From Drechmeria coniospora (lineage: Eukaryota > Ascomycota > Sordariomycetes > Hypocreales > Ophiocordycipitaceae), in contig NC_054391.1 of NCBI RefSeq assembly GCF_001625195.1, positions 558,001 to 622,000 on the forward strand: a stretch of DNA of 64,000 bases, given 5' to 3'. The notes below the pieces were generated by a model. That model had not been told where the DNA came from. It made no database searches and saw only the letters and a list, made by a program, of their open reading frames with translations. Within the stretch, counting starts at the first letter, position 1. The number at the start of each line of letters is the position of its first letter. Positions 1 to 64,000 of this stretch are shown piece after piece. The position numbers and the translations under genes were made by a program.

Positions 1-3000
1 AGGTTCCTGCTGATGTTCCCAGAATCGTAGTTGTTACTGCGGTATCGGGTGGCTGGCCTGGTGTTGTAGTAATAATGATTCTTGTTGTACATGGATGGGT
101 GCAGTCTGCGGGAGGTGTTACAGTAGATGTCCCGGGAACTGTGCCGGGAACGATTGTCGTTATAACAGTATCAGGTGGCTGCCCAGGAGTTGTAGTAATG
201 ACGATGATTGTGGTACATGGGTGCGTACAGTCTACTGGGGGTGTGATGGTAGATGTGCCAGGAATAGTACCAGATACAGTACTAGTCACAGCAGTATCGG
301 GCAGCTGGCCAGGCGTTGTAGTGACAATAATACTCGTTGTGCATGGATGTGTGCAATCCGTAGGAGGCGTTATTGTAAATGTCCCAGGAACCGTGCCAGG
401 AACGGTAGTCGTTATCGCAGTATCGGGTGGCTGTCCTGGGGTAGTAATTATAATAATACTTGTTGTGCATGGATGAGTACAGCCGGCTGGTGGCGTGATT
501 GTAGATGTTCCAGGTGATGTTCCTGGAATTGTAGTTGTTACTGCCGTATCAGGCGGCTGGCCAGGCGTTGTAGTAACAATAATGCTAGTTGTGCACGGGT
601 GCGTGCAGTCTACAGGAGGTGTAATTGTTGATGTTCCTGGCATTGTGCCAGGTACAGTTGTAGTAATTGCAGTATCAGGAGGCTGGCCTGGAGTAGTAAT
701 AATAACAATACTTGTTGTGCATGGATGAGTACAGTCAACTGGTGGAGTGATGGTAGTTGTGGCAGGAGATGTGCCTGGAATCGTTGTCGTTACCGCTGTG
801 TCGGGTGGCTGTCCAGGTGTAGTGGTGACAATAATACTTGTTGTGCACGGATGAGTACAGTCTGCGGGAGGTGTAACTGTTGATGTACCTGGAATCGTTC
901 CAGGTACCGTCCTAGTTATGGCAGTGTCAGGCGGTTGCCCAGGTGTTGTGGTTACAATAATGCTTGTTGTGCATGGATGGGTGCAGTCTGCAGGAGGCGT
1001 AGCTGTAGATGTTCCAGGAACTGTGCCAGGTACGGTTGTTGTTATAGCAGTGTCAGGTGGCTGCCCTTGGGTTGTAATAACAATGACAAGCGTCGTACAT
1101 GGATGAGTGCAGTCAACTGGTGGAGTGATTGTTGAGGTTCCAGGAGATGTTCCTGGAATCGTAGTCGTTACTGCTGTATCAGGCGGCTGCCCAGGTGTCG
1201 TAGTAATAATAATGCTTGTCGTGCAAGGATGCGTACAGTCTACAGGAGGCATAATTGTCGATGTACCTGGAATTGTTCCTGGTACAGTTGTCGTTATAGC
1301 AGTATCAGGTGGCTGGCCAGGAGTTGTAGTAATGATGATGATTGTGGTACATGGGTGCGTACAGTCAACTGCGGGAGTAATCGTAGATGTGCCAGGAATG
1401 GTACCCGCTACAGTACTAGTTATAGCAGTATCAGGCGTCTGGCCAGGAGTTGTAGTAACAATGATCCTTGTAGTGCATGGGTGCGTACAGTCTACAGGCG
1501 GTATAATTGTAGATGTGCCTGGAATAGTACCAGGTACAGTCGTAGTAATGGCAGTATCAGGTGGTTGGCCTGGGGTTGTAACAATGATGATACTTGTTGT
1601 GCATGGATGAGTACAGCCAGCCGGTGGTGTGATTGTAGATGTTCCCGGCGATGTTCCCGGAATTGTAGTCGTTACCGCTGTGTCAGGCGGCTGCCCTGTG
1701 GTGGTAATGATAATGATGCTTGTCGTGCATGGATGTGTACAGTCAACCGGCGGCGTAATTGTAGACGTTCCTGCAGAGGTTCCCAGAATCGTAGTGGTTA
1801 CTGCTGTATCAGGCGTCTGGCCAGGTGTTGTAGTAATAATAATACTTGTTGTGCACGGATGTGTGCAGTCTACAGGAGGTGTAATTGTTGATGTTCCTGG
1901 CATTGTGCCAGGTACAGTTGTAGTAATTGCAGTATCAGGAGGCTGGCCTGGAGTAGTAATAATAACAATACTTGTTGTGCATGGATGAGTACAGTCAACT
2001 GGTGGAGTGATGGTAGTTGTGGCAGGAGATGTGCCTGGAATCGTTGTCGTTACCGCTGTATCTGGCGGCTGCCCTGGGGTGGTAACGATAATGATACTCG
2101 TTGTGCATGGATGCGTACAGTCAATTGGCGGCGTGATTGTAGACGTTCCTGCAGATGTTCCCGGGATCATAGTCGTTATCACTGTATCCGGCGGCTGCCC
2201 AGTCGTTATTGTAACAATAATGCTAGTTGTGCACGGATGTGTGCAGTCTATCGGCGGAGTAATTGTTGATGTTCCAGGAGACGTACCTAGAACTGTTGAA
2301 GTGATGGCAGTATCAGGCGGCTGGCCTGGGGTAGTGACGATAATGATAGTTGTTGTGCATGGATGAGTACAGTCAACAGGTGGAGTGATTGTCGACGTTC
2401 CTGGTGATGTTCCGGGAATTGTAGTTGTTACCGCTGTATCTGGCGGCTGCCCTGGAGTGGTAACGATAATGATACTTGTTGTGCATGGATGTGTACAGTC
2501 AACTGGTGGCGTGATCGTAGATGTGCCTGGAATCGTGCCTGGTATAGTTGTAGTGATAGCAGTGTCAGTTGGTTGTGCTGAAATAGTAGTAATTATAATA
2601 CTTGTCGTGCATGGATGAGTACAATCAACAGGTGGCGTGATAGTAGATGTTCCAGGAGATGTTCCCAGAACCGTAGTGGTTACTGCTGTATCAGGCGGCT
2701 GCCCAGGTGTTGTAGTAACAATAACGCTAGTTGTACAAGGATGCGTACAGCCTATAGGAGGTGTAATTGTAGATGTACCTGGAATTGATCCAGATACAGT
2801 TGTAGTGATGGCAGTATCAGGCGGCTGTCCTTGTGTAGTAATAATAATAATACGTGTTGTACATGGATGAGTGCAGTCAACAGGTGGAGTGATTGTAGAA
2901 GTTCCTGGAGATGTTCCGGGAATCGTAGTTGTTACAGCTGTATCTGGTGGCTGCCCTGGGGTGGTAACGATAATGATGCTTGTTGTGCATGGGTGTGTAC

Positions 3001-6000
3001 AGTCAACTGGTGGCGTGATGGTAGACGTTCCAGGAGATGTTCCTGGAATCATAGTCGTTACTGCTGTATCAGGCGGCTGCCCAGGTGTTGTAGTAATAAT
3101 AACGCTAGTTGTACATGGATGTGTACAGTCTGCAGGGGGTGTAATCGTAGATGTACCTGGAACCGATCCAGGTACAGTTGTAGTGATAGCAGTATCAGGC
3201 GGCTGTCCTTGTGTAGTGACAATAATAATACGTGTCGTACATGGATGAGTGCAGTCAATTGGCGGAGTGATTGTTGAGGTTCCTGGAGATGTTCCTGGAA
3301 TCATAGTCGTTATCACCGTATCAGGTGGCTGCCCAGCCGTTGTGGTAATAATAATACTTGTGGTGCACGGGTGTGTGCATCCTACAGGAGGCGTAATCGT
3401 CGATGTTCCTGGAATTGTTCCAAGTACAGTTGTGGTGATGGCAGTATCAGGTGGTTGGCCTGGGGTAGTAACAATGATGATGCTTGTCGTGCATGGGTGA
3501 GTGCAGTCAACTGGTGGTGTGATTGTTGAGGTTCCAGGAGACGTTCCTGAAACCGTAGTGGTTACTGCTGTATCAGGTGGTTGCCCGGGTGTTGTAGTAA
3601 CGATAATGCTCGTGGTGCAAGGATGTGTACAGCCAAACGGAGGTGTAATTGTAGATGTACCTGGAATGGTGCCAGGTACAGTTGTAGTGATTGCAGTGTC
3701 AGGTGGCTGTCCTTGGGTAGTAATAACAATAACACTTGTTGTGCATGGATGAGTGCAATCAACTGGTGGGGTGATTGTTGAGGTTCCAGGAGATGTTCCT
3801 GGCACTGTAGTTGTTACTGCTGTGTCAGGTGGCTGACCTGGGGTAGTACTTATAATGATAATTGTTGTGCATGGATGGGTACAGCCAGCTGGTGGAGGGA
3901 TTGTAGACGTTCCTGGAGATGTTCCGGGAACCATACTTGTTACCACTGTATCAGGCGGCTGGCCTGGGGTAGTAATAACGATGATGCTTGTTGTGCATGG
4001 GTGAGTACAATCAACAGGTGGAGTGATTGTAGTTGTTAGTGCAGCCGTTCCCGGAATCGTAGTAGTTACTGCTGTATCAGGCGGCTGCCCAGGCGTTGTA
4101 ATTACAATAATACGCGTTGTGCACGGATGTGTACAGTCTATCGGAGGTGTAATTGTAGATGTTCCCGGAGATGTACCGAGCATTGTCGATGTGATAGCAG
4201 TATCGGGTGGCTGTCCTGGGGTAGTAATTATAATGATACTTGTTGTGCATGGATGAGTACAGCCGGCTGGTGGCGTGATTGTAGATGTTCTAGGTGATGT
4301 TCCCAGAATTGTAGTTGTTACTGCTGTATCCGGCGGCTGCCCAGGCGTTGTAGTAACAATAACACTAGTTGTGCAGGGATGCGTACAGTCTATAGGAGGT
4401 GTAACTGTAGATGTACCTGGAATCGATCCGGATACAGTTGTAGTGATAGCGGTGTCAGGCGGCTGTCCTTGTGTAGTAATAACAATGATACTTGTTGTAC
4501 ATGGATGAGTGCAATCAACTGGGGGATTAATTGTCGAGGTTCCAGGAGATATTCCTGGTATTGTAGTCGTTACCGCTGTATCGGATGGTTGTGCAGGCGT
4601 AGTAGTAATAATAATTCTTGTTGTGCACGGATGTGTACAGTCTAGTGGGGGTATAATTGTAGACGTGCCTGGAATGGTACCAGGTACAATTGTAGTAATT
4701 GCTGTGTCAGGCGGCTGGCCTGGGGTAGTAACAACGATGATACTGGTTGTGCATGGATGAGTACAGCCAGCTGGTGGCGTGATTGTAGATGTTGCAGGAG
4801 ACGTTCCAGGAATCGTAGTCGTTACCGCTGTATCAGGTGGCTGCCCTGGGGTGGTAATAATAATGATACTTGTTGTGCATGGATGAGTGCAATCAACTGG
4901 TGGAGTGATTGTCGACGTTCCTGGTGATGTTCCGGGAATTGTAGTTGTTACCGCTGTATCTGGCGGCTGCCCTGGGGTGGTAACGATAATGATACTTGTT
5001 GTGCATGGATGTGTACAGTCAACTGGTGGCGTGATCGTAGATGTGCCTGGAATCGTGCCTGGTACAGTTGTCGTGATAGCAGTATCTGGTGGTTGACCTG
5101 GTGTAGTGAAAACAATTATACTTGTTGTGCATGGATGAGTGCAGTCAACTGGTGGAGTGATTGTTGAGGTTCCAGGAGACGTTCCAGGAATCGTAGTTGT
5201 TACTGCTGTATCAGGTGGCTGCCCAGGTGTTATAGTAACAATAACGCTCGTTGTGCAAGGATGCGTACAGTCTACAGGAGGAGTGATTGTTGATGTGCCT
5301 GGCAATGTGCCCAATATTGTTGTCGTGATAGCAGTATCTGGTGGTTGACCTGGTGTAGTGAAAACAATTATACTTGTTGTGCATGGATGAGTACAGTCAA
5401 CTGGTGGAGCAATTGTAGATGTTCCTGGTGATGTTCCCAAAGTTGTCCTTGTTACTACTGTATCGGGCGGCTGACCTGGTGTTGTCGTCACAATAATACT
5501 TGTTGTACATGGATGCGTGCAATCTACTGGTGGAGTAATGGTTGACGTTCCGAGACGTGTCCCTGTCACTGTAGTAGTTATGGCCGTATCAAGCAGCTGG
5601 CCAGGCGTTGAAATAACGATTATACTTGTGGTACATGGATGTGTACAGTCAACTGGTGGCGTGATTGTAGAGGTTGTTGGTGATGTCCCTAGTATTGTAG
5701 TTGTCACCGCCGTATCAGGCGGCTGCTCGGGTGTAGTGACAACAATAACTCTTGTCGTGCACGGATGGGTACAGTCCACCGGCGGTACGATCGTAGATGT
5801 TCCAGGAGACGTACCCAGTATAGTTGTAGTGATGGCAGTGTCGGGTGGCTGCCCCGGCGTAATGATGATAATGATGCTCGTTGTGCATGGGCGGGTACAG
5901 TCAAGTGGGGGAGTAATTGTTGAAGTTCCCGGTGATGTCCCCAGGATTGTCGTTGTAATGGCTGTATCAAGTGGCTGGCCGTTGGTAGTCGTAACAATAA

Positions 6001-7760
6001 AACTGGTCGTGCACGGATGGGTACAGTCCATCGGCGGCAAAATTGTTGATGTCCCTGCCGAGGTGCCCACTACGGTAGTTGTAACAGCAGTATCGAGCTC
6101 CTGTCTGGTTGTGATTATGATAATGACGCTTGTTGTGCATGGCCGCGTACAATCAACTGGTGGGTTTATTGTAGTTGTACCTGGAGATGTCCCTACTATT
6201 GTAGTGGTGACCGCTGTATTTGGCAACTGCCCAGGCGTTGTAGTTACAATAATGCTTGTTGTGCATGGATGGGAACAGTCAATGGGCGGTGTGATGGTAG
6301 AGGTCCCAGGCACAGTACCAGGTACGGTAGTTGTCACAGCGGTATCAAGCAGCTGTCCCGGCGTGGTCATTATAACAATACTTGTGGTGCATGGATGTGT
6401 ACAGTCGGGTGGCGGAGTGATGGTTGACGTCCCGGGTGCAGTTCCCTGTATGGTAGTCGTGACGGCAACATCAGGCGGTTGCCCTGGTGTCGTCGTTATG
6501 ATGATTATCGTTGTGCATGGAGGGATACAATTCTCCGGCGGCGTGATCGTACTGGTCCCTGGCACGGTACCCGGTACGGTTGTGGTTATTGCAGTTGGTA
6601 GTAGCCCCAAGGCCCTCGTTACAATGATGGAAGTCGTGCATGGATGCGTGCAGTCGTCTGGTGGTGTAATGGTGGACGTGCCTGGGGTCAGGCCCAGGAT
6701 AGTGGAGGTTATGGCCGTGTCTGGCGGTTGTCCTGGTATTGTTACTATGATGATGCTAGTTGTGCAAGGACGTGTACAGTCAACCGGCGGCGTGATGGTG
6801 GAAGTTCCCGGTGATGTTCCTGAGATTGTTGTTGTCACGGCTACATCAGGCGGCTGGGTGGGTAGGGTAATGACAATTACACTTGTCGTGCATGGATGGG
6901 TGCAGTCAACCGGTGGCGTAATTGTAGACGTTCCAGGGGATGTGCCTGGCACGGTAGTTGTTACGACAGTATCCGGCGGTTGCCCTGGTGTTGTAACTAC
7001 AATAATATTCGTCGTACACGGATGCGTACAGTCTACAGGTGGATTAATCGTAGTCGTTCCCGGCGATGTTCCCAGTATCGTGGTCGTTATAGCTGTATCT
7101 AGCGGCTGCCCTGGTGTTGTAACTACAACAATACTCGTCGTACACGGATGCGTACAGTCTACAGGTGGATTAATCGTAGTCGTTCCCGGCGACGTTCCCG
7201 GTATCGTGGTCGTCACAGCTGTATCTTGTGGCACCGATGGTGTCGTGACTACAATGACATTCGTTGTACATGGATGTGTACAGTCCACTGGTGGATTTAT
7301 TGTGGTAGTTCCCGGCGATGTTCCCAGTATCGTCGTCGTTACAGCTGTATCCAGCGGCTGCCCTGGTGTTGTAACTACAACAATACTCGTCGTACACGGA
7401 TGCGTACAGTCTACTGGTGGGTTTATAGTAGTCGTTCCCGGCGACGTTCCCGGTATCGTGGTGGTCACAGCTGTATCTGGAGGCTGTCCTGGTGTTGTGA
7501 TTACAATAACTCTTGTCGTACATGGATGCGTACAGTCTACTGGTGGGTTTATAGTAGTCGTTCCAGGCGACGTTCCCGGCATTGTGGTCGTTACAGCTGT
7601 ATCTGGTGGCTGTCCTGGTGTTGTGATTACAATGATACTCGTCGTGCATGGATGTGTACAGTCAAGAGGCGGAGTAAGAGTTGACGTCCCCGGTAGGGTA
7701 CCCTGTATGGTTGTCGTTATAGCTGTATCAGTCGGCTGTGCTGTTGTAGTCGTCCCCGTT
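1..7760 (-). repeat. 126-bp coding tandem repeat array of adhesin A (about 62 copies)
   Basis: The 42-codon unit repeats without breaking frame. Left of about 5.4 kb, neighbouring units alternate between two subtypes (SPGTSTITPP-like and VPGTSTI-like), giving a 252-bp higher-order period. Long near-identical tracts recur at exact unit multiples: 603-799 equals 1863-2059 (offset 1260, 10 units), and 2379-2544 equals 4899-5064 with one mismatch (offset 2520, 20 units). Units toward the protein N-terminus (5.5-7.7 kb) are more diverged from each other. Confidence 0.93.
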
Positions 7761-8345
7761 GTAACCGTCCGAACTTTTGTTTGGGTCACAATAATCGTAG
7801 TAACGCAGTTGGACCTGCATCCCACATCGGGTGGGATTGTACTCGTTCCAGGGATCGGGCCATACGTAGTCTTTGTTAAATATCCGCCGGTAACGGTGAT
7901 AATGATGGATGTGATACAGTTTGTCGTGCATCCTGGTTGTGGCAAGATAGTGCTCGTTCCAGGTGTCGGGCCATATGTTGTCTCAGTTATGTATCCGCCT
8001 GTTACTGTTACGACGACGGTCGCGACACAACTCGAAGTGCAGTCAGGCGGTGGTAGAATTGTTGTCGTTCCGGCGATTGGCCCAGTCGTCGTTGACTGCA
8101 CCGTAATGCTGGCTGCGATGCAGTTGGTATAAGTCCTGCGTACTGGTTAATGTTATCTGCGTTTTGAGTTCTGTGGAGGGGATATACCGGAAGATGACCT
8201 CTTCTTTTGTCACACCAGAGCATACTGCTTGTAATGGTTGGTATTCGACAACAACAAGTCCTTGGTCACAGATATGGCGTTTGCTGAACCCGAGACCAAG
8301 GAGGCCGGAGCAGAGTGCTATACTTTGTAGCCAAGGACGGATCAT
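1..8345 (-). CDS. Giant Thr/Pro-rich tandem-repeat surface protein (adhesin A), 3' end outside window
   Basis: Exons are 8345-8188 and 8135 to beyond position 1. The ATG at 8345 (A at -3) opens a signal peptide (MIRPWLQS, then a Leu/Gly-rich core) and a short module with EYQPL and CSG motifs. Exon 2 stays open to the window edge. It begins with about three 37-residue units of the kind found in the giant gene at 24841-45755, then about 62 units of 42 residues containing DCTHPCTT, IIVT, a PGQPPDTA-like stretch and PGTST. Each unit has a C-x3-C pair and is rich in Thr and Pro, which suggests heavy O-mannosylation and an extended stalk. I infer a secreted or wall-associated adhesin because its paralogue carries a GLEYA domain. 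Any ligand-binding or anchoring domain of this gene would lie left of the window. At least 2,750 codons are present. The overall gene call is secure; the function is inferred. Confidence 0.9.
7780..8100 (-). repeat. Three N-terminal 37-residue units of adhesin A
   Basis: These units read TGGYITETTYGP, PGTSTILP, GC-x3-C and IIITVT on the minus strand. They are of the 111-bp class that dominates the other giant gene, whereas the rest of this gene uses the 126-bp class. This ties the two proteins to a common ancestor. Confidence 0.8.
8136..8187 (-). other. Phase-2 intron of adhesin A (52 nt)
   Basis: Read on the minus strand, the donor is GTATAT at 8187 and the acceptor is CGCAG ending at 8136, with an ATTAAC branch-like motif shortly before it. 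Splicing joins CG|G (Arg) to codons for TYT and moves from the signal-peptide frame into the repeat frame. An alternative AG (AACCAG) a few bases upstream would lead to a stop. The position and phase match the intron of the paralogue at 24999-25054. Confidence 0.85.
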
Positions 8346-10970
8346 GTTGGAAATGCAGAACTGCAAGTCCCATATGGTGTAGAGATTGGAGATCGACTAT
8401 GGACGAAAGTATTAGAATCGAATGGTTTCTGGTCACGTCCAAAGAGTCCTGAACTTTGACAGTTCCTTCTTGGCTTGGCTCAAGAAGCGTTAAAAGCAAC
8501 ACTGGGACTTATGAGAAAAAACACAATATCAAAGTCCTCTGGTCTCAACCAGTGACACAGAATGGCAGCGAGCGAGCTACACACAGGCGTTTTCAGAATG
8601 ATAGTAATTGCAAGTAGAACATCGGACTGCTGAGAATTAAAAGAAGGCGGAACGCGTCAAGACGCCAGTGATGTGCCACAGTGCTATTATATGTGGATCA
8701 CGGATCGCTAAAGTTACTTTTTGCTAGTTCCGGCGGGAACTACACGTCATATTTGCTCACAAACTTTGGTTTGCCCATATTAACATCATGCCTAACTATT
8801 AATTAGACGAGTACCTCGATTCAAGTTTGCCAAGCTACCTGCCCTATCACTGGCCATAGGTTCTCCATCTTGACGGGCCAAATAGTACCTGACGGCGTCG
8901 GTTTCTTTGGAATGTGAGTCTCCCTACCACTATGTAAAGCCCACTACAAGGAGTCTGCCGATCTGCATAATTGATACGGTGGTTGAACGGCAGATCTTAG
9001 GCTATCCCCTTCTCGGAATATTCCCCCATTTCTCGTAATTATCCATCTAATATTGCCACCTCGCTGTGCATTATCCTACTATTAATGCCTTTGACGCAAT
9101 GGGCAGTTCGGCAAACTCGCCCATTGTATTTCCTTGACCGGTTGTAGCATCGACAACGAGCAGTTGCTTGTACGGCCGGCGCAGGTGATTTTTTGGAAAG
9201 ACTCAGGATTCTGTCCTCGTATGAAGGAGCTATTATACGTTGCGCCAGTCCTGCCATGTCATAGTTTGCTTGTCATCGATGCTATTTGAGGCAATGGTTA
9301 TTGACTTCTTCAGCAGCAATCTCCCCTCTTCCGCCCGCCCCCGCTGCCTCTATTTTCTTGTTTTTGCCGGGGTCCCAAATGTCACAGAAGAACACTGTTG
9401 TTGTGCTCTCGAACAGGAGTGCTGATCACAATAAAGGACGGAGAATGTGGAAGCATCTTGATTGATCATGATGGCTCCTACCACAACGGGTGGCATCCAT
9501 GTACTCGCGCAGGCACAAACACCATCTGGCCTTGGTGAGCTCGTTGACAAAGACTCTGCTGCGACAGCAACACATTCTGGTCAGAGGAGTCGCACATGCT
9601 CGCGCGTGCAGCCTTCTTGTGAGATGGCACGAGGTGCTCCATAGGATTGCCACTGAACCGATATGGAGGTGCAGAAGTTCGGACGGAACAGCGTACAACG
9701 AACACCTTACATCGAACACCTACCGACACCAGCAAAGGTGATCTTGAACCAGTGAGATGGTAGCTAATCATTGGGCACCGGAACAGGCCCATCGGATGTC
9801 ACATTTTTTACGCTAATAGTGTTGTAGGTCGCGCATAGGGTCTGCTCCCAGAAATATCACAGCATCCCCCTTTTTCCCCAAGATCAACACTCTAAATATG
9901 TATACTCATTATCGTCATTCTACTGTCGCCGAGGCGAGGGAGTTGTTCCAGCTTGTACTCGATATCAGTCACTAAACAGAGTGACGAATTTTGGTACCGC
10001 TACTATGACAAGTGAATCGACACTTTTGCCACCCCACTCACTATAGCCTTTTTCCGAGCTTGCCTCAGTGGACACGCCTGCTGGATCTATTGGTACGGTT
10101 CCAGGTTGTGGCATGCAATCTGCATGGACGCCAAGGTTGACTAAATTGTCAGGGGGCGTTACGCCCGGAATGTGGCCCGCACTACTTTTAGGTACATGAA
10201 CCACATGAACATGTAAATCTGCCTTGACCATACTCCGTAGGCTTCGTAAAGATTCATACAGTACGAAGCAGTTGCGGTTTACCTGCTTTCAGTCAACGGA
10301 GGTGTGGGCCGTTCGTCCCCTTACTGACAACCTACACCGGCTAAACTTTGTCTCTTGACTCCACCATTACTCGTACTTGCACAGTTCACATCCCATTGTG
10401 CTCATCATATCATCAGCTTGTCCATGTACTTGCTATCGGTCAAGTTTGTTATGTTGTTGCGTGGCTCGATCGCCAGGCAAGGTACATGCCGAATACCAGT
10501 AATCCGGTAAACATATATCTACCATTATTGGGCTCGCTACATTTTCGATGCCGTATGGAGCCCAGGAACCAGTTAATACACGCACACACAGAGCAGGCAG
10601 TACGTGCCGTACAGAAGTATGCCAGGCTGCACAGTATCGTTCCGCATACTCCGTACATTAGGACCAATCCAAGCATATCTTCGGCATACCTAAATACATG
10701 TCTCATTGTTGGGGGCGTCGACCCACGAAACTAGCGTGGTGAACAAATGTACTGTATAGGGCCCTAGTCAACGGGATGGAATCAGACCATGGGATAACCC
10801 TAATCCGGCGGCGTTATGCCCCTTGTTCCGCGGTGTCGTAACTCGATTAGGCCTGATAGGCCCCCGGTCATTGGCCCTCGAAGTTTGTGCAGTTATTTAG
10901 GTTCCCCGTCAACCCCGTCAAGGTAGGCGCTAGAAGGGTATTAACGACAACGGTTGCGAAGCTATTCAAA

Positions 10971-11615
10971 CTATGTTTTCTGTTTGTGCCGCCACTTGCG
11001 TAAGACATGGCACTTTTGCCATGACTGTTGTATCTGCCTTTGTATACGTTCTATTATTCTGCACCGAGGCCCAGATGCCGTGTGCCGTCTGGGCATCTGT
11101 AGCGGCGATGGCGGAAGCATTAGAGATGAATGTACGGAGCACATTACCGCCAACAACCACTCAACAACCACGCCAATGGCAGCGGCAGCAGGGTTGGCTT
11201 TCTTATATGCCCATATCCTGCTGGTCAGACATGGCTTTGTCTGGCAATGTCGGGGAATATGGGGCATCTCGCGATAAATTTGTTGTAGCCTGTCGGTAAG
11301 GTTCGTGGCTCGAACCTGGCCGGCTCTCGCGGTTGCATCTTCTGTCATACTATAGTACCATTGTATTTGACTGATAATCCTTGTATACCGGAGGTTCCGG
11401 TTTGCGGCTGAGCTATCGAACTCTGTAAGAGCAGCGGTATTAACAGCAGGAACCTTGTGGGGTTGCATCTGCCACGGCGCCGGCGGCCTTTGTTGAAACT
11501 GCACGGCTCGTGATGATGCTTCTTGAGGAACAGTTATTGTATTTCGCCCAAGGTGCCTAGGGTGGGTGTGGGGTTGAGTGCCATGAATCCGTTGGATCGG
11601 ATCAGACTCAATCAT
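10971..11615 (-). CDS. Unrecognised open reading frame, 214 codons, doubtful
   Basis: The ATG at 11615 begins a frame of 214 codons ending at 10971. The predicted protein is basic at its C-terminus (several Arg/Lys/Gln-rich stretches) and has one Ala/Val/Leu-rich stretch (AAAIGVVVEWLLAVMCSV) that could span a membrane. No family was recognised, there are no repeats or introns, and the surrounding DNA looks degenerate. It may be a chance frame or part of a decayed gene. Confidence 0.18.
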   Translation of the reverse strand: MIESDPIQRIHGTQPHTHPRHLGRNTITVPQEASSRAVQFQQRPPAPWQMQPHKVPAVNTAALTEFDSSAANRNLRYTRIISQIQWYYSMTEDATARAGQVRATNLTDRLQQIYREMPHIPRHCQTKPCLTSRIWAYKKANPAAAAIGVVVEWLLAVMCSVHSSLMLPPSPLQMPRRHTASGPRCRIIERIQRQIQQSWQKCHVLRKWRHKQKT

Positions 11616-11871
11616 CGGTCGTTCAGATGTCAATACGGATCAAAAGAGACGACGGTCGCATCAGCATAGGCGAAGTTGGCAGCTTGATGCCCAAGCTGAC
11701 CAAAACACTGTATTAAGGAAGCCGAAATTGTGCCATTGCGCCATGCGCACGGGGATAACTGCGCAAGGCGTGGATTGAGACTGTCACCTTTGACACGGTC
11801 ATTCTTGTTCGACTCTCTCCAGTTCACGAAATGGGACTGAGGAGGGCGTCTTGACAAAGTGGATAAATCAA

Positions 11872-11911
11872 CGTATTACCGTTACTTGTTGCGTATTACC
11901 GTTACTTGTTG
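11872..11911. repeat. Perfect 20-bp tandem duplication
   Basis: The unit at 11872-11891 is repeated exactly at 11892-11911. No gene is associated with it. Confidence 0.9.
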
Positions 11912-12474
11912 CTTCTATGCCGAACAAGCTTGATGTTGCCGCTGTAGAGTCGTTTGTTAGAGATCCAAGGCATTATGGTCCCGAAAGATGGGCGCTACTA
12001 TTCTCAGTCAAGCACCGTCAGCGACCATGAAAGAATATTCAAGGCAAAGTCGTTTTATGGTCGTAATTCGATGCATCACGGTGCACGCTTTTACCTGCTG
12101 TGTCCACGGCGGAATGTATACTGTAAAAATATATGAGGCTAGGGCTAACACGGATACGAATATATTCAAACTATATAGTCTGCTCCTACGACCACTTGCT
12201 TATTGTCCTGCGCCTTGCCCATCGCTATTTCGCCTGACAACGCAATGAGGATTGATCAGATTACCAACGTGTATTAATCTAGCCTTTCAAATCGCTACTC
12301 CCCTTCCCATTGCTCACGAGCGGCCTTGTTGGGCTTTTCTCGACATGTCATGTATATAGATATGACCAAAGGATATATTCCATCGATACTCGGCTTTCTG
12401 CTGTATCAAAGTCGGCAATAACAAAGTCGAATGGAATCTGCCATCGTCAAGACCCTGGATACGGGCATGTTTCT

Positions 12475-13023
12475 CTACACCTGTCATATTATTCTAGTCT
12501 CTCCTTGCTACATTGAGAAGCATACGTCTCAGTTACGACCGACGTGATAGATACCAACGATGATGTCTTTCAGTCCATCCATTGGCCAAACACCCACTCC
12601 AAAATGCAGCCATTTCCATTCAGCGACAGACCCTAGGGTTAAGAATACAATGCTGTTGGCCTCGAATAACTTGGGCCCCACCTTGCAAATAATTTAGAGG
12701 CATTGCATTAATGTCGTTTTTGATCACGATAGCCCGATGCAGCCGAAGAAAGCCATGCTGTGGATGGATCAACAAGAGTACCAGATTCGAATGAAGAGAT
12801 ATATGTAGGCTACATATAGAACCATGGGAAAAATATTGCCCAAAAGAAGCAGCCTCTTCTACAACATATACAGTTCAGGTGGCTCCATGATGTTGAATAC
12901 TCGTATAAGTCTGCCGACATTCACCCCTACACCTGTCACATTATTCTAGTCTCTCCTTGCTACATCCAGAGGCATACGTCTCAGTCACGACCGACATGAT
13001 AGGTGCCAACGATGACGTCTTTC
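12475..13023. repeat. Degenerate 97-bp direct repeat pair
   Basis: 12475-12571 and 12927-13023 align without gaps. By my count they differ at nine positions, eight of them transitions and one transversion. The 355 bases between the copies are not repeated. The pair could be a relic of a duplicated or mobile element altered by repeat-induced point mutation, but no terminal repeats or coding remnant were seen. Confidence 0.75.
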
Positions 13024-15299
13024 TTACCGGTACCGCCCGTACCAAAATGACTGTTGGAGTGTCCTAGCCACCTCCGCTCGTAGTATTGTCCATTGATTCA
13101 GCAGGGGAGCTATTGGAGAGAAAGCATCGCCCCGGTAGGAAGACCAGTCAGACCGTATGCCAGTAGTGCATACAAAGCAGTGACTGCTCGGATCTCAAAA
13201 GAACTAGGTCATAAGAATAGCGGTGCTATTTAGCAAAGCCGGACGGCACCCCCAACGACCTTTGGGCAAAATCAACAAGAGGAGCGATGACCTTTATTCG
13301 GTACATTGGGAGAGAAGGGCAGAATTATGGACCACAACGAGCACATGATAAAGGGCACTGTCGGTCCTAGAATGGTAGTTTACATCGAAAACGTAAACCT
13401 CCGCTTCATACTTGGGATCTGGACGGCACGGAAATGGTCAGTCGGAGTCGGATAGGAGGAGCTGAAAGGAGGACGAGGTCGGGACCAGCAATTTCAACAG
13501 ATAATAGAGCATTCCGAGCAGGAATCCACCTCGCAAAGCCGCAGCGACTATCGAAATGACACAGCAGCGCGGCCGCACTACAGCAATGGGCACAGAATCA
13601 GCAACAACAAGGCCTGGCCGACCCGGCAGTACGAAATGGTCACACTTACGTCGGCGGAACCAAACCACAGTCCAGCGCGAGCCATAATACTAAAGCCAAC
13701 TGCTTTGACGGCCCTAGACTGCTCTGCAGCGCCTGGCTGCTATGCTAGAGGTGAAAGGAACGGCAACTGCAAGTCGACAGAGGTCTATTGGCAGGTTATC
13801 TGACCAATGTACCCTTTCTGCACACGACTTGACGAAACCCTGTAGACTATGGCTGCTGCCTATTTGAACGCAGCAGGTATGCTGCAAACCATGACCGTAC
13901 TCGTGGGATACCTTTCAACTGATAACGGGGACCATGGCCTAAAGCAACGGGGGTTAAATAATGGAAGCATTTTCCCAACTCTCGCTAGGTATGGATCAAT
14001 GTCCTGCAATTATGAGGGTCGCTGAGAACGGATCGAACGAGGTACGAATCCAACTCCTGTCCCGATGAGACAGCTCCGGCCTCCGACGTCGAAAACACAG
14101 ACTCTGATGTAAATCGCTGTAAGAGGCACCTACTTGCAGCAGCGAGTTACGTGGCAATAATGACAGATGCATTATAAAAACGCGAGCAGGAGCAGGACCT
14201 GCCTAAGGACCAGTTTGACAATCGATTTCAAAGTCGTATTTTACAACCATTGCAGGGGCGGCGCAATGGTCCATTCACGGGCAGTCATGCTATCGGGTCT
14301 TCAGGCGATTGCTACTCAGGTCGAAGCCGGCCATTTACCAAAGAAGATACCGACCTTGCAACAGTTAGCAGGGGACCGCTCGGAGAAGTCAACCTTGGTC
14401 TTCTCACGCAGGAAGGTGGCCAGTTGCAAAGGAGAGGTTATCGATTTACCGAAGATTACCTACGGCAACGTTGGCGCAGCGGTATGGAATGCCATGACCG
14501 GTACTGGCTCATCGGCGAAGCAGCATGACGAGAGGACCGTCGACTACCAGCATCCCGAAGGCTACCAATTATAGGCAGCGGATTACCCGCTTACGTGCTG
14601 CTGCAGCGTAGTGGCATCGCCCATTGGCATTCGGAAATGGAAGGACACGGCGTGTTCCGACTTGGTATACAGCCTCCATCGTCTTGTCGTCGTCATGCGC
14701 GAAAGGTCTTGGCGCTTCTGCGTGAGAAAACCTTGTGCTCTTGGCCCAGGCGCAGAACGGCGCATACTGCGTACGAAGCGTGAGGAGATACCACGACGAC
14801 AATGCCATGTACATAGGGTTGACCTGGACAGGGTACAGGCACACAACGCAAACAACTATCCGAATTGGCGCCGAAGAGTCTTGAGCGAACGAGAGATTCT
14901 GTAATTCGCAAAATCAAGCGAGGCCGGAAAATGCCCCCTCGTACGAGAGAAACGGTGTACAATGTGCCCGTCAGCGCAGGGTAGGCATCGGTTGAAATGC
15001 TGCCAACACATGGTCAGCTACCATCCATTCCATTCGAATCCAAACGAAAATCATCAAACGACCGCCTTGCTCCATGGCTGCTGATTGATTTCCGAGTCTC
15101 TCGGGATAGGCAGCCAAAGAAATCTGCGGACAACCAATCGGTCATTGCTGAGATTTGATGTCAAGTTCGCATGATCATACAGCCAGCTACTTTGCTCTAT
15201 GCGTTGCAGCAAGGAGGTTGGGGATGTTAAAGGAGCGTTATCCCTGCGTTCCAACCCAAGCTGACATAACGTTTCCATCGAACATTGGCAGGATGGTTT

Positions 15300-16535
15300 C
15301 TTTCAACGGCATCGATACTGCTCTACTGTTGTCAAACAAGGCTGCAACTGGGTTACTACCATTATTGTTGCTGCTACTGGCCGCCTTGCCCTAGGCACCA
15401 GTACGATTCCACTACCGTCAGGTTGTACTGCCAACTGAATAACTACCATTGTCGTGATGCACCGTGAACTGCGTTACATCAATCATAGTGACGCGGCCTC
15501 CAGGTACTGCCACCACCACTGCAGTCGTTGGGACGACTCCCGGAACGAGCACGACCTCTCCTTTGTCGGATTGCATACCCCCATACGACAGCCATCATTG
15601 TTGCTCGACTGACAACTATCGTCATCATCACGACAGTTTCGGGAAACCTTCCCGGCACATCTACCATCAGTCCACCTCCCGACTGTACCATTCCCTGTAC
15701 GGAGAGCATTGTCGTGACGTCTACTTTCACACCACTACCCAAACTCAATTGCACAATATCTGGTTACCCGATTCAGAAGGCAGATGACGGCAGCGCCCCC
15801 ATTCAATCGTTTTGCATTGATATAGCATTGGGGCACGTAAACATGATCAATGCCAACGTTGCTCCTGGTACACGGTTTATCAATGATATCGGTTTCAATG
15901 TGAAAGATAATTATATCCATGGAGCCACACGGGCCGGTCAACTCGCACGAATCGGAGCGGGTGGTGAAGCTGAAATCCACATTAATACTTGTATAGAGAA
16001 GAGGAACGGAGGTTATATCTTCCATATACGAATACTAATGCTGCGGATATCGATCCCAATGGCCACTATATTGTCCTTGGGTCAGATGCTGGTGGATCTG
16101 CCGAGTGAAATCACCACTGGTCGCAATTAGACCTGTCTGATGGCTCATCGGCCAACTTTGAAACTGTTGTAGCTTCAGGAACAGCTCGTCATGCTACATT
16201 CCAAGTCGGCAACATAGGTCATGTCCCAGGAGGTGGGAATTCCATGCGTACCTTTGGCATCGGAGCTGTTGGGTGCAATCCCGCCCCCCCTTCCACTTGC
16301 ACCAGCACAAACCTTGCCAAGTTCGATTCATACCTGGAGTATTATTAAAAGTCCAGCAGCATGAGGCAACGCAATAGGGGCAGTGTGCGGAACAAGTGAC
16401 GGCTCTCTACCGATCAGATAATGATTACGGCAACATCTACCGACTGGACGTTGTGAACAATGGGCCGATGCAACTGGTTGCACAAACAGGTCAATCGGCA
16501 ATCAGCAATGGAGCAAGATGAATCGATACAATCGA
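15300..16535 (+). pseudogene. Decayed adhesin 3' end, copy 1 (repeat units plus DUF6923-like domain)
   Basis: From about 15340 there are broken repeat units (GTSTIPLPSGC-TAN followed by a stop, then TPGTSTTSPLSDC and LPGTSTISPPPDC in different frames). A recognisable copy of the C-terminal domain of the giant gene follows: NCTISGYPIQK, then GFNVKDNYIHGATR-AGQL, IGAGG, ADIDPNGHYIVLG, SANFETVVASG, ARHATFQV, VPGGGNSM. Stops and frameshifts interrupt it repeatedly (for example near 16110, 16130 and 16345), so no intact product can be made. The longest surviving frame spans 15528-16130. It resembles copy 2 just downstream more than the intact gene. Confidence 0.85.
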
Positions 16536-16552
16536 TCTAATCATCAACCGCA

Positions 16553-17010
16553 CCCTGCCATTGGACTGCTCCATGTCCGGATATCCGATCCAGAAGACGG
16601 ATAATGGCAATGCAGCCATCCAACTATATGGAGTAGATCTCTCGACTGGTCACTTTCATGTACAAATATCGAGGCTGCAGATATCGATGCCAACGGCCAA
16701 TACATTGTGCTCGGAACCAATGCTGGTGGATTCCCCAAAGGCAATCACCTCTGGTCGCAGATGGACCTATCCAGCAGCTCATCGGCCAACTTTGGAACTG
16801 TCGTGGCATCGGAGGCAACGCGATAGGCGCTGTACGGTTTGGACAACAACTCTGGCAACATCTACCAGCTGAACGTTGTTGGCAACGAACCGATGCAACT
16901 CGTCACACAAACAGGTCAATCGTCCATCAACAACGACGGAGCAAGATGTGTCGCGTCGACTCTCTCGATCCGACTGGAGCGGGTGCCGATGACACGGTGC
17001 GGCACGATGC
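16553..17010 (+). pseudogene. Decayed adhesin C-terminal domain, copy 2
   Basis: A second relic follows directly. LDCSMSGYPIQK and IQLYGVDLSTGHFHV are followed by an internal deletion, then a frame change into EAADIDANGQYIVLG, HLWSQMDLSSSSSANFG and TVVAS. After another deletion come DNNSGNIYQLNVVGNEPMQL and INNDGARCVAS. The order matches the intact C-terminal domain at 44930-45710. Two copies in tandem imply a duplication before decay. Confidence 0.85.
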
Positions 17011-17264
17011 AGCAAGGTACATGACCTGGCATGATGATGATGCCATTTCCTTGCACTTTCATTCATGGACCTATTTCGAACCGTATCATTGTGTCGGAAT
17101 AAGCGTGCCCCTCTTGGTGCGAAGTGGTGACCGTCTCCGTCGGCGCCGTGCTTGTCCGGAGCCCGGTTTCGCACCGGAACGTGCAAGGTAGGTCCTTTAT
17201 GATTCGGAGCGTAGTATGCTGCCGAGTTTTGCCGATTTCCCCACGAGCATGCGCGGATATGATG

Positions 17265-18310
17265 CTCGATGCCTGGAGTGGTCGTCATCGATCATCGGCG
17301 CCGAATCATGGTCTCGATGCCGATTCATGATCTCGAGGTCGAATTTATGGTCTCGAGGCCGAGACAAAATTCATGGGTTGGAAGCATCCTGTCCGTTGGC
17401 GGCTGGCATGCACAGATTCGATGCTCCATACGTAGTCGTTATCGTTCATCGGCACCGAATCGTAGTCTGGCACCGAATCATGGTCTCGATGCCGAGGCAA
17501 ATTTCTTGAGCTGTAAGCATACTGTCCGATCGGTGACTGACATGCATGGATTCGATGTTCCACACGTAAAGTGGTCGTCATCGTTCATCGGCGCCGAATT
17601 GTCATGGTCCCGATGCCGAGGCAATATTCATGGGCTGGAAGAATCCTGTCGGATCGACGGCTGACATATATGGATTCGATGCCCTATACGTAGTGGTCGT
17701 CATCGTTCATCGGTACCGAATCATTGTCTCGATGCTGAGGCGAAATTCATGGGTTGGAAGTATCCTGTCCGTTCGGCAGCTGGCAGCACGGATTCGATGC
17801 TCCATACGTAGTCGACATCGTTTCATCGGCACCGAATCATGGTCTCGATGCCGAATCATGGTCTCGATACCCGAGGCAAAATTCATGAGTTGGAAGCATC
17901 CTGTCCGATTGACGACTGACATGCATGGATTCGATCAAGTGTTCATCCTCGTTCATCGGCACCGAATCATGAGCTGGAAGCATCCTGTCCGATTGACGGC
18001 TGGCATGCATGGATTCGATCAAGTGTTCATCCTCGTTCATCGGCACCGAATCATGAGCTGGAAGCATCCTGTCCGATTGACGGCTGGCATGCACGGATTT
18101 GATGCTCCAAACGTAGTGGTCGTCATCGTATATCGGCACCGAATCATGGTCTCGATGCCGAGACAAAATTCATGAGCTGGAAGCATCCTGTCCCATTGAC
18201 GACTGACATGCACGGATTTGATGCTCCAAACGTAGTGGTCTTCATCGTATATCGCCGAATCATGGTCTCGATGCCGAGGCAAAATTCATGAGCTGAAGCA
18301 TCCTGTCCGA
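17265..18310. repeat. Irregular minisatellite, about nine copies
   Basis: Segments containing CATCGGCACCGAATCATG, GTCTCGATGCCGAGGCAAA and GGAAGCATCCTGTCCGA recur with spacings of roughly 80-160 bp. A recent near-exact internal duplication lies at about 17930-18060. The spacing is not codon-regular and stops occur in all frames, so it is probably non-coding. Confidence 0.85.
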
Positions 18311-19735
18311 TCGACGGCCGACGACGAGTCGGTTCGGCACGGTGCTCGGAGGCTTCGACGTCGGCCGTGCCAAGGCGATCCGTCGCACGCTCGATGCCGG
18401 CACGCAGGGCACGAGGCACATGACACGACGCCGACCGTGTCCGTGGCACGATGGGATGGGACGGCGACCTTGGGGCGGGCATGCGTAATGGGTGGCGGAG
18501 GTGGGGAGGCGGAGGAAACCTTGTTGCCAGGTCGCACTACGTGCATGGATGGAGTAAGTACTTGGGTCGAGTAAGTGCATAGTCGGAGGTCGAGTAAGTG
18601 CATAGTCGGAGCAGGCCGCGATAAGTGCATATTTGGAGTTCTCTTACAACGATGCGCTCGCCTTTCTGGCATAAGCCGCTCCACTCCACATCGACGCCGA
18701 TTGGTTGGTTTCCGGATCGGATCCGCTTCCACTTGCACGGGGAGCCGAACCATCAAGTACTTACCGTAAGTACATTCGAGCAAGTACTTGCACATGCCGG
18801 GGTCCATCTCAATAGGCGGGCATCCCAATAGGCGGGCATTGCCTCTAGGCAGCATGACCGCCGATAACGTTGCCGGCGACTCCACTTGATTCCCATGCCA
18901 CCGCCAGGGGCGAGTCGAGGCGACATTGACGGGCTATTGTGAAAGGCCGAGGATATCATCGACATGCACGAATGCACGAGAGGCATGATGCGGGCAAGTC
19001 GGTGCAAAAGAAACCGCGGCTGCCCTCGCCTCGCCCCTCCAGGTGCTGCGCAGCGGACAGGCTCGACAGCTGCCACGCTTGCCTCAGGCAGAAGCCCGCC
19101 AGGCTGCGTCACGTCACCGGTCCGTGCGAATATCGCGGGGCGACGGTGCGCGACGGCTGGGCTCCGGAGACACCAGCTGGCGGCGCACCACCACCCACCC
19201 GTAGGCTCGGAGGATGCTTCCTCGAGCGCAGTTCCATGAGAAAAAGACCACGGCGCGAGACAAAATATGGCACGAAATATTGCGCAAAATAAAACACAGA
19301 GGGCCGTCGCCGCTCCCGGCCAGCTCCGGCGCACGACATGGCCGGGGCAGCAGGTATGTCCACGCACAGTCCGGCCAACGGCGCCTCGTACTCTCGCACG
19401 GTGCCGGAACGTTGCTGCGTCAGCACAGCTCGAGTACGGAGGATGACGACGACTGCACGTGAGCGAGCTCACCTACTCGGACGTGTCCTGCACCGAAGCT
19501 GTGGGCATGGAATTCTCCAGCAGCCTCGTGCACGGCACGACGACGCACGATACGATACGACACGACGGCCGAGCACGCACACGCTCGAGCATCTGGGCGA
19601 CGACGGACGTGCAGACAACGAGCATGGGCGCGCCTCGAGACGGAGGCGAGGCCGGGCACCTTTCGTCTCACCCTCGTTACGCTGGGCGGCTGGCCACGTC
19701 ATGCCGAATCGGCGACGGTACAGCACCCTTGCACA
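18311..19735. other. No gene recognised
   Basis: The stretch is GC-rich with overlapping open frames on both strands, as expected from composition, and no domain was recognised in any of them. Small tandem motifs occur, such as AGTAAGTGCATAGTCGGAG twice near 18570-18610 and AATAGGCGGGCAT twice near 18810-18840. Confidence 0.5.
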
Positions 19736-19739
19736 CGGT

Positions 19740-20350
19740 GCAGATGGTGTCGATGCAGATGAGGATGATGCAGATGAGGATGATGCAGATGAGGATGATG
19801 CAGATGAGGATGATGCAGATGGGGATGATGCAGATGAGGATGATGCCGATGTTGACGATGCAGATGCTGACGTTGGCAATGCAGATGTTGAGCATTGTTG
19901 ACGGTGCCGATGAGAATGATGCCGATGTTGTCGAAACAGACGGTGCAGATGGCTGACGATGCAGGTGCAGACGATGCCAATATTGACGATGCCGAAATTG
20001 ACGATGCAGATGATGATGATGCCAATGTCGACGATACCTATGACGGACGGTGCAGATGCCGACAATGTCAATGTTGATGATGCCGATGTCGACGATGCCG
20101 ATGTCGACGATGCCGATGTCGACGATGCCGATATTGACCATGCCGATATTGACCATGCCAATGTCGACGATACCTATGACGGACGGTGCAGATGCCGACA
20201 ATGTCAATGTTGATGATGCCGATATTGATTATGCCGATATTGACCATGCCAATGTCGACGATACCTATGACGGACGGTGCAGATGCCGACAATGTCAATG
20301 TTGATGATGCCGATGTCGACGATGCCAATGTCGACAATGTCGATGATGGA
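19740..20350. repeat. GATG/GACGATGCCGAT low-complexity array
   Basis: It starts with 15-bp units (ATGCAGATGAGGATG type, 19745-19845), then passes into GATGCCGATGTCGACGATG-type units. Inside this, a longer block with ACCTATGACGGACGG recurs at about 20035, 20170 and 20262. Frames through it would be Asp/Ala-rich, but no gene model carries it. Confidence 0.9.
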
Positions 20351-21789
20351 CGTTGCAGGGCGAGAGGTGTCGGCGTGTCGCCTCTCGAACGAAGCTGTGC
20401 ACGAGCCGCTCCATTCCGTCACCGTCGATGCTCGCTTCTCATCGCCGCTCGGGGTCGAGGGCACCGGTTCCTCCCGCCTCGCCAGGCCCTGGCCGTCGTT
20501 GGGTTTCTCCCCTGCCATGCTGCACCTCTCGCACGCCGTGCCGCATCCCTCGCCTCTCATCTGCATCTCTATATGGCGGTGCGGCGCGCGAACGTTCTCC
20601 CCTCAGGGGGCGCCAGCGGCGGTGGTTCCATCCGGGATGGCGTACACGGACGTCTTGCACGCCAAAGTGTAGGCCGTCATTCGTTCGGCCGACGAGCTAC
20701 CGCCCTCCTGGGTCTGCCGGGTCGGCCACGACGCAGGAGAGGGGGCCCGGTGGCCAAGTCGCCGGCTCGCGAGGCTGCCGGACGTGGCCAATGAGAGGCA
20801 TCGAATCTTCCCCGTCTTGGCCGTGGACACCGGCGCGGCGCGGCGCATCGAAACCTTGCTTGCCCGACCAGGGGTGAGCCTAGATCGGCTTCCCTCGACT
20901 AGCATTCCAGAAGCCGCATCCTCGGCTTCGTCCCCGCTCTTTTTTACTTTTCCGGCCACCTCGCGGCCGGCCGTTGGTTCGCGGGAAGAGGGACAGGACC
21001 GGCCTCCTGATGCGGACGGCGGGGGGGGAGCAAGCAGGGCCGCCATCGACACGCTCGCACCCCACGCCCAAATGCGCCGTAGCCTTGTCGGCCGGGCCAG
21101 AAGGCATGTACCTTATTCCTCTCGTCCACGTTCCTGGGTCGGCCGCCAGCCGAGGCTTGGCTCCACGAGGCCAAGACAGGTGCCTGGCCCGACGCCGCGA
21201 CACCTGCAGCGTGACCGCCGGTCTCCTGGCCCGTGGGAGCGAGGGCACGCCAGCGTCTTCGGTCACCCCCGCCTGCAGTGCGCGTCGGAGGCTAGAGTCC
21301 AACGAGGGCCCAGGCAGGGCTGCGGTCTCGGCACCTGCATCGTCGCGGTACTCGGCCATCGACGCGGCCCACCCCCTTGGCATCGGATGTCGGCACCGTC
21401 GCCGTCGCCGTCACTTCTTCTGCCCGTCGGCACGATGCTCAAAGTCCTCGGATGCGCGACGGCGTCGGCGTGTCGCTCGGGCGCGGCCGGCCTGCCCTTT
21501 GCCGACGTTGAACGCACCCGTCGGTCCTGGACGAAGCCGCGCGGCAGACCTGCTGCGCTTCCTCGACGATGCGGCCCTCCGCGACGAATGGCGGCCGCCG
21601 CGAGCCGTCGACTTGCTCTCGAGGGGAGGGACAGGGGGGGACGGCGGAGGGGGACGGTGGGGAGACGGTAAAGGCATCTATGAGGGGGTGTGGATGGGTC
21701 GAGGCTGTGGAGTGACGGCTGAGAGATCGTGGAGGGATGCGGCTATCTGGGCGGGGCGGCATCTGCACCTCCCGGTCATTGGCCATCGT
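20351..21789. other. No gene recognised
   Basis: GC-rich DNA with several overlapping open frames of 200-300 codons on both strands. None shows a recognisable domain or a plausible start with splice structure. They look like compositional shadows. Confidence 0.5.
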
Positions 21790-22620
21790 CCTTGTGCTGT
21801 ACTTACGTAATGTAGGTACAGCACAAGTACAGGTCGAGTAAGTACTTACAGTAAGTACATGCACAAGTACTTGCCACGCATGTACCTATCTTGCCGGGGT
21901 ACTTGCGACACCATACTTGCGGCGCTGCGGCTCGCGGTCAATGTCATGATGGGTACTTGCAGTGCAGGAAGCACGTGCTCAACATGTACTCGTTATTTGC
22001 ATGTGCGTCGCAGTGCATGTACGTATTAAGCACATACTACGTTGTGCGGAGTACGTACGGAGTACTTTGTGCTTCCATGTACTTGCACCTACTTGTACTT
22101 GCAGGCATGGTGCAGCGCGGGATTGCAAGTATTCCGTATACCCATGTACTTGCATGCATACTGTACTTCTATTACGCCGCCGTGCTGACATGTACCTGCA
22201 TGTACTTGTAGGGCGTATACTACAACACGTACAGAGTACGGAGTACGTCGTACGGAGTACTGCCATGTACTAAGTACTTGCATGTGTACGGAGTACCGCG
22301 ACACGGTATTACTGAGTAACATAACTCCATAACCCGTCCTCCGTACTCCCTACATTCTGTGTACCTCTGTGTACATGTGCGCTGCCATGCGACACCCTGC
22401 GATGCTTCGTCCTTTTCATGTACTCGCACGTACTCCGTACATGAGCGCCCCGTACCAGCAAGTACTTGTGTGTGTAAACTAATCCGGTACGTGTACTCCG
22501 TACATGTACTTACTTGCCTGCATGCATAACACGGCATTACTCCATACCCCATACCTGCATCTACTTACTACAAGTATGTACTCCCTACTCGCATGTATAA
22601 TACGCTTCTCCGTGCTCCCC
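21790..22620. repeat. GTAC-rich palindromic low-complexity region
   Basis: Many interspersed copies of ACTTGCATGTAC, GTACGGAGTAC, ACTCCGTACATG and similar motifs occur on both strands. GTAC-centred palindromes recur throughout, so hairpin or cruciform folding is possible. The same vocabulary returns at 57900-59075. Confidence 0.85.
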
Positions 22621-24627
22621 ACCGCCCCCCTCCCAACTTAACCTCGCGATTATTCCATCCATGGGCCCAGGAAATGGCGTCGACCGAGCTCCTCACCCCC
22701 CGTGGCTTGGCCTAGAACGAACGGCTGGCGTGCGGTAGCGTACGAGCTGTCATCTCGCATTCATCACCCGTGCTGGCATTCATCTCCCGTGCTGGCATCC
22801 ATCACCTGTGCCTCCGACCGCTGCCCTCGTCATGGTGCATAGGTGACCCTCTGACGTGTGTTTGTCACGGAGCAGAGGTGACCCTCTGACGTGTGCAAGC
22901 AAGTACAGATACGCATGTTCCTCACTAGGCATACACCGCCTCCCACGGTTCCGGGAGGGTGGTCTGCCGATGGCATGCCCGCTGCTCATTCGGTCGCCCT
23001 CGTCTTGCCTCGAGCATCGGCGTGGAAAGGTCCAGGTCAGCCTCGCTCGCCTGCCACCTCGGACCACATCGAAGCCGAGCGGGCAGCATCTGGGCTCCGA
23101 TGCCGCCCCAATAATCCTGGCCCGCATCCAGTGCATCCACGGCCGACCAATGGGCGGCGGCGAGCTTCGACGCGATGCTGCCCGTGGGCACCGTCAAGGC
23201 TGCGCGTCCTCGCTCGCCGGAGTGACGTGATGGCGAGACGGGCCAAGGGTGTCGGACCGACAATCCATCCCGAGGCAGCGTCGCGAGGCTTCACATAGGA
23301 GCCCGAGTCTTTGGGTTTCCGGCTGCCGACGAGGTTACCTGGTGCGCTTTCGACCACGATGACGATGCATCGCGAGGTCGGTCGGGAGTGGGTGCGCCCT
23401 TCGACGCGTCGTTGGCTCTGGTTTTCTCCTCGAATAACCCAACGCACGGCGAGCCGTTCGGCACCGGTTGGATGTCGCCGACGACCAGACAGGATGCCCG
23501 CCGACGACCAAAACTCTGCCCGGTCCGGTGGAATGGCAAATTGACCGTGCCAACCCCCGAGTTCGTGGGAACCATGACGTGATGCATCTGCAAGCCGGCT
23601 GCCACCGGTAGGGTGACCTCGGCCGAGATTGTGCACCTGTCGGCGTGGGTTACGCCGGTGGCAATCGGGCGATGCGAGGCGGTGCTTTGCTCCTCCGAGA
23701 CTTGACCATCCGTGCCGCGATGTCCGTCACCCCCCCTTCGTCGCCGCAACGTCGAGGAACCGTACGGCGCTCTGCCAACTTTATATCAAGAATTGGCCGT
23801 GCTGGGGGCGATCCGGAATCGAAGGCATGCGCCCTGCCTCTCGAGTTGGACACAATTGCCCGCCGCACCGTCCACGCTTCTCCCGTCGGCTCAGTCCCCT
23901 GCTGCTTGTTTATTGTCCAAACTATCGACGGCGACCTGTGTGGTGGAAGGCGTGGCGTGCGCCCGACGACAAGGTTTTGCTAATCATACTCCCGCCTCCT
24001 TCATCGCCGTCCTAGATGCAAAACTATCTCCCACTAGCAGGCCTTCCTAGCACTCTTCGAGGGCACCTTTCCGCTTTCGTCGCAACCTGTTTCAGTCGCA
24101 TACTGCACCGATGCTAGAGACGTTGGCTTCGAAATTCCATCTCGGAGCCTCGACAGGCTGGCCTCGACAGGCTGGCCTCGAAAGTTCACTTCCGGCAAGA
24201 CTCCCCTTCCTTCGACACCGCTTGCATTTTGAGTTCCGGTCGACCAGTGTCGCCGTATCGTTCGGCATGCTCTGCCAGCGATGATTCGCGCCGACCAAGC
24301 ATTCGCGCCCTCGAGGCCGGCAAACAGGTTAGGGAAGAATTAGGCTTTCATGTGCGACGTTACTGGACTGCCCGCTGCGCTTGCGTTACTCTAGGGTCCT
24401 CGACCGGCCTTCCCCGTCTAGGTGATACGATCTCGACGCTGCCCAGATCTGGTTACCGCTCTCCCGTCCTCCCATGGTTCGATAAGGCGTGTTTCTTTAG
24501 CTTTGTGGAGTTATGCCACGGCAGGGTAAAGATCTGATGGGCCTAACGAACCAAGCATTCATCGCTTTGCCCACGCAGTTGTCCTAAAAAACTATATTCT
24601 AGGCTCTCGGTTGTCGTTTTGCTTCTT
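22621..24627. other. No gene recognised upstream of adhesin B
   Basis: This is mixed-composition DNA with short overlapping frames and no recognised domain. A short tandem motif (GGCTGGCCTCGACA, twice) lies near 24155-24183. The right end should contain the upstream regulatory region of adhesin B. Confidence 0.5.
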
Positions 24628-24634
24628 TATATAC
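24628..24634 (+). promoter_or_regulatory. Candidate TATA box of adhesin B
   Basis: TATATAC lies about 210 bp upstream of the chosen ATG at 24841, leaving room for a leader of about 180 nt. This is a sequence match only; the transcription start is not known. Confidence 0.4.
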
Positions 24635-24840
24635 ATTTGCCGAGGGCAAACTCTACCGATCAACGCACCTACATACGGCTTGTCAGCTACCACACTCCGT
24701 GACTTGGCCATCATCCATGCGGTAAAACATCTACATGCATACTGACCATAACGCTATGTATACATGAAAGTAAAGTTGGCCCATTCGAAGTATCTTCTTA
24801 CTTCCTTTCCTCATTCATGCATTCCGTTTCGAAAAAGACC

Positions 24841-27800
24841 ATGAATGCGCAACGGTTCGCCATAGTAGCCTTCGTTCATCTGTTCATCAACTTGGTCCGA
24901 GGAGTCGAGCAAATCAACCGATTCGGGACGGTGTTTGTCGACTACCAGCCTTTTGAAATAATATGTTCCGGCACGACATTGCAGAGTCAGCATGCTCGGT
25001 ATGACATGCCCGCCCCTTCGGTTCCCGGCACCGTCATGCTAACGTTGCCCCCAGAACGTACACGACATACGCGGATGCGACGACGGCATTCTTCACGACC
25101 GTCACCGGCATCGGCACGGGCAGCACGCCGTCGACCATAACGATACTTACTACGGGTGATGGAGCCACCGGCACCGTCATCGTCCTTCGGCCGAGAAGAA
25201 CCGGCGAGTTCACCGGTCCGTACACGACCGTCACCGCCGCTGCGACCAACAGCCGTACAGTTACGGTATCGTTGCCGCCGTCTGGCACGGACAAAACCGG
25301 AACCGTGCTGGTTCTCACGCCGGAATCGACCTTGACCGTCACACGCACGACGACACTGATCAGTTCGGGACCGGTACCGGGTACGAGTACGGTGTCGCCG
25401 CCGCCAGGATGCACGACCGGTTGTACCGTCAGCATCATCATCACCATCACTGGTGCCCACCTGACGGAGACGGTGTACGGACCGACGCCCGGCACGAGCT
25501 CGATACGACCACCTCCTGGATGCGTGGGATTCTGCCCTACCAAGGTGGTCGTGACGCAAACCGGGGGGTACGTGACGGAGTCCATCTTCGGGCCTACGCC
25601 CACAACCATGACCGTCCTGCCATCGCCTGGATGCACGGGGCATTGCCCTACGAGGATCATCGTCGTTCAGACCGGCGGCTTCGTGACGGAATCGACCTGG
25701 GGGCCAGTTGCCGGCACGAGCACGCAACCGCCGCCGCCCGGGTGCAGAGGGTATTGTCCCACCAAGATCATCGTCACTCGAACCGGGGGCCTCGTGACGG
25801 AGTCGACGTTTGGACCTGTGCCGGGCACGAGCACCATCTTTCCCGAGCCTGGCTGCACCGGATACTGCCCTACGAGGGTCATCGTGACGCAAACCGCCGG
25901 CCTCGTGACCGAGTCGGTATTCGGACCTGTCCCGGGCACGAGCACCGTGCTGCCTTCGGCTGGTTGTACCGGTTACTGTCCCACCAAAGTCATCGTCACC
26001 CGGACGGCCGGCTACAGGACGGCGACGGTGTTTGGGCCTACCCCTGGCACGAGCACCATACCTCCCTCGGCTGGTTGTGTCGGTGACTGTCCTACGCAAA
26101 TCATCGTGACCCGAACAGCCGGTTACAGGACGGAGACGGTATTTGGACCTACCCCGGGCACGAGCATCATACCCCCTTCGGCCGGTTGCACTGGAGACTG
26201 TCCTACCAAGGTCATCGTCACCCGAACGGCCGGTTACACGACGCAGTTCACCTTTGGACCGACGCCAGGCACCAGCACCATCCCGCCATCTCCCGGATGC
26301 GTTGGGAATTGTCCCACTAGAATCATCGTCACTCAAACTGGCGGCATCCAAACCGAAACAACCTTTGGATCGGTACCGGGTACGAGCACAATCTTTCCCT
26401 CGTCCGGGTGCACGGGTTACTGTCCTACTAGAGTCATCGTGACTCAACACGTCGGCATCAGCACCGAGACCACATTTGGACCATTGGCCGGAACCAGTAC
26501 CATACCACCTTCCGCGGGATGCGTTGGTTACTGTCCGACGAGAGTTGTCGTCACGCTGAACGAGGGGCTTCTCACGGAAACAGTATTTGGACCTGTGCTT
26601 GGAACGAGTACCGTGATGCCCTCCCCGGGATGCACCGGATATTGCCCGACTAGAATCATCGTGACGCAGAATAGTGGCTTGAACACGGAGAGGATTTATG
26701 GAGATGTGCCGGGAACGAGTACCATCTACCCTCCGCCTGATTGCACCGGGTATTGTCCGATCAGAATTGTGATTACTCAAACGCCAGTCTACGTTACCGA
26801 GTCCACCTTTGGACCAACACCAGGAACGAGCACGATTTCACCCTCGTCTGGATGCGATGGAAATTGTCCGTTTTCCGTCATCGTTACCTTGACGGGTGGC
26901 TACACGACGGAAACAACCTTTGGGCCCGTTGCTGGTACGGCTACGATACTGCCACCTGCTGATTGCAAGGGAAATTGCCCAACAAAGATTGTCATCACTC
27001 AGACTGGCGGCTTCATCACCGAAACAACCTTTGGGCCGGTTCCAGGTACAAGCACGATACTGCCACCCGCGGGCTGCACTGAAAACTGTCCGACAAGAAT
27101 TATCATCACGCACACCGGCGGTTTCATTACCGAATCGACATTCGGACCAGTCCCTGGTACAAGTACAATACTGCCACCCGCGGGATGTACGGAGAACTGT
27201 CCGACAAGAATCGTCATTACACAAACTGGTGGCTTCATTACCGAAACTACGTTCGGACCAGTCGCGGGCACAAGTACGATACCGCCACCTGCGGGATGTA
27301 CGGAGAACTGTCCGACAAGAATCGTCATTACACAAACCGGTGGCTTCATTACCGAGACGACCTTTGGGCCGGTCCCAGGTACGAGTACGATATTGCCGCC
27401 CGCGGGATGTACGGAGAATTGTCCGACAAGAATCATTATTACGCAAACAGGCGGCTTCATCACCGAAACAACCTTTGGGCCAGTTCCGGGTACAAGCACG
27501 ATATTGCCACCTGCAGGATGTACGGCGAACTGTCCAACAAGAATCATCATTACGCACACAGGCGGCTTCATCACCGAGACGACCTTTGGACCAGTCCCAG
27601 GTACGAGTACGATATTGCCGCCCGCGGGATGTACGGAGAATTGTCCAACAAGAATCATCATTACGCAAACAGGCGGCTTCATTACCGAAACGACATTCGG
27701 ACCAGTCCCTGGTACGAGTACAATCTTGCCACCTGCCGGCTGTACGGAGAACTGTCCGACGCGAATCATCATTACGCACACAGGCGGCTATATAACGGAG

Positions 27801-30800
27801 ACGACATTCGGACCAGTGCCGGGTACGAGTACGGTATTACCACCAGCAGGGTGCACGGAGAACTGTCCAACCAGAATTATCATCACGCACACTGGCGGCT
27901 TCATTACCGAAACGACATTCGGACCAGTCCCTGGTACAAGCACAGTGCTGCCACCAGCCGGTTGCACGGAGAACTGTCCCACAAGAATTATCATTACTCA
28001 AACCGGCGGCTTCATTACCGAGACGACATTTGGGAATACGCCTGGCACCAGTACGATTCCACCATCGCCTGGATGTAGAGGTGTCTGTCCAACGAGGATC
28101 ATCATAACAGTCACGGGCCAAATTATTTCAGAATCCACTGTTGGACCTGTGCCCGGCACGAGCACAATCCCGCCATCTCCTGGATGCATAGGCAACTGCC
28201 CTACAAGGGTTATTGTAACCATAACGGCGGAGATTATTACAGAGTCCGACGTAAATCCCACACTCAGCATAAGCACAGTGGAGCCTTCCTCGACTCCGGA
28301 AGTCACCCAAACCGGGGGGTTCAGTACGAGAACCGTCTTGGGACCAAGTGCAGGTACGAGTACAATTCTGCCATCGTCTGGATGTGTTGGAAGTTGCCCA
28401 ACTGTTATCATTGTTACCATAACTGGCGGGGTGGTCACGGAGACCATGTTTGGTCCTACACCTGGCACTAGTACGATATTCCCAAGTGCTGGATGCACCG
28501 GGAACTGTCCTACCAAATTCATCGTCACAATTACGGGCGGCATGGTTACTGACACCATCTTTGGGCCTGTACCTGGCACCTCGACAATTCCACCGTCTCC
28601 AGGCTGTACAGGCAACTGTCCAACAAGAGTGATTGTTACGGTAACAGGCAGAGTCATGACGGAATCAACGTTTGGTCCAACACCCGGGACGAGCACGATT
28701 CCTCCTTCTGCTGGCTGCACGGGCAACTGTCCGACTAGAATAATTGTTACCGTGACTGGTAGAATCATTACCATCACAACGTTTGGTCCAGCACCTGGTA
28801 CAAGCACGATTCCTCCTTCTGCTGGCTGCACAGGCAACTGCCCAACCAGAATCATCGTCACGGTTACTGGTAGAATCATGACGGAAACAACGTTTGGTCC
28901 GGCACCCGGCACGAGCACGATTCCTCCATCCGCCGGCTGCACAGGTAACTGTCCGACTAGAGTTATTGTTACAGTTACTGGCATGATCATGACAGTAACA
29001 ACGTTTGGCCCAACGCCTGGTACAAGCACGATTCCTCCTTCGGCTGGTTGCGTGGGCAATTGCCCAACTAGAATCATCGTTACGGTCACAGGCAGAATAA
29101 CAACGGTAACAACATTCGGTCCAAGACCCGGTACAAGCACGATTCCTCCTTCCGCTGGCTGTACAGGAAACTGCCCGACCAGAGTCATCGTTACCATCAC
29201 GGGAAGGATTGTCACGATAACGACCATTGGCCCAGCACCGGGGATGAGTACGATTCCACCATCGGCTGGCTGCACAGGAAACTGCCCAACCAGAGTCATC
29301 GTTACAGTCACGGGTAGAATTGTGACGGAAACTACGTTTGGTCCGGCACCGGGTACAAGCACCATTCCTCCTTCCGCTGGCTGTACAGGGAATTGTCCGA
29401 CGAGAGTGGTTGTTACAGTCACCGGTAGAATCATTACGATAACAACGTTGGGACCGGCGCCGGGTACGAGCACAATTCCTCCCTCTGCTGGCTGTACAGG
29501 CAACTGCCCTACGAGGATCATTGTTACCGTGACGGGCAGAATCGTTACGGTTACAACGTTCGGTCCAGCACCTGGTACAAGCACAATTCCTCCTTCCGCC
29601 GGCTGTACAGGCAACTGCCCGACTAGAGTGATTGTTACAGTAACTGGCAGAATCGTTACGGTAACTACCATTGGTCCGGCGCCAGGGACGAGTACGATTC
29701 CTCCATCGGCTGGCTGCACAGGAGACTGCCCGACTAGAGTGATTGTTACAGTAACTGGCAGAATCGTTACAGAAACGACGTTTGGTCCGGCACCAGGTAC
29801 GAGCACGATTCCTCCATCGGCTGGCTGCACGGGCAACTGCCCGACTAGAGTCATCGTCACCATTACGGGAAGGATTATTACGGTAACTACCATTGGTCCG
29901 GCGCCAGGGACGAGTACGATTCCTCCATCGGCTGGCTGCACAGGAAACTGCCCAACTAGAGTTATTGTTACAGTAACTGGCAGAATCGTCACTGAAACGA
30001 CGTTTGGTCCAGCGCCAGGGACGAGCACGATTCCACCATCTGCCGGCTGCACAGGCAACTGCCCGACCAGAGTCATTGTTACGGTAACCGGCAGAATCAT
30101 TACGGTAACGACATTCGGTCCAGCACCTGGTACGAGCACAATTCCTCCTTCGGCAGGCTGCACAGGCAACTGCCCGACCAGAGTCATCGTTACCATAACA
30201 GGAATATTCATTACAGAAACGACTTTTGGTCCAGCGCCAGGGACGAGTACGATTCCACCATCCGCTGGCTGCACAGGAAACTGCCCAACCAGAGTTATTG
30301 TCACCGTAACTGGTGGAATGATTACAGAAACTACCTTTGGCCCAGCACCCGGGACGAGTACGATCCGCCCACCGGCGGGCTGTACAGGTAATTGCCCTAC
30401 CAGGATAATTGTTACAGTGACTGGCAGAATCGTTACGGAAACTATACTTGGTCCGACACCTGGCATAAGTACGATTCCTCCATCCGCCGGCTGTACAGGC
30501 AATTGTCCAACGAGAATCATTGTGACGGTGACTGGGAGAGTTATTACGGAAACGACTTTTGGTCCAGCACCTGGCACGAGCACCATTCCTCCATCCGCTG
30601 GCTGCACAGGTAATTGTCCAACGAGGATTGTCGTGACGGTAACTGGGAGAATTGTCACAGAAACAACGTTTGGTCCGGCGCCTGGGACAAGTACAATTCC
30701 ACCTTCCGCTGGCTGCGTAGGAAACTGTCCGACTAGAGTTATTGTTACGGTAACTGGTGGAATGATTAGCGAAACAACGGTTGGACCGACAGCTGGAACA

Positions 30801-33800
30801 AGTACTATCCGTCCAAGTTCCGGGTGTACAGGAAACTGTCCGACTAGAATCATCGTCACCGTTACAGGCATGATCGTAACAGTATCCACGTTTGGACCAT
30901 CAGCTGGAACCAGTACGATACTGCCAACGAATTCCGAATGTCCTGATGCAAGTTTGATGCGCCGCCGTGGCATTGTACCAAGAAACGAAAACTGCCCAAC
31001 GACAATTGTTGTGACCGTTCCCACCACAGGCGTCGTCACGACATCGACATACGGCCCAACAGCCGGAACTAGTACGGTTTTGCCATCATCAGGATGCATT
31101 GGCAACTGCCCTACGACGATTATTGTAACTGTGCCTACTACTGGAGTCATTACACAATCTACAGTTGGACCGACAGCAGGAACGAGTACAATTTTGCCAT
31201 CGTCAGGATGCACGGGAAACTGCCCGACAAGAATTATCATAACCGTAACAGGAAGAATCATTACGGAAACGACGTTTGGACCATCGCCTGGGACGAGTAC
31301 GATTCCTCCGCCAGCAGGATGCACAGGCAACTGTCCGACCAGAGTTATTGTTACAGTTACTGGTGGAATGATTACGGAAACCATGCTTGGGCCAACTCCT
31401 GGTACAAGCACTGTTCCTCCTCCAGCCGACTGCACAGGCAACTGTCCGACTAGAGTTATTGTTACAGTTACTGGCATGATCATGACAGTAACAACGTTTG
31501 GTCCAACGCCTGGTACAAGCACGATTCCTCCTCCAGCCGACTGCACAGGCAACTGTCCGACCAGAGTAATCGTCACTGTAACGGGCAGAATCATTACGGA
31601 AACTACCTTTGGCCCAGCGCCTGGTACAAGCACAATTCCTCCCTCCGCTGGCTGCACAGGCAACTGTCCGACTAGAGTTATTGTTACAGTTACTGGTATG
31701 ATCATGACAGTAACAACGTTTGGTCCAACGCCTGGTACAAGTACGATTCCTCCTCCAGCCGACTGCACAGGCAACTGTCCGACCAGGGTTATTGTTACCG
31801 TGACCGGGAGAATAGTCACGGAAACGACCTTTGGTCCGGCGCCAGGCACAAGTACAATTCCACCTTCGGCTGGTTGTACAGGCAATTGCCCAACCAGAAT
31901 TATTGTTACCATAACGGGTGGAATGATTACGGAAACCACTTTGGGTCCGGCGCCCGGGACAAGTACGATTCCTCCGCCAGCAGGATGCACAGGCAACTGC
32001 CCGACTAGAGTTGTTGTTACGGTTACCGGCATGATCATTACAGTAACAACGTTTGGTCCAGCGCCTGGTACGAGCACGGTTCCTCCTCCAGCCGACTGCA
32101 CAGGCAACTGTCCGACCAGAGTCATTGTTACGGTAACTGGCGGAATGATTACGGAAACCATGCTTGGGCCAACTCCTGGTACAAGCACTATTCCACCTCC
32201 CGTTGGCTGTACAGGCAACTGCCCGACTAGAGTGATTGTTACAGTAACTGGCAGAATCGTCACTGAAACGACGTTTGGTCCAGCGCCAGGGACGAGCACG
32301 ATTCCTCCATCCGCAGGCTGCACAGGCAACTGCCCGACTAGAGTTATTGTTACGGTTACCGGCATGATCATCACAGTGACAATGTTTGGCCCAGCGCCTG
32401 GTACAAGCACGATTCCTCCTCCAGCCGACTGCACAGGCAACTGTCCGACCAGAGTGATCGTTACTGTAACGGGAAGAATCGTCACTGAAACGACGTTTGG
32501 TCCAGCGCCAGGGACGAGTACGATCCCACCATCCGCCGGCTGCACGGGCAACTGTCCTACCAGAATCATCGTTACTATAACTGGTGGAATGATTACCGAA
32601 ACCACCTTTGGCCCAGCACCTGGTACTAGCACAATTCCTCCACCGGCGGGCTGCACGGGCAATTGCCCGACCAGAGTCATTATTACAGTAACGGGCCGGA
32701 TCATTACAGAAACAGCCTTTGGTCCAGCCCCCGGAACAAGCACAATCCCACCTTCTGCCGGTTGTACAGGCAATTGCCCAACCAGGATTATCGTCACAGT
32801 CACTGGCGGAATGGTCACAGAAACCACCTTTGGCCCAACACCTGGCACCAGTACAATTCCTCCATCGGCAGGCTGTGTAGGTAATTGCCCGACTAGGATT
32901 ATCGTTACGGCAACGGGCATGATCATCACCGAAACCACTCTTGGTCCATCGCCTGGTACAAGCACTATTCCGCCTTCCGCTGGCTGCACGGGCAACTGCC
33001 CAACTAGAGTTGTCGTCACCGTAACTGGCAGAGTCATTACGGAAACGACGTTTGGTCCAGCGCCTGGCACGAGTACTATTCCTCCTTCTGCCGGCTGTAC
33101 AGGCAACTGCCCGACTAGGATCATCGTGACGGTAACCGGCATGATCATTACGGAAACGACCTTTGGACCAGCGCCTGGCACAAGTACTATTCCTCCTTCC
33201 GCCGGCTGTACAGGAAACTGCCCAACCAGAATTATCGTTACCGTAACTGGAGCAATGGTAACGGAGACCACGCTTGGCCCGACAGCCGGCACCAGTACAA
33301 TTCCCCCTTCGGCAGGCTGCATAGGCAACTGCCCGACTAGAATTATCGTAACAGTAACCGGCATGATCGTCACGGAAACTACATTTGGTCCAGCGCCTGG
33401 CACGAGTACTATTCCTCCTTCTGCCGGCTGTACAGGCAACTGCCCGACTAGGATTATCGTGACGGTAACCGGCATGATCATTACGGAAACGACCTTTGGA
33501 CCAGCGCCTGGCACAAGTACTATTCCTCCTTCCGCCGGCTGCACAGGCAACTGTCCGACTAGAGTCATTGTTACCGTGACAGGAAGAATCATTACGGAAA
33601 CGACTTTTGGCCCAGCGCCCGGTACAAGCACAATTCCACCTTCCGCCGGTTGCACAGGAAACTGCCCAACGAGGATCATTGTCACCGTAACTGGTGGTAT
33701 GATTACAGAAACCACCTTGGGTCCGACGCCCGGAACTAGCACGATTCCTCCACCGGCGGGGTGCACAGGAAACTGCCCGACTAGGATTATCGTGACAGTA

Positions 33801-36800
33801 ACCGGCATGGTTATTACGGAAACGACCTTTGGACCATCACCTGGTACGAGCACTATTCCTCCGGCCGCCGGCTGCACTGGAAACTGCCCGACTAGGATCA
33901 TAGTTACAGTCACCGGCATGATCATTACGGAATCGACCTTTGGTCCAACACCCGGCACTAGTACGATTCCTCCATCAGCTGGCTGCACAGGCAACTGTCC
34001 AACTAGAGTCATTGTTACCGTGACGGGCATGATCGTGACGGAAACGACGTTTGGACCATCGCCAGGTACAAGTACAATTCTGCCTTCCGCTGGCTGTACT
34101 GGCAACTGCCCAACCAGGATTGTTGTCACTGTAACTGGTGGAATGATTACGGAAACCATGCTTGGGCCAACTCCTGGTACAAGCACTGTTCCACCTCCCG
34201 CTGGCTGCACAGGCAACTGCCCGACTAGGATTATCGTAACAGTAACCGGCATGATCATAACGGAAACCACCTTTGGTCCAGCACCTGGCACGAGCACTAT
34301 TCCTCCATCCGCCGGCTGCACAGGCAACTGTCCGACTAGGATTATCGTTACAGTAACTGGCATGATCATTACGGAAACGACCTTTGGTCCGGCGCCTGGT
34401 ACAAGTACTATCCCGCCTTCTGCCGGCTGCACAGGCAACTGCCCGACTAGAATCATTGTGACGGTGACAGGTCTGATCATCACGGAAACCACCCTTGGAC
34501 CAGCACCTGGTACAAGCACTATTCCCCCGTCCGCTGGTTGCACAGGCAACTGTCCCACAAGGATCATCGTTACAGTAACTGGCATGATCATTACGGAGAC
34601 GACATTTGGACCAACGCCTGGCACAAGTATCATTCCACCTTCCGCTGGCTGTACAGGCAACTGCCCGACAAGGATTATCGTCACAGTAACTGGCGGAATG
34701 ATTACAGAAACCACGTTGGGTCCATCGCCTGGAACAAGTACGATTCCTCCATCAGCGGGATGCACAGGAAACTGCCCGACTAGGATCATCGTAACAGTAA
34801 CCGGCATGGTCATTACAGAAACGACTTTTGGACCAGCACCTGGTACGAGCACTATTCCTCCATCTGCCGGTTGTACTGGCAACTGCCCGACTAGGATTAT
34901 CGTGACAGTAACCGGCATGGTCATTACGGAAACGACCTTTGGACCAGCACCTGGTACGAGTACTATTCCTCCCTCCGCTGGCTGCACAGGCAATTGCCCG
35001 ACAAGGATTATTGTTACCATTACTGGAACAGTAATGACGGAAACAACATTTGGTCCTACGCCTGGTACTAGCACGATTCCACCATCATCCGGATGTACAG
35101 GCAACTGCCCGACAAGGATTATTGTTACCATTACTGGAGCAGTAATGACGGAAACAACATTTGGTCCTACGCCTGGTACTAGCACGATTCCACCATCATC
35201 CGGATGCACAGGCAACTGCCCGACCAGAATCATCGTTACAGTAACCGGCATGATCATTACGGAAACTACATTTGGTCCAGCACCTGGTACGAGTACGATT
35301 CCACCTTCGGCCGGCTGTACGGGCAACTGTCCGACTAGGGTTATCGTAACAGTAACTGGCCTAATCATTACGGAAACCACATTTGGTTCAGCACCTGGTA
35401 CGAGCACGATTCCACCGTCCGCCGGCTGTACAGGCAACTGCCCAACAAGAATCATCGTCACAATTACAGGTGACATCATTACAGAAACCACATTTGGCCC
35501 GACGCCTGGTACCAGCACTATTCCACCATCATCAGGATGTACCGGCAACTGCCCGACGAGAATTATCGTCACGGCAACAGGAATCATAGTAACAGTGTCT
35601 ACGTTTGGACCATCAGCCGGAACGAGTACAATATTACCGACGAATTCCGAATGTCCCGATGCAGATTTAATGCGCCGCCGTGGCATTGTACGAAGAAATG
35701 AAAACTGTCCTACGACAATTGTTGTAACCGTTCCCACCACGGGTGCCATTACAGAATCCACCTTTGGCCCAACAGCCGGAACTAGTACGATATTGCCATC
35801 ATCAGGGTGTGTCGGCAACTGCCCCATAACCATCATTGTAACTTTGCCGACCACTGGAGTCATCACGCAATCCACAATGGGACCGACGGCAGGGACGAGT
35901 ACGATTTTGCCGTCGTCTGGATGCACAGGGAACTGCCCAACTAGAATTATTGTTACCTTTACAGGTGACGTTATGACAGAAACAACATTTGGACCGGTCC
36001 CAGGGACAAGCACCATTCCGCCCGCGTCAGGGTGTACAGGCAACTGCCCGACGAGAATAGTTGTTACCGTGACTGGCGCAATTATAACGGAAACAACGTT
36101 TGGTCCTTCGGCTGGAACTAGCACAATGGCACCATCTGGATGTTCATCAGATTGCACGACGAGAATAATTGTTACTGTCCCCTTTGAAACGCAGTCCGAC
36201 TTCAATCCAACAGATAGCATTACTCTAATCTTCCCCACGTCTACCACGGATACTGTTTCCGAGACTGGCGGCTTTGTTACAGAAACGACATTTGGTCCTG
36301 CGCCTGGTACGAGCACTGTTCCACCTTCATCTGGGTGCACAGGCAACTGTCCAACAAGGGTTGTCGTGACCGTTACAGGAGCTATTACCACAGAGACAAC
36401 ATTTGGTCCAGTCCCTGGTACAAGTACTATCCCACCATCGTCAGGCTGCACAGGCAACTGCCCAACGAGAATCGTAGTTACTGTCACAGGTGACATTGTT
36501 ACAGAAACAACCTTTGGTCCTGCGCCTGGTACGAGCACCATTCCACCTTCATCTGGGTGCACAGGCAACTGCCCAACAAGAATTGTTGTAACTGTTACAG
36601 GAGCTATCACCACAGAGACAACACTCGGTCCAGTGCCTGGTACGAGCACTATTCCTCCAGCCACGGGATGTACTGGAAACTGCCCAACTAGAATTGTCGT
36701 TACTATCACAGGTGACATTATTACAGAAACCACACTTGGTCCAGTTCCTGGTACCAGCACTATTCCGCCAGCGACCGGATGTACTGGAAACTGCCCGACG

Positions 36801-39800
36801 AGAATTATTGTGACCGTTACAGGTGCAATTACTACAGAGACAACATTCGGACCAGTTCCTGGAACAAGCACGATTCCTCCGGCCACGGGATGTACTGGCA
36901 ACTGCCCAACAAGAATTGTCGTCACTATTACAGGTGAAATTATTACAGAAACGACACTTGGTCCAGTTCCAGGAACCAGTACTATTCCTCCAGCCACTGG
37001 ATGTACTGGCAACTGTCCTACAAGAATCATCGTTACTGTTACTGGCGCCATCACAACCGAGACGACATTCGGTCCAGTGCCTGGCACGAGCACCATTCCT
37101 CCGGCGACAGGATGTACTGGGAACTGTCCTACGAGAATTGTCGTTACCATTACAGGTGATATTATTACAGAGACGACACTTGGTCCAGTTCCAGGTACCA
37201 GTACTATTCCGCCAGCCACTGGATGTACAGGCAACTGTCCCACTATAATTATTGTAACCGTTACAGGAGTTATTACTACAGAGACAACATTTGGCCCAGT
37301 GCCTGGTACGAGCACCATTCCTCCAGCCACGGGATGCACTGGGAATTGTCCTACAAGAATTGTTGTTACTATTACAGGCGATATCGTTACAGAGACAACA
37401 CTTGGTCCGGTGCCAGGTACCAGTACTATTCCTCCTGCTACTGGATGTACTGGAAACTGCCCAACGATAATTATCGTGACCGTTACAGGCGCTATTACCA
37501 CAGAGACAACGTTTGGCCCAGTTCCTGGTACAAGCACCATTCCTCCGGCCACCGGATGCACTGGCAATTGTCCTACGAGAATTGTTGTTACCATCACAGG
37601 GGATATAGTTACAGAGACAACACTTGGTCCCGTGCCAGGTACCAGTACTATTCCTCCGGCCACCGGATGTACTGGCAACTGCCCAACCAGAATTATCGTG
37701 ACCGTCACAGGCGCTATCACTACGGAGACAACATTCGGTTCAGTGCCGGGCACAAGCACCATTCCTCCAGCCACGGGATGTACAGGCAACTGCCCAACAA
37801 GAATTGTCGTCACCATTACAGGCGACATCATCACCGAGACAACATTTGGTCCTTTGCCTGGAACTAGTACGATTCCGCCAGCATCGGGTTGTTTGTCAAG
37901 TTGCACCACGACGATAATTGTCACTGAACCGTTTGCTACGCAGTCTGACTTCAATCCCACTGACAGTATCAGTCTGATAACCCCCACCACTGGTGGCTAT
38001 GTTACAGAGACTGTATTCGGCACGGAACCCGGCACAAGCACAATTCCGCCTACTGCTGGGTGTGTTGGCAACTGTCCTACCAGTATCATAGTAACTGTTA
38101 CTGGTGGCTATGTTACGGAAACTGTATTCGGATCGGATCCAGGAACAAGTACCATTCCGCCCACTGCCGGATGCGTTGGCAACTGCCCAACCAGTATCAT
38201 TGTTACTGTTACTGGCGGCTATGTTACAGAAACTGTATTTGGATCAGACCCCGGAACAAGCACCATCCCGCCTACCGCTGGGTGTGTTGGCAATTGTCCT
38301 AATAGTATTATAGTTACCGTTACAGGTGGCTACGTCACGGAAACTGTGTTTGGATCCGATCCTGGAACAAGCACCATTCCGCCTACTTCTGGATGCGTCG
38401 GCAACTGTCCTACTAGCATCATTGTTACTGTTACCGGCGGCTATGTTACCGAGACTGTCTTTGGATCGGACCCAGGAACAAGCACTATTCCTCCGACTTC
38501 TGGATGCGTCGGCAACTGCCCGACGAGTATTATTGTTACAATCACAGGTGGATATGTGACGGAAACCGTTTTCGGATCCGACCCTGGGACAAGCACCATT
38601 CCTCCTACTTCTGGTTGTGTCGGTAACTGTCCTACCAGCATCATCATTACTGTTACTGGTGGATACGTTACGGAAACCGTAGTTGGATCAGAAGCAGGTA
38701 CAAGCACCATTCCACCCACCTCTGGATGTGTTGGCAATTGCCCTACTAGTATCATTGTAACCGTTACTGGTGGCTACATTACCGAAACTGTCTTTGGGTC
38801 GGATCCTGGTACCAGTACAATTCCACCTACGGCTGGGTGTGTTGGCAACTGCCCTACCAGCATCATTGTCACCGTCACTGGCGGATACGTTACAGAAACT
38901 GTTTTTGGATCCGATCCTGGTACGAGTACTATCCCACCGGCCTCTGGGTGTGTTGGTAACTGCCCTACCAGCATCATTGTTACTGTTACCGGTGGTTATG
39001 TGACGGAAACTGTATTTGGATCCGACCCAGGAACGAGCACTATTCCACCTACAGCTGGATGTGTTGGCAACTGCCCTACCAGTATCATAGTTACCGTTAC
39101 TGGTGGTTACGTAACAGAAACTGTCTTTGGATCCGACCCAGGAACGAGCACTATTCCACCTACAGCTGGATGTGTTGGCAACTGCCCTACCAGTATCATA
39201 GTTACCGTTACTGGTGGTTACGTAACAGAAACTGTCTTTGGATCCGACCCAGGAACGAGCACTATTCCGCCTACTTCTGGGTGTGTTGGCAACTGTCCTA
39301 CCAGTATTATTGTTACTGTTACTGGTGGATATGTCACGGAAACCGTCTTTGGATCGGACCCTGGAACAAGTACTATTCCGCCTACTTCTGGATGCGTTGG
39401 AAACTGCCCCACCAGTATCATTGTCACCGTTACTGGAGGGTACGTCACCGAGACTGTATTTGGATCGGACCCAGGAACAAGCACCATTCCCCCTGCTTCT
39501 GGATGCGTTGGCAACTATCCTACCAGCATTATAGTCACAGTGACTGGTGGTTACGTTACGGAGACTGTATTTGGATCGGACCCCGGAACAAGCACCATTC
39601 CACCTACTTCTGGATGCGTTGGCAACTGTCCTACTAGCATCATAGTTACTGTTACTGGTGGCTACGTCACGGAGACTGTCTTTGGATCAGACCCTGGAAC
39701 GAGCACCATTCCGCCTACTGCTGGGTGTGTTGGCAATTGCCCTACTAGTATTATTGTCACCGTCACCGGCGGGTACGTTACTGAGACGATTTTTGGTTCG

Positions 39801-42800
39801 GACCCCGGAACAAGTACCATTCCGCCCACTGCTGGATGTGTTGGCAACTGTCCTACTAGTATCATTGTCACCGTTACTGGCGGTTATGTTACAGAAACCG
39901 TATTCGGATCAGACCCTGGTACGAGTACAATTCCACCTACTGCTGGATGCGTTGGCAACTGTCCTACAAGTATCATTGTCACCGTTACCGGCGGATATGT
40001 CACGGAAACCGTCTTTGGATCGGATCCTGGCACAAGTACCATTCCACCTACCGCTGGATGCGTTGGTAACTGCCCTACAAGTATCATTGTCACCGTTACT
40101 GGTGGTTATGTTACAGAAACCGTCTTTGGATCAGACCCTGGCACGAGTACAATTCCACCTACAGCTGGATGTGTTGGCAACTGCCCTACCAGTATCATAG
40201 TTACCGTTACTGGTGGTTACGTGACAGAAACTGTCTTTGGATCAGATCCTGGTACCAGCACAATCCCACCTACCGCTGGATGCGTCGGCAACTGCCCAAC
40301 CAGTATCATTGTTACTGTTACTGGGGGGTACGTTACGGAAACTGTCTTTGGATCGGATCCTGGTACAAGTACAATCCCACCTACCGCTGGATGCGTCGGC
40401 AACTGTCCTACCAGCATCATTGTTACCGTTACTGGCGGGTATGTTACAGAGACTGTCTTTGGATCAGACCCAGGCACAAGCACCATTCCACCTACCGCTG
40501 GGTGCGTCGGTAACTGTCCAACTAGTATCATTGTTACCGTTACTGGTGGATACGTGACAGAAACCGTCTTTGGGTCGGATCCTGGTACGAGCACAGTTCC
40601 ACCTACTGCTGGATGTGTTGGCAACTGTCCTACCAGTATTATAGTAACCGTTACTGGTGGCTATGTTACGGAAACTGTATTCGGATCGGATCCAGGAACA
40701 AGTACCATTCCGCCTACTGCCGGATGCGTTGGCAACTGCCCAACCAGTATCATTGTCACTGTTACTGGCGGCTATGTTACAGAAACTGTCTTTGGATCAG
40801 ATCCTGGTACCAGCACAATCCCACCTACTGCTGGATGCGTCGGCAACTGTCCTACTAGTATCATTGTCACCATTACTGGTGGTTATGTTACAGAAACCGT
40901 ATTCGGATCAGACCCTGGTACGAGTACAATTCCACCGACTGCTGGATGCGTCGGCAACTGTCCTACCAGTATTATCGTTACCGTTACTGGCGGGTATGTC
41001 ACGGAAACCGTCTTTGGATCGGATCCTGGCACAAGCACCATTCCACCTACCGCTGGATGCGTTGGCAACTGCCCTACAAGTATCATTGTTACCGTTACTG
41101 GTGGCTACGTTACGGAAACCGTCTTTGGATCAGACCCAGGAACAAGCACCATTCCACCTACCGCCGGATGCGTTGGCAACTGTCCTACTAGTATCATTGT
41201 TACCGTTACTGGCGGATACGTGACAGAAACCGTCTTTGGATCGGATCCTGGTACGAGCACAGTTCCACCTACTGCTGGATGTGTTGGCAACTGTCCTACC
41301 AGTATTATAGTAACCGTTACTGGCGGTTATGTTACAGAAACTGTATTTGGATCAGACCCCGGAACAAGCACCATCCCGCCCACCGCTGGATGTGTTGGCA
41401 ATTGTCCTACTAGTATTATAGTTACCGTCACTGGTGGCTACGTTACCGAGACTGTATTCGGATCGGACCCTGGAACAAGCACTATTCCGCCCACTGCTGG
41501 ATGTGTTGGCAACTGTCCTACTAGTATCATTGTTACTGTTACTGGTGGGTACGTCACCGAAACTATCTTTGGGTCCGATCCTGGTACCAGTACTATTCCA
41601 CCTTCGCCAGGATGCGTTGGCAACTGTCCTACCAGTATCATTGTTACGGTTACGGGCGGTTATGTTACGGAGACGATCTTCGGGTCCGATCCTGGTACGA
41701 GTACTATTCCACCTTCACCTGGGTGTGTTGGCAATTGCCCTACCAGTATTATTGTTACAGTTACCGGAGGATATGTTACAGAAACCATTTTTGGGTCCGA
41801 TCCTGGCACAAGTACCATTCCGCCTTCACCTGGGTGTGTTGGTAATTGCCCTACCAGTATTATTGTCACAGTTACGGGAGGTTATACCACGGAAACGACA
41901 ATTGGTCCCGATCCCGGTACAAGTACTATTCCACCTTCCCCTGGATGTGTTGGCAATTGTCCTACTAGTATTATCGTCACTGTGACTCCCGTTTATGTTA
42001 CTACTACTGAGCCATGGACCGGTACTATAACTACAACCATTACGTCACCGCCTAGTGGCACCAATGCAGGAACCGTTATTGTCCAGACTCCAACTATATG
42101 TTCTGCTCCAGTACCCTGTAACAATCTTGGGTTTACCTGGGCGTATTATAATAACTCTGCAATAAATGTTGACGCAACCTACTCCTCATTCAGCCCGGAG
42201 TCTTTCAAAAATGTGACGCCAATTTACGTAGGTACTACTAACTACGTAGGGGGCAACTACGTTACTGCACCAACTGGACCTATCTACAATTCCACGGTCA
42301 TATTCAAACTATTCAATTTTGCCATCAACCATTACGGATACCTCTTTTCTTGCATATCTGGCGTGTATAATATTAGTATTACTAATGTTGACGATGCTGT
42401 CTACTTGTGGACTGGTCCAAAAGCTTATTCTGGTTGGACCGATGCCAACGCCGATGCGAAAGCTATTTATAATCAGCCCGCTCATGTTGCCGGCAGTGCC
42501 CTCTTTAGCTTTTTTGTTCCGGAGTATACCTACATACCTATTCGATTTTTTTACGGCCAGGCACAGAATGGAGGTACCTGGACCTTTAGTATCGTTAATC
42601 CTAACGGCAGTGTTATTGCTAGTAACCAGCCGACGAATAACCCATATCTAGTCCAGTACTCATGCGATAACACAACTGCTCCCCCGTTCGTTACAACTCC
42701 TGGGGGCTTTGTCACAACAACAATCTTCGGGCCGAATCCTGGCACAAGTACAATCCCGCCATCTCTTGGATGCTCTAGTTCCTGTCCTACTAGTATCATC

Positions 42801-45755
42801 GTTACCGTGACTGGAGGATATGTCACTCAGACGATCACGGGGCCTTTGCCGGGTACGACTACAATACCACCTTCAGCTGGATGTGCTGGTAACTGCCCGA
42901 CTACAATCATAATCACCCAGCCGCCTGATGTTGCTACTACAACTACCATCACGACTGGGTCCGTGTATGGAACAACGACAATTGCTCCTTCATCCGACTG
43001 CACACACCCATGCACCTCTACTGTCGTTGTTACTCAGCCAGCAGATGTATATTTCACCTCTACCATTACCAGCGGGTCGGTATATGGAACGACGACGATT
43101 GCTCCCACATCGGACTGCACACACCCGTGCACATCTACTGTCATAGTTACTCAGCCATCAGATGTGTACTTTACTACTACCATTACAACCGGAGCCGTTT
43201 ATGGAACAACGACAGTCGCTCCCACGTCTGATTGTACTCACCCTTGCACCTCTACTGTCATTGTTACGCAGCCAGCCGATGTGTATTTCACTACTACCAT
43301 CACCAGCGGATCGGTTTATGGAACAACGACGATTGCTCCCACATCTGATTGTACACATCCATGCACCTCTACAATCATAGTTACCCAGCCATCAGATGTT
43401 TACTTTACAACTACCATCACTACTGGAGCCGTTTATGGAACAACAACAGTCGCTCCCACGTCTGACTGCACACACCCGTGCACATCTACTGTCATAGTTA
43501 CTCAGCCATCAGATGTGTACTTTACTACTACCATTACAACCGGAGCCGTTTATGGAACAACGACAGTCGCTCCCACGTCTGATTGTACACACCCATGCAC
43601 TTCTACCGTCATCGTCACTCAGCCAGCCGATGTGTATTTCACTACTACTATCACTACTGGAGCCATTTATGGAACAACGACGGTTGCACCTACGTCTGAT
43701 TGTACACACCCATGCACCTCTACTGTTATCATTACTCAGCCGGCAGATGTGTATTTCACAACCACCATCACCACCGGAGGCGTTTATGGAACAACAACAG
43801 TCGCTCCCACGTCTGACTGTACACATCCATGCACCTCTACCGTCATCGTTACGGAGCCAGCAGATGTGTATTTCACTTCTACCATTACCAGTGGGTCAGT
43901 CTATGGAACGACGACGATTGCTCCTACATCCGACTGCACGCATCCATGCACCTCTACCGTCATAATTACCCAGCCGTCAGATGTGTATTTCACTACTACC
44001 ATCACCACCGGAGCCGTTTATGGCACAACAACGGTTGCTCCTACGTCTGACTGCACACACCCATGCACCTCTACTGTCATCGTTACGCAGCCAGCAGACG
44101 TGTATTTCACCTCTACCATTACCAGCGGGTCGGTATATGGAACGACGACGATTGCTCCTACATCGGACTGCACACACCCATGCACCTCTACCGTCATCAT
44201 TACACAGCCATCAGATGTGTATTTTACTACTACCATCACAACCGGAGCTGTATATGGAACAACGACAGTCGCTCCCACGTCCGACTGTACACATCCATGC
44301 ACCTCTACTGTCATCATTACCCAGCCGTCAGATGTGTATTTCACCTCTACAATTACCAGCGGGTCGGTATATGGAACGACGACGATTGCTCCCACGGCCG
44401 GCTGCACGCATCCCTGCACCTCTACTGTTATCATTACCCAGCCATCAGATGTATATTTCACTACTACGATCACAACCGGAGCCGTTTATGGAACAACGAC
44501 AGTCGCTCCCACGTCCGACTGTACACACCCGTGCACATCTACCGTCATCATTACCCAGCCGGCAGATGTGTATTTCACAACTACCATCACCACCGGAGGC
44601 GTCTATGGAACAACAACAGTCGCTCCCACGGCAGGCTGCACGCATCCATGCACCTCTACCGTCATCATTACCCAGCCGTCAGATGTCGCTACGACGACTA
44701 CCATCACCGCCGGGGCCGTTTATGGAACATCGACGATTCCTCCCTCGGCTGGCTGCACGCATCCATGCACCTCCACCATCGTCATCACTCAGCCCATGGA
44801 TGTTGTGCTAACTACAACAATAACTTCTGGATTTACCCGTACCACAACAACCGTCAACCCCAGTGTGGGCTGCACGCATCCTTGCACCACAAGTGTCGTT
44901 GTAGTGGTTACGCAAACACCACCTCCTCCTCTCAACTGTTCCATATCCGGGTATTTGATTCAGAAGAGCAACGACAACGCGCCCATCCAACTGTTTGGCG
45001 TGGATCTGGCCACGGGTCAACTAAATCTTCTGGGCGGAAACGTTTCCGGAGATACTGGCATTGGATTCATCAATTCCATTGGATTCAACTCTCAGGACAA
45101 TTATATTTACGGAGCCACTCGCGGAGGACAACTGGTTCGAATCGGAGCTGGCGGTCAGGTTCAGCCATTGCCGTACAACATCCCGTACCAGAGCTCCAAT
45201 TCGGGGGATATATTACCCAGCGGTCGCTACGTCGTCCTTGGTGGTGCAAGAACGGCTTCCTTGCCGGAAGGGAATTACGATTGGTCTGAAATCGACCTGT
45301 CCAGTAACCTGTTGCCCACCTTTGGAACCGTCGTGGCTTCGGGACAAGCTCGCCATGCTACGTTCCAAGTGAGCGACATAGCGTACGTGCCCGGTGGTGG
45401 GAATGCCATGTACGCGTTTGGCTTCGGATTCGTCGGATGCGGCTCATCCTGCACGTTTATCAATCTTGCTCAGTTTAACCTGACAACCCATACCTGGACG
45501 ATCATCAAGAACCTGGGGAGCGTTGCTGGAAATACCATTGGAGCCGTCTACGGATCAAACAACGGCTACCTCTACGGTTCCGACAACGTCTCTGGAAATA
45601 TTTACAGCATTGATATCGTCAACAATGGGCCGCTTCAACTTGTGTCGACGACGAATCAAACAACACAAAACAATGACGGAGCGAGATGCATCGACGCATC
45701 GAATCCGAACATTACCACTGTTAGCGTTCTTCCGACCGCAACAGACACGCCTTAG
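24841..45755 (+). CDS. Giant GLEYA-domain repeat adhesin B, about 6,952 residues
   Basis: Exons are 24841-24998 and 25055-45755. The ATG at 24841 (A at -3) gives a signal peptide (MNAQRFAIVAFVHLF); another in-frame ATG at 24817 has a poorer context. Order: DYQPF/CSG module; Thr-rich lead-in; about 147 units of 37 residues (GTST, C-x3-C, IIVT) in four blocks (residues about 105-5697) split by SD-x-NPT linkers; a yeast-flocculin-like TEPWTGT linker; a GLEYA/PA14-type domain (about 5737-5911) with Asp-Asp at 5832-5833 in the position of the Ca-binding DcisD motif; two more 37-residue units; 17 units of 39 residues with CTHPC; and a propeller-like domain resembling DUF6923 (about 6677-6937) starting at NCSISGYLIQK. 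There is no hydrophobic tail for a GPI anchor. GLEYA domains in yeasts bind glycans; surface adhesion is inferred here. The mass would be near 0.7 MDa before glycosylation. Confidence 0.93.
24999..25054 (+). other. Phase-2 intron of adhesin B (56 nt)
   Basis: Donor GTATGA at 24999, branch site GCTAAC at 25038-25043, acceptor CCCCAG ending at 25054. It joins CG|A (Arg) to codons for TYTTY and moves the reading frame into the long exon, which has no in-frame ATG of its own upstream. It matches the intron of adhesin A in phase and in the flanking R-TYT residues. Confidence 0.9.
25364..28235 (+). repeat. Adhesin B repeat block I (111-bp units, about 26)
   Basis: The 37-residue units are diverse at first (FGPTPGTS, GYCPT variants). 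From about 26990 they become uniform GGFITETTFGPVPGTST / AGCTENCPT units. It ends at the first linker. Confidence 0.9.
28236..28310 (+). other. Linker 1 in adhesin B (residues about 1113-1137)
   Basis: A non-repeat segment with ESDVNPTLSIS and PSSTPEVTQTGGF lacks the C-x3-C motif and replaces the normal unit. Related linkers occur at 36176-36265 and 37921-37990. Confidence 0.8.
28311..36175 (+). repeat. Adhesin B repeat block II (111-bp units, about 71)
   Basis: The units are dominated by TGRIITETTFGPAPGTST / SAGCTGNCPTR. Two irregular inserts carry an MRRRG tribasic motif at about 30929-30985 and 35642-35700, each followed by VPTTG-type variant units. Recent near-exact tandem duplicates occur, for example at about 35010-35220. 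Confidence 0.92.
36176..36265 (+). other. Linker 2 in adhesin B (residues about 3759-3789)
   Basis: The segment reads VPFETQSDFNPTDSITL followed by a Thr/Ser stretch, with no C-x3-C pair. It follows a shortened unit with GCSSDC and precedes block III. Confidence 0.8.
36266..37920 (+). repeat. Adhesin B repeat block III (222-bp dimers)
   Basis: About 15 units alternate between GAITTETTFGPVPGTST and GDIITETTLGPVPGTST forms, both with ATGCTGNCPT. This gives a 222-bp higher-order period from about 36590 to 37850. Confidence 0.92.
37921..37990 (+). other. Linker 3 in adhesin B (residues about 4341-4364)
   Basis: The segment reads EPFATQSDFNPTDSISL and is nearly the same as linker 2. It follows a unit with GCLSSC and precedes block IV. 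Confidence 0.8.
37991..41990 (+). repeat. Adhesin B repeat block IV (111-bp units, about 36)
   Basis: This is the most uniform block, with TGGYVTETVFGSDPGTST and GCVGNCPTS. 39015-39125 and 39126-39236 are identical. Near-identical tracts recur at 6 units (40575 and 41241) and 23 units (38101 and 40654). One unit has lost its second cysteine (TAT at 39516-39518). Confidence 0.93.
42110..42630 (+). other. GLEYA/PA14-like adhesin domain within adhesin B
   Basis: This non-repeat segment contains FTWAYYNN, GYLFSCISGVYNISI, NVDDAVYLWTG, SGWTDANADAKA and PIRFFYGQAQNGGTWTFSI. That order is typical of the GLEYA branch of PA14 lectin domains. It is the only globular domain inside the repeat stalk. The family assignment is from motif recognition, not from a profile search. 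Confidence 0.88.
42915..44925 (+). repeat. Adhesin B repeat block V (117-bp units, 17 CTHPC motifs)
   Basis: The 39-residue units contain CTHPCTSTV, ITQP-DVYFTTTIT and VYGTTT. SGSV and TGAV subtypes partly alternate. The DCTHPC core is the one used throughout adhesin A. The last units diverge (DVVLTTTITSGFTR) before the C-terminal domain. Confidence 0.93.
44930..45752 (+). other. C-terminal DUF6923-like domain of adhesin B
   Basis: Conserved stretches are NCSISGYLIQK, LFGVDLATGQL, GFNSQDNYIYGATRGGQL, IGAGGQ, GRYVVLGG, GTVVASGQARHATFQVS, YVPGGGNAMYAFG, NNGYLYGSDNVSGNIY and NNDGARC. The pattern of short beta-rich repeats suggests a propeller. The DUF6923 label is from memory of the family. The protein ends in TATDTP without a hydrophobic tail. 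Confidence 0.75.
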
Positions 45756-46112
45756 GGCTTTGTCATGTCCCATTATTATACCACAGCCTTGTGAAGCGAC
45801 TCGATATCAGGGGTTATCCGTTTGATTATGCGTAATGAAGAATTTTATTTTGACGAATGTAATGTCATTTTCTTGGTATGAATCTCAGCCTACATTGTGG
45901 CGTGTAATCTAGTACACGCTTGAAGTATGAATGAATCATGTAATTTCCGTGTGCCTTTCGTTTGCAGTGACTTGAATGGAGCGGATGGATTCCCCATTGC
46001 CTCCAACCCAGGAGGCATTGTGTGTGTTCTCCAACCCAGGAGGCATTGTGTGTGTTGTGCGAACGAGTCACGCCATCAAGGCAATTTTCCAGACCCATGA
46101 GTCGGTTATCAT

Positions 46113-46220
46113 AGATGTATTAGATGTATTAGATGTATTAGATGTATTAGATGTATTAGATGTATTAGATGTATTAGATGTATTAGATGTATTAGATGTA
46201 TTAGATGTATTAGACGTACT
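46113..46220. repeat. 9-bp microsatellite, 12 copies
   Basis: The unit GATGTATTA repeats 12 times and then degenerates into GACATACCA-type units to about 46290. Confidence 0.95.
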
Positions 46221-46474
46221 AGACATACCAGACATACCAGACGTACCAATTATACCAAACGACCAGACGTACCAGATATACCAGATATGCCATGTAGTAG
46301 AGCAATCCAATCAAACTCGTAGATCCCCTCATCAGTCACCAGTACTTCAGCAGAGGCATTTGTACGTATCGTCTCCGCCAGTTCCTACTCAACGCTCTTG
46401 CGTCGGACATTGCTCTCAGACTATACCATTCCACGATGACGCTCTTGTCCTACAAGACGGCCAGTCAAGAAACT

Positions 46475-46681
46475 CAAGTCAGACTGGTAGAAATGCTTTG
46501 ATTGCTCGGGTTGGTGGGAGCATCCCCTTTAGATGCTTCAAGCCAGACTGGTAGAAATGCTTTGATCTCTCTGATGGGCGGGAGGAGCATCCCCTTTAGA
46601 TGCTTCAAGCCAGACTGGTAGAAATGCTTTGATTGCTCGGATGGGTGGGAGGATCATCCCCTTTGCATGCTTCAAGCCAGT
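46475..46681. repeat. 64-68-bp tandem repeat, three copies
   Basis: The units share AGACTGGTAGAAATGCTTTG and CATCCCCTTTAGATGCTTCA, with starts near 46481, 46545 and 46612. Small length differences would break any frame. Confidence 0.9.
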
Positions 46682-46730
46682 ACTATTAGGTATATCATCT
46701 AGACTCGCTTTACTTGTACAGCCGGACAAG

Positions 46731-46887
46731 GTGGGTTAAATCCTCCGGTGGGTTAAATCCTCCGGTGGGTTAAATCCTCCGGTGGGTTAAATCCTCCGGT
46801 GGGTTAAATCCTCCGGTGGGTTAAATCCTCCGGTGGGTTAAATCCTCCGGTGGGTTAAATCCTCCGGTGGGTTAAATCCTCCGGTGG
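46731..46887. repeat. 17-bp minisatellite, about nine copies
   Basis: The unit GGTTAAATCCTCCGGTG repeats almost perfectly; only the last copy differs. The uniformity suggests recent expansion. Confidence 0.95.
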
Positions 46888-48515
46888 ATTGTGCAGGCCT
46901 TTGTGGCTCCAACGTAGCTGGAACCGTGACCAAGGTAGCAATCGTTGGGTTCATCACAGCTCTGTCGGAGTAAAGTGTCTGGTGGACCGTCGGCCAGCGC
47001 TGATTTCTCCATGCTCATGCCTCGGATCACCGTTGGTAGTTTCTGGGCGAGCTCCGAAGAGGCCTATTAATTAGCTGCCAGGCAATGTAGGGTGCGGTCA
47101 ATGGATGAATTGCTTCGCTGCAAAATGTCCGCTCCCGTTTCTGTCGTCCACTTGATCGCCTGCTCCTCTGAGTCGACGTTTTCTGTACGTGTCCCGGATA
47201 TGCCGCCCTGGCCATGACCGTTCCTTTTTCCATCTTGCTGCTGATCATCTCTGCACTTGCGGCCCCTGTGTGAGCTACGATGTAGCCAGTTCCGTAGCCT
47301 CGTCCGTAACCCCCTCATCTCTGCGCTCAAGTCCGAGTCCTGTTGGAGAGTTGCCGATCCGTTGGACAGTTCCAAGTTGACTCTCCTTTAGGCTGTGCCC
47401 GAAACTCATTCGATCGGTTCTGGTATCCATCACGACAGCTTCACGTTGGAACCAGCCGCCGCCCCTTTCCTCTGTCGGTCTGAGCCGGTACCGTACTCGT
47501 AATGCATGGACTTGGCTGCCATGGGTTGCGTGGATCGGTTGGCCGCACAGATTCCCAACCAGTACGGAGTAGTTGCGCACAGTAACCACCGTCAAGGGAT
47601 GCCGGCTTCGAAGTGACTAGGTCCGGTCAGATCAGATGCCGCATCCGTCAAATTCCTGGCGGGTAACGAATCCATCCATGTCGCTTTCGCCGGCAGCGTG
47701 GACAATGCATTGTTGGTTCGTGATGTATTTATTTCCGCACCGTCTTCGGGAGCGATTCTGGCCCGTCATGTTGCCTCACAGCCTCCACCACTGTCCAACG
47801 CATGTACCACGTCAACCCTTCACCATGGTACAAGGTGGCCGTGCGGACAAATCTCCGCCCTCCTTGGCGAGAAACGGTCCGGTTGGGATCGTGTGAGGTC
47901 TCTCCTTGATGGCCAGCTCCTCTGCACCACGCCACTCGACCGTCATGACCGCTACGACGCGGAAAGCGGTCATGACGCCCCGGGCCATGGAGTCGTCTCG
48001 AGAAGGTTCTCTGTCCACTACGGCCACTGCATTTGGAGATGCCGGTCCGGTCCGTATGTGCCACTGCGTGCCGTTTATTGCAAATCGACGACAAAGTGAC
48101 GGCGTCTGGTTCCATGGTTCGTCGCTCATCGCTGGAAACGTCGTGATGGTGCAATTCGGGCATGCGTAGCACGTCCTCCAGCTCCATGGTGGACAGTCTT
48201 GCGGCAAAGGTCGTGTTCCGATTTCTTCGCACCGTGAATACCGTCGTTGCTCTCATGACGAGGCGTGAGCCTCTGTGCTTCGGCCGCACGCCGGCGTGGT
48301 GTTGGCAACGGCACACGGATGTTCCATCTCTTGTGAAGCGTGACGCATGGCTTCTGGCCGAGCCGCTGGCGCGTCGCACGGGGGGGTCATCATGCGACCC
48401 CGTGTCGACGGTCGGTACACGCAAACAACGACGGCTTCGTTGTTTCAGCCGACTCTGCATAAACCGATGACGAGGGCGATGGTGGAACCTCGTCACTCCG
48501 ATATCGAAACGAGGA

Positions 48516-48523
48516 TATAAATA
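48516..48523 (+). promoter_or_regulatory. Candidate TATA box of the membrane lectin-like gene
   Basis: TATAAATA lies 101 bp upstream of the ATG at 48624, a plausible distance for a fungal TATA element with a leader of about 70 nt. Confidence 0.5.
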
Positions 48524-48623
48524 TGGCAACGGTAGACGACGCCTGTCTCGGGGACGCTTTCGCTCCTCTTCTCATCCACTCGGCCGAATCGATTCATCGT
48601 CGACAGCAAAGATCAAGGAGGAG

Positions 48624-50446
48624 ATGGCGAACAATGGCGGCTTGTCCCCCATAACGCCGCCCCCAAACTATCGCAAGAGTCCGATGCAGCCGGGGCGAGA
48701 GATGATTAGCAACAACTACTACTATTCGGACGGACCAGCACCGACGCCGTGGTATCGCCGTCCCTGGTTCTTCTGGGCCAGCCTGGCCACGTTGCTGGCC
48801 GTCTTGGCCATCTGCGCCGTCGTCCTCGGCGTCGTGCTACGCCGGGATCAAGTCGCACGTTTCGACAAGGCAGCAGAAACAGACGCTGGCAAGTCGGGGC
48901 TGGCCACGGCAGCGGTGACGACGTCGCCAAAGGCGTCCACGTCCACACACACGTCCACGACGCCAGCAGCTTCCTCGTCTTTGAGCCACAGCTCCTCGTC
49001 TTCAAGTCACAGCTCCTCGTCTTCAAGTCACAGCTCCTCGTCTTCAAGTCACAGCTCCTCGTCTTTGAGCCACAGCTTCTCGTCTTCAAGTCACAGCTCC
49101 TCGTCTTCGAGCCACAGCTCCTCGTCTGCGGAGACAGGAGGGCCGATGCCGCCGGTCAACGAAACGGCCAAGATTGAAACTCTGCGCTCGATTCTTGCAC
49201 CGTTGACGAGCCACAACAACAAAGGTGGCCCAACCGCATCCGCCGCGCCGTCCTCGCCCTCGGCGTCGACATGGACAGCGTCCACCTCGGCAGCTCGAAC
49301 GCGCTCTCTCGCGAGCACGCAGGCGGTCGAGCCAACCTTTGTTCCGTTTACGCCATCGGAGACGTCCTGCCTCGCATCCGTCTACGTTGCGCACGGAAAC
49401 GTCGAGCTTCGTCGCCGGCTCGTCGTCTGGCAGGATGAAAAGAGCGAGCTCGTCGTCACCGAGTGGGTGGCCGGCACCGAGAAGACGCACAGCCGGCTTC
49501 GCGACAAGCTCGGCTCGTCACTCGTCGACGCCAAGCACGGGACGTCTCTCGCGGCCGTCGCCGGCGAATCGGGCGTCGTCCATCTCTTCTTCCTCGACAC
49601 GAAGGGGGCCGTCGTCCACCTCGTCAAGGCCGCCGCCGGCAGGTGGAGGATGGGCGACCTCGTCACGGCCCACGGGCCGGTCATCCCCGACGAGTTCTCG
49701 CCCCTCTCCGCGGCCTGGCACTCGCCCGGGGGGCGGCGAGGGGAGCGGCTGCTCGTGCTCGCGTACGAGACGGCGCAGCAGACGATGCGGCTCGTCGCGA
49801 CGGACAGGCCCGAGGGCGAGGGCCTCTGGGAGGCGTTTGACGTCACCTCGATGCCGACGGCCGTGCCTGGCCAGACGGACCTGGCCCGCTTCTCCCTCGC
49901 CGGGGACTGGCCGTCGACGCCGGCGTCGGTCGGTGCGGAGGAGGGAAGCGAACGGCGACTGCTCATGGCGATATGGGGCGAGGCTGGCGTCGTGGCCTGG
50001 GCGTGCTCCGTGAACAACTGGCCACCCCCCGGGGCGGACTTGCGGTGCCGCGAGACGGAGACGCTGCAGGGTGAGTGACTCTCCGGACACGACGAGAAGA
50101 TGGCCGCTCACGACCGACAGACGAGACGGGAAGGGGGCTCGGATTCGGCCCGGCCCCGAGACAGCTCGGGTGGGTTCGGCTCGACGGCGGATCCGGCCGG
50201 CAGGAGGAGGCAAGGTACGACACGAGCCTCGTCCATCTCGACGCCGACGGCAGCATCAAGGAAAGCCATGTGGCGGCGGGGGCGGCTCGGCAAGACGGGG
50301 CCGGCATCAAGACCGAGGTTGCCTTTCGCGCGCTGTCGACCACGGACGAGGGCGTCGTGTTTGCCGCCTCGAAGGAGGAGCTGCTCATCTATCGGCTCGA
50401 CAGGGGAAGTTGGACCTGGAAGCTGGAGGGTTCGCTGCTGTCGTGA
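48624..50446 (+). CDS. Single-pass membrane protein with Ser/His stalk and lectin-like ectodomain
   Basis: Exons are 48624-50074 and 50215-50446, giving about 560 residues. There is a short N-terminal cytoplasmic part (Pro/Tyr-rich), one membrane segment at about 48-71 (WFFWASLATLLAVLAICAVV) flanked by Arg, a Ser/His-rich stalk at about 118-168 built from seven 21-bp units, a Ser/Thr/Ala-rich region, and a C-terminal globular part (about 240-560). That part has beta-propeller-like blocks (ASVYVAHGNVELRRRLVVW, VVHLFFLDTKGAVVHL, LLVLAYETAQQTMRLVATD, LLMAIWGEAGVVAW, YDTSLVHLDADGSIKES). Its layout resembles fungal fucose-specific-lectin-like membrane proteins, but this is an impression, not a profile match. 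The intron limits are chosen because they are the only nearby pair that restores the propeller frame. The stronger-looking donor GTGAGT at 50071 joins a different frame. Confidence 0.72.
48975..49127 (+). repeat. 21-bp coding repeat (Ser/His stalk), seven units
   Basis: The unit encodes SSSSSHS with minor Leu/Phe variants. Its length is a multiple of three, so copy-number change would alter stalk length without breaking the frame. Confidence 0.92.
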
Positions 50447-50895
50447 CAGGTTAGGGTTATCCCATGGGTATGTTGTTGCGTACATGACGGAGCAAGTCGC
50501 AGCCGGTCGGGTGAATGGTTGCAAGGAAACAGAGGGTGACGCATGGGGGGAAACAAAGGAGGAAATGGAGGATCCGGAGAGCCGAAGGGGGTTGGTTGGC
50601 TTCGAAGAACGGGTCGAGTGGTTGCGGGGTGTGATTCAAACAATCCATACCAGCGGGATCAGCATGTGAAATTGAAGCCGCTCTTTGGCTGTCACGTACT
50701 TGTGCATATTTCTGCTTTGAGTCTCTGTTTTGAGGCTTGATGCTGGTCCAGGTTGTCATTGTCGTCGTCGCTGTCGTCGTAGCTGTCGTTGGTGTCGTTG
50801 TCGTTATAGCTGTCGTTGTCGTTGTTGCTGTCGTTGTCTTTGTCGTTGTCTTTGTCGTTGCTGTAGCTGTCGTTGTAGCTGTCCTTCTCATTAAC

Positions 50896-50934
<39 letters not shown>

Positions 50935-51490
50935 AGCTATAGTCGTTATAACTGTCTCTGTCGTTGTCGTTGTAGCTATCGTTCCTGTAGCTGTCGTCGT
51001 TGCCGTTGTTACAACTGTCGTTGTAGCTATCGTTGTAGCTATCGTTGTTGCAACTATCGTTGTAGTCGTCGTAGCTGTCGTCGTTGACGTTGCCGTCGTC
51101 ATCGTTGTCGATACAGGTGCATTTCTCGTCGCCAGCCAGTCGAGCGCCACGGCGCCAGCAATCAAAAAAACAACAAAAATGTCCCGTCTGCTGGCATCAG
51201 GCCACCTGGCACGGCGTGAATCTTCTGCCGTGATTCACAGCCGGCGATTCACGGTGCCTCCGACCCACCCCGGCGACAATTGTGGGGCGCGGGTGAATCC
51301 CGGCGCCTCGGCACCCCGGTCGGCGCGCAACGGTTGGTTGGCTGCGGCTCGGCCGAGACCCACTGGGCCGGGCCACCCCGGACGCGAGCGGGCGCTAAGC
51401 CTCATGCGGAAATGTGTAAACAAACCTCTCCACCGAACTCATCCTCCTCCCAGCACCCGCACGACTCGGTCTCGTCCACTCGCCACTAAT
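50447..51490. other. Intergenic interval, no gene recognised
   Basis: It contains the GTC/GTT/GTA trinucleotide array listed separately. An 11-base TTAGGG-like stretch (GGTTAGGGTTA) occurs once just after the upstream stop and is too short to call telomeric. Confidence 0.55.
50745..51110. repeat. Imperfect trinucleotide array (GTC/GTT/GTA/GCT)
   Basis: About 365 bp consist almost wholly of TGTCGTTG and TAGCTGTCG arrangements. The opposite strand reads as a Thr-rich frame by chance of the repeat. Confidence 0.92.
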
Positions 51491-51499
51491 TATATACTA
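51491..51499 (+). promoter_or_regulatory. Candidate TATA box of the coiled-coil gene
   Basis: TATATACTA lies 113 bp upstream of the ATG at 51604. Confidence 0.5.
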
Positions 51500-51603
51500 T
51501 ACCTTTCCGCCGCTCTTGCCGACGAACAGCTGCGTCATCCTCTCCCTCTTCACTTCGGCCTCTTCCTTCTTCTCATCGTCCCAGCAGAGGATCGAATCAC
51601 CCG

Positions 51604-53649
51604 ATGGCCGACACGGAGCTCCCGATCGCCCTTCGGCGGCCACGTCGCAGCCATGTCGGCCACGAGGCGGAGCAAGACACCGTCCCAGCCAGCCCAGCCT
51701 CGTTGATCCGGACGCCGCGGAGGCAGAAGAGGACGGTCCGGTTCTCGGATCCGGGGCCCTCGCTGACGGCAAACGGAACCGAGTCGACGTCGAGCGGCCT
51801 GACGCCCATGGTTCGGCGGACGTCCCTCGGCACACCAAAACGGCAACGCGCTTCGACGCCCACCCGGAGCCGGCCTGCGGCGTCGACAGAAAGGGCGGCG
51901 GCCCAGAGCAGCGGTCGTGGCCGAGACCTGCACCACACGGCAGACGGGCGCGTCGAACGGCGAGTGCGTCGCGGCAACCTCCGGACGCTGCTCCTCAAGC
52001 TCGAGGAGCAGAGGAAGCGCGGCGACAGGCGGGCCCAAGAGGAGATCCAGCAGCTCCGAGCCGAGGTCAAGTCACGGGATCGCGAGATATACGAGCTGCA
52101 GAACGCGACAGTCGTCGTCGACACGGAGCGCATCTGGTCCCTCGAGCAGCAGATTGAGCATCTCGAGGACGCGCTCGGCCGGCGGCCGGAGGTGAGGAAC
52201 GACGGCGACGACTGGACTCTGGCAGCGCGCGACCCCTTTTCCGACGACTTTATAGATGTGACGGCCGATGAACTCATGGACACGACGGCCGACGACGGTG
52301 ACGATTTTGGCGACGACACCATGGCCCACCTGACGGCGAGCACGCCGTGCAAAACACCGTCGAGGGCGCTGTCGTCGTTTCCGACGCCCCCCGCGACGAG
52401 CCCGGCGACGCCCCTTTTCGGACGGTGCACGCCGCCGGTGACGGCGCCCGAGGCCGGAGTCCAGACGAGCCAGTCGCTGGCCGACGCGACGCGGCAGCAG
52501 CTGCTGGAGGAGGAAACGGCGTCGCTAATGCTCGAGGTTTCGAGGCTCACGGCGACGCTCGAGTCGTACCGCGACCTCGGCGCGCGCCTGACGCAACGGC
52601 TCTCGTCCGTCGTGGCCGCCGAGGAGACGCCGTCGCCGGGCCTCGACGCACCCCTCGACGGGCTCGAGCGGCGGGTCGAGGCGCTCGTGCGGACGATGAG
52701 CGACGGCACGGCCAAGCTCGGCCGGCTCGGCGCGTCCATTGCGGCCTTGGGTTTTCCGGGCGACGACGCGGGGGACATGATTGCCTCCCTCGGCTCCGGT
52801 CTCCGCACGGCCCGGCTGGAGCTCGAGTACCTCACGCCCGGCGAGGTTGCGCTGCCGCTGACGGCGCACGGGGCCGAGGTGCTCGACCTGCTGCTCGGCC
52901 GGCTCCGGACCATGGCCAAGAGGCAGCGGGAGGACGAGGCGACGATTGACGAGTACCACGACATTGAGCGGTGCCTCCGCCGACAGCTCGACGCGCGCGT
53001 GTCGGCCATGGACGGCCTCCGGGGTGAGCTGGCCAAGGCGGAGGAGCGCATCGGCGACGGCGAGGCACGGGTCGAGGCTCTCGAGGTCGCCAACCATCGT
53101 CTCCGTGGGGCCGTAGACGGCTACGTCCGCGACATGGGCGAGCTCGAACGGCTCGTCGAGCGCCTCGACGAGGAGGGCAGGGAGGCGCGGGAGACGCAGG
53201 ACGAGCGGCGGAAGGAGGTGGAATCCCGCGACGGCACCATCGCCACGCTCGAGGCCAAGCTCGCCTCGGCGCTGGACCGGACGACGAGCCTGCAGGGCGA
53301 CGTCGGCGACATGGAGCGTCGCCACCGGAACCAGCTGGCCGCCCTCGACGAGCAGCACGGCGCGGCACTGGCGCTCCGGGACGCACGGGTGCTCGAGCTC
53401 GGCGGCGAACTCGACGGCGTCCAGAGGTGCCTCCGAGCGGCGCACGAGACGATTCATGGGCTGCGTCTGGAGAACGGCGGGCTCGCCTCGCGGACCGACG
53501 AGGAGAAGAAGCAGACGAGGCGGGCCGTCGATTCGATCCGGCAGGGGCTGCGGCGCGTCCTGCGAATGAGCCACGCGCTGCTCCCCCAAGACGACGGCGA
53601 CATTTCGGGCCACGAGGAGACGGGGGAGGAGGAGGATGCTGACGTGTAG
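51604..53649 (+). CDS. Coiled-coil protein, 681 residues, function unknown
   Basis: This is an intronless frame. The N-terminal 100 residues are basic, low-complexity and Ser/Thr/Pro-rich (RTPRRQKRTVRFSDP, TPMVRRTSLGTPKRQR), suggesting phosphorylation sites or nucleic-acid/microtubule contact. A first coiled coil lies at about 120-195 (LLLKLEEQRKRGDRRAQEEI, SLEQQIEHLEDAL). An acidic and TP-rich spacer (about 200-290) with TPCKTPS, FPTPPAT and SPATPLF follows. A long helical region covers about 295-650 with heptad patterns (EEETASLMLEVSRLTATLES, ELERLVERLDEEGREARETQ). The tail is acidic (GHEETGEEEDADV). The TP motifs could be CDK/MAPK sites, and spindle-pole or septum-associated fungal proteins have similar layouts, but no named family was recognised. 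Confidence 0.85.
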   Translation: MADTELPIALRRPRRSHVGHEAEQDTVPASPASLIRTPRRQKRTVRFSDPGPSLTANGTESTSSGLTPMVRRTSLGTPKRQRASTPTRSRPAASTERAAAQSSGRGRDLHHTADGRVERRVRRGNLRTLLLKLEEQRKRGDRRAQEEIQQLRAEVKSRDREIYELQNATVVVDTERIWSLEQQIEHLEDALGRRPEVRNDGDDWTLAARDPFSDDFIDVTADELMDTTADDGDDFGDDTMAHLTASTPCKTPSRALSSFPTPPATSPATPLFGRCTPPVTAPEAGVQTSQSLADATRQQLLEEETASLMLEVSRLTATLESYRDLGARLTQRLSSVVAAEETPSPGLDAPLDGLERRVEALVRTMSDGTAKLGRLGASIAALGFPGDDAGDMIASLGSGLRTARLELEYLTPGEVALPLTAHGAEVLDLLLGRLRTMAKRQREDEATIDEYHDIERCLRRQLDARVSAMDGLRGELAKAEERIGDGEARVEALEVANHRLRGAVDGYVRDMGELERLVERLDEEGREARETQDERRKEVESRDGTIATLEAKLASALDRTTSLQGDVGDMERRHRNQLAALDEQHGAALALRDARVLELGGELDGVQRCLRAAHETIHGLRLENGGLASRTDEEKKQTRRAVDSIRQGLRRVLRMSHALLPQDDGDISGHEETGEEEDADV

Positions 53650-55024
53650 GAGCTGGGTGATGGACGAGAGAACAGGTTGAGGTTGTGAGGGGAACGGTGA
53701 GATGAGGTTTTGCCTGTGCTCACTTGTACGGCGTACTCTTTGGTACGGTAGGCGTATATTGATTCGCCTGTACCTGTACATGCCCATGGGCGACGGCACG
53801 CACCAAAACCTCGAAGCAAGTGCACGCGTGTTCTACGCAGCATCCCGAAGATTCTTTTTATCCTTTTTTTCCCTTTTATTTTCCGTGGTGGCCCGATGTC
53901 GGTACGTTTGCAAGCATATAAGTATTGCACTCTTACATGAACAAGGGCAGATGCAACACCGTCGTTGCCTCTGCCACGCACGAGTTGTGGTCGACATCGC
54001 ATCCAAGTACCAGTACAACAAAGTCCTTGTGCGAGGCTGCGGGAAGCGAGGCTGGCGGGAAGCGAGGCTGGCGGGAAGTGAGGCGGGTGGCTGGTGGGCG
54101 ATGAATGGTAATTCGCCTCACGGCATCGGTAGCATGTACCGCTGGTAGCCTGCACAGCAAGTAGCATGGAGGTAGTCTGTGCCTAGAATGCAGGTCCCTG
54201 TACATGTCGTCGCATGTAGCGCAAAGTGGGGGGTACATGCTGGTAGCTCGTATGGAGGTAGCGATTAGCGGGCAGCAGGTAGCGTACCTACTTTCCCGGT
54301 AGTGGCCGGTACGAGGGTAGGACATGGTCCAAGGTACTGTCGCTCTGGGCAGTACCTCGTCGCTCGTGGGCGGTACCTCGTCGCTCGTGGGAGGTACCTC
54401 GTGGCTACATGGTCGGGGACGCCTGGAGGTACACAGCATCCTCGGCGGCGCCATGGCTCGTGCGCGGTATTAACCAATCACAAGTACGTTGGATGTGGCT
54501 GTTGTGGCTGTCGTCGGCAACGTCTCACTGTGCCGTCTCTTGCTGACTGTGTTCTAGACGCCACCTTCGTCCACCGCCACACCTGCAACTACAGGGCATT
54601 GTTAGTGATTACGTCATCGGCGTCGCCGTATCGAGAACCGTTCAGGGGCTCGCCAGCCTGTAGCTGTACTTGCTCGCAGCCAACCGAAGCCCCTGGCCAG
54701 CATCACACCGCGTGGCGAGGCTCCCAACCGGCAAGATGCCAGCGAGCGCAGACGGAAATCCATCGCCCACCCCACGAGGTTCCCTCGGACCAGAGTAAAT
54801 CCCGACGGCTGTCCCCTCGACGGTATGGACTGATGCGCTGACGGAGGAGCAGGCCACAGAGGACTCCGGGTCGGGGAATCACGCGTCAGCCACAGGCCGC
54901 AGCCGTTCGGAACTCCGCCTCGTACCGCCGAGCGCCCTGCCACCCGTCCCCTGCCGACTCCTCATAAGCCCGCCGGCGCGCCCTTTGCTTCCTCCGACGG
55001 AGCGGCCATTGACGGCGACGAAAC
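53650..55024. other. Intergenic interval with small tandem repeats
   Basis: No gene was recognised. A 16-bp unit (GGGAAGCGAGGCTGGC type) is present about three times near 54040-54085. A 21-bp unit with GGTACCTCGTCGCTCGTGG is present about three times near 54345-54410. Confidence 0.6.
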
Positions 55025-55948
55025 ATGGCTCTACCCTTGTGTCGTGCACTCACGCGGCTCGTACCTCTGCGGTGCGCCGCCCGGCCGCGTCTGCCGCCGC
55101 TGCGACGACCTCACTCGGCGTCGTCGGGCAAGACGAACCCGTCCTCGGCTCCGTCCGCCCCCGCCGCACCCAAGCTCGGCTCCCGTCCGGGCTCCGCTCC
55201 CGGCTTCGGTCCCGGCGCCGGCCCGAGACCCGCGTGGCGACGGCGCCTCGGACTCGTCACGAGCATCGTCGAGGCCTACGGTCGCGCCCAGCGTGCCCGT
55301 CCCTACAGGACCCAGCTCGTCGGCGCCGTCTTCGTCTACCTCGCGGCCGACCTCGGCGCCCAGCACATTGGCGGTCGCGAATACGACCCCATCCGCACCG
55401 GTCGTTCCCTGCTCATCGGCCTCGTCGCCGCCATCCCTTACTACAAATGGTAACGTGCTCCCCTCCCTCGTCGGAGCAAGGAGGTGGTGGTCGTCGCTGA
55501 CACGGCCTCGCCCGCCGCCGCCGACAGGTTCCAGTTCCTCTCGTTGCACTTCAACTACGCGTCGCCGACGCTGTCCCTCGCGACAAAGGTCGTCGTCAAC
55601 CAGCTCCTCTTCACGCCGACCTTTAGCACCTACTTCTTCGGCGCCCAGGCGCTCCTCGCCGGCGACGACCTCGTCGCCACGACCGAACGCGTGCGCGACA
55701 CCGTCCCCGCGAGCTGGCGGAACTCGTTCAAGGTCTGGCCGGCCGCCGTCGCCCTCAGCTTCGCCCTCCTGCCCATCGAGTACCGCGCCCTCTTCAACGG
55801 CTGCGTCGCCGTCGGCTGGCAGACCTACCTGAGCTACCTCAACAAGCAGGCCGAGCTGCGAGGACGGGGGGATCGAGACGACCGGCCCGACCAACGGGGA
55901 GACTGCACGAGGGAGCCCGAGACGCTGCTGCTGCTTCGCGGGCCTTGA
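55025..55948 (+). CDS. Mpv17/PMP22 (Sym1-like) family mitochondrial membrane protein
   Basis: Exons are 55025-55449 and 55528-55948, giving 281 residues. The Arg-rich N-terminus without acidic residues (MALPLCRALTRLVPLRCAARPRL) is a plausible mitochondrial targeting sequence, followed by a Ser/Pro/Gly-rich linker. The family core starts near RPYRTQLVGAVFVYLAADLGAQ and includes RTGRSLLIG, FNYASPTLSLATKVVVNQ, FTPTFSTYFFGAQALLAGD, WRNSFKVWPAAVALSFALLP and GWQTYLSYLN. These match the conserved W-P and GW-x-x-YLS features of the family, which forms small four-helix membrane proteins of the mitochondrial or peroxisomal membrane. The ATG has A at -3. The C-terminal tail after YLSYLNKQ is charged and probably disordered. 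Confidence 0.92.
55450..55527 (+). other. Intron of the Mpv17-family gene (78 nt)
   Basis: Donor GTAACG at 55450, acceptor GACAG ending at 55527. It splits a Trp codon (TG|G), giving PYYKW-FQFLSL across the junction. Confidence 0.9.
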
Positions 55949-56284
55949 GCTCGCGCCTCGGCGTCGAATGCCATCCGTGCACGGGCGGCGATTGGGCCAC
56001 TGTGTTGATGGGGCGTAGACGGACTTGGGAACCTCGCCGGAGAGCGAGTAGATCTGCCATCCTCCATAGACATTTTGGTTGAGAAAAGGCGTTGGTCGTC
56101 ATCAGTCCCTGCCGTCACCGCCGGTCCCGTGAGGCTTGTGCCGGAGCCAGCGGCCTGGCTTGATGGCGGACATGTCGATTCCCGAGGCCGGCCGACGAGG
56201 AGCAGCACGGCTGCCAGAGCCCGTATCGTCGGGAAGAGTGCCGGCATGCGAGGGGGGCTCGCGACGTCCGGACGCAGCTTCACC

Positions 56285-56700
56285 CTTGCCTCTCCTCGGG
56301 AGTCCGCTTTTCTTTCGGAGACGTGCAGCAGAAGACGGCCTGCCACGCTCTCCTCGGGAGCCCGCGTTTCTTTCGAAGACGTGCAGTCGGAGATGGCCTG
56401 CCTCGCTCTCCTCGGGAGCCCGCTTTTCTTTCCGAGACGTGCAGTCGGAGATGGCCTGCCTCGCTCTCCTCGGGAGCCCGCTTTCTTTCGGTGCCGTGCA
56501 GTCGGAGACGGCCTGCCTCGCTCTCCTCGGGAGCCCGCGTTTATTTCGAAGACGTGCAGTCGGAGACGGCCTGACACGCTCTCCTCGGGATCCCGCGTTT
56601 CTTTCAAAGACGTGCAGTCGGAGATGGCCTGCCACGCTCTCCTCGGGAGCCCGCTTTCTTTCGAAGACGTGCAGTCAGAGACGGCCTGCCACGAGCATCC
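56285..56700. repeat. 57-58-bp minisatellite, about seven copies
   Basis: The GTGCAG anchor recurs at 56323, 56381, 56439, 56496, 56554, 56612 and 56669. The period is 58 or 57, so any frame shifts between units, which argues against coding use although both strands stay open. Confidence 0.93.
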
Positions 56701-56899
56701 CCTCGCGGCCAGCAAGTGCAACGAGCGACACCCGTCACGGTACGGCTCCGCGGGGCCGGGCGTGGGCGACCACATGTCGTCCGAATCGAAGCCGCATTGG
56801 AGAATCGCTTCGACGTCAAAGTCCCGACGCCGGTCCAGCCAACGTGTGCCGTCTCGCCTCGATCTCGTCTTCTCCGTCGCGCCGACGGGTCGTGCTTGG

Positions 56900-57230
56900 T
56901 TGTCCCGAGAAAGCGAGCGTCCTTTGCTGAGGGAGATTCGGTATGCGTTGCTTCGACCAGCCACCGACCGGCTTGGCTTCAACACCGGCCTGGCTTCACC
57001 CCCGCCTGGCTTCACCACCGGCTTGGCTTCACCACCGGCTGTCCCGAGAAAGCGAGTGTCATTTGCTGAGGGAGATTCGGTATGCGTTGCTTCGACCAAC
57101 CACCGACCGGCTTGGCTTCACCACCGGCTATCTCGAGAAAGCGGGTGTCATTTGCTGAGGGAGATTCGGTATGCGTTGCTTCGACCAACCACCGACCGGC
57201 TTGCCTTCACCACCGGCTTGCGGTTGTTGT
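56900..57230. repeat. About 89-bp tandem repeat, three copies
   Basis: The units share GAGAAAGCGAG, TTTGCTGAGGGAGATTCGG and ACCGACCGGCTTG. The first copy also has an internal expansion of CTGGCTTCACC-type segments. Confidence 0.9.
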
Positions 57231-57899
57231 CTCCGCAGTGAGAAAATATCATCAACGACGGCACGGCTGCTCGTTGGCCTGAGGCAGCCGATTCTCTCGT
57301 GGCCATGCACGGGCCTCCGGCGTACCTGCTCCGTACCAAGGCTCTGCTTGCTGTCTAGGAAAGTGTCGACATGTCAGCACAAGTACAGGTACACTCGCTC
57401 AAGTACAGTATACCGTCCGTTGGAGCCGTGTGCATGTACACGTTTAGCACTCATGGCACTCCTCACAGGCGTACTCGGTGCCTTCATCGTGCTCGCATAG
57501 CGCTTGGTGCGTGGCCGGCCAAGGAGGTGCTCACGGCCCGAAACGAGTCGCAAGTGCCCGCCGCAAGAGAACGCAGCATTCTTGCAGCGTGCCTGTAGAT
57601 CATCGGGCATGATCATGGTCAGGATGCCCTCTAGCCGCAGTTGCACGTACGTGACGTCCTGCAACGACAAGCTCCAAGTCTTCAATATTGCTCGTCCAAT
57701 GCCTGTTGCCAAGCTGTTAGGGAGGCACATCCGCTTGCATGTACATGTACAGTGGGCGCATGTATTGAACACTTGCATCGCCCTGCACAATCTCGGGTGC
57801 GAAGGAGCGCCTGCAGCACCGCTGCCGTACGTGTAGAAGCCAAACAGATGTGGCGGTTCATCGCTTTGCTTATTGGTCCGGTCCATGAGGAGGCAGTGT

Positions 57900-59075
57900 C
57901 GTCATGACTGCCCGCTGCATAAGTAGTACAGAGCACATGTACAGAGCACATGTACAGAGTACGGAGTACTAGTACTAGGTACTAAGTTTTGCAAGCACTC
58001 GGTACTGAGCACATATACAAAGAGTTCAGGGTAAAGGTACAAATAGGGAGCTCGTGTAATATTACTGTACTCGCAAGTACGGAGCTCATGTACAGAGCAC
58101 ATGTGCAGAGTACGGAGCAAGTAGTTTTACAAGTAAAACTCCGTACTGAGCACATGCACAGCTACGGAGTGGTTTACAAGCACTCCGTACTAAGCACATG
58201 TACAGAGAGTACAGCGTACAGGTACAGAGTGTACAGCGTACAGGTACAGAGTGTACAGCGTACAGGTACAGACAGGGACGGAGCTCATGTACAGAGCACA
58301 TGTGCAGAGTACGGAGCAAGTACTCCGTAGTTTTACGTACAGTACGTACTAATGAGCACATGTTCAAGTACAGACTACGGAATGGTTTTACAAGCACTCC
58401 GTACCAAGCTCCTGTGCAGAGAGTCTAGAGTACAGGTGCAGGTACGGAGCTCTTGCACAGAGCACATGTACAGAGTACGGAGCAAGCAGTTTACAAGTAC
58501 GTACAGCTGAGCACATGTTCAAGTACAGACTACGGAGTGGTTTTACAAGCTTTCCGTACCAAGCACATGTGCAGAGAGTACAGAGTACAGGTGCAGGTCC
58601 GGAGCTCATGCACAGAGCACATGTACATTGTACGGAGCAAGTGGTTGTGCCATGAACTTCTCCGTACTGAGCACATGTGCAAGTACAAAGCACAGGTACG
58701 GAGCTCATGTGCAGAGCACATGTACAGAGTACGGAGCAAGTAGTTTCGCAATGAATTCCTCCTTGCTGAGCACATGTACAAGTACAGAATACAGCCACGA
58801 AGCTCATGTACGCAACACATGTACAGAGTACGGAGCGAGTGGTTTTCGCAATTAATTGCCCCGCACAGAGCACATGTACAAGTACAGAGTCCAGGCACGG
58901 AGCTCAAGTACTTGGTTGTACAGAGCACGTCCACAGAGTACTGTACAGTACTTGTTACTCCGTAGAACGGAGCAAGTTGTTTCACAATGAATTGCTCGTA
59001 CAGCGTCCAGCACATGTACTTGTACAAGTACGACTACAGAGTGCAGGTGCAAAACTCATGTACATGTACAGAGTA
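57900..59075. repeat. Array of GTAC-palindrome repeats (GAGCACATGTACAGAGTACG type)
   Basis: A module with GGAGCTCATG, GAGCACATGT and GTACGGAGCAAG recurs near 58081, 58273, 58447, 58600, 58697 and 58799. The spacing falls from about 190 to about 100 bp. ACATGT, GAGCTC and GTAC palindromes are embedded in each module. A short direct triplicate of GTACAGAGTGTACAGCGTAC type lies at 58205-58265. Confidence 0.9.
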
Positions 59076-59407
59076 ATGATGACGCGTCCGGAATCGGATG
59101 GCCGTTCCGTGCACCGGCCAACAACGCACGCATCGCGGACCAGAGGCGAAAGTTGCCTCACCCATGCATGCGAGGTCGTCGACAAGCAAACGAGGCACGC
59201 TTCGCAGACGGCACCGTCCGTCTCGTTCGCCGCCTGCCGAAGCTTCGACGACGCCGCAAACCCTCGTCGCCTCACGTCATCGACTTCTGGCCCGCATGTC
59301 ATTCGCCCTCGGCCGCTGGAGCCGCCTGGGAGCCGCCTCGGGAGCGGGAGCTGCCTCGAACGCCGACGTGGCCTCTGGCTCGTGACCCGACGACGGCCTC
59401 CGCTGCC

Positions 59408-60020
59408 ATGCCGCCGACGCTGTTCTCGCGGCCCTCGGGCTCGCCACCGGCCTCCTCCTCCGGGTACCAGCCGCTGAGCCAGGACGACGCCGACGACATG
59501 GCTCGAGAGGGAGACGCGGCCGTCGAGACGGACGGCACGCCCGCTCCCACGGATGCCGCCGCCGCCATGCTCGTCAAGCTCGGCCGGGCGCCCGACGAAC
59601 CACTCTCCGTGTCCTCGGCCGACGACGCTCGCATCCTCCGCCGCGTCGACGTCGCCCTGCTGCCGCTCATGCTCGCCGTCTACTTCCTCCAGGCCCTCGA
59701 CAAGGCCACGCTCTCGTACTCGTCCCTCTTCGGCCTCATCGACGACACCCACCTCGTCGGCGACCAGTTCTCCTGGCTCGGCAGCGTCGTCTTCGTCGCC
59801 CAGCTCGTCATGCAGCTCCCCCTCTCCTGGGCCCTCGTCAAGCTACCCGTCGGACGCTTCATGAGCCTCATGGTCCTCGGCTGGGGCCTCACCTTGACCG
59901 CCATGACCTGGGCTCGCGACTTTCCCCAGCTCCTGGTCGCCCGCTTCTTCCTCGGCGCCTTTGAGGCCAGCGTCGGCCCGAGCTTCGTGGCCATCACCCA
60001 GATGTGGTGGCGCAGGAGGT

Positions 60021-60060
<40 letters not shown>

Positions 60061-61486
60061 ACCCGCAGCCGCCGCCGACGACCTGTTGCCGCCCCGAGGC
60101 TAACCCGCCGTCGGTGCAGGGAGCAGACGATGAGAATCGGCTCGTGGTACTGCATGAACGGGCTCACCTGGGTGGTAGGTTGCCCTCGGCCGAGAATCAA
60201 ACGCTCGCCGCCCGTGAGGCTGGCTAACGCGGCCGTGCCGTCGTCGACAGTTTGGCAGCCTCATCACCTACGGGCTCGCCAAGATTGACTCCCACATGAA
60301 GCCCTACCAGGTGGGATCCCGCACCGCCCCCTTCGACAGAGTACAACGGAGCAAGTGCTGTCCGGAGTGGTTCGCTCGGCCCGCTGACGCGCCCAGATCA
60401 TCTTTCTCTTCTTCGGCCTCGTCACCGTCGCCGTCGCCGTCGTCATGTTCTTCCGCATGCCCGACTCCCCCACCGAGGCCAAGTTCCTGAGCGACGACGA
60501 CAAGGTGCTCGCCATCGAGCGCCTGCGCGGCAACCAGATGGGCGTCATGTCGCGCCAGTGGCGGTCGGCGCACTTTTTCGAGGCCCTCGGCGATCCCAAG
60601 ACCTGGCTCTGGTTCGTCCTCATCTTCTGCGTCTCCGTCCCGTCCAACGGCATCTCGACCTACGGCCCGCTCATCGTCAACTCCTTCGTCTCCGACCCCT
60701 TCCACGCCATGCTCTTCAACGTCCCCGTCGGCCTGTCCCACGTCGTCGCCGTCTCCTCGAGCGCCTTCCTCGCCATGAAGTGGAAGCGAAAGGGTCCCGT
60801 CATCGTCCTGCTCTGCGTTCCGCCCATAATCGGCCTCGCCATCCTCCTGCGCTTCCCCCACGACGACCCCTCGTGCAGGCCCGTCCTGCTGGCCGGCTAC
60901 TTTTGCCTGTCCACCTTTACCGGCATCAGTGCGTCCGCCTGCTCTCCGTCGCCTCGTCCTTTTGTGCGCGTCGACGAGCACCCGCGAGCTGACGACAGCA
61001 GCGCCCCTCATCTATTCCTGGTCGTCGCAGAACACGGCGGGCGACACGAAGCGCAAGACGACGTCGGCCCTCGTCTTCGTCGGCGCGTCGGCCGGAAATG
61101 TCGTCGGGCCCCTGCTCTTCCGTCCCGACGACGCCCCGGCCTACGCGCGAGGGACGAGCGTCAACCTCGTCCTCTTCGTCGTCGCCATGGTCCTCGTCGC
61201 CGTCACCTCGCTCCACCTCGGACGGCTGAACCGCCGTCACGGTCGGCGCCGGGTCCTCGCCGGCAAGGATGCCGTCGTCGCCGACGTGAGCCTGGAGACG
61301 GCCGAGGAGGCCGAGAGGATGGAGACGCTTCGGCAAAGGCAGCGGCCGCCTGTGCAGCGCGACCAACCCGGCGGGCTCGACGGGAACGGTGACCATCGGC
61401 CGCCCTGCAGCGGCGCGAGCAAGGCGAGCAAATCATTCACGGACGCCACCGACCTGGAGAATGAAGATTTCATTTTCGTCTACTAA
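59408..61486 (+). CDS. MFS transporter, anion:cation symporter (Dal5/allantoate permease-like) family
   Basis: Exons are 59408-60018, 60120-60174, 60251-60310, 60397-60928 and 60999-61486, giving 581 residues. An N-terminal disordered part of about 85 residues precedes twelve membrane segments. Motifs: ALDKATLSYSSLFGL after TM1, GRFMSLMVLGWG, ARFFLGAFEASVGPSF, QMWWRRREQT, MNGLTWVFGSLITYGLA and IYSWSSQN. They match the fungal family that takes up allantoate, nicotinate, pantothenate or related anions; the substrate cannot be read from sequence. All four introns restore these motifs exactly at the junctions. The tail (residues about 500-581) is hydrophilic and acidic at the end. The chosen ATG at 59408 is the first one giving a normal N-terminal length; a farther in-frame start would add a basic extension. 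Confidence 0.92.
60019..60119 (+). other. MFS intron 1 (101 nt) with GTC microsatellite
   Basis: Donor GTTCGT at 60019, CTAAC branch-like motif at about 60100, acceptor GTGCAG ending at 60119. About twelve GTC/TCG triplets occupy the first half. Splicing gives MWWRR-REQT, the conserved family motif. Confidence 0.85.
60175..60250 (+). other. MFS intron 2 (76 nt)
   Basis: Donor GTAGGT, branch-like GCTAACG, acceptor CGACAG. It joins LTWV to FGSLITYGL. Confidence 0.9.
60311..60396 (+). other. MFS intron 3 (86 nt)
   Basis: Donor GTGGGA, branch-like CTGACG, acceptor GCCCAG. It joins MKPYQ to IIFLFFGL. Confidence 0.88.
60929..60998 (+). other. MFS intron 4 (70 nt)
   Basis: Donor GTGCGT, branch-like GCTGACG, acceptor GACAG. 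It restores STFTGI-TAPLIYSW. Confidence 0.88.
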
Positions 61487-62428
61487 CCTGCGGAATGGAC
61501 AGAGGGGACCACGACCATCATGGCCCGTCGATCGAGGCGACGTCCGAATTTCCTTGATGACGGCTCCGCCACCCAAGATGCCCAGGAGCTCGGTGCCGCC
61601 GAATGCCAACCAGGTTGCCTGCGTCGAGGGCCAGGCATGCGAGCCAAAGGTAGCAGAGTCGACAATGACAAGATGAAAGATGAAACTGATGACGGTGCAT
61701 CCGACCCAGCTGGGTGTACGGATCATGCAGAACTGGACGCTCCCCGTGCTGAACGTGTCCGTGGCAGTGCAGCGCGGTAACCTACGGTGCACTAACGTAC
61801 GGCGTGCAGCGCACAAACGTAGGTGTACAGCGCGCAAACGTGGATGTACAGCGCACTGACGCACTGCGTACAGCGCACTAACGTAAGTGTACAGCGTGCA
61901 TGGCACTGCCTGGTGCGGCGAGCTTGCTCGTCCCGTCCAATGGAAAGCGCCGACGACCCCCCCTGTGCTGCGAGGCCAGCGGCTGCCCAGCGTCGACCTT
62001 CTGGCGGGGTCCGGCTAAGCACTGCCCCCTCCAACCCCTCTACTGTTCCACAGTGATGTCAACACTCCCCCAAGCTCTCTGCTCCCCCCAAGCTCTCTGC
62101 TCCCCTCTGCTTCCTCAAGCTCTCCTCTCCCACCCATCATCTTCTTGCCTTGGCCATCTCCTCCTCCTCAGCATATCTTTCACGTCTCGTGTTTACCTGA
62201 GAAATCCATCAGCCAACGCGTCACTCTTAGCAGGCTACGCCCCGGCCGCTTCGCCCATCATACCTCTCCGTCCCGTCGGCCTCTGTCCTTCACCGTACCC
62301 GACAAGCTCGGCAGAGGACGCATCGGCGGAATCCAATCCTCGGCCACGACACCTCGCAGAGTCCGCATGGCATCGCCGTGCCTCCCTTGCTAGCTTCGTC
62401 ATTCATCGAGAGCCGCGTGCGTTCCGTC
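61487..62428. other. Intergenic interval between MFS gene and chitinase
   Basis: No gene was recognised. Around 61790-61895, units with GTACAGCGCAC and AACGTA recur about every 24-26 bp. Around 62050-62120, a CT-rich stretch has repeated CCCCAAGCTCTCTGCT, as is common in fungal promoters upstream of a start. Confidence 0.6.
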
Positions 62429-63753
62429 ATGGGTGACGCGTCCTGTCGAGGCTACCGCTCCGTGGCCTACTTTGTGAACTGGCAGGTCCCCAGCCTGTCC
62501 CGCGGCAAACGCCCGGCTGCTCATCTCCTCTCCTCTCAGGGCCATCTACGGACGCAAGCATTTCCCCCAAGATCTTCCCGTCGAGAATTTGACGCACATT
62601 CTGTACGCCTTTGCCAACGTCCGCCCCGACACGAGCGAGGTGTGCGTCGACCCCTCCCCGCGCAGCAGGCAGAGTCTCGGACCCCCCTCGCTCATGCTCT
62701 CGCAGGCACCTGACGGATGGCTGGGCCGACACCGACATCCACTGGGATGGTGACTCGTGGAACGACGCGGGCACCAACATGTACGGCTGCTTGAAGCAGC
62801 TCAACCTCCACAAGAGGCGGAACCGAAACCTCAAGGTCCTGCTCTCCATCGGCGGCTGGACCTACAGCGCCAACTTCAAAACCCCCGCCGCCACGCCGCA
62901 GGGTCGCGAGACCTTTGCCAAGAGCAGCCTCGAGCTTCTCAAGAACATGGGCTTCGACGGCCTCGACATCGACTGGGAGTATCCCCAGAATGCCGACGAG
63001 GCGAGGGACTTTGTCGAGCTCCTCGCCACCGTGCGCCGGGAGCTGGACGCCTACTCCCAGACGTTGGGCGGCGGCCACCGCTTCGAGCTCACCGTGGCCT
63101 GCCCCGCCGGAGCCCAAAACTACGGCAAGCTGGACCTCGCCGCCATGGATCGGCACCTCGACTTCTGGAACCTCATGGCGTACGACTACGCCGGCTCCTG
63201 GGATCAGCTCAGCGGACACCAGGCGAACCTGTACCCGAGCCCGGACAACCCCGCCTGCACGCCCTTCTCGACCGCCGCCGCCGTCGACTTTTACACGAGC
63301 CACGGCGTCGCCCCGGACAGAATCGTCGTCGGCATGCCCCTGTACGGACGTGCGTTTCAGAACACCGACGGCCTCGGGAAGCCGTACCAGGACGTTGGCG
63401 AAGGTACCTGGGAGCGGGGCGTTCACGATTTCAACAAGTTGCCTCTCGAAGGCGCGCAGGAGACGTACGACGAGCGTGCCGGCGCCACCTACTGCTACGA
63501 CGCACGGCAGCGGACGCTCGTCACTTACGACACGCCGCAGATGACGAGGGTCAAGGCCGAATTCATCAGGCAACGGGGCCTCGGCGGCGCCATGTGGTGG
63601 GAGAGCAGCGCCGACAAGGCCGGGCCCGACAGCTTGATCGGCGTGGCCGTCCAATGCCTGGGGGGTGCCGACGGGCTCCTGAAGCGAGACAACTGCATCG
63701 AGTACCCGCACACCAAGTACGACAACCTCCGGGCTGGCTTTCCCAACAATTGA
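62429..63753 (+). CDS. GH18 chitinase, 400 residues
   Basis: Exons are 62429-62481, 62540-62641 and 62706-63753. The protein is a GH18 TIM barrel that hydrolyses chitin by substrate-assisted catalysis. Visible motifs: YFVNW at strand 1, [10 protein letters not shown] (SxGG), [11 protein letters not shown] with D136, D139, D141 and catalytic E143, [10 protein letters not shown], the GMPLYGRAF segment starting the small insertion domain, and [12 protein letters not shown] at the last strand. The sequence and length fit the fungal endochitinase group that includes the 42-kDa enzymes of mycoparasites and insect pathogens. It differs in lacking a recognisable signal peptide (it starts [12 protein letters not shown]), so a cytoplasmic or non-classical location is possible. 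There is no chitin-binding module. The intron 1 boundaries are unusual (GC-AG). Confidence 0.94.
62482..62539 (+). other. Chitinase intron 1 (58 nt), probable GC-AG
   Basis: Joining 62481 (TG) to 62540 (G) restores a Trp codon and gives [18 protein letters not shown], as expected for the family. The intron then begins GCAGGT and ends CTCAG. The nearby GT at 62486 would leave the frame shifted. Confidence 0.75.
62642..62705 (+). other. Chitinase intron 2 (64 nt)
   Basis: Donor GTGCGT, acceptor CGCAG. It splits a Val codon (GT|G), giving [15 protein letters not shown]. Confidence 0.88.
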
Positions 63754-64000
63754 TGCGATCGACCACCCAACGGCATGGCCAAACACACCTATGCCACTCG
63801 ACGTAGGTGCCGTCAAGGATGGCCCCGTGCATGTGCCTGCTGCAGCATCTACAGGTGCCGGACGGTACACCTACATGTGACGGAGCACGGGTACCCAGCA
63901 TGATACCCAGAGTCGTTGGTTTCCAGCCGCCGTGTCCATCCCCCTGCTTGCACCCTGCTTGCACCCTGCTTGCACATCTGAGCTTGCGTGCCTCTCGACT
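63754..64000. other. Downstream sequence, no gene
   Basis: Probable 3' region of the chitinase. An 11-bp unit (CACCCTGCTTG) is repeated about three times near 63950-63975. Confidence 0.6.

What the first reader, a model, noticed from the sequence alone, without database searches (positions are those of the whole stretch)
1..45755. Divergent pair of giant C-x3-C repeat adhesins
Two genes of at least 2,750 and about 6,950 codons share a signal-peptide exon, a CSG module, one intron and Thr/Pro repeats with a C-x3-C pair. Gene B adds a GLEYA domain in the stalk and a propeller-like C-terminus. More than 160 C-x3-C motifs in one secreted chain would give a very long, disulfide-studded fibre. I do not know of a described system with this architecture; that novelty is a judgement without a search.
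Basis: partly seen in the sequence, partly recalled or inferred. Interest (0 to 1): 0.9.

Follow-up and report, generated by a model that had tools for sequence, protein, structure and literature searches.

The report
Giant modular adhesin-like gene family
Two enormous repeat-filled surface-protein genes in a nematode-killing fungus appear to belong to a large family that shares one front end and varies its tips, probably long tethers that help spores stick.

Summary
Gene A (4,214 aa once followed past the window) and gene B (6,952 aa) are uninterrupted two-exon genes with 92 and 164 C-x3-C motifs; B's units are under purifying selection (dN/dS about 0.09). The genome matches Drechmeria coniospora ARSEF 6962. 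The reading as a unique pair fails: 49 open frames of at least 2,000 codons carry one of four head types (GLEYA, DUF6923, a glycine-rich domain, an unnamed domain); one runs into assembly Ns and is dropped. In 35 of 49 a match to the same signal/CSG exon lies at the far 5' end (null means below 1). Thirty-six of 49 lie within 600 kb of a contig end (5.4 expected). None of 34 distinct C-termini checked by hydropathy shows a GPI-like tail, a layout like fission-yeast adhesins. Most likely role: secreted, wall-associated tethers of the adhesive conidium. Secretion, adhesion, disulfides and anchoring are inferred; both structure predictions had low confidence; only 7 frames were read in full. Gene B is the only one of the 49 with two head types. 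GLEYA and ALS expansions are already published; I did not find the scale, shared exon and head swapping in the papers searched.

The parts
8188..8345 (-). Gene A exon 1: hydrophobic leader plus CSG module (VEYQPLQAVCSG)
   Evidence: aligned with 23 other N-terminal peptides, B's included,
8136..8187 (-). Gene A intron (52 nt, phase 2). The script ranked a 79-nt alternative with the same donor first; I prefer 52 nt because it gives the R-TYT join seen in paralogs
1..8135 (-). Gene A exon 2, part inside the window; continues to a stop at C3:553649, beyond the left edge. 42-aa CTHPC-type repeats, then a glycine-rich C-terminal domain outside the window (PF21722 E 8e-5, 23.2 bits, just under the cut-off of 24.3)
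15265..17021 (+). Broken relic of another family member's 3' end: C-x3-C repeat pieces followed by pieces of a DUF6923 domain, in different frames
   Evidence: (PF21959 E 7.6e-4, 19.8 bits, under the cut-off of 27)
24841..24998 (+). Gene B exon 1: hydrophobic leader plus CSG module (VDYQPFEIICSG)
   Evidence: 36 genome matches at E up to 1
24999..25054 (+). Gene B intron (56 nt, phase 2, GTATGA..GCTAACG..CAG)
25055..45755 (+). Gene B exon 2, uninterrupted to the stop
25400..41971 (+). Gene B main stalk (start approximate): 37-aa (111-bp) Thr/Pro repeats with C-x3-C, in blocks
42318..42596 (+). GLEYA domain (PF10528) inside the stalk; has a DD pair (NVDDAVYLW); groups with Fusarium GLEYA proteins and one unnamed protein
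42942..44794 (+). Second stalk block: 39-aa (117-bp) CTHPC-type repeats
44955..45692 (+). C-terminal DUF6923 domain (PF21959)

Best explanation
A and B are two members of a large, mostly chromosome-end family of giant secreted adhesin-like proteins in Drechmeria coniospora. Typical members have a common exon 1 (leader plus a short CSG module), a phase-2 intron, and one huge exon coding a Thr/Pro repeat stalk that ends in one of several head domains, with no GPI-like tail. Proposed working: the chain is secreted, the N-terminal end stays with the cell wall or the mucilage of the adhesive conidial knob, the stalk holds the head far from the surface, and the head binds sugars or proteins on the nematode cuticle. 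C-x3-C pairs would clamp the repeats into short disulfide loops, making a stiff, protease-resistant tether. In gene B a lectin-type GLEYA domain sits partway along the stalk and a DUF6923 domain at the tip; gene A ends in a glycine-rich domain. Repeat arrays appear to evolve by exchange within each gene, and heads appear to be swapped and tandemly duplicated. Shown here: gene structure of A and B, family size and layout by search, selection on B's repeats, head assignments, chromosome-end clustering. Inferred: secretion, glycosylation, disulfides, which end is anchored, cuticle binding, expression.
For: Exon-1 matches at 50 loci in two searches at E up to 1; phase-2 intron as the script's best model in 26 of 33 loci examined, the rest being 3 without a model, 3 phase 0 and 1 phase 1; 2 of the 26 (L091, L092) have no CSG in the modelled exon 1. 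49 head-bearing frames of at least 2,000 codons, 35 with the exon-1 match at 0.957-1.019 of the frame length from the head, null means 0.24 and 0.83, maximum 5. Heads: GLEYA 23, DUF6923 10, glycine-rich 9, unnamed 8, gene B counted twice. Purifying selection on B's units. Units of A and B are homologous (hhalign probability 99.1, E 7.7e-19). Units are more alike within a gene than between genes in 4 of 5 genes compared, a tie in the fifth, and more alike at short range within B. None of 34 distinct C-termini from 50 loci has a hydrophobic GPI-like tail (highest 15-residue hydropathy mean 0.81). Published: GLEYA protein DCS_00041 and glycine-rich protein DCS_06014 of this strain are up-regulated in infection, and conidia carry an adhesive knob (PMC4792172, passages).
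Against: No binding, localisation or expression data for A or B. [quoted passage not shown] 14 of 49 frames have no exon-1 match, and the pairing used weak matches (E up to 0.32). Only 7 of the 49 frames were read in full. No signal-peptide or GPI predictor was available. My DD pattern matched in only 4 of 30 GLEYA loci, B among them and one of them outside the site, so the calcium-site pair is not general in the family. Structure predictions of the repeat and of DUF6923 were poor. Relatedness of C-x3-C repeats to flocculin/ALS repeats was not supported.
Confidence: 0.7

Rival explanations
1. Matrix proteins: the giants are bulk components of the conidial mucilage or knob glue, acting by mass, hydrophobicity and cross-linking, and the heads are assembly or cross-linking modules rather than host receptors.
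For: No GPI-like tail in the C-termini checked, very high Thr and Pro with paired Cys, many paralogs with different heads, DD pair missing from most GLEYA copies checked.
Against: GLEYA is described as a carbohydrate-binding domain of fungal adhesins (PMC6308950 passage) and B's copy has the DD pair; head diversity is more than a glue would seem to need.
Confidence: 0.2
2. Fungus-fungus recognition: the family serves self or non-self contact, hyphal fusion or mating, and its diversity reflects that.
For: [quoted passage not shown]
Against: Near-obligate parasite with adhesive spores; a GLEYA protein and a glycine-rich protein are reported up-regulated in infection (PMC4792172).
Confidence: 0.1
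3. Artefact or junk: the frames are accidental open frames in satellite-like repeats, or were invented or collapsed in assembly.
For: A 3,330-codon antisense frame (27998-37990, -) exists over B's array, showing that repeats can give long accidental frames; one frame elsewhere (11,522) runs through Ns; the assembly has 190 N per 10 kb (PMC4792172, table).
Against: dN/dS about 0.09 and strong third-position variation in B, conserved Cys by an independent anchor; average synonymous divergence between B's units is near saturation, so they are not recent assembly copies; 7 of 7 frames read in full are free of N and stops. The selection test was run on B only.
Confidence: 0.04

Closest known systems
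Fission-yeast GPI-less adhesins (Linder and Gustafsson family; Map4, Mam3)
   Same: Leader, Ser/Thr-rich tandem repeats, no GPI signal, sugar-binding type GLEYA or DIPSY domain at the C-terminus (PMC6308950, PMC6023273, PMC13147542; passages seen). The original 2008 paper was not seen.
   Different: Here a conserved CSG exon, four head types, C-x3-C repeats and chromosome-end clusters; the median of the 49 frames is 4,136 codons. That fission-yeast members are much shorter is recalled, not checked.
Flo/Epa adhesins with PA14/GLEYA lectin domains
   Same: GLEYA fold family, repeat stalk with repeat-driven length change (PMC8621652 passages). That their genes often lie near chromosome ends is recalled.
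   Different: Their lectin is N-terminal and the chain is GPI-anchored; here the head is C-terminal or mid-stalk and no GPI-like tail was seen.
Candida ALS and flocculin repeats (PF05792, PF00624)
   Same: ALS-type units follow exon 1 in many members and build the stalk of the neighbour at C3:528393-542378.
   Different: No ALS N-terminal domain was found in the parts scanned; C-x3-C units could not be linked to this repeat type.
Arthrobotrys entomopaga 'Zonadhesin' (P0008, 943 aa) and Fusarium GLEYA proteins (P0003-P0005)
   Same: P0008 carries the same pair DUF6923 + GLEYA as gene B; GLEYA domains of named Fusarium proteins are 55-57% identical to B's and an unnamed protein, P0002, 62%; P0002-P0005 group with B.
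   Different: 331-943 aa; by eye no C-x3-C array and no CSG module in the five sequences printed.
Blastomyces BAD-1
   Same: Secreted without GPI, tandem repeats with two Cys each (PMC6023273 passage).
   Different: 24-residue Trp-rich repeats and a chitin-binding C-terminus; no sequence comparison made here.
D. coniospora 'paralogous group 2' repeat proteins and the 9 GLEYA / 10 ALS proteins of the 2016 papers
   Same: Probably fragments or members of this same family (PMC4859500, PMC4792172; passages).
   Different: Reported as short or few proteins, without the common layout in the passages seen; identity of individual genes was not tested, supplements could not be read.

Membership tests
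GLEYA domain (PF10528), gene B | Match above the curated cut-off | tested here: met
   85.7 bits against 26.2
GLEYA domain (PF10528), gene B | Calcium-site DD pair and sugar binding | tested here: inconclusive
   DD pair read in B's sequence, motif taken from PMC6308950; binding not testable here
Fission-yeast GPI-less C-terminal-head adhesins | Signal peptide | tested here: inconclusive
   Hydrophobic N-terminal leader in A, B and paralogs by eye; no predictor run
Fission-yeast GPI-less C-terminal-head adhesins | Internal tandem repeats | tested here: met
   37, 39 and 42 residues
Fission-yeast GPI-less C-terminal-head adhesins | No GPI signal | tested here: met
   No hydrophobic tail in B or the other 33 distinct C-termini, nor by eye in A; hydropathy only
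Fission-yeast GPI-less C-terminal-head adhesins | GLEYA or DIPSY domain at the C-terminus | tested here: not met
   B's GLEYA is mid-chain and DUF6923 is terminal; A ends in a glycine-rich domain. Several paralogs do end in GLEYA
Flo/Epa GPI-anchored adhesins | N-terminal PA14/GLEYA lectin | tested here: not met
   No Pfam match above a cut-off in the N-terminal parts of A or B that were scanned
Flo/Epa GPI-anchored adhesins | C-terminal GPI signal | tested here: not met
   hydropathy or eye only
Candida ALS family | ALS repeat PF05792 above cut-off | tested here: inconclusive
   B N-terminus 22.2 bits against 25; neighbour C3:528k 39.3 and 43.6 bits
Candida ALS family | N-terminal Ig-like ALS domain | tested here: not met
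   No such match in the N-terminal pieces scanned
ALK/LTK glycine-rich domain PF12810, gene A | Match above the cut-off | tested here: not met
   10.5 bits against 24.5; PF21722 gave 23.2 against 24.3

The most novel reading that the evidence does not exclude
The species-specific repeats that flank each D. coniospora chromosome are, in good part, a living repertoire of around fifty giant tethers with a constant front (one exon, one intron) and swappable tips, renewed by recombination at chromosome ends in the way other pathogens renew surface antigens, so that which tips are expressed sets which nematodes, or which part of the worm, a spore sticks to. The tethers are mounted the opposite way round from budding-yeast adhesins, by the N-terminal CSG end.
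Probability: 0.3. Interest if true: 0.88.

Novelty: new variant of a known kind. Interest (0 to 1): 0.7.

Why it matters
D. coniospora is widely used to infect C. elegans, and its spores must stick to the cuticle; as far as I know the molecules that do this are not settled. The family gives a concrete set of candidates with named heads, a shared exon by which members can be located, and a possible reason why earlier annotations reported short or few proteins. If the heads are the receptors, the system would show how a fungus builds and diversifies very long tethers without a GPI anchor.

Tried and rejected
Unique divergent pair: rejected. Accidental open frame or assembly invention: rejected for B by selection; the other six frames read in full are at least free of N and stops. 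The 11,522-codon frame on C2 was dropped: by position it starts at C2:5153829 and runs into Ns within about 160 bases. Descent of C-x3-C repeats from flocculin/ALS repeats: attractive by eye, not supported (hhalign score 12.2; 30 column-shuffled controls up to 15.4). RIP indices: distorted by Thr/Val-rich coding sequence, I draw nothing from them. GLEYA search among giant proteins: 2,254 candidates, none at E 0.001. Rfam on the window at gathering scores: 0; tRNAs: 0. PF12810 and PF21722 genome searches: 0 matches at E 0.001, gene A included, the first without any control ringing. NCBIfam on four pieces: 0. Pfam on 10 longer frames between A and B: only the DUF6923 relic and a sub-threshold Tachystatin_B match. 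Paper search for DUF6923: 0 papers. Fold searches were never accepted. Strand-shuffled null for the exon-1 pairing: mean 14.9, maximum 23 against 30 of 41 observed; this null leaves about half of the true pairs in place, so it is weak. Choices behind counts: frames under 2,000 codons and hits on small contigs were left out of the 49; exon-1 matches were taken up to E 1; the ALS and C-x3-C hits entered were picked from incomplete listings, and frames known only by them were not counted in the 49; one search compared every third 37-codon unit; the tree holds 28 of the 64 GLEYA matches (two of 30 loci left out).

Full report
WHAT IS THERE. The window has no Ns. On the plus strand, gene B starts at 24841, has one 56-nt intron (24999-25054) and a single exon 2 to the stop at 45755: 6,952 aa, 164 C-x3-C motifs, 340 Cys. 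On the minus strand, gene A starts at 8345, has a 52-nt intron (8187-8136) and runs off the left edge. The 30 kb beyond the edge were fetched; the frame stops at C3:553649, giving 4,214 aa with 92 C-x3-C motifs and a glycine-rich C-terminus. Both exon 1s are 158 nt and carry Y-Q-P...C-S-G.

IS IT CODING. From 135 units of 37 codons in gene B, mean entropies at codon positions 1, 2, 3 are 0.51, 0.35, 1.60 and dN/dS over 3,000 random unit pairs is about 0.09. Those units were chosen by C-x3-C, so Cys conservation was retested with an anchor that ignores Cys: 141 of 144 carry C-x3-C. Neighbouring units are more alike (nucleotide identity 0.775 at lag 1, 0.713 at lag 20, 0.598 at lag 120 with 15 pairs). 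The opposite strand also has a 3,330-codon frame over the array (27998-37990), so frame length alone is not proof; the selection test is the stronger evidence. It was run on B only.

DOMAINS. B: GLEYA at 42318-42596 (85.7 bits, cut-off 26.2) and DUF6923 at 44955-45692 (70.8 bits, cut-off 27). By sequence the nearest solved chains to the GLEYA part are CEA1 (5a3l, E 0.013) and 6hos (E 0.036), both weak. A: glycine-rich domain, PF21722 23.2 bits, just under its cut-off of 24.3. The 42-aa unit of A and the 37-aa unit of B are homologous (hhalign 99.1%, E 7.7e-19).

WHICH ORGANISM. The window lies in contig C3 (9,751,215 bp) of a 32.8-Mb genome with C1 12,542,233 and C2 10,204,147 bp. A chitinase in the window (62611-63750) is 99% identical over 92% to Drechmeria coniospora RJ55_07246; the next best is 80%. 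The published chromosomes of strain ARSEF 6962 are 12.5, 10.2 and 9.8 Mb (PMC4792172, passage). I take the assembly to be that one.

A FAMILY, NOT A PAIR. GLEYA: 64 matches, all above the cut-off. DUF6923: 37 matches, some of them pieces of one domain. A's glycine-rich domain: 10. B's exon 1: 36 matches at E up to 1, 27 of them under 1e-3 (count). A's exon 1: 29; the union is 50 loci. A fourth C-terminal domain, from the neighbour at C3:528393-542378: 15. Grouping gives 49 head-bearing frames of at least 2,000 codons: GLEYA 23, DUF6923 10, glycine-rich 9, unnamed 8, gene B being the only one with two kinds. In 35 of 49 an exon-1 match lies on the same strand at 0.957-1.019 of the frame length from the far end of the head, so exon 1 is at one end and a head at the other; random placement gives a mean of 0.24 (maximum 4) and shifting by 20-200 kb a mean of 0.83 (maximum 5). 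Fourteen are unpaired; one of these, the C3:528k neighbour, does have a VEYQPLKNICSG exon when read directly. The median length is 4,136 codons.

CHECKS ON THE COUNT. Seven frames were read in full, none with N or internal stop: A, B, the C3:528k neighbour, and C2:193k, C1:354k, C3:324k, C2:415k, the last four with 104, 96, 103 and 99 C-x3-C motifs. For the 11,522-codon frame on C2 only the start was read; by position it runs into Ns at once (1,518 N in 3,001 bases of L096) and it is discarded, leaving 48. The other 41 frames rest on the search tool's own frame lengths.

WHERE. 36 of 49 lie within 600 kb of a contig end, 5.4 expected (binomial P 2e-24). Clustered duplicates are not independent, so the P value is too small. 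An exact TTAGGG triplet was found once, internally; the tool warns that simple repeats may be skipped, so I cannot say whether the contig ends are true telomeres. The 2016 paper states that each chromosome is flanked by about 0.5 Mb of species-specific repeats (PMC4792172, passages); I infer that these arrays are a good part of them.

GENE STRUCTURE OF PARALOGS. At 33 loci (31 fetched, A, B) the script's best splice model was phase 2 in 26, phase 0 in 3, phase 1 in 1, none in 3; in 2 of the 26 (L091, L092) the modelled exon 1 lacks CSG. The script rewarded the Y-x-P...C motif and splice signals, not the phase. Some loci look decayed, and the space between A and B holds a broken family relic at about 15265-17021.

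STALKS AND HEADS MIX. The C3:528k neighbour has the same kind of exon 1 but a Cys-poor stalk of WTGT/ALS-type 35-aa units (4 Cys, no C-x3-C) and the fourth head. Units of 37 codons are more alike within a gene than between genes in 4 of 5 genes compared; in the fifth, C3:324k, within-gene identity ties with that to C2:193k (0.63 each). A tree puts B's GLEYA with three Fusarium proteins and the unnamed P0002 (support 96/95) and 25 of the other 27 D. coniospora GLEYA copies used in one group (100/98); the two exceptions, C2:4249k and C3:40k, lie on B's side on long branches, and the root is only a midpoint. So B's lectin is of a different lineage from most of the copies compared. My DD pattern matched in 4 of 30 GLEYA loci, one of them outside the site: B's copy has it, most relatives do not in that strict form.

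ATTACHMENT. Of 50 GLEYA and DUF6923 loci, 34 gave distinct C-termini, 7 repeated one of these and 9 had no stop in the stretch held; none of the 34 has a hydrophobic tail (highest 15-residue mean 0.81). A few of those segments are fragments of decayed genes. GLEYA adhesins without GPI signals and with C-terminal ligand domains have been taken to suggest another form of wall attachment (PMC6308950, passage). Which end is held is not known; the conserved N-terminal module is my candidate.

STRUCTURE. Five units gave an AlphaFold model of mean pLDDT 49 with a recurring long strand after the second Cys. DUF6923 with one homolog gave mean pLDDT 49 and 16 strands, nearly no helix: compatible with a propeller, not evidence for one. 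Fold searches were not accepted.

LITERATURE. Read as passages, not whole: PMC4792172, PMC4859500, PMC7500977, PMC6308950, PMC8621652, PMC6023273, PMC13147542, PMC3828140. PMC4792172 reports 9 GLEYA and 10 ALS proteins as expanded, DCS_00041 (GLEYA) and DCS_06014 (glycine-rich) as up-regulated in infection, and none of the 10 ALS genes transcribed at a high level. PMC4859500 reports a 10-member group made entirely of repeats, mostly in under 50 kb, with a spore-specific member. I did not find the giant common-exon family in the searches; supplements could not be read.

VERDICT. Real, large and more interesting as a family than as a pair: a new variant of a known kind (GPI-less repeat adhesins with heads at the C-terminal side), with function inferred.

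Noticed in passing
C3:528393-542378 (-), outside the window (L008/L009): Third giant neighbour, 4,662-codon frame, WTGT/ALS-type stalk with only 4 Cys, same kind of CSG exon, an unnamed C-terminal domain with 15 genome matches.
   Followed up: yes
window 15265-17021 (+): Broken relic of a family member between A and B.
   Followed up: partly
C3:547192-552681 (-), outside the window (L007/L008): Three adjacent frames that look by eye like a copia-type retroelement directly downstream of gene A; no family search was run on them.
   Followed up: no
window 27998-37990 (-): 3,330-codon antisense frame over B's repeat array, probably a by-product of the repeat composition.
   Followed up: no
G000 C2:5134000-5155500: Inverted copies of a C-x3-C gene start with matching scores on both strands, followed by Ns on one side; could be a real palindrome or an assembly fault. 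May correspond to the published repeat-protein cluster of under 50 kb.
   Followed up: partly
G000 C2:9832589-9832606: Only exact TTAGGG triplet the search returned, internal, shortly after a frame with four GLEYA matches; possibly an interstitial telomere mark.
   Followed up: no
window 46112-46887: Non-coding tandem repeats just downstream of gene B (9-bp and perfect 17-bp units).
   Followed up: no
window 62611-63750 (+) and 58991-60100 (+): GH18 chitinase and a piece of a major-facilitator transporter beside the adhesin cluster.
   Followed up: partly
head-bearing giant frames genome-wide: 19 of 49 carry more than one head match (gene B's two kinds included, and some DUF6923 pairs may be pieces of one domain); several GLEYA pairs within one gene are near-identical.
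   Followed up: partly
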